64,000 nucleotides of DNA from NCBI RefSeq assembly GCF_003003355.1, contig NZ_PVTQ01000004.1, positions 248,001 through 312,000 on the forward strand, given 5' to 3'. This DNA comes from Donghicola tyrosinivorans (lineage in GTDB: Bacteria; Pseudomonadota; Alphaproteobacteria; Rhodobacterales; Rhodobacteraceae). Under the pieces are notes generated by a model. The model ran no database searches. It was not told where the DNA came from and worked only from the letters and a program-made list of their open reading frames with translations. Position 1 is the stretch's first letter. Each line of letters starts with the position of its first letter. A program made the position numbers and the translations under genes. Shown here one piece after another: positions 1 through 64,000 of this stretch.

Positions 1-236
1 ACCATCAGCCCCAGCAGCAGCGACCTGCGGAACGCGCCCCAGATATCGCCCACCGCCTGTTGCTGGAACAGATCATGGAACCAGTGCAGGGACACGCCGT
101 TCATCGGAAAGGTCAGCCCCCCTTGCGGCCCCTGAAAGCTGAGGATCGCGATGGTGATCGTCGGCCCGTAAAGAAACAGCAGGAACAGCCCGAAGAAGCC
201 GGCCAGCACGTAAAAGGACGTTGAGCGTTTGCCCAT
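1..236 (-). CDS. ABC transporter permease, PotC-like (partial)
   Basis: This is the N-terminal part of a polyamine-type ABC importer permease; the rest lies beyond the window's left edge. It reads MGKRSTSFYVLAGFFGLF, with a first membrane helix at about residues 7-30 and then a periplasmic stretch containing LHWFHDLF, as in PotC/YdcV-family permeases. Its ATG lies two bases after the stop of the PotB-like gene, so it is the last visible gene of a minus-strand operon (ATPase, binding protein, permease, permease). The exact substrate cannot be read from sequence. Confidence 0.88.
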   Translation of the reverse strand, partial: MGKRSTSFYVLAGFFGLFLLFLYGPTITIAILSFQGPQGGLTFPMNGVSLHWFHDLFQQQAVGDIWGAFRRSLLLGLM

Positions 237-238
237 GA

Positions 239-1093
239 TCACAGCTCCTTCCGGATGTTCACAAAGCGCAAGAGGATGGCGATGACCAGCAGCACGGTGC
301 ACAGCAGAACCACTGCCGTCGCCGCAGCGGAGGGATACTGCAGCAGGGCAATGTCGTTGGAAATCAAGCGGCCCACATTGGCGCTCTGACTTCCCGACAT
401 AAAACGCACGGTGATGAAATCACCCATCACCAGCGTCACCACAAAGATGGTGCCGATCATGATGCCCGGCTTGGTCAAAGGCACAATCACATGCCACAGG
501 GTCTGAAACCCGCTGGCCCCGTTGTCATAGGCTGCCTCCAGAAGGCTGCGATCAATCCGCATCATGGTGTTGAAAATCGGGACCACCATGAACAGCGTAT
601 AAAGATGCACAAAGGCCAGAATGACCGAGAAATCGGAATAGAGCAGCCACTCCAGCGGCTGATTAATCAGCCCCCAATCCAGCAGTGTCTGGTTGGCAAT
701 CCCGTTGCGCCCCAGAAAGGGGATCCAGCTGATCATGCGGATGATGTTGCTGGTCCAGAACGGGATCGTACACAGCAAAAACAGGGCAATCTGCGTCGTC
801 TGCCCGCGCACGTGGAAGGCCAGAAAATAGGCCACCGTAAAGCCGATGCCCAAGGTCAAAGCCCAAGTGATCAGAGCGTATTTAAAGGTGTTGAAAAACA
901 CCCGGTATGTCACGGGTGAAGAAAACAGAAACTCGTAGTTGTCCCATAAAAACGCAGGGTAAATCGACCACTCGGTCGCCCCCCAGAAACTGACCACCAC
1001 GATCAGGATCACCGGCAGAACCAGAAACCCCGCCAGCACCAGGGCCAGCGGCGCAGCCTGCATCCAGCCCACCACATGACGGCTCATTGCCAT
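239..1093 (-). CDS. ABC transporter permease, PotB-like
   Basis: A 284-residue inner-membrane permease of a spermidine/putrescine-type ABC importer. It has about six hydrophobic helices, the first at residues 13-37. The cytoplasmic EAA-type loop that contacts the ATPase is visible as EAAYDNGASGFQTLWHVIVP at about residues 187-206. It follows the binding-protein gene after a 100-base gap that holds one copy of the tandem-hairpin repeat and is followed two bases later by the PotC-like gene. Length and helix pattern are normal for PotB. Polyamine specificity is inferred from family and operon layout. Confidence 0.9.
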   Translation of the reverse strand: MAMSRHVVGWMQAAPLALVLAGFLVLPVILIVVVSFWGATEWSIYPAFLWDNYEFLFSSPVTYRVFFNTFKYALITWALTLGIGFTVAYFLAFHVRGQTTQIALFLLCTIPFWTSNIIRMISWIPFLGRNGIANQTLLDWGLINQPLEWLLYSDFSVILAFVHLYTLFMVVPIFNTMMRIDRSLLEAAYDNGASGFQTLWHVIVPLTKPGIMIGTIFVVTLVMGDFITVRFMSGSQSANVGRLISNDIALLQYPSAAATAVVLLCTVLLVIAILLRFVNIRKEL

Positions 1094-1119
1094 GATCCCA
1101 TCCTCGGGGCCCGCGCCCC

Positions 1120-1190
1120 TTCATCTTGGAGAAAATACCTTGGGGTGAATGGACGGGCCGCAAGGCCCGCCCAGAGGGGCAAAGCCCCTT
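1120..1190 (-). repeat. Tandem-hairpin intergenic repeat, copy A
   Basis: Read on the minus strand, two GC hairpins come first (stems at 1175-1180/1184-1189 and 1154-1159/1164-1169). The conserved tail follows, with CACCCCAAGGTATTTT and then CCAAGATGAA, ending at 1120. The element starts four bases after the binding-protein stop codon and is oriented with transcription. It is closest to copy E, sharing the ATTCACCCCAAGG form of the tail. It may attenuate or stabilise mRNA between the highly needed binding protein and the permeases, but that is inference. Confidence 0.8.
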
Positions 1191-1193
1191 ACC

Positions 1194-2459
1194 TTAGGAA
1201 CTGATGAACTCGTTCCACTTGCGGACCATGTACTGGTTTTCGTCCATGACCGCGTTCCAGCAGGCCACGCGACCCATACGCTCTTCGAACGAGCCGCCGT
1301 CGCGCACGTCGCCCGCTTTGGCCAGCACGTCGCCGAAGGGGCTGGTGATGTCGCCGGTCGCGGGCTTGCCCTCGAACCAGTAACCCCACTCGTTCTCACT
1401 CATGTAGTTCTTCGAGGTCTCGGGCACCGCCGAGTAATAGCCCTGACGCATCAGGAAGCCACCGACCCAGCCGTCCAGATACCAGTTGATGTATTCATAA
1501 GCCGCATCCAGCTCCATGCCGCTGAGGGATTTCGACAGGCCGATGCCGCCGCCCCATGACCGATAGCCCTCTTTCAGTGGCTGGTAGACGCAGGGAATGC
1601 CGCGCGATTTTACAGCTGTGATAGCAGGCGACCACATGGACTGGATCACCACCTCGCCCGAGGCCATCAGGTTCACGGATTCATCGAAGGTCTTCCAGAA
1701 AGCGCGGAACTGGCCGTTCTGTTTGGCCTCGGTAAAGATCGCGATGGTCTTGTCGATCTCTTCCTTGGTCATGTTGCCTTTGTCGGCATACTGGATCTCG
1801 CCCATGGCTTCGCAGACCATGGCCATATCCATGATCCCGATCGAGCTGATGTCGAGGATGCTGGCCTTGCCCTTGAATTCGGGGTTCAAGAGTTCGGCCC
1901 ATGATTCAATGGGGCGGCCGATCAGGTCGGGGCGGATGCCCAGAGTGTCGGCGTTGTAGATGGTCGGGATCAGGGTCATCCAGCCGGTTTCTTCTGCCGC
2001 AAAGCTGGTGGCATCAGGGCCTTCGACAAAGCCGACCGAATGGGGCGCGGTGCCTTGGGCAATGACGCTTTCCGGTGTCAGCTTGCCCGAACGGAAGATG
2101 CCGACGATCTTGTCGTAGTTCTTGATCTTGCTGGTATCCATCGCCTGCAGGTTGCCGGTGGGCCAGACTTTTTTACAGATCCAGTATTCGATGTCGGCAA
2201 TGTCAAAGCTGTCGGGCTGGGTGGCGGCACGCTGGGTGACGCTGTCGGAATCCAGCGCGGTCATCTCTAGTGTGAAGCCAAGGTCCTCTTTCACCTTCTG
2301 GCCCACTTCGTTCAGGTTCGACACACCGGTGCCGAACTGGCGCAGGGTGATGTCTTTGATTTCCTGCGCCCACACCATGGGGGCGGGTAGGGTCGAGGCG
2401 GCAACGGCAGCAGCGCCCCCTTTCAGGACAGCACGGCGGGAGTAACGCATTTTAGACAT
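1194..2459 (-). CDS. Polyamine-type ABC importer periplasmic binding protein (PotD/PotF family)
   Basis: A 421-residue extracellular solute-binding protein of the PotD/PotF type. The N terminus carries a twin-arginine signal, SRRAVLKGG at residues 7-15, followed by an alanine-rich hydrophobic stretch and a likely cleavage site near APMVWAQ. It should therefore be exported folded through Tat, whose genes are at 45467-47028. It lies 36 bases downstream of the ATPase gene and precedes two permeases. The longer-than-usual size (PotD is about 350) places it with the larger PotF-like proteins common in Rhodobacteraceae. The ligand is not determined by sequence; spermidine or putrescine is the family expectation. 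Confidence 0.9.
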   Translation of the reverse strand: MSKMRYSRRAVLKGGAAAVAASTLPAPMVWAQEIKDITLRQFGTGVSNLNEVGQKVKEDLGFTLEMTALDSDSVTQRAATQPDSFDIADIEYWICKKVWPTGNLQAMDTSKIKNYDKIVGIFRSGKLTPESVIAQGTAPHSVGFVEGPDATSFAAEETGWMTLIPTIYNADTLGIRPDLIGRPIESWAELLNPEFKGKASILDISSIGIMDMAMVCEAMGEIQYADKGNMTKEEIDKTIAIFTEAKQNGQFRAFWKTFDESVNLMASGEVVIQSMWSPAITAVKSRGIPCVYQPLKEGYRSWGGGIGLSKSLSGMELDAAYEYINWYLDGWVGGFLMRQGYYSAVPETSKNYMSENEWGYWFEGKPATGDITSPFGDVLAKAGDVRDGGSFEERMGRVACWNAVMDENQYMVRKWNEFISS

Positions 2460-2495
2460 GAAGAAGTTCCCTTGTTGGACTGGTTATAAGTGTGA

Positions 2496-3470
2496 TCAAG
2501 CTTGGAGGCGGTGCAGCCGCCCCTCGTTCCAGGTCAGCGCGATGGCATCGCCGGGATTTTTGGGATCGGCAAAGAAGGCGGCCTCTGGCAGCAGGGCCAA
2601 GACATCTTCGCCTGATTGAGTGGTGGCATTCAGGGCCACATGGGCCCCTTGGTATTCGACGCCGGTCACGGTGGCGGGCATGCCGCTGGGACCAACGCCC
2701 ACCTCATCGGCGCGCAAGGCGAACTTGCCGCTGTCCAGGGTGATGACGTTGTGACCGCCCATGAAACGGGCCACGAATTCGGTGCGGGGAGCGTTGAACA
2801 CATCGCGGGCGCTGCCCGATTGCTCGATCACCGCGTTGTTCATCAGGACGATCTCATCGGCCAGCGCCAGCGCCTCGTCCTGTCCGTGGGTCACATGGAT
2901 GAAGGTGATGCCAAGTTCACGCTGAAGCTTTTTCAACTCGGCCCGCATGCGGATGCGCAGGAATGGATCAAGGGCCGAGAGGGGCTCGTCCAGCAGCAGC
3001 ACTTTGGGCTTGGTGACCAGAGCGCGGGCCAGTGCCACCCGCTGTTGCTGGCCGCCAGACAGCTGCGCTGGCAGGCGGTCGGCGTATTGGGACATGTCCA
3101 CCAGTTCCAGCATCTCACCGGCGGCCTTGTGTCGGGTGGTTTGATCCACACCCTTCATGCGCAATGAGAAAGCGACGTTGTCCCGCACACTCAGGTGCGG
3201 AAATAGCGCGTAGCTTTGGAACATCATGGCGGTGCCGCGCTTGGCTGGGGGCAGGTCGCTGACGTCAAAGCCGTCCAAGACGATCGATCCGCTGGTCACA
3301 TCCTCATGCCCCGCGATCATCCGCAGGGTGGTGGACTTGCCGCAGCCCGAGGGGCCCAGAAAGCACACATAGCTGCCCGCGTGGAATTTGTGGTTCAGCC
3401 CTTTGACCGCCACGGTGTCACCGTAGCTTTTGCTGACATTCACTAGTTCCAGATCGTATTCGCGTCCCAT
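2496..3470 (-). CDS. ABC importer ATP-binding protein, PotA-like
   Basis: A 324-residue ATPase that powers the adjacent polyamine-type importer. Walker A is GPSGCGKST at residues 39-47; the Q-loop MFQSYALFP, the signature LSGGQQQR and Walker B VLLLDEP follow, with a C-terminal TOBE-like region. The reading frame is open well upstream, to 3878, but the domain begins at MGREYDLELVNVSKSYG, so the ATG at 3470 is chosen. It is the first gene of the minus-strand importer operon and is divergent from a GntR regulator at 3713. Confidence 0.93.
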   Translation of the reverse strand: MGREYDLELVNVSKSYGDTVAVKGLNHKFHAGSYVCFLGPSGCGKSTTLRMIAGHEDVTSGSIVLDGFDVSDLPPAKRGTAMMFQSYALFPHLSVRDNVAFSLRMKGVDQTTRHKAAGEMLELVDMSQYADRLPAQLSGGQQQRVALARALVTKPKVLLLDEPLSALDPFLRIRMRAELKKLQRELGITFIHVTHGQDEALALADEIVLMNNAVIEQSGSARDVFNAPRTEFVARFMGGHNVITLDSGKFALRADEVGVGPSGMPATVTGVEYQGAHVALNATTQSGEDVLALLPEAAFFADPKNPGDAIALTWNEGRLHRLQA

Positions 3471-3473
3471 GAT

Positions 3474-3511
3474 CGCTCCAGTTCCCCTGAGGTTGGGATC
3501 ATGCTGGAGCG
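3474..3511. promoter_or_regulatory. Inverted repeat in the potA-like leader
   Basis: CGCTCCAG at 3474-3481 is repeated inverted as CTGGAGCG at 3504-3511, with a 22-base spacer, directly upstream of the ATPase start codon. It could be a leader stem in the importer mRNA or a protein-binding site. No further support is visible. Confidence 0.35.
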
Positions 3512-3619
3512 GGTTTTTGACCGAATGGCAGGAAAATCTGGCGAGTCGGGGTCGGGAAACATAACTTGCCTGATTATTGTGCGGTTGCAGCGATGGTGTG
3601 CACATAAAATGCAACAAGA

Positions 3620-3631
3620 TCGTATACAATC
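3620..3631. promoter_or_regulatory. Candidate GntR/FCD operator
   Basis: ATCGTATACAAT at 3619-3630 is a near-palindrome centred on GTATAC and resembles the TTGTATACAA-type sites bound by several FCD-subfamily GntR regulators. A second palindrome, TGTGCACA, is at 3597-3604. Both lie in the divergent region between the importer operon and the GntR gene, where an autoregulatory site is expected. Assignment to this regulator is inference. Confidence 0.45.
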
Positions 3632-3712
3632 TCGTGTACGCGGTTGGGTGGAATTGCTGACTTGCGCCTGATGCCGGGTGATTCCACGTTTGGGTACATA
3701 GGAAAGACAGCC

Positions 3713-4405
3713 ATGACCGACTCACCCACCAAACCGATGACCGCCGAAGATGTCGCTCTGGATCTGGAGCGGGCCATTCATGAGCATCGCCTGATCCCCG
3801 GCTCGAAACTGGGTGAGGACGAGATCGGCGAGGTCTATGGCGTCTCGCGCACGGTGGTTCGGGCGGCTTTGCAGGCACTGGCGCACAGGCGTCTGGTTGA
3901 GTTGAAGCGCAATCGCGGGGCCTTTGTGGCGCAGCCCACTGTGCGCGAAGCCCGTGAAGTGTTTGAAGCCCGTGCGCTCTTGGAGCCGCGCACGGCGCGA
4001 TCAGCCGCAGTGCGGATGACGGACGAGGATATTGTGGCTTTGCAGGCCCATATCGATGCTGAACATGCGGCTTTGCACGCGGGGGATAATGGGCGGGCGC
4101 TGTATCTGTCGGGGCAGTTCCACATCGAAGTGGCGCGGATTGCCGATCAATCCACCATCGAGGCCTTTATCACCGAGTTGATTGCGCGGTCGTCCTTGAT
4201 CATTGCCCTCTATTGGCAGCGGCGTGCGGCCTTATGCGAGAGTAACGCCCATCACGCGCTGATGACTGCCTTTGCCGCGCGAGATGGGGATCGGGCGGAA
4301 GAGTTGATGAAGAGCCATTTGCTGGACCTAGTGAGCTCACTTGATCTGTCGAGCAAGGCATCCCAGCCACAGTCTCTGCGCGAGGCTTTGAAAGCGTCGG
4401 GCTAA
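3713..4405 (+). CDS. GntR-family transcriptional regulator, FCD subfamily
   Basis: A 230-residue regulator. The N-terminal winged helix-turn-helix is seen at about residues 5-75 (DEIGEVYGVSRTVVRAALQAL), followed by an all-helical FCD ligand domain starting at REVFEARALLEPRTAR. The frame is open from 3644, but the ATG at 3713 is preceded by AGGAAAG at the right distance and is preferred. It is divergent from the polyamine-type importer, which it most likely controls. Family members sense small organic acids, amines or sugar acids; the ligand here is unknown. Confidence 0.88.
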   Translation: MTDSPTKPMTAEDVALDLERAIHEHRLIPGSKLGEDEIGEVYGVSRTVVRAALQALAHRRLVELKRNRGAFVAQPTVREAREVFEARALLEPRTARSAAVRMTDEDIVALQAHIDAEHAALHAGDNGRALYLSGQFHIEVARIADQSTIEAFITELIARSSLIIALYWQRRAALCESNAHHALMTAFAARDGDRAEELMKSHLLDLVSSLDLSSKASQPQSLREALKASG

Positions 4406-4428
4406 GGCGCTTGCTGTGGGCGGTTTTT

Positions 4429-4522
4429 GAGTATTTGGGCAATAAGGAAGTTGGGTGCTTTGATTTAGCGTTTGGCTTTTGGCTGGCGCGGTGCCGGTTC
4501 GAGTATTTGGATCAAGAAGAAG
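4429..4522 (+). repeat. Two degenerate 22-base direct repeats
   Basis: GAGTATTTGGGCAATAAGGA at 4429 and GAGTATTTGGATCAAGAAGA at 4501 share the first ten bases and several later ones, with a spacing of 72 bases. They resemble the tail of the tandem-hairpin repeat family (GGTATTT-n3-CCAAGATGAA) without its hairpins, and may be decayed copies. Confidence 0.5.
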
Positions 4523-4526
4523 CGAG

Positions 4527-4555
4527 GGGCGCGGGTTTGTTCCGCGCCCGTTTTT
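4527..4555 (+). terminator. Rho-independent terminator after the GntR gene
   Basis: The stem GGGCGCGG/CCGCGCCC (4527-4534 and 4542-4549) has a seven-base loop and is followed by G and five T. It ends the plus-strand GntR gene and sits two bases before the end of the convergent oxidoreductase gene. Confidence 0.8.
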
Positions 4556-4556
4556 G

Positions 4557-5903
4557 TTAGCGGTTTGGCCCCATGGTTCGGACCTGCTCGCGGCGCAAGT
4601 TGACCACGTCAAGATCGTCGGTGAGATCCACATCCGACATGCGGATGATCTGGTCCTTCTGGATGTTGTTTTTCAGTTTGACGTGGTGGGCAAGGCCCAT
4701 CGGCAGGGCGTCAATGGCGGTGGAGCGGGTGGCTGGAATGGCTTTGGCCCATGCGCAGTAGCCGCCTTCGCCGTCCAGATAGCTGCCTGCGGTCAGGTCG
4801 GATTTTGCGGTGGCGACCGCATCGCCGCGGAATTCGCGCGAGGTGCCGGTGGGCTCTTTGCGAAGGACGGCGGAAAGGACGGAGACCGAGGTTTCAAGGC
4901 CGATCAGGTGGAAGGGGCGCCACATGGAGCCGTACCAGCCGGATTTGTCCGTGAGCAGGCCGTATTGTTCAAAGCAGGCGCGGGTGTATTCATCCGGCGC
5001 TTTGAAGGTGACGAACATGCCGTAGCGGATGTTGTTCAGGACTTCGCGGCCGTCGGGTTCCTGACTGGCGGCAATGTCCACGAGGCCTGCTTTGGGCAGG
5101 CGGCCGCCGTCTTGGGCGGGTTTGAAGACCTGTGCCAGATCTTGCAGGCCGGAGGGGTAGAAGGCAAGGCCATCGTCGGGGCAATCAAGGCCGGTGCCAT
5201 TGGCGACAGCTGCCATTTCGATGGCGGCTTTGGTCCCGTCGGTGAAGGAGTTGTACATCTTGGGGTTAAAGTCGCCCTTTGCGACGAATTCGTCAGACCA
5301 GCCGAAATAGCCCCAGACTGTGTCGGGGGTGGAGTATCGGTATTCCGGTTGAAAATTCATGCCCTTACCGGCAGAAATTAATTCAAAACCTGAGGCGTGA
5401 ACCCAATCCACAAGCTCGCAGCAGAAGGCCGGTTGGTCGCCGTAGGCCATGGAGTAGACGAGGCCTTTTTCGCGGGCCATTTTGCCAAGGATCGGGCCGC
5501 ACATGACGTCGGCTTCAACGTTGACCATGACGATGTGTTTCATCCCCTCGATCGCCATGAGGGCGTGGCGGGTGCCTGCGAGGGGATGGCCGGTGGCCTC
5601 GATGATGCATTCGATTCCATCGAAGGCGCAGAGGGCGCTGGCGTCGTCGGTGATGAAGGTGCGGCCCGTGTCGATGGCATCACCGAATGAGGTCGCGGCG
5701 TATTCTTCGGCTTCCCAGCCGGTGCGTTTGAGCGCGGTGCGGACTTTGCCCACGTCCAGATCGGCGACGGCCACGATGTGGTAACCTTCGATTTTGCGGG
5801 CTTGGGCCAATACCATCGAGCCGAACTTGCCCGCACCAATAAGGCCGACGCGGATGGGTTTGCCTGCCTCGGCACGGGCTTTAAGAAGATGGGACAGGTT
5901 CAT
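4557..5903 (-). CDS. NAD(P)-dependent oxidoreductase with C-terminal SAF domain (homoserine-dehydrogenase-like)
   Basis: A 448-residue cytoplasmic protein. Near the N terminus is a Rossmann nucleotide-binding motif, IRVGLIGAGKFGSMV, followed by a central domain like homoserine dehydrogenase or DRL-type reductases. The C-terminal region, from about residue 360, resembles an SAF domain (LPMGLAHHVKLKNNI). The start at 5903 has GGAG seven bases upstream; an earlier ATG would add a non-conserved tail. A LysR gene lies 92 bases upstream on the same strand. Such enzymes are found in sugar and sugar-acid catabolism and are often misnamed flagellar FlgA proteins because of the SAF domain. The substrate is unknown. 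Confidence 0.8.
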   Translation of the reverse strand: MNLSHLLKARAEAGKPIRVGLIGAGKFGSMVLAQARKIEGYHIVAVADLDVGKVRTALKRTGWEAEEYAATSFGDAIDTGRTFITDDASALCAFDGIECIIEATGHPLAGTRHALMAIEGMKHIVMVNVEADVMCGPILGKMAREKGLVYSMAYGDQPAFCCELVDWVHASGFELISAGKGMNFQPEYRYSTPDTVWGYFGWSDEFVAKGDFNPKMYNSFTDGTKAAIEMAAVANGTGLDCPDDGLAFYPSGLQDLAQVFKPAQDGGRLPKAGLVDIAASQEPDGREVLNNIRYGMFVTFKAPDEYTRACFEQYGLLTDKSGWYGSMWRPFHLIGLETSVSVLSAVLRKEPTGTSREFRGDAVATAKSDLTAGSYLDGEGGYCAWAKAIPATRSTAIDALPMGLAHHVKLKNNIQKDQIIRMSDVDLTDDLDVVNLRREQVRTMGPNR

Positions 5904-5946
5904 TGATGGTCTCCGGAACTGGATTGGTTCCGGTGACGCTGGCACG

Positions 5947-5967
5947 AAATTTTTCGCAGAAAAATTT
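5947..5967 (-). terminator. Palindromic hairpin with TTC-triloop-GAA core
   Basis: AAATTTTTC and GAAAAATTT form a perfect nine-base stem around a three-base loop, between the LysR stop codon (5996) and the oxidoreductase start (5903). In transcript sense the loop reads TGC. It is AT-rich with no clear T-run, so a weak terminator or mRNA 3' structure is possible. It shares its core with hairpins at 36890-37027. Confidence 0.5.
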
Positions 5968-5995
5968 ATCTTTTCTGGGTGAGTGTTCGGATTTT

Positions 5996-6886
5996 CTAAA
6001 TTGTTTCCGTTTCCCAGTTGCGGGCCTCGATGGTGATCCAGTCAAGGAAACGGCGCACGCGGCGGCGGGTGAGATGGCTGGGTGGGCAGGCCAGCCATTG
6101 GGTGGTGATCGGTATCTTGGGCGGGTTGCTGACGGGGATCACGAGGCGCCCTGCACGCAGTTCCTCGTCCATCATCAGGGTGCTTTCGAGGGCGATGCCA
6201 AGGCCTTGGGCGGCGGCATCTACCGCCATGTGTGAACGATCGAAGGACAGGCGGCGCGGGGCTTTTGGGGGTGTGAGGCCTTGGGCAGTGAACCAGTCGG
6301 GCCACTGGATTTGCGCTTTGACCGAGCGGATCTGGCGGAGGCCCGTGATGTCGCTGGCCGTTAGGCTGGAGGCGGCGGCAAAATCGGGGCTGCAGACGGG
6401 CAGGAAGTGTTCCGTTGCGAGAGGTTGGACATGCAGGCCCGGCCAGCGGCCCATACCGTGGCGGATTTCCAGATCCACGTGGTCACGGGCGAAGTCTGTG
6501 GGCTCGTTCGTGCCATCAAGGCGCAGGTCGATGGAAGGGTTTTCGTCCAGAAAACCCTTGATGCGGGGCAGCAGCCATTTTGTTGCAATTGTGGGCGTGG
6601 CGCGGATGGTCAGGGTGGTCGACTGGGGCGTGCCGCGGATGAGGGCGGTGGCGGCCTCGATCCCTGCGATGTTGTCGGAGATCAGTTCGAAATAGCGCTC
6701 GCCTGCTTCGGTCAGGTGTAGCTTGCGGTTTCGGGTGATGGTGAGGGCGGTGCCCAGTTGTTCTTCGAGCGTGCGCAATTGCTGGCTGACGGCGGAGGGT
6801 GTCACGTTGAGTGCCTGCGCTGCGGCGCGGACCGAATTTAGCGTGGCGACCTGATAGAAAACAGCAATGGCACGGAAGGGAGTCAT
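5996..6886 (-). CDS. LysR-family transcriptional regulator, GcvA-like
   Basis: A 296-residue LysR regulator. The helix-turn-helix occupies roughly residues 1-60 ([20 protein letters not shown]), followed by a substrate-binding-like domain with the GcvA-type pattern [24 protein letters not shown]. The frame extends to 6934, but the domain starts at [14 protein letters not shown], so the ATG at 6886 is used. It is upstream of the SAF-domain oxidoreductase on the same strand and divergent from ivd, so either could be a target. Leucine-pathway genes are more often under MerR or TetR regulators. Confidence 0.87.
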
Positions 6887-6940
6887 TGGGGGCCTTTTTA
6901 CTGCCAGAGTGGCGGGGCGCCGTGCGGGCGTCAATGGGGT

Positions 6941-6995
6941 GGGGGCGCTGCCCCCGGCCTTGCGGCCTCCCCCGAGGTAATTGGGCCAAGATGAA
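6941..6995 (+). repeat. Tandem-hairpin intergenic repeat, copy B
   Basis: Hairpin 1 is GGGGGC-GCT-GCCCCC at 6941-6955. Hairpin 2 is GGCC-TTGC-GGCC at 6956-6967. The tail is TCCCCCGAGGTAATT, then GGGCCAAGATGAA. It lies in the divergent region between the LysR gene and ivd, pointing towards ivd. The ATG in the tail is in frame with ivd, but the real ivd start is at 7096. Confidence 0.8.
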
Positions 6996-7095
6996 GGGGT
7001 GCGGCGTGAAAGCGCTTGACGGGAGCGCGAAGGTGTTTCTAGGATATGAACAAGCGTTCAATAACGAGCGCCGGCCGGTCTGGGAGGAATCGCCG

Positions 7096-8259
7096 ATGTT
7101 CATGGCTTCGATGACGTTTGACCTTGGGGAAGAGGTGAATGCGCTGCGTGATATGGTGCATCGTTGGGCGCAGGAGCGGGTGAAGCCCATGGCGGCTGCG
7201 GTGGATGCGCAGAACGAGTTTCCCGCAGAGCTGTGGCGCGAGATGGGGGACTTAGGTCTATTGGGGATCACCGTGCCGGAGGAATTCGGCGGCGCAGGCA
7301 TGTCCTATCTGGCCCATACGATTGCAGTGGAAGAGATTGCGCGGGCATCGGCCTCGGTCTCTTTGAGCTATGGGGCCCATTCGAACCTTTGTGTGAACCA
7401 GATCAAGCTGAATGGCACCGATGAACAGAAGCGCAAGTATCTGCCCGGTCTGATCTCGGGCGAGCATGTGGGCGCTTTGGCTATGTCCGAGGCGGGGGCG
7501 GGGTCCGATGTGGTCTCGATGTCGTTGCGGGCCGAAAAGCGGAATGATCATTACCGGCTGAATGGCACCAAGTACTGGATCACCAACGGGCCGGATGCGG
7601 ACACTTTGGTGGTTTATGCCAAGACCGATCCCGAGGCGGGGGCCAAGGGGATTACCGCCTTTATCATCGAGAAGTCGATGGTCGGTTTCTCGACCTCGAA
7701 GCATTTCGACAAGATGGGGATGCGGGGATCGAACACGGCCGAGTTGATTTTCGAGGATGTGGAAGTGCCCTTCGAGAATGTGCTTGGCGAAGAGGGCAAG
7801 GGCGTGCGCGTTCTGATGTCCGGTCTGGATTACGAGCGTGTGGTTCTGGCTGGTATCGGAACGGGGATCATGGCCGCCTGTCTGGACGAGATCATGCCTT
7901 ATCTGGCCGAGCGCAAACAGTTCGGTAAGCCCATCGGGGATTTCCAGCTGATGCAGGCCAAGGTGGCCGATATGTACACGGCCATGAACAGCGCCCGCGC
8001 CTATGTCTATGAGGTCGCCAAGGCCTGTGATCGGGGGCAGGTGACGCGGCAGGATGCAGCGGCCTGTGTGCTTTATGCCAGCGAAGAGGCGATGAAGCAG
8101 GCCCATCAGGCTGTGCAGGCTATGGGTGGCAGCGGCTTTATGAACGACAGCGTCGTGAGCCGTCTGTTCCGTGATGCCAAACTGATGGAGATCGGCGCAG
8201 GCACCAGCGAAATCCGCCGGATGCTGATCGGGCGCGAATTGATGGGTACGATGAAGTGA
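7096..8259 (+). CDS. ivd: Isovaleryl-CoA dehydrogenase
   Basis: A 387-residue FAD enzyme that oxidises isovaleryl-CoA to 3-methylcrotonyl-CoA in leucine breakdown, passing electrons to ETF. The acyl-CoA dehydrogenase fold is complete. The catalytic glutamate is in LDYERVVL (E247), the position used by isovaleryl-CoA dehydrogenases, and the short-chain-type site instead reads AGTSEIRR. The start at 7096 has GGAGGA seven bases upstream; the frame is open further upstream through the repeat but without conservation. The next gene overlaps its stop codon. It heads a run of leucine-degradation genes, which supports the specific name. Confidence 0.95.
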
Positions 8260-8579
8260 GCCTGAGGCAGGTCGCGTTCACAGTTCTTGGGGCCTTTCTG
8301 GCGCTGGTGGCTGTGATCGGCCTGCGATTGGGCTGGCTGGCGGCCAGTCTGACCGAAACCGATGTGATCGAGCGTTATGCGGCGGCCTATCTGGCCGAGG
8401 CAGGGACAGGGGCAGCGCTGTCAAATTGCCATGCGGAAACGGCGCAGGGCCATTGGGTCAAGTTGCGGGTGATCTGCCGCCATCCGGACGGGCGCGAATG
8501 GCGCTTTGGTGCCGGGCTGTGGGGGCAACTGGTTTATGTTGAGCGTATCACACCGGCGCGGATGGAGATGAAGATATGA
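8256..8579 (+). CDS. Small membrane-anchored protein of unknown function
   Basis: A 107-residue protein with one N-terminal hydrophobic segment (about residues 7-30: [19 protein letters not shown]) and a short periplasmic domain with two cysteines ([23 protein letters not shown]). It starts with GTG overlapping the ivd stop codon and ends in an ATGA overlap with the next gene, so it is translated with the leucine genes. I do not recognise the family. The two cysteines could form a disulfide. Confidence 0.75.
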
Positions 8580-9085
8580 GCCGCAAGTTGCCACTATCGC
8601 TTTGTTTTCTTGCCTTGGCCGGTGCTGTTTCTGCGCAAGAGACCTTTGAGTTCGAAGAGGCGCTGGTCGAGCAGTGTTTCCAGAACGCGGCAGAGTTCGG
8701 GCGCTCGGACGATTGTGTCGGCATGGCCGCAGGTCTTTGCATGGAGAAGAACGAAGGCGGCTGGTCCACCTACGGCATGATGGCGTGCCAAGGGCTGGAG
8801 ATCGCTGTTTGGGATGCAAAGCTGAACGGGGAATACCAGCGGGTGCTGGCGCAGGCCAAGCAGATGGATGCGGAGTATATGGATGCAGGTGCTGCCGTCC
8901 CGTCTCAGGAAGAAGCGCTGCGCGAGATGCAAAGAGCGTGGATCGCGTTTCGGGATGGCACCTGTGGATATGAGCGCTCGCTTTGGGGGAATGGCACAGG
9001 CGGAGGTCCCGCAAGCGGCGGTTGCATGATGCGGATGACGGCGGCGCAGGCGATCTATTTGGCCGGTCACGGGCAAGAATACTGA
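8576..9085 (+). CDS. LprI-like (DUF1311) secreted protein
   Basis: A 169-residue secreted protein. A signal peptide covers about residues 1-20 (LCFLALAGAVSAQ). The mature part has cysteines and the DUF1311/LprI pattern, C-n-LNGEYQRVL followed by AWIAFRDGTCGYE. The namesake LprI of Mycobacterium inhibits lysozyme, but most family members are uncharacterised. It is joined by ATGA overlap to the small membrane protein and precedes mccB by 53 bases. Why it sits in a leucine-catabolic operon is not clear from sequence. Confidence 0.78.
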   Translation: MSRKLPLSLCFLALAGAVSAQETFEFEEALVEQCFQNAAEFGRSDDCVGMAAGLCMEKNEGGWSTYGMMACQGLEIAVWDAKLNGEYQRVLAQAKQMDAEYMDAGAAVPSQEEALREMQRAWIAFRDGTCGYERSLWGNGTGGGPASGGCMMRMTAAQAIYLAGHGQEY

Positions 9086-9138
9086 GGTTTTGGGCGCTGC
9101 GCGGTTGGCGGGGTGCCGAGATATAGGGAGGAGCGCCG

Positions 9139-10746
9139 ATGGCGCGGTTGAAAAGCCAGATCCAGACGGGATCGGAAACCTATCGGACCAATCTGGCCGC
9201 CCATGAGGCGATGATTGCCGAGGTTCGCGCGGCGGCTCAGGCGGCTGCCGAAGGGGGCGGCGCGAAGGCGCGTGAGCGGCATTTGTCGCGGGGCAAGATG
9301 TTGCCTCGGGATCGGGTGGCTGGCCTGTTGGATCCGGGCTCTCCGTTTTTGGAGGTTGGGGCGCTGGCGGCCCACGGGATGTATGACGGTGTGGCCCCTG
9401 CTGCCGGTGCAGTGGCTGGAATTGGCCGCGTTCACGGGCGCGATGTCATGGTGGTGTGCAACGATGCCACCGTAAAGGGCGGCACCTATTACCCGATGAC
9501 CGTCAAGAAACACCTGCGCGCCCAAGAGATTGCCGAAGAGTGCAATCTGCCTTGTGTCTATCTGGTGGACAGCGGCGGGGCGAACCTGCCCAATCAGGAC
9601 GAGGTCTTTCCCGACCGCGATCACTTTGGCCGGATTTTCTACAATCAGGCGCGGATGAGTGCCAAGGGCATCCCTCAGGTCGCGGTGGTGATGGGCTCTT
9701 GCACGGCGGGTGGCGCTTATGTGCCTGCTATGTCCGATGTGACAATCATCGTGAAAGAGCAGGGCACGATCTTTCTGGCAGGGCCTCCGCTGGTGAAAGC
9801 GGCGACGGGCGAGGTTGTCTCGGCCGAGGATCTGGGCGGCGGCGATGTGCACACGCGTCTGTCGGGTGTGGCCGACTATCTGGCCGAGGATGATGCCCAT
9901 GCGCTGGCTTTGGCGCGGCAGGCTTTGGGATCGCTGAACCGGCGCTTGCCGGAAACCGTGGATTGGGCCAGCCCTGAAGCGCCTGCCTATGATCCGGCGG
10001 AAATTCTGGGCGTGGTGCCTGGTGATCTGCGCACGCCTTACGACATCCGTGAAGTGATTGCGCGGGTGGTGGACGGTAGCCGCTTTGACGAATTCAAGCC
10101 GCGCTTCGGCGAGACCTTGGTGACCGGCTTTGCCCATGTGGAAGGCTGCCCCGTGGGGATCGTGGCAAACAACGGGGTTCTGTTCTCGGAGGCGGCTGTG
10201 AAGGGCGCGCACTTCGTTGAGCTCTGTGCTCAGCGCCGTATCCCGCTGGTCTTTTTGCAGAATATCACCGGCTTTATGGTGGGGCGGAAGTACGAGAACG
10301 AAGGGATTGCGCGGCACGGGGCCAAGATGGTGACCGCTGTGGCGACGACCAATGTGCCGAAGATCACCATGCTGGTGGGCGGCTCATTCGGGGCGGGGAA
10401 CTATGGCATGGCGGGGCGGGCCTATCAGCCGCGCTTTTTGTGGACGTGGCCCAATAGCCGGATTTCGGTCATGGGCGGTCCGCAAGCGGCCGGAGTTCTG
10501 GCCACGGTCAAGCGCGATGCCATCGAGCGGGCAGGCGGCGCATGGAGTGCCGAGGAGGAAGCGGCCTTCAAGCAGCCGACGCTGGAGATGTTCGAGCGCC
10601 AGAGCCACCCGCTGTATGCCACGGCGCGGCTGTGGGACGACGGGATCATCGATCCCCGCGATACGCGGCGGGTACTGTCCCTGAGCCTGCGGGCGGCGCT
10701 GAATGCGCCGGTGGAAGAAACCAAATTCGGTGTTTTCCGCATGTGA
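9139..10746 (+). CDS. mccB: Methylcrotonoyl-CoA carboxylase, carboxyltransferase (beta) subunit
   Basis: A 535-residue carboxyltransferase that moves the carboxyl group from biotin to 3-methylcrotonyl-CoA, giving 3-methylglutaconyl-CoA. The two crotonase-like halves are visible, with acyl-CoA and carboxybiotin site glycines such as [16 protein letters not shown] and [12 protein letters not shown]. Length matches MCC beta (about 535). A GGAGG ribosome site precedes the ATG. The partner biotin-carrying subunit is downstream, separated by repeat copy C. Propionyl-CoA carboxylase beta is the near alternative, but the neighbours favour MCC. Confidence 0.94.
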
Positions 10747-10761
10747 TCATGGGGGCCGGGT

Positions 10762-10815
10762 GGGGGCTCTGCCCCCGGCCTGCGGCCTCCCCCGAGGTAT
10801 TTGGTCCAAGATGAA
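10762..10815 (+). repeat. Tandem-hairpin intergenic repeat, copy C
   Basis: Hairpin 1 is GGGGGC-TCT-GCCCCC at 10762-10776. Hairpin 2 is GGCC-TGC-GGCC at 10777-10787. The tail is TCCCCCGAGGTATTT, then GGTCCAAGATGAA. It lies between mccB and mccA in the direction of transcription. The tail ATG opens a frame of 11 codons whose TGA (10844-10846) overlaps the mccA start by one base. Confidence 0.82.
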
Positions 10816-10845
10816 AGAGGCGGTCGCGCCGGAGAGGAGGGCCTG

Positions 10846-12792
10846 ATGTTTGATACAGTGTTGATTGCCAATCGTGGCGAGATTGCGTGCCGTGTGGCGC
10901 GCTCGGCCAAGGCGATGGGGCTGCGGGTTGTTGCGGTCTATTCCGAGGCTGATGCAGGCTCTGCCCACGTGGAGATGGCCGATGAGGCGGTGTGCATTGG
11001 CGGGGCCGCGCCTGCGGAGAGCTATCTGCGCGGCGAGCGGATCATCGAGGCGGCTTTGGCCAAAGGTGCCGGTGCGATCCATCCGGGTTATGGATTTTTG
11101 TCTGAGAACCCCGATTTTGTTGAGGCTGTCGAGGCGGCAGGATTGGTGTTCGTGGGGCCATCTGCCCGCGCCATTCGCGCGATGGGATTGAAGGATGCGG
11201 CCAAGGCCTTGATGGCCGAGGCAGGTGTGCCGGTGGTGCCGGGTTATCATGGGGCGGACCAGTCCGAGGCGCGTTTGGCGAATGCGGCAGAAGAGGTTGG
11301 CTATCCGGTACTGATCAAGGCTGTGGCTGGCGGCGGCGGCAAGGGTATGCGTCTGGTCGAGCGGGCTGGGGAGTTTTCCGAAGCTCTGGCCAGTGCGCGG
11401 GCCGAGGCGCGGACGGCATTTGGCAATGAGGCGGTGCTGATCGAGAAGTTTGTCTCGAAGCCGCGCCACATTGAGGTTCAGGTCTTTGGCGATGGTCAGG
11501 GGGCGGTGCATCTGTTTGAGCGGGACTGCTCTTTGCAGCGCCGTCACCAGAAGGTCATCGAGGAGGCGCCTGCGCCCGGTATGACGCCTGAGATGCGCGA
11601 GGCGATGGGCGCGGCGGCGGTGCGGGCCGCCGAGGCGATTGGCTATAGCGGTGCGGGCACAGTCGAGTTCATCGTGGATGGCAGCGGTGGTCTACGTCCT
11701 GATGGGTTCTGGTTCATGGAGATGAACACGCGTTTGCAGGTCGAGCATCCGGTGACCGAAGCCATCACAGGTGTGGATCTGGTGGAATGGCAGTTGCGGG
11801 TTGCCATGGGCGAGGGGCTGCCGTGCGGGCAGGAAGACTTGTCTATCCGCGGGCATGCCTTTGAGGCTCGGCTATATGCGGAGGATGTCGCGAAAGGGTT
11901 TTTGCCCGCGACTGGCCGGTTGGACCATCTGGCGTTTCCTTCGGGCGTGCGCGCCGACAGTGGCGTGCGGGCAGGCGATGAGATCAGCCCCCATTATGAC
12001 CCGATGATTGCCAAGGTGATTGCTCACGGACCCAGCCGTGCGGTGGCATTGGCGCAGTTGGCAGCGGGCTTGGAGGCCACGGAAGTGGCGGGCAGCGTCA
12101 CCAATCTGCGGTTTCTGGCGGCTTTGGCGCGGCATGAGGGCTTTGCCAAGGGGGATGTGGATACCGGCTTGATCGCCCGTGATCTGGAGGCGCTGACCCT
12201 TGAGGCGGATGTGCCTCAGGGCGTTGTGGCGCTGGCGGCGCTGAAGGCTTTGGGACTGGACGAGGAATGTGGCGGCGCTCGGGGCTTTGCCCTTTGGGCA
12301 CCGCTGGAGTGGACCGTTGGCCTGCGCCACGGGGATGAGGACATCCATGCGCGCGTGCGCGTGGAGGGCCCTGACGCATGTGAGGTGCGTTGGGATGAGG
12401 CGTGTGTGTCTTTGCGCCGTGGCCGGGATGGGGGCTGGTCGCAGGGAGGTACACGTGCCGGTCAGGCGGTGATGCACGGGGAGCGCATCACCGTCTTTGA
12501 TCGAGGGGCCTTTGTCTTTGATTATATCGATCCGCTGGCGCGGGATGCGGCGGATGGGGCCTCATTGGATCTGGTGGAAGCGCCGATGCCGGGTCTGGTC
12601 CAGAAGCTGTTTGTTGCGGCCGGAGATACGGTCGCTGCGGGGGACCGGTTGGCCTTGTTGGAGGCGATGAAGATGGAACACGCCCTGCGCGCACCGCGTG
12701 ACGGGGTGGTGGCCGAGGTCCTATGCTCGGAAGGGGATCAGGTGGCTGCCGGTGCGGCGCTGGTCCGGTTGGAAGAGGAGAGCGAGGAATGA
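10846..12792 (+). CDS. mccA: Methylcrotonoyl-CoA carboxylase, biotin-containing (alpha) subunit
   Basis: A 648-residue biotin carboxylase/carrier subunit. The N-terminal biotin carboxylase domain begins FDTVLIANRGEIACRV, the ATP-grasp region has AVAGGGGKGMRLV, and EMNTRLQVEHPVTE closes the carboxylase core. The C-terminal biotinyl domain has EAMKMEH, with the biotin-acceptor lysine at K609. The ATG at 10846 follows GGAGAGGAGG. The stop overlaps the next start (ATGA). The lysine must be biotinylated, and a biotin ligase is encoded at 33682. Confidence 0.95.
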   Translation: MFDTVLIANRGEIACRVARSAKAMGLRVVAVYSEADAGSAHVEMADEAVCIGGAAPAESYLRGERIIEAALAKGAGAIHPGYGFLSENPDFVEAVEAAGLVFVGPSARAIRAMGLKDAAKALMAEAGVPVVPGYHGADQSEARLANAAEEVGYPVLIKAVAGGGGKGMRLVERAGEFSEALASARAEARTAFGNEAVLIEKFVSKPRHIEVQVFGDGQGAVHLFERDCSLQRRHQKVIEEAPAPGMTPEMREAMGAAAVRAAEAIGYSGAGTVEFIVDGSGGLRPDGFWFMEMNTRLQVEHPVTEAITGVDLVEWQLRVAMGEGLPCGQEDLSIRGHAFEARLYAEDVAKGFLPATGRLDHLAFPSGVRADSGVRAGDEISPHYDPMIAKVIAHGPSRAVALAQLAAGLEATEVAGSVTNLRFLAALARHEGFAKGDVDTGLIARDLEALTLEADVPQGVVALAALKALGLDEECGGARGFALWAPLEWTVGLRHGDEDIHARVRVEGPDACEVRWDEACVSLRRGRDGGWSQGGTRAGQAVMHGERITVFDRGAFVFDYIDPLARDAADGASLDLVEAPMPGLVQKLFVAAGDTVAAGDRLALLEAMKMEHALRAPRDGVVAEVLCSEGDQVAAGAALVRLEEESEE

Positions 12793-13451
12793 TCCGGTTA
12801 CATCATTGTCCCCAGAGCCGGTCCATGCGGACCTTGTGGCTGTTGCATGAATTGGGCGTGCCTTTTGAGGTGGTGACTCATGATTTTGGGAAGAACCTGC
12901 GGGATCCGTCCTATCTGGCGCTGTCGCCGGCGGGGCGGGTTCCGGCCTTGGAGATCAACGGCGACACCATGTTCGAGACCGGTGCGATCACTGAATATCT
13001 GTGCGAGCGTTTCCCCGAGGCGGGAATGGGACGGCTGCCAGGAGACCCGGAGCGTCGGGCCTGGCTGGTCTGGGTGCATTTTGCCGAGACCTTGAGTCAG
13101 CATTCAGCGGCGCTGACCCAGCAGCATATCATGCTGTATGAGGCTTCCATGCGCTCGGCGATTGTGACCAAGCTGGAAGCGGCGCGGTTGAAGAAATGCT
13201 ACGGGGCGCTGGAGGCGCGTTTGGCCGAGACAGGCTCGGGTTATTTGCTGGGGTCGGGGTTTTCGGCGGCGGATATCTCGGTTGGGCAGGCGGTCTATAT
13301 GTCCCGCCATTTTGCGGCATTGGACGGGTTCGAAGCGGTTGAGGCGTGGTACGCGCGTCTGGCTGAGCGTCCTGCCTTTCAGGCCTCGCTGCCTGCCGAG
13401 GGGGAATGGCGCCTTTATGCGCGGGATTTCTATCCCCCGTGGGAGGGCTGA
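12789..13451 (+). CDS. Glutathione S-transferase family protein
   Basis: A 220-residue cytosolic protein. The N-terminal thioredoxin-like GST domain starts MIRLHHCPQSRSMRTLWLLHELG, with the glutathione-binding GRVPALEI and ETGAITEYL motifs; an all-helical C-terminal domain follows (FSAADISVGQAVYM). It overlaps the mccA stop by ATGA, so it is co-translated with leucine-degradation genes. It may handle reactive acyl-CoA or enoyl intermediates, but no specific role can be assigned. Confidence 0.85.
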   Translation: MIRLHHCPQSRSMRTLWLLHELGVPFEVVTHDFGKNLRDPSYLALSPAGRVPALEINGDTMFETGAITEYLCERFPEAGMGRLPGDPERRAWLVWVHFAETLSQHSAALTQQHIMLYEASMRSAIVTKLEAARLKKCYGALEARLAETGSGYLLGSGFSAADISVGQAVYMSRHFAALDGFEAVEAWYARLAERPAFQASLPAEGEWRLYARDFYPPWEG

Positions 13452-13505
13452 ACGCCCCCTTGGCGGGGGCGTGGCCTCCGGCGGAGGTATTTTTGCCAAG
13501 ATGAA
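13452..13505 (+). repeat. Tandem-hairpin intergenic repeat, copy D
   Basis: Hairpin 1 is ACGCCCCC-TTGGC-GGGGGCGT at 13452-13472. Hairpin 2 is CCTCC-GGC-GGAGG at 13475-13487, overlapping the start of the tail GAGGTATTTTTGCCAAGATGAA. It begins directly at the stop codon of the GST-like gene and ends 14 bases before hmgL, in the direction of transcription. Stem sequences differ from copies B and C while the fold is kept. Confidence 0.8.
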
Positions 13506-13519
13506 CGGGGAGGCGCCGT

Positions 13520-14377
13520 ATGGAACGGGTCGAGATCTTTGAAGTGGGTCCGCGGGACGGGTTGCAGAACGAGCCGCGTCCGATTCCTTTGGAAGAAAAG
13601 CTGGCGCTGATTGATCTACTGTCGCAGGCGGGGTTCCGGCGGATCGAGGTGGCCAGCTTTGTGAGCCCAAAGTGGGTGCCGCAGATGGCAGATTCGGGCG
13701 AGGTGCTGGCGGGAATCAGGCGTGCTGCTGGCGTGCGCTATGCGGCCCTGACGCCGAATATGAAGGGGTTGGAGCGGGCGATTGCCGCGCGGGCCGACGA
13801 GGTGGCGATTTTCGCAAGCGCCTCGGAAGGGTTTTCGAAATCCAATCTGAACTGCTCGATCGAAGAGAGCTTTGAGCGGTTCGCGCCTCTGGCCGAGGCG
13901 GCAAAGGCCGCCGGATTGCCCGTGCGCGGCTATGTGAGCTGCGCGACGGACTGCCCTTTTGACGGGGCGATTGCGCCAGCGGCTGTGGCGGCAGTCGCGG
14001 GCCGTTTGTGGGCGATGGGCTGTTATGAGGTGTCTGTGGCGGACACCATCGGGCGCGGAACAGCCGAGGCCGTGGGGGCCATGCTGGACGCGGTTCTGGG
14101 CGAAGTGCCTGCCAGCGGGCTGGCGGGGCATTTTCATGACACCGGTGGGCAGGCGTTGCAGAACATCGGGGTTTCTCTGGAGAAGGGTTTGCGCGTGTTC
14201 GATGCGGCTGTCGGCGGCCTTGGAGGCTGTCCCTATGCGCCGGGGGCTGCGGGGAATGTAGCGACCGAAGCGGTGGCAGATTATCTGGCCGCAGCGGGCT
14301 ATGAGACAGGTTTGAAGCGGGACATTCTGGCGCAGGCCGGACAAATGGCGCGGGCTATGCGGGGAGCAGGGGAATGA
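13520..14377 (+). CDS. hmgL: Hydroxymethylglutaryl-CoA lyase
   Basis: A 285-residue TIM-barrel lyase that splits HMG-CoA into acetoacetate and acetyl-CoA, the last step of leucine catabolism. The N terminus EVGPRDGLQNEP carries metal and substrate residues. The family signature with catalytic cysteine is GLGGCPYAPGA (C237), and GHFHDT provides metal-binding histidines. Length is typical (about 285-300). It is linked by ATGA overlap to the downstream hydratase gene. Confidence 0.94.
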   Translation: MERVEIFEVGPRDGLQNEPRPIPLEEKLALIDLLSQAGFRRIEVASFVSPKWVPQMADSGEVLAGIRRAAGVRYAALTPNMKGLERAIAARADEVAIFASASEGFSKSNLNCSIEESFERFAPLAEAAKAAGLPVRGYVSCATDCPFDGAIAPAAVAAVAGRLWAMGCYEVSVADTIGRGTAEAVGAMLDAVLGEVPASGLAGHFHDTGGQALQNIGVSLEKGLRVFDAAVGGLGGCPYAPGAAGNVATEAVADYLAAAGYETGLKRDILAQAGQMARAMRGAGE

Positions 14378-15159
14378 CCGAGACTATCCGGATCGAGATT
14401 GATGCACAGGGTGTGGCGCAGCTGGTTCTGGCCCGTGTGGACAAGCACAATGCTATGAGTGCGAAGATGATGGACGAGCTGCATCAGGCCGCCATCGATC
14501 TTGGGAAGAACGAGGCGGTGCGGGTGGTCGTTCTGGCCGCTGACGGGCCCACATTCTGCGCCGGTGGCGATCTGGAGTGGATGCGCGAGCAGATGGGCGC
14601 TGATCGCCAGACCCGCATGGCCGAGGCGCGCCGTTTGGCGATGATGCTGATGGCGCTGGACCGGATGCCCAAACCCTTGATCGGGCGAATCCATGGCAAC
14701 GCCTTCGGAGGCGGTGTCGGGCTGGCTTCTGTCTGTGATTGTGCGATTGGCGCGGAAAACATCCTTATGGGGTTGACCGAAGTGCGCCTTGGACTGATTC
14801 CCGCAACAATCGGTCCTTACGTTATCGCTCGCATGGGGGCGGCGAAAGCGCGGCAGGTTTTCTTTCAGGGACGGCGCTTTGATGCGGCTGAGGCCGTGGG
14901 CCTTGGGCTGCTGGCGCGCAGGGTTTCAAGTGAAAATCTTGATGCCGAAGTTGCCCGTGAGGTGGAAAGTTACCTTTCGGCAGCGCCCGGCGCTGTAGCG
15001 CGGGCGAAAGCCCTTGTTCATGCGCTGGACGGGCGTGCAGATTCCGCAGCTGTCGAAACCTCGATCAAGGCTTTGGCAGATGCTTGGGAAACCGCCGAAG
15101 CCGCCGAGGCTATTGACGCTTTTTTCACTCGCAGAAAACCGCGCTGGCTGGCAGAGTAA
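14374..15159 (+). CDS. liuC: Enoyl-CoA hydratase family protein, probable methylglutaconyl-CoA hydratase
   Basis: A 261-residue crotonase-fold enzyme. The oxyanion-hole region reads FCAGGDLEWM, and the second CoA/active-site segment GNAFGGGVGLASVCD is followed by FGLTEVRLGL-like MGLTEVRLGLIPATI with its conserved glutamate. In this cluster the missing step is hydration of 3-methylglutaconyl-CoA to HMG-CoA, which it most likely performs. Sequence alone cannot rule out a general enoyl-CoA hydratase. It overlaps hmgL by ATGA and ends the leucine run before the nuo operon. Confidence 0.85.
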   Translation: MTETIRIEIDAQGVAQLVLARVDKHNAMSAKMMDELHQAAIDLGKNEAVRVVVLAADGPTFCAGGDLEWMREQMGADRQTRMAEARRLAMMLMALDRMPKPLIGRIHGNAFGGGVGLASVCDCAIGAENILMGLTEVRLGLIPATIGPYVIARMGAAKARQVFFQGRRFDAAEAVGLGLLARRVSSENLDAEVAREVESYLSAAPGAVARAKALVHALDGRADSAAVETSIKALADAWETAEAAEAIDAFFTRRKPRWLAE

Positions 15160-15335
15160 GCCCGTGCTGCACCTTGCCTGTAAGGGATTTGGTGTAAGTG
15201 AAAGCCCCGATTTGCCAGAATATTCATGGTTGTGAATGTATGTTTGTTCGTGTTGACCCCATAAGGGGGCAGGCGTAAGAAGCAGCGCAAGCATAGCAGC
15301 CAGTGAATGCGTTAGACGCAGGAAAGGAGCCACGC
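15160..15335 (+). promoter_or_regulatory. nuo operon upstream region
   Basis: This 176-base gap separates the leucine genes from nuoA and should hold the main nuo promoter. A possible -35 TTGCCA (15212-15217) with GAATGT 16 bases downstream is weak. A small hairpin, CCCC-ATAA-GGGG, lies at about 15261-15272. AGGAG precedes the GTG start of nuoA. No terminator with a T-run is visible after the hydratase gene, so read-through is possible. Confidence 0.35.
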
Positions 15336-16225
<890 letters not shown>

Positions 16226-16228
16226 GCG

Positions 16229-16837
16229 ATGACCGAGGCCCTGAAAGAACTGGGAGCCCTGCTTGAGGCTCAGCGTCCTGACTGTGTGATCGGCTGGGAC
16301 GTGGCGTATGACGAATTGAACGTCGACGTCGCCCTGAACAACATCGTTGCTTTCGTCGAGTTTCTGAAGACCGACGTGAACTGCCGTTTCAGCACTCTGG
16401 TGGACATCACCGCTGTGGACTACCCCGAGCGCGCAAAGCGTTTCGACGTGGTTTACCACTTCCTGTCGATGTACCAGAACCAGCGCATCCGTTTGCGTGT
16501 GGCTGTGCGTGAGGATGAGGTTGTTCCCTCGATCATCGACGTGCATCCCAGCTCGAACTGGTTCGAGCGTGAAGTCTTTGACATGTTCGGCATTCTGTTC
16601 TCGGGTCACCCTGACCTGCGTCGTCTGCTGACCGACTACGGTTTCCGCGGCCACCCGCTGCGCAAGGACTTCCCGACCACCGGTTATACCGAAGTCCGCT
16701 ATGACGAGACCCAGAAGCGCGTGGTCTATGAGCCCGTGAAACTGGTTCAGGAATACCGCCAGTTCGACTTCATGAGCCCGTGGGAAGGCGCAGAATACAT
16801 CCTGCCCGGGGACGAGAAGTCCAAGGCGAACGGTTAA
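16229..16837 (+). CDS. nuoC: NADH-quinone oxidoreductase subunit C
   Basis: A 202-residue peripheral-arm subunit of complex I (30 kDa subunit family). The signature is visible as [20 protein letters not shown] and [12 protein letters not shown]. It is a separate gene here, unlike the fused NuoCD of enterobacteria, as in mitochondria and Rhodobacter. It binds NuoD and helps form the quinone site. Confidence 0.96.
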
Positions 16838-16852
16838 GGGAAGGTTTGTGAC

Positions 16853-18076
16853 ATGATGGATGGCGCAAAATTCGACGACGCCCTGACCGGCGAACAGAAA
16901 ATCCGCAACTTCAACCTCAACTTCGGTCCCCAGCACCCTGCGGCACACGGCGTGTTGCGTCTGGTTCTGGAACTGGATGGTGAGATTGTCGAGCGCGTGG
17001 ACCCGCATATCGGCCTGCTGCACCGTGGCACCGAGAAGCTGATGGAAAGCCGCACCTACCTGCAGAACCTGCCGTATCTGGACCGCCTCGATTACGTGGC
17101 GCCCATGAACCAGGAACATGCGTGGTGTCTGGCGATCGAAAAGCTGACCGGCACCGTGGTGCCCCGTCGTGCCAGCCTGATCCGCGTTCTGTTCTCGGAA
17201 ATCGGCCGTATTCTGAACCACCTGCTGAACGTGACCACGCAGGCGATGGACGTTGGCGCACTGACCCCGCCGCTGTGGGGCTTTGAAGAGCGCGAGAAGC
17301 TGATGATCTTCTACGAGCGGGCTTGCGGTGCGCGTCTTCACGCGAACTACTTCCGCCCCGGTGGTGTGCATCAGGATCTGCCGAACAAGCTGATCGACGA
17401 TATCGAGGATTGGGCGAAGAACGAATTCCCCCAGTTCATGGAAGATCTGGACGGCCTGCTGACCGAAAACCGCATCTTCAAACAGCGTAACGCCGACATC
17501 GGTGTTGTGACTGAAGAAGATATCCTTGAGTGGGGTTTCTCGGGTGTGATGGTGCGCGGCTCTGGCCTTGCATGGGACCTGCGTCGTTCGCAGCCCTATG
17601 AGTGCTATGACGAGTTCGAGTTCCAGATCCCCGTCGGCAAGAACGGAGACTGCTACGACCGCTATCTCGTCCGTATGGAAGAGATGCGCCAGTCGATCAG
17701 CATCATCCTGCAAGCAGTTGAGAAACTGCGGATGCCGGAAAACCAGGGTGACGTTCTGGCCCGTGGCAAGATGACACCGCCGAAGCGTGGCGAGATGAAG
17801 ACCTCGATGGAGGCTCTGATCCACCACTTCAAACTGTACACCGAGGGCTTCCATGTGCCTGCGGGTGAAGTTTACGCGGCTGTCGAGGCCCCCAAGGGTG
17901 AATTCGGCGTCTACATCAAGTCGGACGGTTCCAACAAACCCTACCGCGCCAAGCTGCGCGCACCGGGCTTCCTGCACCTGCAGGCGATGGACAAGCTGAC
18001 CCGTGGCCACCAGCTGGCTGACGTGGCGGCGATCATCGGGACCATGGACATCGTGTTCGGCGAGATCGACCGCTAA
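16853..18076 (+). CDS. nuoD: NADH-quinone oxidoreductase subunit D
   Basis: A 407-residue, 49 kDa-type subunit derived from the NiFe-hydrogenase large subunit. It forms much of the quinone pocket together with NuoB. The family loop GPQHPAAHG is at residues 25-33 and the signature [14 protein letters not shown] follows. The C terminus ends FGEIDR, as in most homologues. It starts 15 bases after nuoC; a second in-frame ATG immediately follows the first. Confidence 0.96.
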
Positions 18077-18085
18077 TTTCTTTCG

Positions 18086-18108
18086 CGCCTGTCCCGGTGG
18101 GGCAGGCG
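18086..18108 (+). other. Strong intercistronic hairpin, nuoD-nuoE
   Basis: CGCCTGTCCC and GGGGCAGGCG form a ten-base stem (one G-T pair) around a three-base loop in the 93-base gap between nuoD and nuoE. There is no T-run directly after it. It may mark an RNA processing or stability boundary inside the operon. Confidence 0.55.
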
Positions 18109-18169
18109 ACACACTGCTTTTTCGCGGCTGAGCCGATCACGCCGCAAGACCCGTAAGGACCGTAAAGAT

Positions 18170-19345
18170 ATGCTTCGCCGTCTGCATCCTGAACAACCCG
18201 CAAGCTTTGCGTTCACCCCTGATAACCAGAAGTGGGCCGAAGCGCAGATCCAGAAGTACCCTGAGGGCCGTGCCGCCAGTGCGATCATTCCGCTGTTGTG
18301 GCGCGCTCAGGAGCAGCACGGCTGGCTGACCCGTCCGGCGATCGAGCACGTCGCGGACATGCTGGGTATGGCCTACATCCGCGCGCTTGAGGTTGCGACC
18401 TTCTACTTCATGTTCCAGCTGCAGCCTGTTGGCAGCGTGGCGCACTTCCAGATTTGTGGCACCACCAGCTGCATGATCATGGGCGCCGAGGATCTGGTTG
18501 CGGTCTGCAAAAAGAAAATTGCTGCCAAGGCGCATCAGGTGTCCGAAGACGGCAAATTCAGCTGGGAAGAGGTCGAGTGCCTTGGTGCCTGCACCAACGC
18601 GCCCATGGCCCAGATCGGCAAAGACTATTACGAAGACCTGACCCCTGCGGGTCTGGAAAAGATGATCGACGACATGGCGAAGGGCGAGGTTCCTCTGCCC
18701 GGTCCGGCGAACGGCCGCTACACCTCGGAGCCCAAGGGCGGCAACACTGCCCTGACCGAAGGCGCGCGTGAGCACGAGTACAACGGCTCGGTCCAACTGG
18801 CCCATGACATCGGCGACACTCTGAAGCGTATCGATGGTACCGAAGTGGCCTTCAGCGCACCTTGGCTGGACAAAGCAGCCGATCACGGCTCTCGTTTGGC
18901 AGGTGGTCCCTCTTCGCAGGCTGAAGCCGCGGCAGAGGCTCCTGCAGTCAAGCCGGTTGCGGATGACAGCGCAGCAAAGCCCGAGACCGAGATCAGCAAG
19001 CCTGTTGCTGAAGAGAACAAAGGCGCTGCGGTTGAAGAGGTTGTAGCAACCGACGAAGACAAGCCCGCAACGCTGGAGGCTGCCCGCGACGGCAAGGCCG
19101 ATGATCTGAAGATGATCAAAGGCGTTGGTCCCAAGCTGGAGAAAATGCTGAACGGCATGGGTTTCTTCCACTTCGATCAGGTCGCCGCATGGACGGACCG
19201 CGAACTGGCTTGGGTTGATCAGAACCTCGAAGGCTTCAAAGGCCGCGCAACCCGTGACGAATGGGTCGCGCAGGCTAAGAAGCTGGCGGCCGGTGAAGAG
19301 ACCGAGTTTGCAAGCCGTGCCAAGAAGGACGGTCTTTACGACTGA
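18170..19345 (+). CDS. nuoE: NADH-quinone oxidoreductase subunit E with long C-terminal extension
   Basis: A 391-residue subunit of the NADH-oxidising module. The thioredoxin-like core (about residues 1-180) binds the N1a [2Fe-2S] cluster through C96, C101, C137 and C141. The usual length is 160-240, so about 200 residues are extra. The extension has an acidic, alanine- and proline-rich linker (about 245-305) and then a compact domain with a helix-hairpin-helix-like [17 protein letters not shown] (315-331). Long NuoE proteins are known in Rhodobacter. The function of the extension is unknown. Confidence 0.95.
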
Positions 19346-19388
19346 TCCACTGTAGCCCTGAACTAGCCAAGGAAGAGACCCTAAGCCG

Positions 19389-19640
19389 ATGACACAGAAC
19401 ACCCACAAGATGGACCGCACCGAAGCGTGCTGGAGCATCGCAGGCGCTTGCGGCATCGCTGTGGCCCTGTTCGTGTGGCTGGTGGTTGGCGCCTCGGTGA
19501 TTATGGGGTTGGCGTTCGGCGGTTTCGCCGCGCTGGCAGGCGGGCTTTACCTGATGTGGATGCTGGCGCCTGCGGGGCTGGGGATCGGCTTGCAGCCGGT
19601 GCCTGTGACCGTGGAGAGCGACAGCGCCGCGCGGGGCTAA
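19389..19640 (+). CDS. Small two-helix membrane protein in the nuo operon
   Basis: An 83-residue protein with two hydrophobic segments (about residues 16-37 and 38-60), a charged N terminus and a polar tail. It is encoded between nuoE and nuoF, where Rhodobacter nuo loci carry unassigned frames. I do not recognise a named family with confidence. It is in the same direction, with short gaps on both sides, so co-transcription is very likely. Confidence 0.75.
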   Translation: MTQNTHKMDRTEACWSIAGACGIAVALFVWLVVGASVIMGLAFGGFAALAGGLYLMWMLAPAGLGIGLQPVPVTVESDSAARG

Positions 19641-19713
19641 GAAATTTGCCCCGCTGCGGGGCAGGGACGACAGGGGCCGGATGGCCTCGACGAATGGAGA
19701 TAGAACAAAGCTA

Positions 19714-19938
19714 ATGGGTACTTCGGACCAGAACTCAGCCCGGCAAGGCCGCATGTTGGCGATTGTGATCGCCTGCACCGTGGCATTGTGGATGGGCGCG
19801 CAGGTTCTGGGTCGGGCGATTGGCCTGCCGGGGCGCTATGCTTTGCTCTTCGATTTCGCTGCAATCGCGGCCTTTATCTGGGTCATGGTTGTGGCATTGC
19901 GGATCTGGCGCAATCAGCGTCACGACAACGAAAGGTGA
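19714..19938 (+). CDS. DUF5337-like small membrane protein
   Basis: A 74-residue protein (85 if the ATG at 19681 is used) with two predicted helices, [20 protein letters not shown] and a second ending in ALRIWRNQ. The pattern, a charged start, two helices and an RIW-type basic end, fits the DUF5337 proteins of Rhodobacteraceae. Neither start has a strong ribosome site; I use 19714 because the conserved part begins there. It lies eight bases before nuoF. Confidence 0.68.
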
Positions 19939-19945
19939 TCTTCTC

Positions 19946-21247
19946 ATGCTGAAGGATCAGGATCGGATCTTTACCAACATCTACGGGATGCAAGACCGTA
20001 GTCTGAAGGGCGCGATGAAGCGTGGCCACTGGGATAAAACTGCGGATCTGATCGCGCTGGGTCGGGATGAGATCATCGAACGCATGAAGGCCTCTGGTCT
20101 GCGCGGTCGTGGCGGTGCGGGCTTCCCCACCGGTCTGAAGTGGTCGTTCATGCCCAAGCAGAGCGATGGCCGCCCCTCGTATCTGGTGATCAACGCCGAC
20201 GAATCCGAGCCCGGCACCTGTAAAGACCGCGAGATCATGCGTCATGATCCGCACACCCTGATTGAGGGTGCGCTGATTGCGTCGTTCGCGATGAATGCGA
20301 ACACCTGCTACATCTACATCCGTGGCGAATACATCCGCGAGCGTGAAGCCCTGCAGAACGCCATCGACGAATGCTATGACGCGGGCCTGCTGGGTAAGAA
20401 TGCTGCCAAGTCGGGCTTTGATTTCGATCTCTACCTGCACCACGGCGCGGGCGCCTACATCTGCGGCGAAGAGACTGCGTTGATCGAAAGCCTTGAAGGC
20501 AAAAAGGGCATGCCCCGTATGAAGCCGCCGTTCCCTGCGATGGCTGGTCTGTACGGTTGCCCGACCACCGTGAACAACGTGGAATCGATCGCAGTGGTGC
20601 CCACCATCCTGCGTCGCGGCCCTGAATGGTTCGCGGGCTTTGGCCGCCCCAACAACGCGGGCACCAAGCTGTTCGCGATCTCGGGTCACGTGAATAACCC
20701 CTGCGTCGTCGAAGAAGAGATGTCGATCTCGTTCGAGGAACTGATCGAAAAGCATTGCGGCGGTATCCGTGGCGGCTGGGACAACCTGCTGGCTGTGATC
20801 CCCGGCGGCTCGTCCGTGCCTTGTGTGCGCGGCGAGAAGATGCGCGATGCAATCATGGACTTTGACTACCTGCGCGGCGAACTGGGCTCGGGCCTTGGGA
20901 CTGCGGCGGTGATCGTCATGGACAAGCAGACCGACATTGTGAAAGCGATTTGGCGTCTGTCCAAGTTCTACAAGCACGAAAGCTGTGGCCAGTGTACGCC
21001 GTGCCGTGAAGGCACCGGCTGGATGATGCGCGTGATGGACCGTCTGGTTCGGGGCGAGGCAGAGATCGAAGAGATCGACATGCTGTTCCAAGTGACCAAG
21101 CAGGTCGAAGGCCACACCATCTGTGCGCTGGGTGACGCGGCTGCATGGCCGATTCAGGGCCTGATCCGCAACTTCCGCGATGAGATCGAAGATCGTATCA
21201 AGGCGCAGAAGTCGGGCAAGATCAGCGCAGCGGTTGCGGCGGAGTAA
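19946..21247 (+). CDS. nuoF: NADH-quinone oxidoreductase subunit F
   Basis: A 433-residue subunit that binds NADH, FMN and the N3 [4Fe-4S] cluster. The nucleotide site has [16 protein letters not shown] and [34 protein letters not shown] follows. Cluster ligands lie in [12 protein letters not shown] plus a later cysteine (HTICALGD). The start at 19946 has AAAGGTGA upstream; the open frame further upstream overlaps the preceding small gene. It is followed six bases later by a DUF3291 gene instead of nuoG. Confidence 0.97.
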
Positions 21248-21252
21248 GTACG

Positions 21253-21756
21253 GTGCAGCAACCCCTTAACCACCATCTGGCAGAGTTGAACGTCGGTCGC
21301 CTTGTTGCGCCCACCGACGATCCGCGCGTGGCCGAGTTCATGGATGCGCTTGACCGCATCAATGGGCTTGGCAAGCGGATGCCCGGCTTTGTCTGGATGA
21401 TGGAAGGGTCGGGGGAACCCGGTACCGGCAACACGGATGCCAAGATCGGCGGCGATCCTCAGCACGTCAGCAACCTGACGGTTTGGGAAAACGTCGAGAC
21501 GCTAGAGAACTTTGTCTGGAACACGGTGCATCGCCAGTTCTACGAACGCCGGACTGAATGGTTCGAAATTCTGGGCGAGATGCATTTTGTCATGTGGTGG
21601 GTGCCCGAAGGGCATCAGCCGACGCTGGACGAAGCTCTGGAAAAACTGGATCACCTGCGCAAGCACGGCAACAGCGACTTTGCGTTCGACTGGTCGTGGC
21701 TAGAGCAGGCGGAACTGTACAAACGCGGGCGCTGCGGCGCCGTCGCGGCGGAGTGA
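21253..21756 (+). CDS. DUF3291 domain protein
   Basis: A 167-residue cytoplasmic protein starting with GTG (GGAG eight bases upstream). The pattern HLAELNVGRLVAPTDDPRVAEF and later FVWMMEGSG, LTVWENVETLENFVW and MHFVMWWV matches DUF3291, an uncharacterised family with a dimeric alpha-beta-barrel-like fold related to monooxygenase or heme-binding small proteins. It is inserted between nuoF and nuoG together with three secreted proteins. A role in complex I is not shown. Confidence 0.78.
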   Translation: MQQPLNHHLAELNVGRLVAPTDDPRVAEFMDALDRINGLGKRMPGFVWMMEGSGEPGTGNTDAKIGGDPQHVSNLTVWENVETLENFVWNTVHRQFYERRTEWFEILGEMHFVMWWVPEGHQPTLDEALEKLDHLRKHGNSDFAFDWSWLEQAELYKRGRCGAVAAE

Positions 21757-21761
21757 GTGGG

Positions 21762-22085
21762 ATGCGGGTTCTTTCAGCAACGCTTCTGATTGCGGCTCTG
21801 GCTGTTTCGGCCTGTGGCAAGCAGCCCTACGAATACGCGGGCTCGAACCACAAGGCGAAGGTCAAGACGGCTCGATCGGATCGGGCGACGATGACTATCC
21901 CGACCAAGAAAGTCTCGGACGGTCTGGACGGCGCACGTGCTGCGGCCCAGTTCGAAGCTACCCGTCACTGCCTGAAGTACTTCGGCTCGTCCGATATTAT
22001 CTGGGCTGTCGGCCCCGAGACTGCGGATGCCGATCTGCCGATCAACGGTGAAGTTGTGACCTTCAGCGGGGTATGCGCTGAATGA
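21762..22085 (+). CDS. Small lipoprotein in the nuo operon
   Basis: A 107-residue predicted lipoprotein. The signal MRVLSATLLIAALAVSACGK ends in a lipobox with lipid-accepting C18. The mature part has two more cysteines (RHCLKYFG and SGVCAE) and the strand-like end NGEVVTFSGVC. It starts five bases after the DUF3291 gene and its stop overlaps the next start (ATGA). The family is not recognised. Confidence 0.75.
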   Translation: MRVLSATLLIAALAVSACGKQPYEYAGSNHKAKVKTARSDRATMTIPTKKVSDGLDGARAAAQFEATRHCLKYFGSSDIIWAVGPETADADLPINGEVVTFSGVCAE

Positions 22086-22483
22086 TCCGGCTGGCGTTCA
22101 TATCCATGATGATGGCGGGCTCGGCCACCGCGGCAGAGGCATTGGTGCCCTTGTCGCAGGTCAAGGACGTCAACGACGGACTGGTGGCCGTGGCTGTGGC
22201 GGATCACATCCGCAACAAGTGCAGCACCATCGAGCCCCGACTGATCGTCGCATGGCGCTATCTGGGCAGCCTTGAAACCCGTGCGCAGCAGCTTGGTTAC
22301 AGCGACGAAGAGATCGAGGATTTCGTCACCGACAAATCCGAGAAAAAGCGCATCGCCGCTTTGGCCGGTGCCTACATCGTCGCACATGACGCCAAGCCGA
22401 ATGACAAAGACAGCCTGTGCCGTCTGGGCCGCGAAGAGATCGCGGCCAACTCGGCCGTTGGCAATTTGCTGAGGGAGAAGTGA
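22082..22483 (+). CDS. Secreted DUF5333-like protein, first of a tandem pair
   Basis: A 133-residue protein with a signal peptide (about residues 1-18, MMMAGSATAAE) and a helical mature domain. It keeps two cysteines, in RNKCSTIEPRL and DSLCRLGREEI, and ends SAVGNLLREK. This fits DUF5333, known mainly from Rhodobacteraceae. The next gene is a paralogue with the same plan, so this looks like a tandem duplication. A role at the periplasmic face, away from the complex I arm, is unknown. Confidence 0.75.
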   Translation: MIRLAFISMMMAGSATAAEALVPLSQVKDVNDGLVAVAVADHIRNKCSTIEPRLIVAWRYLGSLETRAQQLGYSDEEIEDFVTDKSEKKRIAALAGAYIVAHDAKPNDKDSLCRLGREEIAANSAVGNLLREK

Positions 22484-22485
22484 GC

Positions 22486-22878
22486 ATGCGTTTGCTTTCT
22501 GCCATCACGCTGACCCTTGCCCCTGTTGCCGGTTTTGCCGCGCAGGACATCACCAAGGACGAAACCGTGCGCGGCTTTGTCACTACTTCGGTGATTGCGG
22601 CGAAGGTCGCGAATGGCTGTGACAAGCTGACCATTTCCTCTGCGGGACTGACCGTCCTGCAGACCGAGGTGTTCGCCTACATCGAAGGGCAGGGCTACGG
22701 CGCTGAAGAAGCTGCTGGCCTTCAGGACGAGGCATTCAATCGCGAAATCGGTCGCGCTGCGGATGCGGCGATTTCTGAGCAAGGATTTGACCCCAAGAAT
22801 GCGCGCGACCTGTGCGCTTTTGGGAAGAAAGAGATGACGAAGGGCAGCGCTGTTGGCTCTGTTCTGGAAAGCAGGTGA
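22486..22878 (+). CDS. Secreted DUF5333-like protein, second of a tandem pair
   Basis: A 130-residue paralogue of the preceding protein. The signal ends near GFAAQ, and the cysteines in [11 protein letters not shown] and [11 protein letters not shown] align with the two of its neighbour, as does the end [10 protein letters not shown]. It starts two bases after the previous stop and ends five bases before nuoG. The divergence from its neighbour is large, so the duplication is old or the genes were acquired as a pair. Confidence 0.75.
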
Positions 22879-22882
22879 GAAG

Positions 22883-24892
22883 ATGACGGAACTTCGCAAG
22901 ATCATCATTGACGACAAGGAGATCGAGGTCGATCCCGCCATGACCCTTATCCAGGCCTGTGAAGAGGCCGGGGTCGAAATTCCGCGCTTCTGCTACCACG
23001 AGCGCCTGTCGATTGCTGGCAACTGCCGCATGTGTCTGGTCGAGGTTGTTGGCGGTCCGCCAAAGCCCGCTGCCAGCTGTGCGATGCAGGTCCGCGATCT
23101 GCGTCCTGGCCCCGAAGGCCAGCCGCCCGTGGTGAAAACCAACACGCCCATGGTCAAGAAGGCCCGTGAAGGCGTGATGGAATTCCTGCTGATCAACCAC
23201 CCGCTGGACTGCCCGATCTGTGATCAGGGCGGCGAGTGTGACCTTCAGGATCAGGCGATGGCCTATGGTGTGGACTTCTCGCGTTACCGCGAGCCCAAGC
23301 GCGCCGTGGACAACCTGAACCTTGGCCCGCTTGTGGGCACAGCGATGACCCGCTGCATCAGCTGCACCCGCTGCGTGCGTTTCACCACCGAGGTCGCTGG
23401 CATCACCCAGATGGGCCAGACCGGTCGTGGCGAAGATGCAGAGATCACCAGCTACCTGAACCAGACGCTAGATTCGAACCTGCAAGGCAACATCATTGAT
23501 CTGTGCCCCGTTGGTGCGCTGACCTCCAAGCCTTACTCGTTCACCGCGCGTCCGTGGGAATTGACCAAGACCGAGACCATCGACGTGATGGACGCTCTTG
23601 GCTCGAACATCCGTGTGGATACCAAAGGCCGCGAAGTGATGCGGATCATGCCGCGTAACCATGATGGCGTGAACGAAGAGTGGCTGTCGGACAAATCCCG
23701 TTTCGTATGGGATGGCCTGCGTCGTCAGCGTCTTGACCGCCCCTACATCCGCGAGAAGGGCAAGCTGCGGCCCGCATCGTGGGCAGAGGCTCTGGCCGCT
23801 GTCTCTGGCGCGATGAAGGGCAAGAAAGTTGCCGGTCTGATCGGTGATCTGGTTCCCGTTGAGGCCGCATATGCGCTGAAGCAACTAGTCACCGGTCTGG
23901 GTGGCAATGTGGAATGCCGCGTTGACAACGCCCGTCTGCCCATCGGCAATCGTGGCGCCTACGCTGGTACCGCCGCGATCGAAGACATCGACAGCGCCAA
24001 AGAAATCCTGCTGGTTGGCACCAACCCCCGCAACGAAGCGCCGGTTCTGAACGCCCGTATCCGTAAGGCATGGGCGGCTGGCACCAATGTGGCGCTGATC
24101 GGCGAAGCGGTTGATCTGACCTATGACTACGCGCATCTGGGCACCGACCGCGCGGCTCTGGCGGCTGCGGCCGAGAAGACCGGCAATGGCGGTCTGATCA
24201 TCGTGGGGCAGGGCGCTCTGTCCGAGGCTGATGGCGAAGCGGTTCTGGCGACCATCCACAAGATGGCGGCAGCGGCTGGCGCGAAGGTTCTGGTTCTGCA
24301 CACCGCAGCGGCCCGTGTTGGTGCAATGGACATCGGCGCTGTGACCGAAGGCGGCATGAAAGCGGCTCTGGAAGGCGCTGAGGTTGTGTACAACCTTGGT
24401 GCGGACGAAGTCGAAATCGACGCCGGTGCCTTTGTGATCTATCAGGGCAGCCACGGCGACCGCGGCGCACACCGTGCGGACGTGATCCTGCCGGGCGCAG
24501 CCTATGTGGAAGAGCAGGGCCTGTTCGTGAACACCGAAGGCCGTCCGCAGCTGGCGCTGCGCGCAGCCTTCCCCCCGGGTGAAGCCAAGGAAAACTGGGC
24601 GATCCTGCGGGCTCTGTCGGCGGAACTGGGTGCAACCCAGCCTTGGGACACCATCGCACAGCTGCGTCAGGCGCTGGTTGGCGAAGTGCCCCATCTGGCC
24701 CGTATCGACGAGGTTATCGAAAACGAGTACGCCGCCCTTGAGGACAAACCTCTGGGCAAAGCGGACATGGGTTTTGTGAACGCGGTCAAGGACTTCTACC
24801 TGACCAACCCGATTGCACGTGCTTCGGCGCTGATGGCAGAGCTGTCGGCAAGCGCCAAAGCGCGCCGCGAACAGAAGATCGCCGCAGAATAA
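22883..24892 (+). CDS. nuoG: NADH-quinone oxidoreductase subunit G
   Basis: A 669-residue iron-sulfur subunit of the peripheral arm. The N-terminal [2Fe-2S] ferredoxin domain has C37, C48, C51 and C66. The His/Cys-ligated cluster segment is [19 protein letters not shown], then [11 protein letters not shown] and [11 protein letters not shown] supply [4Fe-4S] ligands. The remainder is a molybdopterin-oxidoreductase-like domain without cofactor. Length is of the mitochondrial 75 kDa type (about 670-730), not the 900-residue enterobacterial type. The start at 22883 is set by the conserved N terminus. Confidence 0.96.
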
Positions 24893-25287
24893 TGCGCGGC
24901 GTTCTCGCCATATCCTGTGGCCTTGCGGCCCTGTCGATGTCGGCCTGCGCTGACACGACCGAGTCGCAGGTCGCCTTTGCACCCGACTATCAGGGGGTTC
25001 AGACCCGCCTGCTGGAAGGGGATCTGGTCAGCTTTTTTGTCCAGATGGAAGGCGCCCGAGGCACCGAGGATGTGGCGGACTATGCAGAATGTGCGGCAGC
25101 GCAATATACGCTGATCCGCGGATACGGTTTTGCCCGCCATGTGCGGACGAATGTGGACAATATGGGTAGCCAATGGCGAGCAGATGCGGTTTACACCATC
25201 TCGCCGGCGCTGCCGCGCGGCACGCGCACGATCGACGCTGAAGTCACCGTGCAGCACTGCGTAGAAAACGGAATACCGACGGTGTGA
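24892..25287 (+). CDS. Small lipoprotein in the nuo operon
   Basis: A 131-residue predicted lipoprotein with signal [20 protein letters not shown] and lipid-accepting C19. The mature part contains paired cysteines (YAECAAAQY, VQHCVENG). Its ATG shares a base with the nuoG stop (TAATG), and nuoH follows six bases later. Family not recognised. It is a second lipoprotein in this operon. Confidence 0.74.
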   Translation: MRGVLAISCGLAALSMSACADTTESQVAFAPDYQGVQTRLLEGDLVSFFVQMEGARGTEDVADYAECAAAQYTLIRGYGFARHVRTNVDNMGSQWRADAVYTISPALPRGTRTIDAEVTVQHCVENGIPTV

Positions 25288-25293
25288 GGACCC

Positions 25294-26331
25294 ATGGCAG
25301 ACTTTTTCACCACCCCTTTGGGCGTCTTCGTCATCATCCTAGCTCAGTGCCTTGCGGTGCTTGGCTTCGTGATGGTCTCGCTGCTCTTTCTGGTTTACGG
25401 CGACCGTAAAATCTGGGCAGCCGTCCAGATGCGTCGCGGCCCCAACGTTGTGGGGGTCTTCGGCCTACTGCAATCGGTTGCGGATGCTCTGAAGTACGTC
25501 ACCAAAGAGATCGTCATTCCGGCGGGCTCTGACAAGACCGTCTTCATGATGGCACCCATGACCAGCTTTGTGCTGGCGGTCATCGCGTGGGCCGTTATCC
25601 CCTTTGCCGACGGCTGGGTGATCTCGGATATCAACGTGGCGATCCTTTACGTCTTCGCGGTAAGCTCGCTGGAAGTTTATGGCGTGATTATGGGCGGTTG
25701 GGCGTCGAACTCGAAGTACCCGTTCCTGGGCTCACTTCGTTCGGCTGCGCAGATGATCTCTTATGAGGTCTCGATCGGCCTGATCATCATCGGCGTGATT
25801 ATCTCGACCGGCTCAATGAACTTCGGCGATATCGTCGAGGCGCAGGATGGCCGCTTCGGCTTCTTCAGCTGGTACTGGCTGCCGCACCTGCCGATGGTGT
25901 TCCTGTTCTTCATCTCGGCGCTTGCGGAAACCAACCGTCCTCCGTTCGACCTTCCCGAAGCGGAATCGGAACTGGTTGCCGGTTATCAGGTGGAATACAG
26001 CTCGACCCCGTTCCTGCTGTTCATGGCCGGTGAATATATCGCGATCTTCCTGATGTGTGCGCTGACCTCGCTGCTGTTCTTCGGCGGCTGGCTGTCGCCG
26101 ATACCCGGTCTGCCCGATGGCGTTCTGTGGATGATCGCGAAGATGGCATTCTTCTTCTTCCTGTTCGCAATGGTAAAGGCGATCACGCCCCGCTACCGCT
26201 ACGACCAGCTGATGCGCCTGGGTTGGAAAGTGTTCCTGCCGCTGTCGCTGGGTTGGGTGGTTCTGGTGTCCTTCTTTGCCAAGTTCGAACTGTTCTGGGG
26301 CGCCTATGCCCGCTGGACTGTCGGCGGCTGA
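25294..26331 (+). CDS. nuoH: NADH-quinone oxidoreductase subunit H
   Basis: A 345-residue membrane subunit (ND1 type, eight helices) that joins the peripheral and membrane arms and forms the quinone entry channel. Conserved features include [20 protein letters not shown] near residue 35 and the acidic loop [26 protein letters not shown] at about residue 210, which faces the quinone site. Normal length. It is followed by a 139-base gap with two hairpins before nuoI. Confidence 0.96.
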
Positions 26332-26377
26332 ACGGGCCAAGGCGCATTTGATGCGCTGACATAAAGATAATCGGGTG

Positions 26378-26450
26378 GTCCCCAGTCGGGGACAGCCCAA
26401 ACCGAACGAAACTTGCCGGCCTGAGCCACAACCCCGATAGGGGAGGTGGC
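26378..26450 (+). other. Two hairpins in the nuoH-nuoI gap
   Basis: GTCCCC-AGTC-GGGGAC at 26378-26393 is a perfect six-base stem. A second composite stem pairs GCCAC (26425-26429) with GTGGC (26446-26450) around CCCC-GATA-GGGG (26432-26443). The gap, 139 bases, is the largest inside the operon. An internal promoter, processing site or translational control element are possible. Confidence 0.5.
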
Positions 26451-26470
26451 CGGACCTCACGGAGAGAACC

Positions 26471-26965
26471 ATGGCTGACATCGACTATACCCGCGCGGCC
26501 AAGTACTTCCTGCTCGCGGACTTTTTCAAAGGGTTCAAACTTGGCATGAAGTATTTCTTCGCGCCCAAGCCCACCGTGAACTATCCCCACGAGAAAGGCC
26601 CGCTGTCGCCCCGTTTCCGTGGCGAGCATGCCCTGCGCCGTTATCCCAACGGTGAAGAGCGTTGCATCGCATGTAAACTGTGCGAAGCGATCTGCCCCGC
26701 GCAGGCGATTACCATCGACGCCGAGCCCCGCGATGACGGCAGCCGCCGCACCACGCGCTACGACATCGATATGACCAAGTGCATTTACTGCGGCTTCTGT
26801 CAGGAAGCTTGCCCCGTGGATGCGATTGTTGAAGGCCCGAACTTCGAGTTCGCCACCGAGACCCGCGAAGAGCTGTTCTACACCAAGGAAAAGCTGCTTG
26901 AGAACGGTGCCCGCTGGGAAGCCGAGATCGCACGTAACCTCGAACTGGATGCGCCCTACCGATGA
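26471..26965 (+). CDS. nuoI: NADH-quinone oxidoreductase subunit I
   Basis: A 164-residue ferredoxin-type subunit carrying clusters N6a and N6b. The two [4Fe-4S] motifs are [16 protein letters not shown] and [16 protein letters not shown]. The amphipathic N-terminal part lies along the membrane in homologues. GGAGAGAACC precedes the ATG. The stop overlaps the following gene (ATGA). Confidence 0.96.
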
Positions 26966-27369
26966 ACGAGCTGAAGAATCTTTTCGACCAAATGATGTCG
27001 CAGTCTCTGGAGATGGCGAAATCCGTCAATCCGGCGCTGGAGTCGTTTACGCCGAAGGATTTCGAGGCGCTCTGGCCGACCGTCCCCCGCGAGATGATGG
27101 AATTTGCCTTTGGCAAGACCATGAACCCCGAGGGGCTGGACAGCAAAACCCGACTGCTGCTGACACTGGCGGGTCTGACCTGTCAGGGCGCCGTGGCCGA
27201 GCCGCAAATCCGCCTGACCGTGCGCCATGCGCTTGAGGCAGGTGCAACGAAACAGGAAATCGCCGAGGCCATCGGACAGATGGCGATGTTTGCGGGCATT
27301 CCCGCCATGACCAAAGCAGCAACTCTTGCGCAGGAAGTCATGGCAGAGACAAAGGACGAACCGAAATGA
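26962..27369 (+). CDS. Carboxymuconolactone decarboxylase family protein
   Basis: A 135-residue helical protein of the CMD/AhpD superfamily. The core [39 protein letters not shown]-type pattern is clear, but only one cysteine is present where AhpD has CxxC, so a peroxidase-type redox centre is not expected. It overlaps nuoI and nuoJ by ATGA on both sides, so its synthesis is tightly coupled to complex I subunits. Confidence 0.82.
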
Positions 27370-27974
27370 GCGTAGCCGTATTCTCATTCTACCTCTTCGC
27401 GCTCAGCACCCTTGTGGGCGGGCTTATGACCGTGCTGGGTCGCAACCCTGTACACTCGGTGCTGTGGCTGATCCTGGCATTCATCTCGTCGGCGGGCCTT
27501 TTCGTGCTGATGGGCGCGGAATTCGTCGCGATGCTGCTGGTCATCGTTTACGTGGGCGCGGTGGCAGTGCTGTTCCTCTTCGTGGTGATGATGCTGGACG
27601 TCGACTTCGCCGAGCTTCGCGCCGGTATGGCGGCCTACCTTCCGGTGGCGCTGCTGATCGCTGTGATCCTGCTGATGCAATTCGCTCTGGCCTTCGGTGC
27701 ATGGGACGCCAGCGAGATGGCCGAAACCCTGCGCAAAGCGCCCGTTGCTGAAGGCGTTCAGAACACCGCTCAGCTGGGTCAGCTGATCTACGATCGCTTC
27801 TTCCTGCTGTTCCAGCTTGCAGGTCTGATCCTGCTGGTCGCAATGATCGGTGCGATCGTTCTGACCCTGCGCCACCGCACTAACGTCAAGCGTCAGAACG
27901 TTCTGGCCCAGATGTACCGCGATCCGGCCAAGGCTATGGAACTGCGCGATGTGAAACCGGGGCAGGGTCTCTGA
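27366..27974 (+). CDS. nuoJ: NADH-quinone oxidoreductase subunit J
   Basis: A 202-residue ND6-type membrane subunit with five helices. The third-helix region that forms a pi-bulge and links quinone chemistry to proton channels in homologues is seen as [29 protein letters not shown]. Normal length. It overlaps the CMD-family gene and is followed two bases later by a 45-codon gene. Confidence 0.95.
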
Positions 27975-27976
27975 CC

Positions 27977-28114
27977 GTGCCCGAAGTCTGGGGGCTGATG
28001 CACAAGTTGATCGCATCCTACGGGATGGGGGGACTTGCAGCCTTCTGGGCGCTCAAGGCGGGGGCCACCTATGGTGTCCTGCGCTGGTGGAAAAACAAAA
28101 AGCGTGTGGGCTAA
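27977..28114 (+). CDS. 45-residue membrane-associated peptide between nuoJ and nuoK
   Basis: GTG at 27977, two bases after the nuoJ stop, opens a frame encoding 45 residues: PEVWGLMHKLIASYGMG, then a hydrophobic middle (GLAAFWALKAGATYGVL) and a basic end RWWKNKKRVG. The one-helix, positive-inside layout and the exact fit between nuoJ and nuoK argue for a real gene. Rhodobacter nuo loci also carry small unassigned frames. No translation evidence is available. Confidence 0.6.
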   Translation: MPEVWGLMHKLIASYGMGGLAAFWALKAGATYGVLRWWKNKKRVG

Positions 28115-28189
28115 GGCCCGCCGCACCCGAAACAAGAAAGGCTCGCCACAATCGGTGGGCATTACCAAGGACAAGACCCGAGGGACGAC

Positions 28190-28495
28190 ATGATTGGTTT
28201 GGAACATTACCTGGTGGTCGCGGCGACTTTGTTCGTCATTGGCATCTTCGGCCTCTTCCTGAACCGGAAGAACGTCATCGTTCTGCTGATGTCGATTGAA
28301 CTGATGCTGCTGGCCGTCAACATCAACATGGTGGCTTTCTCCAGCCATCTTGGCGATCTCGTCGGACAGGTCTTTACCCTCTTCGTCCTGACGGTCGCAG
28401 CAGCCGAGGCCGCCATTGGTCTGGCTATCCTGGTCTGCTTCTTCCGTAACCGCGGCACCATCGCCGTGGAAGACGTAAACGTGATGAAAGGCTAA
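28190..28495 (+). CDS. nuoK: NADH-quinone oxidoreductase subunit K
   Basis: A 101-residue ND4L-type subunit with three helices. The two buried glutamates of the proton path fall in [18 protein letters not shown] (helix 2) and [14 protein letters not shown] (helix 3). Exactly the usual length. It lies seven bases upstream of nuoL. Confidence 0.96.
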
Positions 28496-28502
28496 GGGGC
28501 CC

Positions 28503-30659
28503 ATGGCATACATCATCCTCTTTGCCCCCCTGATCGGGGCACTTGTCGCCGGCTTCGGCTGGCGCTTCATCGGCGAGACAGTCGCCCAATATTTTGCCAC
28601 GGCCCTGCTGTTTCTGGCGGCTCTGCTGTCGTGGATCGTGTTCTTCAGCTTTGATGGCACCACCCAGAGCCTGCCGATCCTGACCTGGATCCAGTCGGGC
28701 ACGCTGGATACCGCCTGGGCGATCCGTCTGGACCGTCTGACCGCGATCATGCTGATCGTGATCACCAGCGTTTCGTCGCTCGTGCACCTCTACAGCTTTG
28801 GCTACATGGCGCACGACGAGAACTTCGGTCATCACGAACACTATAAGGCGCGCTTCTTTGCGTACCTGTCGTTCTTTACCTTCGCGATGCTCATGCTGGT
28901 CACTGCCGACAACCTCGTGCAGATGTTCTTCGGCTGGGAAGGCGTGGGTCTGGCCTCGTACCTGCTGATCGGCTTCTATTTCCGCAAGCCTTCGGCAAAC
29001 GCGGCGGCCATGAAAGCCTTCGTTGTGAACCGTGTCGGTGACTTCGGCTTTGCACTGGGTATTTTCGCCCTGTTCATGCTGACCGACAGCATCAACTTCA
29101 GCGACATCTTCGCGGCGGCGCCTGCCATCGCGGAAACCAACATCACCTTCCTGTGGCAAGAGTGGAACGCGGCCGAGATTATCGCCCTGCTGCTGTTCAT
29201 CGGTGCGATGGGTAAATCGGCTCAGCTGATCCTGCACACCTGGCTGCCGGACGCGATGGAAGGCCCGACCCCTGTGTCGGCACTGATCCACGCGGCAACC
29301 ATGGTGACTGCGGGTGTGTTCTTGGTCTGCCGTATGTCGCCGATCATGGAATTCGCGCCGAACGCCACCACCTTCATCACTGTGCTGGGTGCAACCACCG
29401 CATTCTTTGCGGCGACCATTGGTCTGGTTCAGACTGACATCAAGCGCGTCATCGCATACTCGACCTGTTCGCAGTTGGGGTACATGTTCGTGGCAGCCGG
29501 TGTTGGTGCATACAGCCCCGCCATGTTCCACCTGTTCACTCACGCGTTCTTCAAGGCGATGCTGTTCCTTGGCGCGGGCTCGGTCATCCACGCGATGCAC
29601 CACGAGCAGGACATGATGAACTACGGCGGTCTGCGTAAGAAGATCCCGCTGACCTTTGCAGCCATGATCATCGGTACGCTGGCGATCACCGGTGTCGGTA
29701 TTCCGCTGACCCACTTTGGCTTCGCAGGCTTCCTGTCGAAAGACGCAATCATCGAGAGCGCCTATGCAGGTGGCAACATGTATGCCTTCTGGCTGCTGGT
29801 CATCGCTGCTGCGTTCACCTCGTTCTACAGCTGGCGTCTGATCTTCCTGACCTTCTACGGCAAGCCCCGCGGCGACAAGCATGCCCACGAGCATGCGCAT
29901 GAAAGCCCGATGGTCATGCTGATCCCGCTGGGTGTTCTTAGCCTTGGTGCCATCTTCGCCGGTATGATTTGGTACAACAGCTTCTTCGGTCACGCCGATC
30001 AGGTTGGCAAATTCTACGGCATCCCCGTCGCAGAAGCTGCCGGTCACGGCGAAGCCGCAACCCACGGTGCTGCTGGCTCGGACGATATGTCGGGTCACAC
30101 CGAGGAAACCCACGCGGACGAAGGTCACGCTGCTGCAGTAGAAGAGCATCACGGCGATGCCGCTGCCGAGCATGGCGAAGTTCACGCGGGCTTCATTGGC
30201 AAGCCGGGTGAGGGTGCGCTTTACATCAGCCCGTCGAACACTGTGCTGGACGATGCGCACGCGGTTCCGTCGTGGGTCAAAGTCAGCCCCTTCTTTGCGA
30301 TGCTGGGTGGTCTGCTGATGGCTGTGTGGTTCTATCTGGTGAACCCGTCGCTGCCTGGTCGTCTGGCCGCAAACCAGCGTCCGCTGTACCTGTTCCTGCT
30401 GAACAAATGGTACTTCGACGAGATCTACGACTTTGTCTTCGTCCAGCCTTCGAAAGCGATTGGCCGCTTCCTGTGGAAGAAGGGTGACGGCACTGTCATC
30501 GACGGCGCTCTGAATGGTCTGGCCATGGGCATCGTACCCTTCTTCACCCGTCTGGCTGGACGCGCTCAGTCTGGCTACATCTTCGGCTATGCCTTCGCCA
30601 TGGTGCTGGGTATTGCCATCCTGATCACCTGGATGACGCTCACCGGGGGAGCGAACTAA
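28503..30659 (+). CDS. nuoL: NADH-quinone oxidoreductase subunit L with His-rich loops
   Basis: A 718-residue antiporter-like subunit (ND5 type) at the distal end of the membrane arm, longer than E. coli NuoL (613). The antiporter core with helix-breaking and lysine/glutamate residues is intact ([42 protein letters not shown]). The C-terminal third has two unusual histidine clusters: KHAHEHAHE at residues 459-467 and a loop at about 515-561 with nine histidines mixed with Glu, Asp, Ala and Gly. The TAATG junction joins it to nuoM. Confidence 0.96.
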
Positions 30660-32209
30660 TGGATAACCTTCTTTCCATCGTAACCTTCCTGCCGCTGGTG
30701 GCCGCCCTTGTTCTGGCGATCTTCTTGCGCGGCAATGACGAGGCGGCTCAGAAAAACGCCAAATGGCTGGCCTTTGTGGCCACCTCGGCAACCTTCCTGA
30801 TCTCGCTGTTCATTCTGGCCGAGTTTGATGCTGCCAACACCGGCTTCCAGTATGTGGAAGAGCGGGACTGGCTGCTGGGTCTGAAATACAAAGTGGGCGT
30901 GGACGGGATCTCGGTTCTGTTCGTCTTGCTGACCACCTTCATGATGCCGCTGGTTATCGCGTGCAGCTGGGACGTAAAAACCCGCGTTAAGGAATACATG
31001 ATTGCATTCCTCGCGCTGGAGACCCTGATGATCGGGGTGTTCGTCTCGCTGGATCTGGTACTGTTCTACCTGTTCTTCGAAGCCTCGCTGATCCCGATGT
31101 TCCTGATCATCGGTATCTGGGGCGGCGCGAACCGCATCTATGCATCGTTCAAGTTTTTCCTCTACACCTTCTTCGGCTCGGTTCTGATGCTGGTGGCGAT
31201 GGTTGCGATGTATGCGGACGCCGGCACCACCGACATTCCGACCCTGCTGACCCACCAGTTCGCAAGCGAGACCCTGAACGTCTTCGGCTTCCAGATCATT
31301 GGCGGCATGCAGACCCTGATGTTCGTGGCCTTCTTCGCCTCGTTCGCGGTGAAAATGCCCATGTGGCCCGTACACACCTGGTTGCCTGACGCACACGTTC
31401 AGGCGCCGACTGCAGGTTCGGTTGTTCTGGCGGCGATCCTGCTGAAAATGGGCGGCTACGGCTTCCTGCGCTTCAGCCTGCCGATGTTCCCCATCGGGAC
31501 CGAGCTGCTGACCCCGCTGGTTCTGTGGATGTCCGCAATCGCGATCGTCTACACCTCGCTGGTGGCGCTGGTTCAGGAAGACATGAAAAAGCTGATCGCC
31601 TATTCGTCGGTGGCCCACATGGGTTACGTGACCATGGGTATCTTTGCTGCCAACCAGCAGGGTATCGACGGCGCGATCTTCCAGATGCTCAGCCACGGCT
31701 TCATCTCGGGCGCTCTCTTCCTTTGCGTTGGCGTGATCTACGACCGTATGCATACCCGTGACATCGACGCCTACGGCGGTCTGGTGAACCGGATGCCTGC
31801 TTACGCGCTAGTGTTCATGCTGTTCACCATGGCGAACGTGGGCCTGCCGGGCACTTCGGGTTTCGTTGGTGAATTCCTGACCCTGATGGGCATCTTCCAG
31901 GTCAACACCTGGGTGGCCGCTGTGGCTGCTATGGGCGTGATCTTCTCGGCGGCCTATGCTCTGTGGCTCTACCGCCGTGTGGTTATGGGCGATCTGATCA
32001 AAGAAAGCCTGAAGTCCATCACCGATATGACCAAGCGCGAGCGTGCAATCTTTGCTCCGCTGATCTTCATGACCATCCTGCTGGGTGTATACCCCTCGCT
32101 GATCACCGACATTATCGGGCCCAGCGTGACGGCTCTGGTTCAACACTACGATACGGCACTGGCTGCGGGGGCAGAGATGTCCCACAACAGCCAAGTGGCC
32201 CTTCACTGA
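30659..32209 (+). CDS. nuoM: NADH-quinone oxidoreductase subunit M
   Basis: A 516-residue antiporter-like ND4-type subunit. Conserved proton-path elements include the glutamate in [20 protein letters not shown] and the lysine-containing [27 protein letters not shown]. Its ATG overlaps the last base of the nuoL stop. nuoN follows 14 bases later. Confidence 0.96.
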
Positions 32210-32223
32210 GGAGTTAAGGCCCG

Positions 32224-33663
32224 ATGAAGGCTGATCTAGCAATCCTTTTGCCCGAAATCCTCCTGAGCGCTTATGCTCTGCTGGCTCTGATTGGCGCTGT
32301 TTACACCGGCAAAGACAAGCTGGCACCCTTGCTGGTCTGGTTGACCGCTGCTGTGATGGCTGCCCTTGGTCTGATGATCGCCTTTGGTGGCGGCGCGACC
32401 GAAGTGGCCTTTGACGGCACCTTCGTGAATGACGGCTTTGCCCGCTTTGCCAAGGTGACGATCCTGCTGTCGGCTGCTGTGGTTCTGGTCATGAGCCAGG
32501 AATACATGCAGCGCCGCGACCTGCTGCGCTTTGAATACCCCGTGCTGGTGGCCCTGTCGGCTGTCGGTATGATGGTGATGGTCTCTGCGGGCGATCTGAT
32601 CTCGCTCTACATGGGTCTGGAACTGCAATCACTGGCACTTTACGTTGTTGCCGCTCTGCGTCGTGACAGTGTGAAGTCCACCGAGGCCGGTCTGAAGTAC
32701 TTTGTCCTTGGCGCTCTAAGCTCGGGCATGCTGCTTTACGGTGCATCGTTGACCTATGGCTTCGCAGGCACCACCACGTTCAGCGGCATCATTCAGGCGG
32801 TTCACGGTGATCACCTGCCGATCGGTCTGCTGTTCGGTCTGGTCTTCATCTCGGCTGGTCTGGCGTTCAAAGTCTCGGCGGTTCCTTTCCACATGTGGAC
32901 GCCGGACGTTTACGAAGGCTCGCCCACGCCTGTGACCGCGTTCTTCGCAACCGCACCCAAAATGGCGGCGATGGGTCTGTTTGCCCGCGTTATGCACGAT
33001 GCCTTTGGCGGTGCTATCGGTGACTGGCAGCAGATCATGGCATTCCTGTCGGTTCTGTCGATGTTCCTTGGCGCGATTGCTGCCATCGGTCAGACCAACA
33101 TCAAGCGTCTGATGGCCTATTCGTCGATCGCCCACATGGGTTACGCCCTGATGGGTCTGGCCTCGGGTACCGCGCTGGGGGTCGAAGCGATGCTGGTGTA
33201 CATGGCGATCTACGTCACCATGAACATCGGTACCTTTGCCTTCATCCTGTCGATGGAGCGTGACGGTGCTCCCGTCGTGGACATCCAGAGCCTGAACGGT
33301 CTGGCCAAATACGCCCCCGGCCGTGCGCTGGCGGTTCTGGTCCTGATGTTCAGCCTTGCGGGTGTTCCGCCGATGGTCGGCTTCTTCGGTAAGCTTTACG
33401 TGCTGCGTGCTGCCTATGAAGGCGGTCTGGCATGGCTGGCGGTTGCCGGTGTGGTGGCCTCGGTGATCGGTGCCTTCTACTACCTGCGCATCGTGTACTT
33501 CATGTACTTCGGCAAGGACGGCGAAAAGCTGGACACCCCCCGTGGTGCGATCCTGCCCGGCCTGCTGGTGGCTTCGGCTGCGCTGATGGTGATCGGCGTT
33601 GTCCTGAACCTCTTCGGTATCGACGGTGCGGCAGCAGCTGCAGCGGCGACCCTTGTACAGTAA
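32224..33663 (+). CDS. nuoN: NADH-quinone oxidoreductase subunit N
   Basis: A 479-residue antiporter-like ND2-type subunit, the last nuo gene. [18 protein letters not shown] and [26 protein letters not shown] are the diagnostic segments. The alanine-rich C terminus is normal. It is followed 18 bases later by birA with no terminator in between, so read-through into birA-coaX-rnj is likely. Confidence 0.96.
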
Positions 33664-33681
33664 CGTGATCGGGCCAGTAGC

Positions 33682-34431
33682 ATGAGCGGCTGGCCCGTAA
33701 CCTACGCAAAGCGGGTGCTGCCCCAAGTGGACAGCACCAATCAGGAAGCAGCGCGGATCGCGCCTGACCTGACCCAGCCCACTTGGATCCTTGCCCTGCA
33801 TCAGACCGCCGCGCGTGGTCGGCGGGGCAGGCCTTGGGCCAACCCTGCCGGAAATTTTGCTGCTACGCTGGTCATGCGCCCTGCGGAAAGCCCTGATAAG
33901 GTGGCCTTGCGGTCCTTTGTTGCGGCCTTGGCCCTGCATGAGGCCTTTGTGCAATGCACTGGCCGACCAGAAGCTTTCGGCCTCAAATGGCCAAACGACG
34001 TGCTGCTGAATGGCGGTAAGGTCGCTGGTATTTTGCTGGAATCTTCCGGTCAGCATGGGGCTGTCAGCTATCTGGCCCTTGGGATCGGGGTGAACCTGAA
34101 AGAGGCGCCCTCTGCAGCGCAAGTCGAAGAGCGGGCCGTGCGGCCTGTCTCGCTTTTGTCCGAAACTGGCGTTGCTGTCACACCGGAAGAGTTTCTGGAT
34201 CTGCTCGCGCCTGCCTATGCCGCCTATGAGGAACAGTTCCGCACCTATGGCTTTGCCCCCATCCGCGAAGCTTGGTTGGCCCGCGCTGCCCGTCTGGGAG
34301 AGGTGATCACTGCCCGCACTGGAACCTCGGAACGGGTTGGCACCTTTGAAACGCTGGATGATCAGGGCAATCTGGTCTTGAAGACCGCCCAAGGGCGCGA
34401 AGCCATTCCGGCGGCGGACGTATTTTTCTAA
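33682..34431 (+). CDS. birA: Biotin-[acetyl-CoA-carboxylase] ligase
   Basis: A 249-residue enzyme that activates biotin as biotinyl-AMP and attaches it to carrier lysines such as that of the MCC alpha subunit (K609). The catalytic motifs are DSTNQEA, then ARGRRGRPW (the biotinyl-AMP loop, like GRGRRGR) and LKWPNDVLL with GGKVAGILLE. No N-terminal helix-turn-helix is present, so it is a ligase only, not a repressor. It lies between nuoN and coaX, a common alphaproteobacterial order. Confidence 0.92.
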   Translation: MSGWPVTYAKRVLPQVDSTNQEAARIAPDLTQPTWILALHQTAARGRRGRPWANPAGNFAATLVMRPAESPDKVALRSFVAALALHEAFVQCTGRPEAFGLKWPNDVLLNGGKVAGILLESSGQHGAVSYLALGIGVNLKEAPSAAQVEERAVRPVSLLSETGVAVTPEEFLDLLAPAYAAYEEQFRTYGFAPIREAWLARAARLGEVITARTGTSERVGTFETLDDQGNLVLKTAQGREAIPAADVFF

Positions 34432-34446
34432 AGAAGGGGCAGCTTT

Positions 34447-35223
34447 ATGCTTCTGGCCATCGACTGCGGCAACACCAACACTGTTTTCTCGATCTGGGAT
34501 GGATCCGAGTTCATCGCGACTTGGCGCACCAGCACCGAGCATCAGCGGACCGCAGACCAATATTACGTCTGGCTGACCACTCTGATGCAGCACAAGGGCA
34601 TCAAACCCGAGATCAGCGGTGTTATCATCTCGACCACTGTGCCGCGCGTGGTGTTCAATCTTCGGGTCTTTGCGGATCGCTACTTCAACACGCGCCCCTT
34701 GGTGGTTGGCAAGCCGGAATGCTTGTTGCCTGTGGATGTGCGGGTTGATCCGGGCACCGCAGTAGGCCCTGACCGTCTGGTGAATACGGTTGCGGGATAT
34801 AACAAATATGGCGGCGATCTGATCGTGGTGGACTTTGGCACCGCGACGACCTTCGATGTCGTGGATAGCGATGGCGCTTACATCGGCGGCGTGATTGCCC
34901 CCGGCGTGAACCTGAGCCTGACCGCCTTGCACCAAGCCGCAGCCGCGCTTCCCCATGTGGATGTGACCAAACCAGATCGGGTGATCGGCACCAACACGGT
35001 AGCGTGTATGCAGTCCGGCGTCTTTTGGGGCTATGTTGGTCTGGTCAACGAAATCTGTAACCGCATCAAGGCGGAACGGGATCGCCCGATGAAAGTTATC
35101 GCTACAGGTGGACTGGCCCCTTTGTTTCAGCAAGGGGATGCGCTATTTGACGCCTTTGACGAATTTCTCACGATGCACGGCCTGACGGTCATTCATCAGT
35201 ACAACAAGGAACATGACGCGTGA
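34447..35223 (+). CDS. coaX: Type III pantothenate kinase
   Basis: A 258-residue ASKHA-fold kinase for the first step of CoA synthesis. The phosphate-1 motif is LLAIDCGNTNTVFSIWDG at the N terminus; GPDRLVNTVAGYNKYGGDLIVVDFGTATTFD contains the family's phosphate-2 and pantothenate-binding residues. Type III enzymes are not feedback-inhibited by CoA. Its stop overlaps the GTG start of the RNase J gene. Confidence 0.94.
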   Translation: MLLAIDCGNTNTVFSIWDGSEFIATWRTSTEHQRTADQYYVWLTTLMQHKGIKPEISGVIISTTVPRVVFNLRVFADRYFNTRPLVVGKPECLLPVDVRVDPGTAVGPDRLVNTVAGYNKYGGDLIVVDFGTATTFDVVDSDGAYIGGVIAPGVNLSLTALHQAAAALPHVDVTKPDRVIGTNTVACMQSGVFWGYVGLVNEICNRIKAERDRPMKVIATGGLAPLFQQGDALFDAFDEFLTMHGLTVIHQYNKEHDA

Positions 35224-36887
35224 GCAGTGAACGACTGATCTATCTTCCCCTCGGTGGTGCGGGGGAGATCGGGATGAACGCCTATGTCTACGGATATGGT
35301 CCCAAAGACAAAGAACGCCTGATCCTCGTGGATTTGGGGGTGACCTTTCCGGACATGGACACAACGCCCGGTGTCGACCTGATCATGCCCGATATTTCCT
35401 GGCTGGAAGAGCGTAAGAACCAGCTGGAAGCAATCTTTATCACCCACGCCCACGAAGACCACGTGGGCGCGGTTGGTCATCTGTACGAACGTCTTGGCGC
35501 ACCGGTCTATGCCCGCGCCTTCACCGCCAACATTGCCCGTCACAAGATGGGTGAATACGGCTATTCGGAAAGCGTCGTGCGCACCGCGTCGGCTTGGCCC
35601 GAGCAGATCACCGTTGGCCCGTTCAAGGTGGGCTTTGTGCCGATCTCGCACTCGATCCCCGAAAGCTCGGGGCTGGTGATTGACACGCCGCGGGGCCGGA
35701 TCGTCCATTCGGGCGACTTCAAGATTGATGAGACCCCCGTAGTGGGCGAACCCTTTGATCGCGATCTTTGGGCTAGCATCGGGGCTTCGGGTGTGCACGC
35801 GCTGATGTGCGATAGCACGAACGTCTTCAGCAACCATGAAGGCCGGTCCGAGGCGACCCTGCGCCCCAATCTGGAAGAGCTGATCTCGAACGCGTCGGGG
35901 ATGGTGGTGGCCACGACCTTCGCCTCGAACATTGCCCGTCTGAAGTCTTTGGCCGAGGCGGGGCAAGCGGCGGGCCGCTCGATCTGTCTTCTGGGCCGCG
36001 CGATGCGCCGCATGGTCGAAGCAGGGACACAGACCGGTATCCTGACCGATTTCCCGAAAACGATCACGGCCGAGGACGCGCGGGATGTACCGCGCGAGAA
36101 CCTGATGCTGATCGTCACGGGCAGCCAGGGCGAACGCCGTGCGGCAAGCGCCCAACTGGCGAACGGCAAATATCTGGGTCTGCAGATGAAAGAAGGGGAT
36201 ACGTTTCTATTCTCGTCCAAGACCATTCCGGGCAATGAGCGCGGTGTGATCCGCATCATGAACCAGTTCTCGGAGATGGGGGTGGATGTGATTGATGATG
36301 CCGGTGGTCTTTATCACGTGTCGGGTCACGCAAACCGGCCTGATCTGCTGGAGATGCACAAGCTGGTCAATCCAGACATCGTTGTGCCCATGCACGGAGA
36401 GCACCGTCACCTGCGCGAACACGTCAAACTGGCGAAAGAACGCGGGGCCGAGGCGATTGTCGCTGTAAACGGTATGCTGATCGACCTGAGCGGCGCTGGT
36501 CCCAATGTGGCTGAATATGTGGACACTGGTCGCACCTATCTGGATGGCAGCGTGCAGATAGGCGCCTTGGACGGTATTGTCCGCGACCGTATTCGCATGG
36601 CGCTGAATGGTCATATCGTCGTGACGGTCATTCTTGACGAAGACGATGATCCCTTGGGTGAACCTTGGTGCGAACTGCGCGGCCTGCCAGAAATGGGCCG
36701 GAACAATGCGCCTCTGGTCGATGTGCTGGAAGAAGACCTGTCGCAGTTCATGGGGCGCGCTGGTGCCAAAACCTTGACCGATGATGACAAGCTGGAAGAG
36801 GGCTTGAAGCGTCAGGCCCGTCAGACCGCACAGGCCGAAATCGGGAAAAAGCCCGAAGTGACGGTGATCATCAGCCGTTTGAGCTAA
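35220..36887 (+). CDS. rnj: Ribonuclease J
   Basis: A 555-residue metallo-beta-lactamase/beta-CASP ribonuclease with endo- and 5'-3' exonuclease activity on RNA in the family. The zinc site is THAHEDHVGAVGH; later GDFKID and the beta-CASP segment with SGHANR and VPMHGEHRHL are present. It starts with GTG overlapping the coaX stop (GTGA). A strong terminator follows. It may take part in mRNA turnover and rRNA maturation as in other alphaproteobacteria. Confidence 0.94.
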   Translation: MSSERLIYLPLGGAGEIGMNAYVYGYGPKDKERLILVDLGVTFPDMDTTPGVDLIMPDISWLEERKNQLEAIFITHAHEDHVGAVGHLYERLGAPVYARAFTANIARHKMGEYGYSESVVRTASAWPEQITVGPFKVGFVPISHSIPESSGLVIDTPRGRIVHSGDFKIDETPVVGEPFDRDLWASIGASGVHALMCDSTNVFSNHEGRSEATLRPNLEELISNASGMVVATTFASNIARLKSLAEAGQAAGRSICLLGRAMRRMVEAGTQTGILTDFPKTITAEDARDVPRENLMLIVTGSQGERRAASAQLANGKYLGLQMKEGDTFLFSSKTIPGNERGVIRIMNQFSEMGVDVIDDAGGLYHVSGHANRPDLLEMHKLVNPDIVVPMHGEHRHLREHVKLAKERGAEAIVAVNGMLIDLSGAGPNVAEYVDTGRTYLDGSVQIGALDGIVRDRIRMALNGHIVVTVILDEDDDPLGEPWCELRGLPEMGRNNAPLVDVLEEDLSQFMGRAGAKTLTDDDKLEEGLKRQARQTAQAEIGKKPEVTVIISRLS

Positions 36888-36889
36888 GA

Positions 36890-36910
36890 AAACCTTTCTG
36901 CGAAAGGTTT
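36890..36910 (+). other. Palindromic hairpin with TTC-triloop-GAA core, after rnj
   Basis: AAACCTTTC-TGC-GAAAGGTTT is a perfect nine-base stem two bases after the rnj stop codon, directly before the main terminator. Core and loop match the hairpins at 5947, 36974 and 37005 although the arms differ. Confidence 0.6.
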
Positions 36911-36911
36911 C

Positions 36912-36943
36912 ACAAAAGGCGGCCCGCTCGGGTCGCCTTTTGT
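36912..36943 (+). terminator. Rho-independent terminator after rnj
   Basis: A 14-15-base stem runs from ACAAAAGGCGGCCCG to CGGGTCGCCTTTTGT around a tiny loop, with the A/T runs inside the stem so it can work on both strands. It ends the nuo-birA-coaX-rnj transcription unit. Confidence 0.85.
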
Positions 36944-36968
36944 CGTGTCTGCGCGGGTTGAGGCAAAG

Positions 36969-36998
36969 AAAAAGGACGATCTTCGCAGAAGATCGTCC
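36969..36998 (-). terminator. Rho-independent terminator of the DEAD-box helicase gene
   Basis: On the minus strand the perfect 11-base stem GGACGATCTTC-TGC-GAAGATCGTCC is followed by TTTTTCTTT. It ends the convergent helicase gene. The loop region again has the TTC-TGC-GAA core. Confidence 0.88.
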
Positions 36999-37004
36999 CG
37001 TCAA

Positions 37005-37027
37005 AAGATTTTTCGGCGAAAAATCTT
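37005..37027 (-). other. Palindromic hairpin with TTC-triloop-GAA core, after the helicase gene
   Basis: AAGATTTTTCGGCGAAAAATCTT on the plus strand is a perfect odd palindrome of 23 bases (written here as arms AAGATTTTTC and GAAAAATCTT around GGC). It lies six bases after the helicase stop codon, before its terminator. Confidence 0.6.
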
Positions 37028-37032
37028 GGGCG

Positions 37033-38421
37033 TTAGCAGCCAGCAGCGCGGCGTTCTTCAAAGCTCATGGCGATGAAGCTTGGCATGTGATCACCCATGC
37101 CCACGATGATGCCTTTACCACGGTTGCTTTCGCCCACCAGATCCGCAGGGCTGCCGCCTTTTTTGCGGCCACGGCTGTTGCTGCGCGAGCGGCTGGCCGA
37201 ACGGCTATTGTCGTCACGTTCGCGGGGCGCGGCAGGGGTTTTGGCTTCGCGGGGTTCTTCTTCCGGCTGGCCCGCCAGAGGATTGTCCACGCGGGGAATG
37301 GCTTTCTGGATCAGATCTTCGATTGCCTTGAAGTTCTTCTCATCGCGGGGCTCGCAGATCATGATCGCTTTGCCATCGCGTCCTGCGCGGCCGGTGCGGC
37401 CGATGCGGTGGACGTAGTCCTCGGCGTGACCGGGCACGTCATAGTTAAAGACATGGGTCACGCTGGGAACGTCCAGGCCGCGGGCAGCAACGTCCGAGGC
37501 CACTAGGAACTTGATCTTGCCTTCGCGGAAATCATCCAGCGTGCGGTTGCGCTGGGACTGGTCCAGATCACCGTGGATCGGTGCCGCGTCATAGCCGTAT
37601 TTCTTGAGCGACTTCGAGACGATATCCACGTCGGTCTTGCGGTTGCAGAAGATGACGCCGTTGGTCACGGTGTCGCCTTCGCCGTCAATCAGCTTGCGCA
37701 GCAGGGCGCGTTTGCGGCTACCAGTTTTGTCGCGCTTGGCTTCCTCGAACATGCAAACCGACTGCGCGATCTTTTCCGAGGCGGTGGCCTGGCGGGCCAC
37801 TTCCACGCGGGCAGGGGCCGACAGGAAGGTGTTGGTGATGCGCTCGATCTCGGGCGCCATGGTGGCGCTGAAGAACAAGGTCTGGCGGGTGAAGGGCGTC
37901 AGGCTAAAGATCCGCTCGATATCGGGGATAAAGCCCATGTCCAGCATCCGGTCGGCCTCATCGACCACCATGATCTGCACGCCGGTCAGCAGCAGCTTGC
38001 CACGCTCGAAATGGTCCAGCAGGCGGCCGGGGGTGGCAATCAGCACGTCGACGCCTTTGTCGATCAGGGCTTCCTGCTCTTTGAAGCTGACGCCGCCGAT
38101 CAGCAGCGCTTTGGTCAGCTTCATGTGTTTTGTGTAGGTGTCGAAGTTTTCCGCCACCTGAGCCGCCAGTTCGCGGGTCGGGGCCAGCACAAGGCTGCGG
38201 GGCATGCGCGCGCGCGCACGGCCTTTGGCCAGAAGCGTGATCATCGGCAGGGTAAAGCTGGCGGTCTTGCCGGTGCCGGTCTGCGCGATCCCGAGAACAT
38301 CGCGGCCTTCCAGCGCGGGGGGAATCGCTCCCTCCTGGATCGGGGTCGGGCTTTCATAGCCTGCTTCCTCGATGGCTTTCAGGACTTTCGGGTCTAGGGA
38401 CAGATCAGAGAATTTCGTCAT
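37033..38421 (-). CDS. DEAD-box ATP-dependent RNA helicase, RhlE-like
   Basis: A 462-residue RNA helicase. Motifs in order: Q motif ESPTPIQEGAIPP, I AQTGTGKT, Ia PTRELAAQV, II DEAD (VVDEADRMLD), III SAT (FFSATM), V/VI ARGLDVP and HRIGRTGRAG. After the core there is a low-complexity arginine-serine tail (SRSASRSRSNSRGRKKGG, about 405-422), likely RNA-binding, then a short conserved C terminus. It probably aids ribosome assembly or mRNA decay, and stands tail-to-tail with RNase J. The exact subfamily (RhlE or other) is not certain. Confidence 0.92.
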   Translation of the reverse strand: MTKFSDLSLDPKVLKAIEEAGYESPTPIQEGAIPPALEGRDVLGIAQTGTGKTASFTLPMITLLAKGRARARMPRSLVLAPTRELAAQVAENFDTYTKHMKLTKALLIGGVSFKEQEALIDKGVDVLIATPGRLLDHFERGKLLLTGVQIMVVDEADRMLDMGFIPDIERIFSLTPFTRQTLFFSATMAPEIERITNTFLSAPARVEVARQATASEKIAQSVCMFEEAKRDKTGSRKRALLRKLIDGEGDTVTNGVIFCNRKTDVDIVSKSLKKYGYDAAPIHGDLDQSQRNRTLDDFREGKIKFLVASDVAARGLDVPSVTHVFNYDVPGHAEDYVHRIGRTGRAGRDGKAIMICEPRDEKNFKAIEDLIQKAIPRVDNPLAGQPEEEPREAKTPAAPRERDDNSRSASRSRSNSRGRKKGGSPADLVGESNRGKGIIVGMGDHMPSFIAMSFEERRAAGC

Positions 38422-38558
38422 GTGTATCCGTGGTTTACGGACACGACTTGGCCCGTAGCGGTTGCATCTGGCATCGGGTGATGCCGGTGGCGTGAGTTCA
38501 GTTCAGCCTTGGGGCGCGGCATAGCCCAAAATGCCTTTGCGGTCAATGTCAGGGCAGG

Positions 38559-39539
38559 TTACGTCCAATCGGGTCCGAAAACCTTCAGTCGCTTTGCATC
38601 CAGATCCAGCCGCCGCTCGGCCAAATGGCCGTAGCGGGCAAGGCGTTCGCGCAAGTTGGGGGTGGCAAGGCAGACCTCATCAAAGAAAGCGCGCAGAGCC
38701 TCTTCGCCCCCTTCGTCCAGGAGCATTTTGAAGAGATCATGCATGTTCATGGCGTCTTCCAGCGGCTTTGTGCCCGGAGGCGCGACGGGCGGGGCCAGTT
38801 CCTTGCGGTAAGAGCCTTTGCGGGCGCGGTAGTCCAGAAGTTTGCGCCAGTGGTCCCACGAATGTGCGTGCATATGGCATAGGGTCAGGCCCGTTAGATC
38901 CTGTTCGCCGGGGTTCAACGCACCGTCTAGTTCCACGTTGTGGATGCGGACCATCATCTCTTCGATGCCCGTGCGGACGCCCATTTTTCCTGCCAGATGA
39001 GATAGAAAGCCGCCGTTCAGGAAGGGGCCATACATGGGGTAGATGTGGCGGGTCTCTTCTTTGCGCTGATCCCACGGCAGTGCGGCGGATTTGAAGTAGG
39101 TGACGCCCTCTGGGGTGTCCTGTCCCTCGGTTGACAGAGCCTCAAGCGGGCGGATGCGGGCGCAGAGGGCGCTGTCCGGCAAGGCAGCCAGCTGCTGCGC
39201 CACAGGCGTTTCAGGCCATAGGAATTCATCGATGTCGATGTGGATCAGCCAATCCACCTTGGTGTGCATATAGGCCCATTTCGCATTGGCGAACTGGCGG
39301 GCTTGGTGCATGGGCGGGCGCTGATGCTCTTCCAGCGGGCGGCGGCGGCGCCAGTATTTCTCATCGCAGAGGATGACCTTGACCTTTGGATAACCGGCCA
39401 GCGCCTTTTCGGCGCGCGGGCAGGGGGTGTCCAGATAGAGCTGGATTTCATCCGCGCCTGCCTCAAGGTGATAGGCGACCCATGTCATGATGGTCTTGGC
39501 GTTGGCCTTGACGGTGGTGACGATCCCCCAAGTGGTCAT
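38559..39539 (-). CDS. Glycosyltransferase family 2-like protein
   Basis: A 326-residue GT-A fold protein. The start MTTWGIVTTVKANAKTIMTWVAYHLEAGADEI and the metal-binding segment LIHIDIDEFLW match the Glyco_tranf_2_4 type of bacterial glycosyltransferases, which act on unknown surface glycans. A HMHAHSWDHW segment is seen near residue 225. No signal or membrane helix is visible. Its start overlaps the stop of the preceding unknown gene (ATGA), so the two form a pair. Confidence 0.8.
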   Translation of the reverse strand: MTTWGIVTTVKANAKTIMTWVAYHLEAGADEIQLYLDTPCPRAEKALAGYPKVKVILCDEKYWRRRRPLEEHQRPPMHQARQFANAKWAYMHTKVDWLIHIDIDEFLWPETPVAQQLAALPDSALCARIRPLEALSTEGQDTPEGVTYFKSAALPWDQRKEETRHIYPMYGPFLNGGFLSHLAGKMGVRTGIEEMMVRIHNVELDGALNPGEQDLTGLTLCHMHAHSWDHWRKLLDYRARKGSYRKELAPPVAPPGTKPLEDAMNMHDLFKMLLDEGGEEALRAFFDEVCLATPNLRERLARYGHLAERRLDLDAKRLKVFGPDWT

Positions 39540-40285
39540 TGGCTTTTCTCATCCCGACGGGCGATGCGTTTGCGCATGGTTTGCAGGCGGCGGAACAGGG
39601 TTTTGGGATCGTCGTTCAGCATGTTCAGCAAGTGGCAGGCCAGCGGCGCGGTGACCGGATCGGCCTGCGCATCGCGCCAGAGCGGGGCCAGTAAATTGTA
39701 ATCCAGACCGCCCGATTTCAGTGAGAAGTCGTCCATGTCCATCGGCAGCCGTTCTTGCACACGTTTGTTCAGGCCAAAGGGCGTGTCGGGAGATTTGCCG
39801 CTGAAGGTGCGTTCGAATTCATAGAGCTTCATCATCGAGAACAGCATGTTCATCGAAGACCCAATCCGCCGTTGGCCTTCGGTCTGGCCGTGATCCGCAA
39901 AAGTGATGATGGATGAGACCAACCAGCGCGGGTTCAATTCGACGATTAAGGCGGGGCTTTGTTCGGCCCAGAGGCGGGCAAACAGTGCTGGCGCATGATC
40001 GGGCCAAGCGCGGCGGCGCAGGTGGGCGATGAGCAGCGCGTTGAAGTGTGCAAGTGCGCTGTGACCGGCCAGTTCGCGGGCCAGCGCGTGGCTTTTGAAC
40101 GCAAAGGGTGAGGCAGGTTTGACCAAAGGCTCCGCAGGATCGGGCATCTTTTGGCGGACCAGTTCGGTAAGGTCGCAATCAAGCGGCGGCAGTCCTTCAC
40201 CCGCGCGTGCAGTGAGGGGATCGCGCCGCTCTTCCCAGCGGTCGGTGATGCCTTGAAAGCCTTCGGGATAGGTCGCATTGCTCAT
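39536..40285 (-). CDS. Protein of unknown function paired with a glycosyltransferase
   Basis: A 249-residue soluble protein without recognised motifs. It is mostly helical in appearance, with tryptophans and the segments ELNPRWLVSSIITFADHGQTEGQRRIGSS-like and LLNMLNDDPKTLFRRLQTMRKRIARR. Starts at 40294 or 40372 are possible, since none has a clear ribosome site; 40285 (MSNATYPEGF) is used. It overlaps the glycosyltransferase by ATGA and probably acts with it, for example in surface glycan synthesis, but this is inference. Confidence 0.65.
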   Translation of the reverse strand: MSNATYPEGFQGITDRWEERRDPLTARAGEGLPPLDCDLTELVRQKMPDPAEPLVKPASPFAFKSHALARELAGHSALAHFNALLIAHLRRRAWPDHAPALFARLWAEQSPALIVELNPRWLVSSIITFADHGQTEGQRRIGSSMNMLFSMMKLYEFERTFSGKSPDTPFGLNKRVQERLPMDMDDFSLKSGGLDYNLLAPLWRDAQADPVTAPLACHLLNMLNDDPKTLFRRLQTMRKRIARRDEKSQ

Positions 40286-40377
40286 GGCCCGCATGGTGGG
40301 AAAGGAAAGGCTGGATTGCAAGAAGTTTGTTTTATGGCAACGGCTTGTTGGCTGCATTTCAACCATTGCCAAAAGGA

Positions 40378-40407
40378 AAACGCCCGCTCTGATCAGAGCG
40401 GGCGTTT
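40378..40407 (-). terminator. Rho-independent terminator of prfC
   Basis: A perfect 30-base palindrome, with arms AAACGCCCGCTCTGA and its complement, lies ten bases after the prfC stop codon and is followed on the minus strand by TTCCTTTTGG. It separates prfC from the divergent end of the glycosyltransferase pair. Confidence 0.85.
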
Positions 40408-40417
40408 GCAGGTTTTG

Positions 40418-42022
40418 TTAGATCATCATCTCTTTCGTCGCGGTCAGCTTTAACTCTGGGTGGTCGCGCACGACGCGATCGATGTCCCATTGCATCCGCG
40501 TCATGTAGACCACATCGCCATCGTGATCGTACGAGATGTGCTGCTTGTTTGCGTTGACGAATTTCTCCACATCCGCCTTCGCGCCGCTGACCCAGCGGGC
40601 AGAGGTGAACTGGCTGGCCTCAAAGCGGACGGGCAGGCCGTATTCCAGCTCGATCCGGCTGGCGAGGACTTCGAATTGAAGCGCGCCCACGACACCGACG
40701 ATAAAGCCCGAGCCGATGTTCGGCTTGAACACCTTCGCCGCGCCTTCCTCGGCGAACTGCATCAGCGCCTTTTCAAGGTGCTTTGCTTTCATAGGATCGC
40801 CTGCGCGAACCCCTTGCAGCAGTTCAGGCGCAAAGCTGGGAATGCCACTGACACGCAGGGTTTCGCCCTCGGTCAGGGTGTCCCCGATGCGCAGCTGGCC
40901 GTGGTTCGGAATACCGATGATGTCACCGGCCCAAGCCTCTTCGGCCAGTTCACGGTCAGCGGCAAGGAACAGCACGGGGTTCGAGATCGCCATCGGCTTT
41001 TTCGAGCGCACATGAAGCAGTTTCATGCCGCGCTTGAAGTGGCCCGAGGCCAAGCGGACAAAGGCCACGCGGTCGCGGTGCTTGGGGTCCATGTTGGCCT
41101 GCACCTTGAACACAAAGCCTGCCACCTTGTTCTCATCGGGGGAAATCTGGCGGGGTTCGGCGGACTGGGGTTGAGGCTCGGGGCCATACGCGCCGATGCC
41201 CTTCATCAGTTCCTGCACGCCAAAGCTGTTGATGGCGCTGCCGAACCAGATCGGGGTCATGTGACCTTCCAGAACCGCTTGCGGATCAAGGGCGGGTAGC
41301 AGCTCGCGCGCCATTTCCACCTCTTCGCGCAGCTTTTCCAGCAGATCGGCGGGGATGTGCTGTTCCAGCTTGGGATCGTCCAGACCTTCGATCTTTATCG
41401 ATTCCGCCACCTTGTTGCGGTCGGCGCGGTCCATCAGTTCCAGCCGGTCACGCAGCATATCGTAGCAACCCAAGAAATCGCGGCCTACGCCGATCGGCCA
41501 GCTGGCAGGCGTCACGTCGATGGCCAGATTTTCCTGAATCTCGTCGATGATTTCAAAGGTATCGCGGCTTTCCCGGTCCATCTTGTTACAGAAGGTCAGA
41601 ATGGGCAGATCGCGCAGACGGCAAACCTCGAACAGTTTCTGGGTCTGGCTTTCCACGCCTTTCGCGCCATCGATCACCATGACAGCGGCGTCCACGGCGG
41701 TCAGGGTCCGATAGGTGTCTTCGGAAAAGTCGCTGTGGCCGGGGGTGTCCACCAGATTGAAACGGAATTCGCCAAAATCAAAGGACATCGCCGAGGCGCT
41801 GACCGAAATTCCGCGATCCTGCTCCATCTTCATAAAGTCGGAACGGGTGCGGCGGGCCTCGCCTTTAGCGCGGACCTGACCGGCCATCTGGATCGCACCA
41901 CCGTACAGCAGGAATTTTTCCGTCAGCGTGGTTTTACCAGCGTCCGGGTGCGAAATGATAGCGAACGTCCGGCGACGGGCGATCTCAGGGGGCAGGGCGG
42001 GTCGATTTGTTGTATCCAGCAT
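40418..42022 (-). CDS. prfC: Peptide chain release factor 3
   Basis: A 534-residue translational GTPase that recycles RF1/RF2 after termination. G-domain motifs are SHPDAGKTTL (G1), DRGISVSAS (switch I), VDTPGHSDF (G3) and NKMDRES (G4), followed by EF-Tu-like domain 2 and an RF3-specific C-terminal domain. The start at 42022 (MLDTTNRPALPPEI) follows GAGG; an upstream ATG at 42049 is less likely. Single gene with its own terminator. Confidence 0.95.
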   Translation of the reverse strand: MLDTTNRPALPPEIARRRTFAIISHPDAGKTTLTEKFLLYGGAIQMAGQVRAKGEARRTRSDFMKMEQDRGISVSASAMSFDFGEFRFNLVDTPGHSDFSEDTYRTLTAVDAAVMVIDGAKGVESQTQKLFEVCRLRDLPILTFCNKMDRESRDTFEIIDEIQENLAIDVTPASWPIGVGRDFLGCYDMLRDRLELMDRADRNKVAESIKIEGLDDPKLEQHIPADLLEKLREEVEMARELLPALDPQAVLEGHMTPIWFGSAINSFGVQELMKGIGAYGPEPQPQSAEPRQISPDENKVAGFVFKVQANMDPKHRDRVAFVRLASGHFKRGMKLLHVRSKKPMAISNPVLFLAADRELAEEAWAGDIIGIPNHGQLRIGDTLTEGETLRVSGIPSFAPELLQGVRAGDPMKAKHLEKALMQFAEEGAAKVFKPNIGSGFIVGVVGALQFEVLASRIELEYGLPVRFEASQFTSARWVSGAKADVEKFVNANKQHISYDHDGDVVYMTRMQWDIDRVVRDHPELKLTATKEMMI

Positions 42023-42064
42023 GGCGGCCTCATACTGCGGAAGCCGCATTTCGGCAAGCGTGCC

Positions 42065-43084
42065 TCAGCCGGACGACGCGTTCTTGATCCGGTTGATAAT
42101 ATCCGGATCCTTCAGCAGGTTTTCCGGCACCTCCAGCGACAGGCTGTTGGCGGTGGCCTGACCGTGCAGGGATTCATTGACGCCGCGGATCACGTCTGGG
42201 GGCAGGGCTGCCTCGGTTCTTGTGTCCAGCAGCAGGGTCTCGGCGGCGATTCCCTCGGCGTAGATGATCTGGTGTTCGTCAAAGAGCAGCTGGAAATAAT
42301 CCACAAAGCCGCCTTCACGCCAGTAGACCGTTGATCCGTTCACCAGATGGCGGGCCTTGATCAGAACTTCTGACCGGCCGGTGCCAAGGGCGTCACGGCG
42401 CTGGTAGATGAAAAGGCGGTGTTCGGGGCTGACCACCAGATCATGTTCGTTGTTCAGGGTACCGGCGGTGATCACGATAGGCGCAAAGGCCCCTGTTGCG
42501 CGCACGGTGGTTTGACCGATCCAGCGGATTTGCTGGATGCCAGCGTCACGGGTGAGGACACGATCGCCGACCTTCAATGTCTCGATCGGGGCCTGCGCAC
42601 CCGAGGCCATAGTGATGTGGGTGCCACGGCTGAACGCGACACAGGCCACTTGGGCCAGCTTTTGCGCGGCCTCATCACGGTTGATGCCAACCAGCGAGTA
42701 GTCATCGCCGGGCATCAGTCGGGCTAGGGGCAGCAAGAACACCTCTTGCACGTCGCCCATCGCGTCAATCTCGACCATGATCAGCGCTTCGGTCGTGTCG
42801 CCGCGTGGCGACATCAACGTGATCACGCTGTCCAGAATCACCAGATTGCCAGGTGTTCCGCATTCGCTATCGGGGGCCACCAGCGCCTTGCGACGCCCTT
42901 GGGGCAGGATCGACAGGCGCGACGGGGCGGTCTTTTCCAGACAGTAGGTGTCATCCAAAGTGAGATCGTCTGCGAAGGACAGCGTATCCCCCATATTCGC
43001 GCCGCTGACCACGCAGAATTCTTCGCTGCGGTAGACCGGAAGCGACTGTGGGGGCAGGGGTTGCGCGGGGGCCTTATCGGCCAT
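42065..43084 (-). CDS. Hint-domain (Hedgehog/Intein) protein
   Basis: A 339-residue protein. From about residue 147 it has the Hint pattern: CVAFSRGTHITMASGAQAPIETLKVGDRVLTRD, then WIGQTTV, PEHRLFI and a terminal LLFDEHQIIYAEGIAAETLL. Such Hint_2 proteins are abundant in Rhodobacteraceae, often attached to secreted or calcium-binding proteins; here the N-terminal 145 residues are not recognised. Hint domains can self-cleave at the cysteine. No signal peptide is seen, so any export would be by another route. Confidence 0.83.
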   Translation of the reverse strand: MADKAPAQPLPPQSLPVYRSEEFCVVSGANMGDTLSFADDLTLDDTYCLEKTAPSRLSILPQGRRKALVAPDSECGTPGNLVILDSVITLMSPRGDTTEALIMVEIDAMGDVQEVFLLPLARLMPGDDYSLVGINRDEAAQKLAQVACVAFSRGTHITMASGAQAPIETLKVGDRVLTRDAGIQQIRWIGQTTVRATGAFAPIVITAGTLNNEHDLVVSPEHRLFIYQRRDALGTGRSEVLIKARHLVNGSTVYWREGGFVDYFQLLFDEHQIIYAEGIAAETLLLDTRTEAALPPDVIRGVNESLHGQATANSLSLEVPENLLKDPDIINRIKNASSG

Positions 43085-43235
43085 GGGGGTGTTTCCTTCG
43101 AAAGATATAGGATTACTTATCCGCTGAATCGTGTCGATTCTAGGTCAGGAATCGTAAACGATTAGGTATTTTTCTATAGAGTGGCCACGAAGTCGCTGAA
43201 ATAGCGGGTCAAACTGAGACCCGAAGGGAGAGAAT

Positions 43236-44015
43236 ATGGATCTGGGAATTGCCGGTAAGCGGGCCTTGGTTTGTGCGTCCAGTAAGGGATTGGGCCGCGG
43301 TTGCGCCGAAGCGCTGGCCGAAGCTGGTGTAAACCTTGTGATGAACGCCCGTGGCGCCGAGGCACTGGAAGCCACCGCGCAGCATATCCGCGACACTTAC
43401 GGGGTCAGCGTTGAAACCGTGGCCTGTGATGTGACCACCGAAGAGGGGCGCGCCCAGTTGCTGGATGTGGCCGGCGAGGTTGATATTCTGGTCAACAACG
43501 CCGGTGGTCCGCCTCCGGGGATGTGGACCGATTGGGACCGCGACGATTTCATCAAGGCGCTGGATGCGAACATGTTGACCCCCATCGCGCTAATCAAAGC
43601 GTTGGTGCCGGGGATGCAAAAGCGCGGCTGGGGCCGTGTGGTGAACATCACTAGCCAGTCGGTCAAATCGCCGATTGCTGTGCTGGGTCTTTCGAACTCG
43701 GCCCGTGCGGGCCTGACCGGATATGTGGCGGGAACCTCGCGTCAGGTATGTGGTGATGGCGTGATCATCAACAACCTGCTGCCGGGTCTACATGACACGG
43801 ATCGTGCAAACTCGCTAGATACCGGCGCAGCGGCAGCTCAGGGGATCACAAAAGAAGAGGCCCGCGCCAACCGTGAGGCCACGATTCCCGCTGGCCGTTA
43901 CGGCACGCCCCGTGAATTCGGCGCGACCTGTGCCTTTATGTGCTCTCAGTATGCAGGGTTCATGGTGGGGCAGAATGTGTTGCTGGATGGCGGCGCATAC
44001 AACTCGACCATGTAA
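43236..44015 (+). CDS. SDR-family oxidoreductase, atypical (no YxxxK visible)
   Basis: A 259-residue Rossmann-fold protein. The cofactor-binding segment KRALVCASSKGLGRGCAEAL and the NNAGG motif are present. The active-site region reads ITSQSVKSPIAVLGLSNSARAGLTGY, where the usual YxxxK is replaced by LSNSARAG. This matches a known divergent beta-ketoacyl-reductase-like subgroup. Redox activity may therefore be altered or lost. It has its own terminator and sits opposite the Hint gene; no pathway is suggested by neighbours. Confidence 0.85.
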   Translation: MDLGIAGKRALVCASSKGLGRGCAEALAEAGVNLVMNARGAEALEATAQHIRDTYGVSVETVACDVTTEEGRAQLLDVAGEVDILVNNAGGPPPGMWTDWDRDDFIKALDANMLTPIALIKALVPGMQKRGWGRVVNITSQSVKSPIAVLGLSNSARAGLTGYVAGTSRQVCGDGVIINNLLPGLHDTDRANSLDTGAAAAQGITKEEARANREATIPAGRYGTPREFGATCAFMCSQYAGFMVGQNVLLDGGAYNSTM

Positions 44016-44043
44016 AATGCGCTGCAATTTGTGATGCAGCCGG

Positions 44044-44070
44044 AAGGGCAGCCTTGCGCTGCCCTTTGTT
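44044..44070 (+). terminator. Terminator after the SDR gene
   Basis: AAGGGCAGC-CTTGC-GCTGCCCTT forms a nine-base stem followed by TGTTATTC, 28 bases after the SDR stop codon. Confidence 0.75.
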
Positions 44071-44173
44071 ATTCTCTGACCGCTCTTTCATCCGCGCGAC
44101 TTGCAGGGGGGGCGGTCGCTTGCTATCAGCCGAGGAACTCCGACCAAAATTGTCGGAAAGACATGAGGCCCCC

Positions 44174-45262
44174 GTGACCGATCAAAAGCTGACCCCGCGC
44201 TTGGAAATCCGCAATCTGACCCGCAGTTTCGACGGGACACAGGTGGTTCGCGGTGTGTCGCTAAAGGTCATGCCGGGGCAGGTGACCTGTCTGCTGGGGC
44301 CTTCGGGCTGCGGGAAATCCACGACGCTGCGAATGATCGCGGGCGTCGAGATGCAGGACAGCGGCGAGATTTATGTGGACGGTAGCCTGATCTGCGACAC
44401 CAAATTCCGCATCCCGCCTGAGCGCCGCTCGATCGGTCTGATGTTTCAGGACTTTGCCCTGTTCCCGCATATGAGTGTGGCCGACAACGTGGCCTTTGGC
44501 CTGAAAGGCGCTAAGGAAGAAAAGCGCGCGCGGGTGGAAGAATTGCTGAAGCGCGTGGATATGCTGCGCCACATCGACAACTACCCGCATGAATTGTCCG
44601 GCGGCGAACAGCAGCGGATCGCTTTGGCCCGCGCTTTGGCCCCCAAACCGCGCATCATGCTGATGGACGAGCCGTTCTCGGGGTTGGACAACCGCCTGCG
44701 CGATGACATCCGTGATCAGACACTGGCCGTTTTGAAGGACGAAGACGCCGCCGTTCTGTTGGTCACTCATGAGCCTGAAGAGGCGATGCGCATGGCCGAT
44801 GAAATCGCCTTGATGCGCGACGGGGTGATCGTCCAGCAAGGCGCCCCCTACAACATCTACAACAATCCGGTGGATAAGGCGGCGACCGCGTTTTTCAGCG
44901 ACATCAACGTTATTCGCGGCACCGTGCGCGGTGCGCTGACGCAAACGCCCTTTGGCCAGTTTCTGGCACCCGGTGTCAAAGACGGGGCCGAAGTGGATAT
45001 CGTGATCCGCCCCCAGCACATCCGGATCGATCTGGATCGCGGTGGCCGCGGGCCGAATCCGACCGCTGTGGACGGAACCCCTGCACGGGGCGTGGTGGAA
45101 CGTGCCCGCTTTATGGGCAAGGAAAGTCTGGTGGAGTTCCGCATGGATTATGACGGCTCGATCCTGACGGCCAGCGTCCCGAACGTGTTTCTGCCCAAGC
45201 CCGGAATGCCGCTTTGGTTGATGCTGCGCCGCGACCGGTGCTTTGTTTTTCCTGCAAAATAA
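44174..45262 (+). CDS. ABC transporter ATP-binding protein, FbpC/PotA type
   Basis: A 362-residue importer ATPase. Walker A LLGPSGCGKST, Q-loop MFQDFALFPHM, signature LSGGEQQR, Walker B IMLMDEP and the H-loop VTHEPEEA are intact; a TOBE-like regulatory region follows (about 275-360). The GTG at 44174 follows GAGG; the frame is open upstream but the family N terminus begins here. No permease or binding-protein gene is adjacent, so the partner and substrate (iron or polyamine type) are unknown. Confidence 0.87.
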   Translation: MTDQKLTPRLEIRNLTRSFDGTQVVRGVSLKVMPGQVTCLLGPSGCGKSTTLRMIAGVEMQDSGEIYVDGSLICDTKFRIPPERRSIGLMFQDFALFPHMSVADNVAFGLKGAKEEKRARVEELLKRVDMLRHIDNYPHELSGGEQQRIALARALAPKPRIMLMDEPFSGLDNRLRDDIRDQTLAVLKDEDAAVLLVTHEPEEAMRMADEIALMRDGVIVQQGAPYNIYNNPVDKAATAFFSDINVIRGTVRGALTQTPFGQFLAPGVKDGAEVDIVIRPQHIRIDLDRGGRGPNPTAVDGTPARGVVERARFMGKESLVEFRMDYDGSILTASVPNVFLPKPGMPLWLMLRRDRCFVFPAK

Positions 45263-45466
45263 GCGAATTTCGCCCGTTTGCCCGTTTTTCTGCGGTGGCG
45301 AAATCTTGCCCTGAAACGGGCTGCGACGAAACATCTGGTAAAAAATACCTGATAATTCGTCGGTAGTGCCTTTCAACCCCGCGAGAGACCCCATACATAT
45401 TGCGATGATGGTATGATTGCGAAACCGGCCAACCAATGACGCCGGTCGCTGAAAGGGAGACATACA

Positions 45467-45679
45467 ATGCTGAACAATATCGGTTTGCCGGGCCTTTTGC
45501 TGATTGCTGTTGTGGTTCTGGTCCTGTTCGGTCGTGGCAAGATCAGCTCGCTGATGGGCGAAGTCGGCAAAGGCATCACTGCTTTCAAAAAAGGCGTGAA
45601 AGACGGCACCCAAGAGCTGGAAGACAACAGCGCCGATGCGCGTGACGTCACTCCTGCTGAAGAAAAAGACAAGGCATAA
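45467..45679 (+). CDS. tatA: Sec-independent protein translocase subunit TatA
   Basis: A 70-residue Tat subunit that oligomerises to let folded proteins cross the inner membrane. One N-terminal helix (about residues 5-22) is followed by the [23 protein letters not shown] hinge and amphipathic helix, then an acidic tail. GGGAGA lies upstream of the ATG. tatB follows six bases later. One clear client in this window is the twin-arginine binding protein at 1194-2459. Confidence 0.94.
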
Positions 45680-45685
45680 GCCCAT

Positions 45686-46159
45686 ATGTTTGACCTTGGC
45701 TGGAGCGAGCTGCTACTGATCGGCGTCGTTGCCTTGATCGTTGTCGGCCCCAAGGATCTGCCCGTTCTGTTCCGGAATGTCGGCCGCTTTGTCGGTAAGG
45801 CAAAAGGTATGGCACGCGAGTTTTCGCGTGCGATGGAGCAGGCAGCTGATGAGGCAGGCGTGAAAGACGCTGCCGACACTGTTCGCAAGGCGACTTCGGC
45901 CCGTAATCTTGGACTGGATTCCGTCAAGGATGCGGCCAAGGACTTTGCCAAATGGACACCCGATGACAGCCTGAGCGACGACCGCAAGGACGTGGCCAAG
46001 AAGATTCACGATGCGACGGCGCAGGCCGCGACCAAGCGTAAAGAGCAGGAACGTGCCGCTGCAGAAGCCGCACGGGCTGAGGCCGCCGCCGATGCTGAAG
46101 AGCATGGGGATCTGGCTGCTGCACCGGAAAAGGTCGCCAAAGACGGATCCACTACATGA
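45686..46159 (+). CDS. tatB: Sec-independent protein translocase subunit TatB
   Basis: A 157-residue subunit of the Tat substrate receptor. The N terminus [30 protein letters not shown] has the glutamate in the helix and the GPKDLP hinge diagnostic of TatB. A long, charged, alanine-rich coiled tail follows. The stop overlaps tatC (ATGA). Confidence 0.95.
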
Positions 46160-47028
46160 CGAAATCCGACGAGATCGAAGATAGCTCGGCCCCGCTGATC
46201 GAGCATCTGGCCGAGCTGCGCACCCGCCTGATCCGCGCGATGATCGCGTTTATCATTGCGATGGTGTTCTGTTTTTCCTTCTGGAACCCGATCTTCAATT
46301 TCATGACTGAACCTCTGTGCAGCGCACTTTCTGCACGGGGACAGGATGATTGCGGACTGGTGTTGATCAAACTGCAAGAAGGCTTCTTCGTTGCGATCTC
46401 GATCTCGCTGGTGGGGGGCTTGGTGTTGGCCTTCCCCTTCATTAGCTACCAGTTGTGGCGGTTCGTGGCGCCGGGCCTGTACAAGAGCGAAAAGGGGGCA
46501 TTCCTGCCTTTCCTGATCGCTTCGCCCTTCATGTTTATGTTGGGTGCGTCCTTTGCCTACTATGTCGTGACACCGATGGCGTTCGACTTTTTCCTTGGCT
46601 TTCAACAGCCGGGAAGCCTGACATCGGATGGTGAAACGCAGCAGTCTGCGATCTCGTTCATGGGGTCAGCGCAGGAATACCTGAGCCTGACGATCAAGTT
46701 CGTGGTTGCCTTCGGTCTGTGCTTCCAACTGCCGGTTCTGCTGACCCTTCTGGGCAAGGCAGGCATGGTTAGCGCGGATGGTCTTGGCGCGGTGCGGAAA
46801 TACGCGGTCGTGGCGATCTTGATTCTGGCGGCTGTCGTGACGCCGCCGGATGTCATCACGCAGGTGATCCTGTTCACCGTAGTTTACGGCCTCTATGAGA
46901 TTTCGATCTTCCTTGTGCGCCGTGTCGAGAAAAAGCGCGAAGCCCGTCTGCGGGCAGAGGGTTACTACGACGACAATCCGGATGAAGATCCCCTGTTGAA
47001 AGAGTTCGACGAGGACGACGACCGGTGA
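46156..47028 (+). CDS. tatC: Sec-independent protein translocase subunit TatC
   Basis: A 290-residue six-helix membrane protein, the main twin-arginine receptor. The N-terminal [16 protein letters not shown] contains the conserved glutamates that read the signal, and later [17 protein letters not shown] is the family's first periplasmic/cytoplasmic turn. It ends in a charged tail. The downstream ATPase gene starts with GTG overlapping its stop. Confidence 0.95.
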
Positions 47029-47870
47029 GCGGCAACAAGACTTTGAAACGGATCGCAGCGGCGTTGGAGCGGATGGCTCCTGCGCCGCTGGACGCACCTG
47101 ACTTTGAGATGGCCAATGCCTTTCTGTGGCAGACCGGACCCGAGCGTCTGACGCCGGTGCCGCGCGTGTCGCGGGTGGATATCTCGCTTCTGGTGGGGAT
47201 CAACCGCATCCGCGATACGCTGCTGGCCAATACGCTGCAATTTGCCCGTGGCCTGCCCGCGAACAACGCGCTGCTTTGGGGCGCGCGGGGGATGGGCAAG
47301 TCATCTCTTGTGAAGGCCGTTCATGCGGCGGTTCTGGATCAGGGGCTGAGCCTGAAGATCGTGGAACTGGCGCGGGAAGATCTGCCGTCGGTCGGGCGCT
47401 TGCTGGATCTTTTGCGGGCGGCGCCCCGTGAACGGTTCGTGCTGTTCTGCGATGACCTCAGCTTTTCCCACGATGACCAGCACTACAAATCCCTGAAGGC
47501 GGTGCTGGACGGGGGCATTGCGGGCCGTCCTGAGAACGTGATTTTCTACGCGACCTCAAACCGGCGTCACCTGATGCCGCGGGATATGATCGAGAACGAG
47601 CGGTCCTCGTCGATCAATCCGTCCGAGGCTGTGGAAGAGAAGGTCTCGTTGTCGGACCGTTTCGGTCTGTGGCTTGGGTTCCATCCCTGTTCGCAGGACG
47701 AGTATCTGGACATGATCCGCGGCTATTGCGCCACCTATGGCGTGACGGTCGACGAAGAGACACTTTATGCCGAAGCGATCGAATGGCAGGCCACCCGCGG
47801 TGCCCGTTCGGGCCGTGTGGCATGGCAGTTCTTTACCGATCTGGCAGGGCGGCACGGCGTTCTGCTGTAA
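47025..47870 (+). CDS. DUF815 AAA+ ATPase
   Basis: A 281-residue P-loop protein. Walker A is [16 protein letters not shown], Walker B is [10 protein letters not shown], and [15 protein letters not shown] is the sensor-like segment characteristic of DUF815. The family is widespread and uncharacterised. It is joined by GTGA overlap to tatC, which suggests co-expression with the translocase, but no functional link is shown. A bidirectional terminator follows. Confidence 0.88.
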
Positions 47871-47890
47871 GCCCTGATCCAGCGGTCATC

Positions 47891-47927
47891 AAAAAGCCCG
47901 GCCTTGGTTCCCAAGGCCGGGTTTTTT
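47891..47927. terminator. Bidirectional terminator between the DUF815 gene and nlpD
   Basis: CCCGGCCTTGG-TTC-CCAAGGCCGGG is a perfect 11-base stem with AAAAA before and TTTTTT after it, so it can end transcription from both sides of this convergent junction. Confidence 0.92.
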
Positions 47928-47945
47928 GATGTCAGGTTGGGTGGA

Positions 47946-47966
47946 ATGGCCCCGAAGCGGGGCCAT
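47946..47966 (-). terminator. Hairpin after nlpD
   Basis: ATGGCCCCG-AAG-CGGGGCCAT is a perfect nine-base stem eight bases after the nlpD stop codon. There is no T-run directly behind it, so the shared terminator at 47891 probably does the termination. Confidence 0.45.
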
Positions 47967-47973
47967 GGCGCCC

Positions 47974-49176
47974 TTATTTATTCAGATAGCCTGTGGGATC
48001 GACGCTTTCGAAACCATCGCGCACTTCGAAGTGCAGGATCGCAGGGCTACCCGCGCGCACTTTGGCGATGGTCTGGCCACGGGTGACGCTGTCGCCCTTC
48101 TTCACCGCCAGATCGTCGATGTAGGCATAGACGGTCAGCAAGTTGTTCGGGTGCTTGATCACAAGGATCGGCACCTGATTGGCGTCAGCGGTGATGGCCG
48201 CGACGGTGCCTGCCTCTGCGGCCTGCACAGCCGCGCCCGAGGTCGAGGCGATGTCGATGCCGTCGTTGGTGCCCTTCTTGTAGTCACGCACGATGTTGCC
48301 CTGTACGGGCCAGCCAAGGCGACCTGCGGGTTTCGCGGATTGGGTGACCTTGGGCGGTTCGGGTGTCTTGACGGGCTCGGCTGCGGCCTTCGGGGTTTCT
48401 TTGGGCAGCGGCTTGGTGGCACTGGGGGGCGTCGGAGTGGCAGAGCCTGCGCCCGGGTCCTTGACCACTTTGGGCGCTGGGGCGGGGGCCGCGGCCTGTG
48501 CTTGCGTCACGGGGATCAGCAGGACCTGACCTTCGCGAACGGTGAAGTTGCTGTCCAGACCGTTCCATTCCGCAAGCGAGCGGACAGGTACGTTGTAGAG
48601 ACGGGCGATGATGAACGCAGTCTCGCCGCGCTGGACCTTGTGGCGCATCGGCTGGCCATCCACCGAGGTCGCTGCTTGCGGGGCAGGAGTGATGGTGCTG
48701 CTTTGCGGGCTGCGGTCGATGGCGATCTCTGCAATCGATGTGATGTCCGTGTTGGATGGCTGCAGGGTGGTGGTTTCCACACCGCCAACAGGGCCAAAGT
48801 CGGACGAGGCTACCGCGCCGCCGTTGACCATGGTGGGCAGGGCCAGCAGCTCATCTCGGCGCAGGGGATCGGCTACGTTCAGGCCATTATAGCGGGCCAG
48901 TTCGTTGGCATCGACGCCAAGGCGCTGCGCGACCTGCGCCACGGTCTCGCCGTTGCGGGCCAGTGCGACCTGATATGTCGGATAGGAAATCACGCCGTTG
49001 GCATCGGGCGTTGGGCGCCGCAGCGATGACGACATGGCGGCGTCAGTGGTGTCAAACCCCTTGCCGTAGCTGCGGAAATCCGGATCCATCTGGTTAGGGT
49101 CACAGGCAGCAAGCAGCGCGAGGCAACTGATGGCGGTCAAGGCCTTGGGGGCGCACGAAAAACGGGTGCGTGGCAT
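47974..49176 (-). CDS. nlpD: LysM/M23-domain lipoprotein, NlpD-like amidase activator
   Basis: A 400-residue outer-membrane lipoprotein. The signal ends in LALLAAC with lipidated C25. Two LysM-like repeats (about 65-110 and 155-205) bind peptidoglycan; a proline-lysine linker follows, then a C-terminal LytM/M23 domain. The zinc ligands are degenerate: NDGIDIA in place of HxGxDI, and ILHFE in place of HxHFE. It is thus likely a non-catalytic activator of cell-division amidases, like NlpD or DipM. The order surE-pcm-nlpD agrees. The start at 49176 follows GAGGAAG. Confidence 0.88.
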   Translation of the reverse strand: MPRTRFSCAPKALTAISCLALLAACDPNQMDPDFRSYGKGFDTTDAAMSSSLRRPTPDANGVISYPTYQVALARNGETVAQVAQRLGVDANELARYNGLNVADPLRRDELLALPTMVNGGAVASSDFGPVGGVETTTLQPSNTDITSIAEIAIDRSPQSSTITPAPQAATSVDGQPMRHKVQRGETAFIIARLYNVPVRSLAEWNGLDSNFTVREGQVLLIPVTQAQAAAPAPAPKVVKDPGAGSATPTPPSATKPLPKETPKAAAEPVKTPEPPKVTQSAKPAGRLGWPVQGNIVRDYKKGTNDGIDIASTSGAAVQAAEAGTVAAITADANQVPILVIKHPNNLLTVYAYIDDLAVKKGDSVTRGQTIAKVRAGSPAILHFEVRDGFESVDPTGYLNK

Positions 49177-49250
49177 CTCGATCTTCCTCATTGGCGGGCT
49201 CTTCTGGTCTGCAGTGCAGGGCCCTTCGGGGTTCAAATCAATTTTAGCTC

Positions 49251-49889
49251 TCAGTCCTTGTCGATACCTTCGACAAGGGGCACGAAACGGACGGGGCGCA
49301 GCTCATCATAGTGCAGGCCTTCTTCGGTTTTTGTCACACGGATCAGGCTTTGCACCGCATCGGACTGGCCCACGGGCACAACCATGATACCGCCGATCTT
49401 GAGTTGGGCCAAGAGCGGGCCAGGCGGATCTTCCGCTGCGGCAGTCACAATTATCCGGTCGAAGGGGGCCTGTTCGGGCAGGCCAAAGCTGCCGTCGCCC
49501 GTCAACGCGGTGATATTGTTCAGATCAAGCCGGCGAAAGATCGTGCTGGCCTCGCGTACCAGACGGGGGTGGCGGTCAATCGTGTAGACCCGCCGCGCGA
49601 GTTGCGACAGGATCGCCGCTTGGTAGCCAGAGCCTGTGCCGACCTCTAGCACCTTGTCGCGGGGACTGACCTTCAGGGCCTGAGACATCAGCGCCACCAC
49701 CGAGGGCTGGCTGATCGTCTGACCGCATGCGATGGGCAGAGGCGTGTCTTCATAGGCGCGGTTTGCGAAGATTCCCTTTACGAAAAAGCCCCGGTCGATG
49801 GTCTCCATCGCCATCAGAACGCGCGTGTCCGTCACCCCCTTGGAGCGGAGGGCGAACATGAATTGCATCTTGAGTTCGGCCGTATCCAT
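49251..49889 (-). CDS. pcm: Protein-L-isoaspartate O-methyltransferase
   Basis: A 212-residue SAM-dependent enzyme that methylates isoaspartyl residues in damaged proteins. The SAM-binding motif is [15 protein letters not shown]; the preceding [12 protein letters not shown] segment is characteristic of PCMT. Normal length. It lies between surE (five-base gap) and nlpD, a classical order. Confidence 0.93.
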
Positions 49890-49894
49890 CGGGA

Positions 49895-50680
49895 TCAGTC
49901 CAGAACCGAGTCCAGCGCGGAAAGCGCGTCGTGGGCGGTCAGGTCTGCGCGCATCGGGGTCACAGAAATCCAGCCATCAAGGTTCACATGGGCATCGCAT
50001 CCGCTCTGGGTTTCGGCCCGTTGGTTGCCGCCCTTGGCCCAGAGGAACACGCGGCCCGAGGGGGACTGATGTGGCTCGACCGCGAAAGAGGTGCCGATTC
50101 GCAGGCCCTGCGGCGCGGCCTTAACGCCTTTGACGCCAGCTGCGGGCACGGGCGGGAAGTTGACGTTGTAGAACAGGCGGTAGGTTTCGCCCTGCGGCAT
50201 GTCCGCATCCAGAATGCGCCGCAGAGTCGCCGCGCCATGCTGGCGGGCGGCCTCGAACGGATCATCGATGTTGACGTTTTCCGGCCCGAGGTATTGGGAC
50301 AGGGCGACAGCGGGGATGCCTTGCAACGCCCCTTCCAGAGCGCCGCCTAGGGTGCCGGAATAAAGCGCGTTTTCGGCCGAGTTGTTACCACGGTTGACGC
50401 CCGACAGTACCAGATCGGGAGGCGTGTCTTTCATAACGTGGTGAACGCCCGCCAGAACGCAGTCGGCGGGGCTGCCCTCGGCCGCATAGCGGCGCGGACC
50501 CATCTGGGCGATCATAGTGGGGTGGGTGTAGCTGATACAGTGTGCGACGCCTGATTGCTCGAAGGCGGGGGCAACAACCCAAACCTCACCGTCCGGTCCG
50601 GCCAGATCGGCGGCGATCTGTTCCAGAACCTCTAGACCCGGTGCGTTGATACCGTCGTCGTTTGTAATCAGAATACGCAT
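49895..50680 (-). CDS. surE: 5'/3'-nucleotidase SurE
   Basis: A 261-residue metal-dependent nucleotidase acting on 5'- and 3'-nucleoside monophosphates. The N terminus [16 protein letters not shown] carries the metal-binding Asp-Asp pair, and [25 protein letters not shown] is the family's second site. An upstream ATG at 50707 would add nine non-conserved residues, so 50680 is used. It is translated with pcm. Confidence 0.93.
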
Positions 50681-50744
50681 ACCTGCCCCCAAGCCTGTCT
50701 TTCGCAAAGGAATAGTTCAGGGAAGGGGACAGGTCCAGAAGGCG

Positions 50745-51395
50745 TCAGCCAAAAAGCTGGTTCAGTAGCCTTTGCGCCTCATCCATCGGCTTGGCCATTG
50801 CTTCGCGGTCCTGTCCGGGGAAGAAGCGGGCGCGGCTGGCGGTGGGCATATCTGCTGGTTGCAGGATTTCCACGCGGGGGCCGGTGCTTTCGGCCTGCCA
50901 GCTGCGGGCTAGTGCGATTTGCGCGGCCTTGGACGCACCATAGCTGCCATAGAGCATCTTGCCTGCTTTGGGATCGTCAAAGAAGACGGCGGTGCCATGC
51001 TCGCCCAGAAGAGGGGCGATGTAGGGGATCAGGATGCCCATCGAGGTCGCGTTGATTGACATCGACTTGTCCCAATCCTTGGCATTGATATGGGCAGCAG
51101 GGGTCAGGGGCGCGGCATGAATGGCAGCGTGAACCCATAGATCAATCTTGCCCCAACGGTCATAGATGCTGCGGCACAGTTGTGCCATAGCATCGCGGTT
51201 CGAGACATCCATAGGGGCCAGAGTGGCCTGACCGCCTTTGGCTTTGATCCGGTCGTCCAGTTCTTCCAGTGCGCCGGTGGTCCGCGCCACCGCCACAACA
51301 TGATAGTTTTGCGAGAGCAATTCTGCCATCGCAGCCCCCAGACCGCGCGAGGCGCCGGTGACAAGGGCCAGTTTTTGAGTATCGGTCTGTTCCAT
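50745..51395 (-). CDS. SDR-family oxidoreductase
   Basis: A 216-residue classical short-chain dehydrogenase. TGASRGLGAAM binds NAD(P), and YGASKAAQIAL contains the catalytic YxxxK. There is no clue to substrate. It lies 64 bases upstream of surE on the same strand and is divergent from bioY. Confidence 0.87.
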   Translation of the reverse strand: MEQTDTQKLALVTGASRGLGAAMAELLSQNYHVVAVARTTGALEELDDRIKAKGGQATLAPMDVSNRDAMAQLCRSIYDRWGKIDLWVHAAIHAAPLTPAAHINAKDWDKSMSINATSMGILIPYIAPLLGEHGTAVFFDDPKAGKMLYGSYGASKAAQIALARSWQAESTGPRVEILQPADMPTASRARFFPGQDREAMAKPMDEAQRLLNQLFG

Positions 51396-51501
51396 ACCCA
51401 GCAGATTTCAGGGTTTGGCGTTAACATCAAGAGACCTTGCTTGACTTTCGCTGTGGTGCGGCGAAAAAAGGCAGTTACTTATTATTGAGAGGAGGACGAC
51501 T

Positions 51502-52074
51502 ATGTCCCGTGAGACTGTTCTGGGTAAGGCCCTGATCACTTCGGATGCTCTTGGCTGGAAAGCCGCACAGGTTCTGGGTGGCTCGCTGTTTGTTGCAGTG
51601 GCTGCACAGGTAAGCGTCCCGATGTTCCCCGTACCGATGACCCTGCAGACCCTGGCGATCCTGCTGGTCGGCTTTACACTGGGCTCGCGCATGGGTGCGC
51701 TGGCGCTGCTGACCTATCTGGCAGAAGGCGCAGCCGGTCTGCCTGTCTTTGCAAACGGTGCGAGCACCGCTGCCCTGTTCGGCCCCACCGCAGGCTTCCT
51801 GATCGGCTTCGTCGGACTGGCATGGCTGGCAGGTTTTGCTGCTGAAAAAGGCGCAACCCGCAATGTCTTCCTGGCCGCTGCTGCCGGTATCGTCGCTTCG
51901 GTTTTGCTGTACATCCCCGGTCTGGCACTGCCCGCACTGGCGTTCGGCAAGACCATGGACGTTCTGTGGATGCACTGGATGTCGCCCTTCCTGATCGGTG
52001 ACACCGTGAAAGCCGTTCTGGCCGCGCTGATCGTGACCGGCGCGCTGAAGGCTCTGAAAGGCGCGAAGGCATAA
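51502..52074 (+). CDS. bioY: Biotin transporter substrate-binding subunit BioY
   Basis: A 190-residue membrane S-component with six helices. The diagnostic segment AQVSVPMFPVPMTLQTLAILLVGFTLGSRMGALALLTYLAEGAAGLPVF is present. No bioM or bioN lies next to it, so it may work alone or with shared energising units. GAGAGGAGG precedes the ATG. No BioR-type palindrome (TTATCTATAA) is found upstream. It probably supplies biotin for MCC and acetyl-CoA carboxylase. Confidence 0.93.
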   Translation: MSRETVLGKALITSDALGWKAAQVLGGSLFVAVAAQVSVPMFPVPMTLQTLAILLVGFTLGSRMGALALLTYLAEGAAGLPVFANGASTAALFGPTAGFLIGFVGLAWLAGFAAEKGATRNVFLAAAAGIVASVLLYIPGLALPALAFGKTMDVLWMHWMSPFLIGDTVKAVLAALIVTGALKALKGAKA

Positions 52075-52106
52075 GCCTTTCCGTCAGCCCAGGCTGTTTA
52101 AGATTG

Positions 52107-52143
52107 CCGCCGTTGCCCCATCGGGCAGCGGCGGTTTTCTTTT
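52107..52143 (+). terminator. Rho-independent terminator of bioY
   Basis: The stem CCGCCGTTGCCC/GGGCAGCGGCGG (12 pairs, one G-T) with loop CATC is followed by TTTTCTTTT. Confidence 0.9.
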
Positions 52144-52155
52144 GTGGATGATGTC

Positions 52156-52218
52156 AGGGGCCTTGCCCCTCTTGGCCCTCCGGGCCAATTCACCCCAAGG
52201 TATTTTATCCAAGATGAA
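52156..52218 (+). repeat. Tandem-hairpin intergenic repeat, copy E
   Basis: Hairpin 1 is AGGGGC-CTT-GCCCCT at 52156-52170. Hairpin 2 is TTGGCCC-TCC-GGGCCAA at 52172-52188. The tail is ATTCACCCCAAGGTATTTTA followed by TCCAAGATGAA. It lies behind the bioY terminator and before the convergent DUF1284 gene, in bioY orientation. The tail matches copy A closely. Confidence 0.82.
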
Positions 52219-52230
52219 AATGGGTGCACT

Positions 52231-52647
52231 TTAGGCGCTGTGCAGCTCTTCGAGGGCCGAGTGGCAAAGGCCGAGGTCCAGCCATTGGCATCCCGCGCAG
52301 AGCGTGTTGAGGTCTGCGGGACGAACGTTTGCCTTGATGCGGGATTTGGCCTCTGACCAAGTCAGGGTCTCGCCACCTGTCAGGCCGATGGCGCGCGCAT
52401 GGCGTTGATCAAGAGCAGTGATCTTGTCGCCGGCGGTGCAGCCTTCGCCGCGCCGTTTGGGGCAGGGGGTGCAGATGCTGTCAGCTGTGAGGCGGACAGT
52501 GATCAGGGTGGTGTCACCGTCGGGCGCAAAGAGGCCATCGGTGACGATCCGTGTCATGTTTGCTGTAAAATCGTCCGAGTACCCCTTTCCTCTGTACCCG
52601 AGGGCACAGAGGAAGTGGTGTGGCCGGAAGGTGAGCGGTACGCTCAT
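52231..52647 (-). CDS. DUF1284 domain protein
   Basis: A 138-residue protein with the family start LTFRPHHFLCALGYRGKGYS and seven cysteines, including DSICTPCPKRRGEGC and TLCAGCQWLDLGLC. The cysteine spacing suggests an iron-sulfur cluster or zinc site, but the family is uncharacterised. Its start overlaps the purF stop (ATGA), so it is the last gene of the purF operon. Confidence 0.85.
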   Translation of the reverse strand: MSVPLTFRPHHFLCALGYRGKGYSDDFTANMTRIVTDGLFAPDGDTTLITVRLTADSICTPCPKRRGEGCTAGDKITALDQRHARAIGLTGGETLTWSEAKSRIKANVRPADLNTLCAGCQWLDLGLCHSALEELHSA

Positions 52648-54113
52648 TCAGCGGCTTTGAGCTGGAAGCCCTTTTCGACCATATCGCGGGGCTCGACCGG
52701 GTATTCGCCGGAGAAGCAGGCGTCACAGAACTGCGGGCAGCTCTTGGAGCGGCCCTCTGCTTCGCCTGCGGCACGGTAGAGGCCATCAAGCGAGATGAAC
52801 TTGAGGCTATCTACGCCCAAGTAATCGCGCATTTCGTCCTCGGACATGCGGGCTGCAAGGAGTTTGTCCCGATCCGGGGTGTCCACGCCGTAGAAGCAGG
52901 GCCAAGCGGTAGGGGGCGACGCGATCCGGAAGTGCACTTCGGCAGCGCCCGCATCAAGGATCATATCTTTGATCTTGCGCGAGGTGGTGCCGCGGACGAC
53001 CGAGTCATCCACAAGAATCACCCGCTTGCCTTTGATCAGCGCGCGGTTGACGTTCAGCTTGAGGCGGACGCCCATGTTGCGGATCTGCTCGGTGGGCTCG
53101 ATGAAGGTCCGGCCCATGTACTGGTTCCGGATGATGCCCATGCCGTAGGGAATGCCCGATTCATGGCTGAAGCCGATGGCCGCAGGGGTGCCGCTGTCGG
53201 GAACCGGGCAGACGATGTCTGCGTCCACGGCGGATTCGCGTGCCAGTTCGATGCCGATCTGGCGGCGGGTCTCATAGACCGAGCGGCCCATGAGGATCGA
53301 GTCCGGACGCGAGAAATACACCTGCTCGAAGATGCAGAAGCGGGGCTTTGCAGGTTCGAACGGGCGGTGGCTTTTCAGAAGGCCATGTTCGATCACCACC
53401 ATCTCACCGGGGTCGACGTCGCGGATGAACTCGGCGCCGATGATGTCCAGTGCACAGGTTTCCGAGCTGAGGACCCAGCCGTCTTCACCAATGCGGCCGA
53501 TGACAAGCGGACGCACACCCAGAGGATCACGGACACCGATCAGCTTGGTACGGGTCATGGCAACCACACTGAACGCACCTTCGACGCGGCGCAGCGCGTC
53601 TTTGATCCGCTCGGGCACGTTTTGCTGTAGCGAACGGGCCATCAGGTGGATGATGCACTCCGAATCCGAGCTGGACTGGAAGATCGATCCACGCTCAATC
53701 AGTTCGCGGCGCAGAGAGTTTGCGTTGGTGAGGTTCCCGTTATGGGCGATGGCAGCGCCGCCCATGGAGAATTCACCGAAGAATGGCTGAACGTCGCGGA
53801 TCGCGGTGTTGCCTTTCGAGCCGGCGGTGGAGTAGCGCACGTGGCCGATCGCAAGCGGACCGGGGAGCGTCTCCATCAGGCTTTGTTTGGTAAAGTTGTC
53901 GCGGACATAGCCGAAACGACGAGCCGAGTTAAAACCCTGTTCCGGATCGTGGCTGACAATACCTCCTGCTTCTTGCCCGCGGTGTTGCAGGGCATGAAGG
54001 CCAAGGGCGACGAAGTTGGCAGCGTCTTTTACGCCGACAACACCGAAGACGCCGCACTCTTCGCGCAGCTTGTCATCATCGAACGGATGGGCGGGGGGCA
54101 TCTGGGCGGTCAA
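52644..54113 (-). CDS. purF: Amidophosphoribosyltransferase
   Basis: The first committed enzyme of purine synthesis (PRPP plus glutamine to phosphoribosylamine). The class II glutamine amidotransferase domain begins at the nucleophile cysteine in EECGVFGVVG, after a short propeptide. The PRPP site VILVDDSVVRGTTSRKI is in the C-terminal transferase domain. The start is uncertain: TTG at 54113 has GGAG seven bases upstream, while the ATG at 54101 (MPPAHPFDDDKLREE) has none. With the TTG it is 489 residues, with the ATG 485. It is downstream of cvpA. Confidence 0.93.
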   Translation of the reverse strand: MTAQMPPAHPFDDDKLREECGVFGVVGVKDAANFVALGLHALQHRGQEAGGIVSHDPEQGFNSARRFGYVRDNFTKQSLMETLPGPLAIGHVRYSTAGSKGNTAIRDVQPFFGEFSMGGAAIAHNGNLTNANSLRRELIERGSIFQSSSDSECIIHLMARSLQQNVPERIKDALRRVEGAFSVVAMTRTKLIGVRDPLGVRPLVIGRIGEDGWVLSSETCALDIIGAEFIRDVDPGEMVVIEHGLLKSHRPFEPAKPRFCIFEQVYFSRPDSILMGRSVYETRRQIGIELARESAVDADIVCPVPDSGTPAAIGFSHESGIPYGMGIIRNQYMGRTFIEPTEQIRNMGVRLKLNVNRALIKGKRVILVDDSVVRGTTSRKIKDMILDAGAAEVHFRIASPPTAWPCFYGVDTPDRDKLLAARMSEDEMRDYLGVDSLKFISLDGLYRAAGEAEGRSKSCPQFCDACFSGEYPVEPRDMVEKGFQLKAAE

Positions 54114-54206
54114 GAGGGGTCTCCGAATCCAAGAATGGCCTAGCACGGCCCCATATAAGGGCCGCGCTGTGAAGTGTCACGAAAGGATTACAAATCCAAG
54201 CTGTCG

Positions 54207-54764
54207 TTATTTAGTGCCGCATGCGCCGACCAGACCTTCGTACTGCTGGGTCAGCCAGCCAAGCGCCTGTTCGGGGTTCTGTTCGGCGATGCCATCGGTC
54301 ATTTTGGCAAAGACAGCGGCCGAACGGGAATTGTTCACCATCTCAACGTTCTGGGTGGTCATGACGGTGTTGTAGAGGAAGAACGCGATAGCCACCAAGA
54401 GGATGCCACGCACCACGCCGAAGATGAAGCCAAGGCCCTGATCCACGCTGCCAAGGGCCGAACGCTGGACGATCGAGGAAAACAGCGGGGTGAAGAGGGA
54501 CACCACCACCAGCGCCACGGCAAAGACCAGCGCGAAGGCGGTGATGATCGACAATTCACAGCTGTCCGCGATGAAACCGCCCACACCGGGGATTTCTTTG
54601 ACCAGAGGTTCCACATTGGGGGCAAAGATGAAGGCCAGCACTGCGGCGGCAACCCAGCCGACAATGGCCATGATCTCGCGCACGACGCCTCGCGAGAACG
54701 CCAGCAGCGCCGAGAGGACCACGACGCCTGCAACAGCCGCGTCGATAATCGTGAAACCTTCCAT
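54207..54764 (-). CDS. cvpA: CvpA family membrane protein
   Basis: A 185-residue inner-membrane protein with four helices; the conserved segment is SRGVVREIMAIVGWVAAAVLA near residue 25 followed by VDQGLGFIFGVVRGILLV. CvpA is linked genetically to colicin V production and to purF regulation or envelope stability, but its molecular role is unclear. It sits between radA and purF, the usual neighbour. Confidence 0.9.
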   Translation of the reverse strand: MEGFTIIDAAVAGVVVLSALLAFSRGVVREIMAIVGWVAAAVLAFIFAPNVEPLVKEIPGVGGFIADSCELSIITAFALVFAVALVVVSLFTPLFSSIVQRSALGSVDQGLGFIFGVVRGILLVAIAFFLYNTVMTTQNVEMVNNSRSAAVFAKMTDGIAEQNPEQALGWLTQQYEGLVGACGTK

Positions 54765-54785
54765 CGTATTTCCCCGTTTTAAGCA

Positions 54786-56153
54786 CTAGCCTGCGCCGAA
54801 AACATCTCCGACGAAAGCAGTCAAATCCTCGTAAGCGCGTTGGCTGATACCAGCGATCTTTGCGCCTTTCTTGCCCTTTGGCACAATCGCGTTCGAGAAA
54901 CCAAGTTTTTCTGCTTCTTTCAACCTGTTTTCCGCCTGACCCACCGGACGTAAGGCACCCGAAAGGCTGATTTCGCCAAAAACCACTGTATCTGCGGGTA
55001 GGGCGGAATCTTCACGAGCCGAAAGTAGCGCTGCCGCAACGGCCAGATCGGCGGCGGGTTCTGACAGTTTCATGCCGCCCGCTACGTTCAGATAGACGTC
55101 CAGGCCGGCAAAGCTGATGCCGCAGCGCGCTTCAAGCACCGCAAGCACCATGGCAAGGCGGGCCGAGTCCCATCCGACCACAGCGCGGCGCGGCTGGCTG
55201 AGGGAACTGGGGGCGACCAGCGCCTGAAATTCAACCAAGACAGGGCGGGTGCCTTCGATGCCCGAGAACACGACCGAGCCGGGGCTGGGGTTGCCGCGCT
55301 CTGACAGGAACAGGGCCGAGGGGTTGGTGACCTCGGACAGGCCGCTGCCGGTCATCTCAAAGACGCCGATCTCATCGGCAGGGCCAAAGCGGTTTTTCAC
55401 GCTGCGCAGAATACGGAATTGGTGCCCGCGTTCGCCCTCGAAATACAGAACTGTGTCCACCATGTGTTCGACCACGCGGGGACCGGCGATCTGGCCTTCC
55501 TTGGTGACGTGGCCGACCAGAATCACTGCCATATCGTTGCGTTTGGCAAATGTGGTCAGCTCATGAGCGGCGGCGCGGACCTGACTGACGCTGCCGGGGG
55601 CGCTGTCCACATTGTCGGCCCACATGGTTTGGATCGAATCGATGATCGCCAGACGGGGCTTTTCGGTCTCAAGCGTAGTGAGGATGTCGCGCAGGTTGGT
55701 TTCGGCCCCCAGCAGCACCGGCGCGTTTGCAAGGCCAAGACGTTGGGCGCGCATTCTGACCTGAGCGCTGGCTTCCTCGCCCGATATATAAACGGTCTTC
55801 ACCCCGTTCTGGGCAAAGCGTGCTGCAGCTTGCAGCAAGAGGGTCGATTTGCCGATGCCCGGATCGCCGCCCACCAGAATCGCGCTGGCATCCACCAGAC
55901 CTCCGCCTAGAACGCGGTCCAGTTCGCCCATTCCGCTTAAGGTGCGGGGCGGGGGCGTTTCGGCCGTGCCAAGGTCGGTCAGGGGGATGCTGCGGCCCTT
56001 CATCGCGCCAAGGGATTTCTTGGCGGGACCAGCCGAAGATAGGGGCTTTTCCTCGACGATGGTGTTCCATTCGCCGCAAGCGTCACAACGGCCCGACCAT
56101 TTCGAAGTGGCCGCGCCGCAAGCAGTACAGGTGAAGTTCAGTGTTTTAGCCAT
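54786..56153 (-). CDS. radA: DNA repair protein RadA (Sms)
   Basis: A 455-residue RecA-related branch-migration ATPase. The N-terminal C4 zinc finger uses C9, C12, C23 and C26; Walker A is GGDPGIGKSTLLLQ; the RadA-specific KNRFG motif is VKNRFGPADEIG; a Lon-protease-like domain forms the C terminus. Full length. It lies 21 bases upstream of cvpA. Confidence 0.95.
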   Translation of the reverse strand: MAKTLNFTCTACGAATSKWSGRCDACGEWNTIVEEKPLSSAGPAKKSLGAMKGRSIPLTDLGTAETPPPRTLSGMGELDRVLGGGLVDASAILVGGDPGIGKSTLLLQAAARFAQNGVKTVYISGEEASAQVRMRAQRLGLANAPVLLGAETNLRDILTTLETEKPRLAIIDSIQTMWADNVDSAPGSVSQVRAAAHELTTFAKRNDMAVILVGHVTKEGQIAGPRVVEHMVDTVLYFEGERGHQFRILRSVKNRFGPADEIGVFEMTGSGLSEVTNPSALFLSERGNPSPGSVVFSGIEGTRPVLVEFQALVAPSSLSQPRRAVVGWDSARLAMVLAVLEARCGISFAGLDVYLNVAGGMKLSEPAADLAVAAALLSAREDSALPADTVVFGEISLSGALRPVGQAENRLKEAEKLGFSNAIVPKGKKGAKIAGISQRAYEDLTAFVGDVFGAG

Positions 56154-56234
56154 GGCAAAGTCATGCCCAATGGCAGCGCACAGCGCAAGTGTTCTTTGTT
56201 TGTTTCTCTTCTGGTTTCGCGAAACCGGTCAGCT

Positions 56235-56624
56235 TTAGAACCAGCTGACCCATGCCCAAAGAAGCAGGAAGCCAACGAAAACAACCGCATGGACCCAGTC
56301 CAGCCAAGGCCAGTTACGCCCCCGCGCGGTAGTCGAGGCCACAAGCGCCAGCGATGCGCCAATGGGTAGTCCCAAGCCGCCGCCGCTTTGCTTCAGTTGC
56401 GTGGCATAGTTGAAGAGGGGCCCCGCATAGAGGCCGATAGCGGGCATTACATAGATGGTGAACAGCCCCACCAGACACAGCAGCAGCGCCACAAGCGCCC
56501 AGATGCGGGCAGGCGAGCGGCTGGAGTAAACCCGTGCCAAAGCGATCGGGACAAGGATCGCCAGATAGATCCCGTTTTGCAGGGCAAAAAAGATCATAAC
56601 AGGGGTACTCGTCTCAAACAGCAT
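56235..56624 (-). CDS. Small integral membrane protein of unknown function
   Basis: A 129-residue protein with about four hydrophobic segments. It starts at MLFETSTPVMIFFALQNG (ATG 56624, with AGGA upstream), ten bases after the MlaF-like gene. A conserved family cannot be named. Location between the lipid transporter and radA suggests an envelope protein expressed with the operon. A 14-base palindrome (56213-56226) lies just after its stop codon. Confidence 0.7.
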   Translation of the reverse strand: MLFETSTPVMIFFALQNGIYLAILVPIALARVYSSRSPARIWALVALLLCLVGLFTIYVMPAIGLYAGPLFNYATQLKQSGGGLGLPIGASLALVASTTARGRNWPWLDWVHAVVFVGFLLLWAWVSWF

Positions 56625-56632
56625 GGGTCGTC

Positions 56633-57379
56633 CTATCTTACGGCAGCAATTGGCCCCTCGGCGCGGCCATGAATGAACTGGTCCAGATAAGGATTGCCCG
56701 ATGCATCCATTTGCGCAACAGGGCCAGTCCACTGAACCACCCCTTCGTGGATCATCGCGATGTTGTCGGCAATGGCGCGAACGGATGTCATGTCGTGGGT
56801 AATGGTCATCGCGGTTGCACCCATTTCGGTTACAATCTCGCGGATCAAGTCATTGATGACGCCGGACATAATCGGATCAAGGCCGGTGGTCGGCTCATCG
56901 AAAAAGATGATTTCGGGGTCGGCCGCGATGGCACGGGCAAGGCCCACACGCTTTTGCATGCCGCCGGACAGTTCAGCCGGAAATTTGTCGGCCACATCCG
57001 GTTTCAGGCCCACACGGCGCAGCTTTTCGATGGCAATTTCGCGGGCCTCAGTCTTGGGCCGCTTGAGGCTGCCGCGCAGCAGACGGAAGGCGACGTTCTG
57101 CCAGACGGGTAGGCTGTCAAACAGCGCCGCGCCTTGGAACAGCATCCCGAAACGGGCAAGGAAGGGATCGCGGCTGGCGGTCTCGACGTTCTGGCCGTCC
57201 ACCATGATGGTTCCCTGATCGGGATGGACCAGACCCAGAATGCATTTCAGCAGCACTGACTTTCCGGTCCCTGAGCCGCCGATGATCACCATGGAACTGC
57301 CCTTGGCAATCTCAAGGTTCACGCCGCGCAGCACGTGGTTCGAGCCGAAGGTTTTGTGGATATCGGTCAGCTGGATCAT
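56633..57379 (-). CDS. mlaF: Mla-type ABC transporter ATP-binding protein
   Basis: A 248-residue ATPase of the MlaF/Ttg2A family, which powers phospholipid traffic between the membranes. GGSGTGKSVLLKC (Walker A), LSGGMQKRVGLARA (signature), IIFFDEPTTGLDP (Walker B) and the family-specific MLFQGAALFDSL are seen. It overlaps the MlaE gene by ATGA. The periplasmic MlaD/MlaC partners are not in this window. Confidence 0.9.
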   Translation of the reverse strand: MIQLTDIHKTFGSNHVLRGVNLEIAKGSSMVIIGGSGTGKSVLLKCILGLVHPDQGTIMVDGQNVETASRDPFLARFGMLFQGAALFDSLPVWQNVAFRLLRGSLKRPKTEAREIAIEKLRRVGLKPDVADKFPAELSGGMQKRVGLARAIAADPEIIFFDEPTTGLDPIMSGVINDLIREIVTEMGATAMTITHDMTSVRAIADNIAMIHEGVVQWTGPVAQMDASGNPYLDQFIHGRAEGPIAAVR

Positions 57380-58152
57380 GCGGCGAAGAACAACTCTGTC
57401 AGAATGTAGTTGGCGGCGAAGATCAGGACCGAGGCGGAGACGACTGCGGACTTGGTTGCACGGCCCACGCCTTGCGCCCCGCGGCCCGAATTCATGCCAT
57501 GATAGCAGCCCATCGTGGCCACGATAAACCCGAAGGCCGCGCCCTTTACGAGACCCGAGATAATGTCCCAGCCTTCCAGAAAGTCCACGGTGTTCTTGAT
57601 GTAGGTGGCAGCGTTGAAATCCAGACGGTTCACGCCCACCACATAGCCGCCGAAAATCCCGATGGAATCGCCCACGGCCACCAGCACCGGAACAGCCAGC
57701 GTTGCTGCCAGAACGCGGGGAAGTGTCAGGTATTTCATGGGGTTGGTGGACAAAGTTGTCAGCGCATCGATCTGCTCGGTCACTTTCATCGTGCCGATCT
57801 CAGCAGCGATTGAACTGGCCACACGGGCAGCGACCATCAGGCCACCAAGCACAGGCCCCAATTCGCGCACCATACCGATGGCGACGATGGAAGGCACCAC
57901 CTCTTCGGCCCCGTAGCGCGATCCACCTGCAAAGATTTGCAACGCCAAAGCGCCACCGGTGAAGAAGGCGGTAAGGCCCACCACGGGCAGGGACAGCCAG
58001 CCGATCTGGATCAGCGCGTTAAGGAATTCGCGCGGATAGAACGGCGGGCGAAACAGGTGGCTGACGGTCTGCGCGGCGTAGAGAACCACCGCGCCAATAG
58101 ATGCCAGCGCCCCCATCACAGCGCGCCCGAGTGAGGCCAGTAGACGGATCAT
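57376..58152 (-). CDS. mlaE: Mla-type ABC transporter permease
   Basis: A 258-residue MlaE permease with about five helices. Conserved signatures are [47 protein letters not shown] and [18 protein letters not shown]. It overlaps both alr and the ATPase gene by ATGA, so the three are translated together. Likely role: keeping outer-membrane lipid asymmetry. Confidence 0.92.
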
Positions 58153-59189
58153 GCGCCGATATACTTCCGCTGGTAGCGATTGCCGAGGCTGGTCAGGATT
58201 TCATAGCCGATGGTGCCAGCGGCGGTTGCCACTTGATCCACCGTTTGATGTTTTCCAAGCAGCTCGACCGTTTCGGGAATATGGTCCAGATGGGTGATGT
58301 CGATGCCAATGAGGTCCATCGAAACGCGCCCCAGAATTGGGCAGGCGACACCATTGGCATAGACTTTACCCTTGCCCGATTGGGCGCGGATGATGCCGTC
58401 AGCGTAACCGGCGGCGATGGTCGCCACGCGGGTGGGCTTGTCGGCGGTCCAGCTGTTGCCGTAACCCACGGTCTCGCCCGCCTCAACGATACGAGACTGG
58501 ATTACGGGGATGTTCAGATGGGCGACGGGCTGCGCATCCACAAAGGGCTCGGCCCCGTACATGCCGATGCCGGGGCGGGTCACGTCGAAATGGTAGTCGG
58601 CCCCCAGCAGGATGCCGCCCGTCGCGCTAAGGGCGCGGGGGGCGTTGATGCCGTCGGTCATGGCTTTGAACGCGGCCAGTTGCTGCGCGTTCATGGCGTG
58701 ATCAGGCTCATCCGCGCAGGCAAGGTGGCTCATGACCAGCACGGGGTTTGCGGCCAGAACGGCGTCTTTGACGCTGTCCCATTCCGCCGGTTCCATGCCC
58801 AGACGGTTCATGCCGCTGTCCAGCTGGATGCCGAAGGGGCGACCGGCACTTTCGGCCTGATGACGCTGCCATTGCTCGGCCGAGTTCAGCATGGGGATCA
58901 GGTCCGCGTTGCGGATCACTGTCGCATCACCTGCCATATGGCCGCCAAACACGAAGATCTGCGGATCGGGGCCCACGGCGTGGCGTACCTCAATGCCTTC
59001 TTCTGCAATGGCGACAAAGAATTTCTTGGCGCCTTCACGGGCCAGTCGAGCGGCGACCGTTGCGGCCCCCAACCCGTATGCATCGGCTTTCACAACGGCG
59101 CCAGCCTCGGCATTGCCGGAGGCGGCGGCCAGAGCGCGCCAGTTCGCCACAAGGGCGTCGAGATCGATCATCAGTTCAGAACGTGCCAT
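58149..59189 (-). CDS. alr: Alanine racemase
   Basis: A 346-residue PLP enzyme giving D-alanine for peptidoglycan. The PLP lysine is in [11 protein letters not shown] (K34), and the second-site segment [10 protein letters not shown] has the catalytic tyrosine region. It is slightly short of E. coli Alr (359) but complete. It is followed by mlaE with an ATGA overlap, and lies 79 bases downstream of dnaB. Confidence 0.93.
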
Positions 59190-59268
59190 GCCGCTTTGAT
59201 GCCATTTGGCATTGCAGGGTCAAGAGAAATCGCTGTGAACTTGTATCCTGTGAACGGTAAAGGGCGGC

Positions 59269-60750
59269 TTAATAGTCGCCGCCCTGATCTTGTTGCCATG
59301 GTTTCACAAGGTTGCCAAAGCGGGTGAACTGGGATTCGAACGCCAGTTCCACGGTGCCGATGGGACCGTGACGCTGCTTGCCCAGGATAACCTCGGCCTT
59401 GCCGTGCAGGCGCTCCATCTCTTCCTGCCAGACTTGCAGGCGTTCCAGATCGTGTTCGCCCGGCTTTTCCCGTTCCTTGTAGTATTCCTCGCGGAACACG
59501 AACATCACCACGTCGGCGTCCTGTTCGATCGAACCCGATTCACGCAGGTCTGACAGCTGCGGACGTTTATCTTCGCGGTTTTCCACCTGACGCGACAGCT
59601 GCGATAGGGCGATCACGGGGATCTGCAGTTCCTTGGCGATGGCCTTCAAACCCTGCGTAATCTCCGAGATTTCGTTCACGCGGTTTTCCGACTGCGAGCC
59701 GCGCAGCAGCTGCAAATAGTCGACCATCAGCACATCAAGGCCGTGGGTCCGTTTCAGACGGCGGGCGCGGGCGGCGACCTGAGAGATCGGCAGCGCGGGC
59801 GTGTCGTCGATGTATAGCGGGCAGGATTCGAGGCTTTTCGCGGCTTCCACAAAGCGGCGGAATTCGGTCTCGGTGAAATCACCCTGACGGATTTTGTGCG
59901 AGCTGATCTCGGACGCTTCGGCCAGAATACGGCTGGCCAGCTGGTCCGCGCTCATTTCCAAGCTGAAAAAGCCCACGCAGCCGCCGTCCAATGTGCCTTC
60001 GCTACCATCGGGGCGCAGGCCCTTTCGGTAGGCTTTGGCCACGTTGAAGGCGATGTTGGTTGCCAGCGAGGTTTTCCCCATCGAGGGACGTCCCGCCAGA
60101 ATGATAAGGTCCGACGGGTGCAGGCCACCCATTTTCTTGTCCAGATCGATCAGACCGGTCGAGATACCCGCCAGCTGACCTTCGCGCTGGTAGGCGATGT
60201 TGGCGACGTTCACCGCCTCGGTCACGGCACGCAGGAACGACTGGAAGCCGGTTTCCGATTTGCCCTGTTCGCCAAGTTTGTAGAGCTTTTGCTCGGCCTC
60301 GGTGATCTGTTCGCGGGGGTCGTTGTGGACCTCGATCTTGGAGGCCTTGCCCGAGATTTCCTGTCCCAGTTGGATCAATTCACGGCGGATGGCCATATCA
60401 TAGATCATCTGGGCGTAATCGCGTGCCGCGTAGGCCGCCACGGCGCTGCCCGCAAGGCGGGCCAGATAGGCGGGGCCGCCCAGTTCCTTCAGGCCTTCGT
60501 CATTTTCCAGAAACGCCTTTAGCGTCACGGGCGAGGCCAGCATGTTCTTGGAGATCTTTGCCGCAGCCGTCTCATAAATCCGGGCGTGGACCGGATCGTG
60601 GAAATGGGTGGGCTTGATCAGGGTGGCGACACGATCGTAGATTTCGTTGTTCGTCAGAATGGCCCCTAGCAATTGCTGCTCGGCCTCGATCGAGTGGGGC
60701 AGCCCTTCAGAGGCCTCCACCTGTGCTTTGATCGCTGCGATCTCGTTCAT
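59269..60750 (-). CDS. dnaB: Replicative DNA helicase
   Basis: A 493-residue hexameric replicative helicase. N-terminal domain: PHSIEAEQQLLGAILTNNEIYD. RecA-like motor: Walker A LAGRPSMGKTSLATN, Walker B LDVLMVDYLQL, and the arginine-finger region KQRHGPIGTVELAFE. No intein. It heads the minus-strand run dnaB-alr-mlaE-mlaF-orf-radA-cvpA-purF. Confidence 0.96.
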   Translation of the reverse strand: MNEIAAIKAQVEASEGLPHSIEAEQQLLGAILTNNEIYDRVATLIKPTHFHDPVHARIYETAAAKISKNMLASPVTLKAFLENDEGLKELGGPAYLARLAGSAVAAYAARDYAQMIYDMAIRRELIQLGQEISGKASKIEVHNDPREQITEAEQKLYKLGEQGKSETGFQSFLRAVTEAVNVANIAYQREGQLAGISTGLIDLDKKMGGLHPSDLIILAGRPSMGKTSLATNIAFNVAKAYRKGLRPDGSEGTLDGGCVGFFSLEMSADQLASRILAEASEISSHKIRQGDFTETEFRRFVEAAKSLESCPLYIDDTPALPISQVAARARRLKRTHGLDVLMVDYLQLLRGSQSENRVNEISEITQGLKAIAKELQIPVIALSQLSRQVENREDKRPQLSDLRESGSIEQDADVVMFVFREEYYKEREKPGEHDLERLQVWQEEMERLHGKAEVILGKQRHGPIGTVELAFESQFTRFGNLVKPWQQDQGGDY

Positions 60751-60837
60751 CTTATCCTCGTGATACGGGTGGCTCTAGGCAATAGCGGAGAGCGATGCGC
60801 GATGGCAAATTGTATAACCCTGTGGGTAAAATGTGAA

Positions 60838-60871
60838 TAACGCGCCCCCATGATTTTGTAGGAGCGCGTTA
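60838..60871 (-). terminator. Probable terminator hairpin after pyrE
   Basis: TAACGCGC and GCGCGTTA form an eight-base inverted repeat with an 18-base loop between pyrE and dnaB. On the minus strand it is followed by TTCACATTTTACC, a weak T-run. Confidence 0.55.
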
Positions 60872-60934
60872 CCTTTCGTCTACATGTCCGCTTTTCCCGT
60901 CAAACGGGTGGCGGGCTTTTGCCGGTGGCGGGGA

Positions 60935-61615
60935 TTAGCCTTTTTTGTTGGCTTCCTGCCACTCGCGCGGTGCGTTCAGGAATTTCTCGACCTCGGTCAG
61001 GGTCTCTTCGTCGAAGGCGCCGCTTTCCTTGGCCTCGGCAAGAACGTCCCACCAGGTGCAGAGATAGTGCAGATCAACGCCGTGATCGCCGAGGGTTTTC
61101 TCGGTTTCGGGGAAGATGCCGTAGTAGAAAATCACCGCAGTATGGCCGCAGGTCGCGCCGGTTTCGCGGATCGCATCCACGAAGGACAGTTTCGAGCCGC
61201 CGTCGGTGGTCAGGTCTTCCACCAGCAGAACCCGTTCGCCTTCAGTCATCGCGCCTTCGATGCGGGCGTTGCGACCGTAGCCCTTGGGCTTTTTGCGCAC
61301 ATAGGTCATGGGCAGCGCCATACGTTCCGCGACCAGAGCTGCGAACGGAATGCCTGCGGTCTCGCCGCCAGCGATATTGTCGAAGGCCTCAAAGCCCGCA
61401 TTGCGCATGACGGTGACGGTCAGGAAGTCCATCAGGGTGCTGCGGATGCGCGGGAAACTGATCAGCTTGCGGCAGTCGATATAGGTGGGCGAGGGCAGGC
61501 CGGAGGCCAGAGTGAAGGGCTCACGTGCGTTGAAGTGGACGGCCTTGATTTCCAGCAGCATGCGGGCGGTCAGGCGGGCGATCTCTTCGCGGGTGGGGTA
61601 GGAGGTGGGGATCAT
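60935..61615 (-). CDS. pyrE: Orotate phosphoribosyltransferase
   Basis: A 226-residue enzyme converting orotate and PRPP to OMP in pyrimidine synthesis. The substrate segments [15 protein letters not shown] and [11 protein letters not shown] are visible, and the PRPP loop is [13 protein letters not shown]. It follows pyrC on the same strand, with repeat copy F lying in between in the opposite orientation. Confidence 0.94.
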
Positions 61616-61641
61616 CGGTGTGGTTCCTTGTGGCTGCGGAG

Positions 61642-61704
61642 GGGGGGCTGTCTGCCCCCCGGCGCAATCGCGCCTCCCCCCGAAGGTATTTTTGCCAAGA
61701 TGAA
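61642..61704 (+). repeat. Tandem-hairpin intergenic repeat, copy F (antisense to pyrC-pyrE)
   Basis: Hairpin 1 is GGGGGGC-n5-GCCCCCC at 61642-61660. Hairpin 2 is GGCGC-AATC-GCGCC at 61661-61674. The tail is TCCCCCCGAAGGTATTTTTG then CCAAGATGAA. It is the only copy opposite to the genes on both sides. Its tail ends one base from the pyrC stop codon. Confidence 0.82.
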
Positions 61705-61705
61705 A

Positions 61706-62746
61706 TCAGTCGGCGGTCCAGAAGACCGGGAAGCCCGGATCGAAGACGGTGACAGGGCCAGCGCCGGTTTCGATCTTGTTGGGGAAGTCCACGGGCGCGT
61801 CGGTTTTGGTCAGCGTCAGGGTGCTTTCGTTTGCAGGCAGGCCGTAGAATTTCGGACCGTTCAGAGAGGCGAAAGCTTCGAGTTTGTCGAGGGCGCCGTC
61901 TTCCTCGAAGACATGGGCCAAGAGCGACATGGTGTTGGTCGCGGTGAAGCAACCGGCGCAGCCACAGGCGCTTTCTTTGGCCGCATCTGCATGCGGGGCG
62001 CTGTCGGTGCCAAGGAAGAAGCTGGCATCGCCGCTGGTCGCCGCTTGGCGCAGGGCGAGGCGATGTTCTTCCCGTTTGGCGACGGGCAGACAGTAGTAGT
62101 GCGGTTTGATCCCGCCCACGAGGATGTGGTTGCGGTTGATGATCAGGTGGTGCGTGGTGATCGTCGCGCCGATGTTATCGCCACCTTCGCGCACATAGTC
62201 AGCGCCATTCTTGGTGGTGATATGCTCCATGATCACGCGCAGATCGGGGGTCGCTTTGCGGATCGGGTCCAGAACGCGATCGATGAAGACAGCTTCGCGG
62301 TCGAAGATGTCGACGGCAGGGTCGGTGACTTCGCCATGAACGCAAAGGGGGCAGCCGATTTCGGCCATCTTTTCCAGCACGGGACGGACCTTGTCGAAGT
62401 TGGTCACGCCCGAGTGGGAGTTGGTTGTTGCACCCGCAGGATAGAGTTTGACCGCTTTGATCAGACCGCTGGTGTGGGCCGCTGCGAGATCGTCCGCGTC
62501 CGTGTCCTCGGTCAGGTAGAGGGTCATCAGTGGCGTGAAATCAGCGCCTTCGGGGATCGCGGCAAGGATACGTTCGCGATAGGCGGCGGCGTCAGATCCG
62601 GTCACCACAGGGGGCACCAGATTGGGCATGATGATGGCACGCGCAAAGTGGCGCGCGGTTTCGGGCGCAATACCGGCCAGCATTGCGCCATCGCGCAGGT
62701 GCAGGTGCCAGTCGTCGGGGCGGCGGATCGTGATGCTTTGGGTCAT
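61706..62746 (-). CDS. pyrC: Dihydroorotase (class II)
   Basis: A 346-residue zinc amidohydrolase of the E. coli PyrC type. [13 protein letters not shown] binds the first metal; the carboxylated lysine lies in [23 protein letters not shown] and later H-rich metal sites follow, and [13 protein letters not shown] carries the catalytic aspartate. The third pyrimidine step, feeding pyrE downstream. Confidence 0.95.
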
Positions 62747-62799
62747 AGGCGCGGATTAGCCCAAGGCGCGGCGCGATGCCAGTGTTTGTTGCGCTGGCC

Positions 62800-63762
62800 T
62801 TAACCGTCAAAGCCCGGAAGCGTGATTTCCCCGTTTTCGGCGGCCTCTTCCAGTCGGGCAAGGCGGCGTTTCATCCGTCGGACATCCAGCCGTTCTGCCG
62901 AGTTTTTGAGCAGGCGGTATTCATAGCCCACGTGATCGCGGCCGCGCAGGCTTTTGGCCAGCATCTGGATGTAGTGAGGGTATTCCCGCCGTGCCCGCAG
63001 CATCCGGTAGAGCGCCAAGGGGGTCAGTTTGCCGGTCATTGCTTTTGCCAGAAGCTTGTAGAGGATCTGCATGTTGATCAGATGTGCTTCGAGATCGCCT
63101 TCCATGTAGGGGATGCGGACCAGTTCAGTGTTCGGCCGGCGGAACATAGCCGCGTGAATCGCATCGAACATGATGCCTGGATCATAGAGGATGTAGGCGC
63201 GTTCTGCGGCCTCCAGCATGTCGGGGGCAAATCCGAAGCGATCAGTGAAGGAGAGCCGCCGGATCGGGTGGAAGCGTTCGTCCCAGTGGGTCAGGCGCGG
63301 CTCAAGCGTGGCTTGCGGCTGGATCGCAATGACGGTCGCGCCAGGCGCCGCAACCGAGAATGCCGCTGCGGCGTATCCACAACTACCCTTGCCGTAGAAT
63401 ACCACCTGTTCGAATTCGTCAAAGAAGCCGTCATCGATCAGCCGGTCAAAGAACCCGTACACAGCCTTGTCGCGGAACCACGTATCCCCGTTCGATAGCA
63501 GGCAAAGATGCGACCAGCCCAATGAGCGGACCAGATCGAATCCCATTGGCTGGCCATTATCTGTGCCGGTTTGGGCATTCTCGATCGTTTCGAACGTCAC
63601 CAGCAGGGTCGGCTTTTCGTCGATGAACACCGCACAATGATCTTTTCCGAGGGATTGAAAATAGCCATGGGCGTCCCCGATCTCGGAAAGCTTTTCCAGC
63701 CATGCGTCTTTGGAAAGATCCAGCATCGACTCGTCGAATGCGTTTGCCGTTTCCTGCATCAT
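62800..63762 (-). CDS. Conserved protein of unknown function
   Basis: A 320-residue cytoplasmic protein. It has a central segment like an alpha/beta-hydrolase nucleophile turn (VVFYGKGSCGYAAAAFS, about residue 115) but without a clean GxSxG, then QPQATLEPRLTHWDERF and a basic C-terminal third ending in RRMKRRLARLEEAAENG, possibly coiled coil. AAGGAG precedes the start; an ATG one codon later is also possible. Homologues are, to my knowledge, common in Rhodobacteraceae and sometimes misnamed as PAPS reductases. Function not assigned. Confidence 0.72.
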   Translation of the reverse strand: MMQETANAFDESMLDLSKDAWLEKLSEIGDAHGYFQSLGKDHCAVFIDEKPTLLVTFETIENAQTGTDNGQPMGFDLVRSLGWSHLCLLSNGDTWFRDKAVYGFFDRLIDDGFFDEFEQVVFYGKGSCGYAAAAFSVAAPGATVIAIQPQATLEPRLTHWDERFHPIRRLSFTDRFGFAPDMLEAAERAYILYDPGIMFDAIHAAMFRRPNTELVRIPYMEGDLEAHLINMQILYKLLAKAMTGKLTPLALYRMLRARREYPHYIQMLAKSLRGRDHVGYEYRLLKNSAERLDVRRMKRRLARLEEAAENGEITLPGFDG

Positions 63763-64000
63763 GGGCTCCTTGAGGGTCTTCGTACGAATTACGTAGTTTG
63801 ACTAACAATTAATTTGGGCAGAAATGCGAACAGGACGGGCCCATTCGGGGGCTCTGCAAGGAATATTCTCAATATTTTTCGTGTTTTCGCAATCTGCATT
63901 GATCGAACGACTGCGGCGATGTCCAAGTGGATACGGTAAGTACTCTTTTTGATACCGTGGCAAATATCGATGAAGATCCGGTGAACAGGCGCGCCCTATA
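63763..64000. other. Intergenic region at the right edge
   Basis: An AT-richer 238-base stretch upstream of the unknown gene. TACGAATTACGTA at about 63782-63794 has inverted TACG/CGTA ends, and GATACGGT and GATACCGT recur at about 63930 and 63950. No gene, terminator or convincing promoter is visible. Confidence 0.4.

What the first reader, a model, noticed from the sequence alone, without database searches (positions are those of the whole stretch)
6941..61704. Six-copy intergenic repeat: two variable GC hairpins plus a fixed tail
Copies at 1120-1190, 6941-6995, 10762-10815, 13452-13505, 52156-52218 and 61642-61704 share an order: GC hairpin 1, GC hairpin 2, then AGGTATTT-n3-CCAAGATGAA. Hairpin sequences differ between copies but remain self-complementary (GGGGGC/GCCCCC, ACGCCCCC/GGGGGCGT, AGGGGC/GCCCCT; second hairpins GGCC, CCTCC, GGCGC or TTGGCCC), which indicates selection on structure. 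Two tail subtypes exist: ATTCACCCCAAGG (A, E) and CCCCGAGG/CGAAGG (B, C, D, F). It is not a standard terminator, since no T-run follows hairpin 2 and the conserved part is single-stranded. It could be an RNA-binding or small-RNA target site, an RNase boundary, a REP-like mobile repeat, or an anti-silencing DNA element. I know of no characterised function.
Basis: partly seen in the sequence, partly recalled or inferred. Interest (0 to 1): 0.75.

Follow-up and report, generated by a model that had tools for sequence, protein, structure and literature searches.

The report
Genome-specific tags at bacterial gene ends
The repeat is real and is one class of a large set of short, genome-specific DNA signals that sit just behind genes in Rhodobacteraceae, often fused to terminator-like hairpins; I found no description of it, and what reads it is unknown.

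Summary
All six copies are real (6 found, 0.01 expected). The constant core is the tail GGTATTT-N3-CCAAGATGAA; hairpins are optional modules. The genome has 84 exact tails (reversed control 0) and two further classes: AGTATTT-N3-TCAAGAAGAA (33 with up to one mismatch) and AGTATTT-NNG-CAATAARGAAG (55). Related genera keep hairpins and RTATTT but carry other words. A congener has another word at 3 of 9 shared sites, once behind an unchanged hairpin. Tails lie behind stop codons, in tandem spacers 48 sense to 22 antisense. Hairpin arms change as pairs, and the hairpin-1 loop covaries with bases before the tail. Copy D is a textbook terminator and short-hairpin copies prefer a longer T-run, but other tails lack hairpins, follow complete terminators, or lie inside likely operons. 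Best reading: bipartite, genome-specific mRNA-end signals read by an unknown factor, class A fused to terminator-type hairpins. Rivals: mosaic repeat, processing/stability site, uptake tag. No Y1 (RAYT-type) transposase was found. Ten paper searches found no description.

The parts
1120..1190 (-). Class A element (copy A): two hairpins, then tail at 1120-1140
   Evidence: Exact tail; lies between a solute-binding protein gene (1194-2459, -) and a permease gene (239-1093, -)
6941..6995 (+). Class A element (copy B), tail with one mismatch at 6975-6995
   Evidence: lies between a LysR-type gene (5996-6886, -) and an acyl-CoA dehydrogenase ORF (6811-8259, +, whose first domain begins at residue 107), i.e. 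probably a divergent spacer
10762..10815 (+). Class A element (copy C), tail at 10795-10815
   Evidence: Exact tail; between a carboxyltransferase gene (9139-10746, +) and a biotin carboxylase gene (10846-12792, +)
13452..13505 (+). Class A element (copy D), tail at 13485-13505; textbook intrinsic terminator (short hairpin 13474-13488 and T-run)
   Evidence: Exact tail; terminator scan; between a GST-like gene (12723-13451, +) and an HMGL-like gene (13520-14377, +)
52156..52218 (+). Class A element (copy E), tail at 52198-52218, behind what looks by eye like a complete ordinary terminator
   Evidence: Exact tail; sequence; between a BioY gene (51502-52074, +) and a DUF1284 gene (52231-52647, -)
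61642..61704 (+). Class A element (copy F), tail at 61684-61704
   Evidence: Exact tail; between a phosphoribosyltransferase-domain gene (60935-61615, -) and an amidohydrolase gene (61706-62746, -); the overlapping + ORF 60884-62803 has no Pfam match
4430..4450 (+). Class C tail AGTATTTGGGCAATAAGGAAG
   Evidence: first half of a tandem C-B pair between convergent genes
4502..4521 (+). Class B tail AGTATTTGGATCAAGAAGAA
   Evidence: second half of the tandem C-B pair, followed by a terminator-like hairpin at 4527-4549

Best explanation
The conserved unit is a bipartite site, RTATTT-N3-word of about 10 nt, placed behind stop codons. The word is nearly uniform within a class in a genome, a genome can hold three classes, and words differ between genera. 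I infer that the site defines mRNA ends (termination, in operons probably partial) and is read, in DNA or in nascent RNA, by an unknown factor whose specificity shifts between lineages. In class A the site is fused to GC hairpin modules, so that TATTT+N3 can serve as the U-tract of an intrinsic terminator. Class B tails mostly have no hairpin directly before them, and B and C often form a tandem mixed pair. Shown here: sequence, numbers, spacing, placement, covariation, word change in place.
For: Placement behind stops: upstream same-strand stop 28-83 nt before the tail in 50 of 59 class A copies that have one; tandem spacers 48 sense to 22 antisense, p 0.0025. Fixed spacing: gap 3 nt in 84, 4 in 6, 2 in 1 of 91. 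U-tract preference in short-hairpin copies; copy D listed by a terminator scan. Word classes sharp within the genome: 84 exact, 11 with one, 3 with two mismatches. Word changed in place in 3 of 9 shared sites of a congener. Words differ between genera while hairpin modules stay. B and C tandem pairs mixed in 17 of 17.
Against: No RNA data. Only one of four copies within 1-14000 is listed by the terminator scan. Copy E follows a complete-looking terminator. Copies A, C and D and a Ruegeria element lie between same-strand genes of likely operons, where a full stop would be harmful. 13 of 80 class A copies lie antisense in tandem spacers and 4 between divergent genes. No reader was identified. 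T4 copies share one hairpin sequence, so the U-tract test may count descent.
Confidence: 0.4

Rival explanations
1. A mosaic interspersed repeat of the general REP/BIME or RIME kind, spread by some mobilising enzyme and tolerated behind genes; the classes are repeat families, and terminator use is secondary.
For: Interspersed, intergenic, modular, mixed tandem and inverted pairs; both orientations occur; two orthologous sites carry the element on the other strand in another genus.
Against: No Y1 transposase match in the genome; tail not palindromic; hairpin kept while the word changed at L052; fixed offset of word to TATTT.
Confidence: 0.22
2. An RNA-level 3' processing or mRNA-stability site: hairpins block 3' exonucleases, the tail binds a nuclease or RNA-binding protein; in operons it separates the fates of neighbouring genes.
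For: Copies A, C and D and the Ruegeria element lie between same-strand genes of likely operons; sense bias; covarying hairpins.
Against: 13 antisense and 4 divergent placements of 80; many class B tails have no hairpin directly before them.
Confidence: 0.18
3. A DNA uptake (self-recognition) sequence of the DUS/USS type that has come to lie in terminators.
For: Genome-specific words, several classes per genome, inverted pairs, gene-end location, as described for uptake sequences (passages of PMC1852404).
Against: About 170 sites in 4.68 Mb against 1,471 in H. influenzae (its genome size of about 1.8 Mb is recalled); genes avoided; fixed distance to TATTT.
Confidence: 0.08
4. Plain intrinsic terminators with a chance-shared flank.
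For: Copy D and the short-hairpin type.
Against: The word stays exact in 84 of the 98 tails with up to two mismatches while hairpins and N3 vary, it differs between genera, and many class B tails have no hairpin directly before them.
Confidence: 0.05

Closest known systems
DUS / USS-bearing terminators of Neisseriaceae and Pasteurellaceae
   Same: Genome-specific short words, lineage dialects, inverted pairs, frequent at gene ends and in terminators (passages of PMC1852404 and PMC13020248)
   Different: Here the word lies behind the hairpin at a fixed distance, not in its stem; about tenfold fewer or less per kb; class A in genes 3 of 80 at most, B and C 0 of 72
REP / BIME repeats (features recalled)
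   Same: Interspersed intergenic repeats behind genes and inside operons, mosaic pairs
   Different: Conserved part is not a palindrome; hairpin sequence varies; no Y1 (RAYT-type) transposase match in this genome
Intrinsic terminator
   Same: GC hairpin followed by a T-rich tract in copy D and the short-hairpin type
   Different: Conserved word beyond the expected RNA end, and hairpin-less members
HRC-8-4 motif of Rhodobacterales (passages of PMC8632094)
   Same: Terminator-like stem with conserved bases, confined to Rhodobacterales
   Different: Mainly at one locus (between ccoNOQP and ccoGHIS) with conserved bases at the loop; I did not compare sequences

Membership tests
Intrinsic terminator | GC-rich hairpin directly followed by a T-rich tract | tested here: inconclusive
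   Met in copy D, not listed for copies A, B and C; short-hairpin type prefers TT in N3; many class B tails lack a hairpin directly before them
Intrinsic terminator | Transcripts end there | not testable with these tools
   No RNA data
DUS/USS uptake sequence | Very many copies per genome, roughly one per 1-2 kb | tested here: not met
   84 + 33 + 55 sites in 4.68 Mb; the threshold is recalled, with 1,471 USS in H. influenzae seen
DUS/USS uptake sequence | Word promotes DNA uptake | not testable with these tools
   No transformation data
DUS/USS uptake sequence | Lineage dialects | tested here: met
   Other words in other genera, three forms in G097
REP/BIME (RAYT-associated) | RAYT / Y1 transposase in the genome | tested here: not met
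   PF01797: no match at E 0.001 in the draft genome of 61 contigs; control genomes rang in 5 of 14
REP/BIME (RAYT-associated) | Conserved palindromic unit | tested here: not met
   Conserved tail is asymmetric; hairpin sequences vary
Rfam RNA families | Match at gathering score | tested here: not met
   0 matches in the window

The most novel reading that the evidence does not exclude
Rhodobacteraceae mark the ends of transcription units with sequence-specific, hairpin-independent bipartite signals read by a fast-diverging factor family, one factor per word class. Sites switch class in place, tandem B/C pairs are double stops read by two factors, and in class A the signal is fused to a pseudoknotted GC terminator.
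Probability: 0.25. Interest if true: 0.92.

Novelty: new variant of a known kind. Interest (0 to 1): 0.72.

Why it matters
About 170 precisely built, class-specific sites in one genome, with lineage dialects and word change in place, point to an undescribed reader acting at gene ends in an abundant bacterial family. If it forms mRNA ends, it adds a sequence-specific stop or processing signal to bacteria; if it serves uptake or mobility, it extends those systems to a new group. Either way the words are direct baits for finding the factor and are easy to test in laboratory strains.

Tried and rejected
Tried without result: Rfam; papers (all 10 searches); Y1 transposase as mobiliser; annotated phages (one weak hairpin-only match in an Arthrobacter phage); viral contigs (5 matches, of which only L314 has the hairpin context). 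Plasmids: 14 records, 10 of Rhodobacterales genera; 4 are Prescottella and match the hairpin part only.

Considered and dropped: a start codon in the tail (AAG ATG AAA), because the letters behind the tail look unrelated between copies (by eye; frames not tested systematically); complement of the tail in hairpin 2 (TCTTGG), because genomes with other words keep the hairpin form without it (by eye); copying of the loop into the tail, because the block order does not fit one templated copy (reasoning only).

Limits. Gene contexts come from my own simple gene caller. Two of its three 'inside gene' calls are window copies at 6976 and 61685 where Pfam supports other genes. Context counts cover 80 of 85 class A copies (5 exact ones not fetched), 30 class B and 42 class C. 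Letter conservation inside the tail is partly by construction, because loci were fetched by exact pattern; only the outer A (1.9 bits) and the N positions (0.4-0.7 bits) are free of this. One search parsed 160 of 334 elements (139 unique); the others did not fit the two-C-run form. Its shuffles do not model relatedness. The commonest loop, CGCTG, pairs poorly with GAGG, so the pseudoknot is unproven. One search shows 13 of the 22 sites with any match in 800 kb of the congener. An earlier thought that L002 shows replacement by an ordinary terminator is withdrawn: the hairpin there has an A-run before it and no T-run behind it. Because of the operon placements I put the best explanation at 0.4 and widened it from termination to mRNA-end formation.

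Full report
Observation. No Rfam family matches the window. In the whole genome (4,684,200 bases, 61 contigs) GGTATTT-N3-CCAAGATGAA occurs 84 times exactly, 42 on each strand, with none for the reversed control. With up to three mismatches there are 137, control 1: 84 exact, 11 with one, 3 with two, so 39 with three, of which only two are printed. Those two belong to a second class, AGTATTT-N3-TCAAGAAGAA, with 21 exact copies and 12 with one mismatch, control 0. A third class, AGTATTT-NNG-CAATAARGAAG, has 55 exact copies, control 0. I call them A, B and C.

Anatomy. In 91 places where TATTT is followed within 25 nt by CCAAGATGAA, the gap is 3 nt in 84, 4 in 6 and 2 in 1. Upstream, class A carries one of several modules: a G-run hairpin plus a second hairpin plus a C-run (two linker types), a G-run hairpin with a C-run only, or a short hairpin such as GCCTCCGGCGG that runs straight into the tail; 11 of 80 fit none of these. 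Class B tails mostly have no hairpin directly before them (by eye).

Structure. Second-hairpin segments fold at -10.2 kcal/mol on average (n 74) and at -5.3 when halves are swapped between copies (n 314). The G-run of hairpin 1 equals the second C-run in length in 103 of 139 unique elements, against 53 (sd 4.5) in shuffles. The loop of hairpin 1 contains the reverse complement of the bases between the second C-run and the last three letters before TATTT in 13 of 27 distinct types with two or more such bases, against 5.8 (sd 1.8); none of 2000 shuffles reached 13 (all). Duplex energies agree: -1.84 kcal/mol observed, -1.29 (sd 0.15) shuffled, 1 of 500 shuffles as low. This looks like a pseudoknot-type contact next to the tail. 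It is not proven: the commonest loop (CGCTG) pairs poorly, and the shuffles ignore relatedness. Ordinary folding of the six window copies is only mildly better than shuffled sequence (z -1.4 to -2.9).

Placement. Among 80 of the 85 known class A copies, upstream/downstream neighbours are same/same 30, same/opposite (convergent) 28, opposite/opposite 13, divergent 4, called inside a gene 3, one-sided 2. Class B: 6 sense tandem, 21 convergent, 3 antisense tandem, of 30. Class C: 12, 23 and 6, plus 1 divergent, of 42. In tandem spacers 48 are sense and 22 antisense (p 0.0025). The same-strand stop is 28 to 83 nt before a class A tail in 50 of the 59 copies with such a neighbour, which is about the length of the hairpin module; where the downstream gene is on the other strand, its end is 2 to 12 nt away in 16 of 42. 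In annotated plasmids a Ruegeria match begins 15 nt behind a stop, between two xanthine dehydrogenase subunit genes on the same strand, and a Sagittula match lies between convergent genes.

Operons. Copies A, C and D lie between same-strand genes whose products suggest operons: solute-binding protein and permease; carboxyltransferase and biotin carboxylase; GST-like and HMGL-like. A full stop there would be harmful, so I read the sites as mRNA-end signals that may act partially.

Pairs. In 498.9 kb of own-genome loci (with overlaps), class B and C tails follow each other in the same direction 55 to 88 bp apart, start to start: B then C 9 times, C then B 8 times, B-B or C-C never. Under random mixing at the class frequencies 17 of 17 mixed has p 2.5e-6. 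Loss of homotypic direct repeats by slippage could explain part of it. One pair is in the window at 4430-4521. Face-to-face and back-to-back pairs also occur (Rhodobacter loci).

Relatives. Same-genus genomes have 16, 35 and 17 exact class A tails; the other 37 of the 41 genomes searched have none. A looser tail is found in 32 of 120 family genomes, up to 130 copies, with 2 control hits in all. With one mismatch allowed, 35 of 47 genomes (of 88 without an exact match) have it, 16 of them with nine or more; 3 control hits. A still looser form is in 31 of 57 genomes, 14 of them with nine or more; 5 control hits. Of 25 genomes with few or no hits, 10 have the hairpin end followed by RTATTT, six of them five or more times, 1 control hit. 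In the loci read from them the letters behind differ by genome, for example CCAATAAGAA (G081), CAACAATGAA (G099), GCTCGATGAGAGG (G068); single hits such as that in G120 look like chance. The other 15 showed nothing. G097 holds three tail forms.

Evolution in place. I compared 13 own loci with the matching place in 800 kb of the congener G002. By my reading 9 carry a tail in both. Six keep the class, two of them with one changed word letter, and several with paired changes in hairpin arms. Three have another word: L052 behind an identical hairpin, L027 with loop and pre-tail base changed together, L264 without hairpin. Of the remaining four, L002 has another hairpin and no tail, L016 has a class A tail only further downstream, L013 shows no element, and L268 is unclear. 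Between genera several adjacent genes are similar in protein sequence, two of them with the element on the other strand.

Function. Short-hairpin copies have N3 beginning TT in 10 of 11, two-C-run copies in 21 of 58 (p 0.0016), the rest in 4 of 11, as a U-tract would favour. Copy D is listed by a terminator scan; copies A, B and C are not. Copy E lies behind what looks like a complete terminator, and some tails of other genera follow a T-run directly. So the tail is more than a terminator. My best reading is a bipartite mRNA-end signal read by an unknown factor, with class A fused to terminator-type hairpins. A RAYT-driven repeat lacks its enzyme here. Uptake sequences share dialects and location, but density is far lower and genes are avoided. 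Processing or stability control remains open.

Literature. Ten searches found no description. I read passages only of PMC8632094, PMC2864571, PMC5107571, PMC1852404, PMC5217627 and PMC13020248. PMC13020248 looked for frequent k-mers in terminators of many genomes; its passages name Neisseriaceae and Pasteurellaceae, and 'rhodobacter' does not occur in its main text. The library lacks most subscription papers, so absence in print is not shown.

Noticed in passing
   Followed up: yes
L032 (own genome C4:234146-240046): Two back-to-back pairs of class A elements, tails pointing outward, 120-121 bp apart, about 1.8 kb from each other.
   Followed up: no
L071, L113, L137, L161, L173: Face-to-face class A tails with about 10-11 bp between them in Rhodobacter and other named relatives, each with its own upstream part.
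   Followed up: partly
own-genome B/C tandem pairs: Start-to-start distances fall into about 55-60, 71-78 and a single 88 bp; no explanation.
   Followed up: no
L314, viral contig IMGVR_UViG_3300043015_002785: The only one of 5 viral-contig matches with the hairpin context; whether it is a phage or host DNA was not checked.
   Followed up: no
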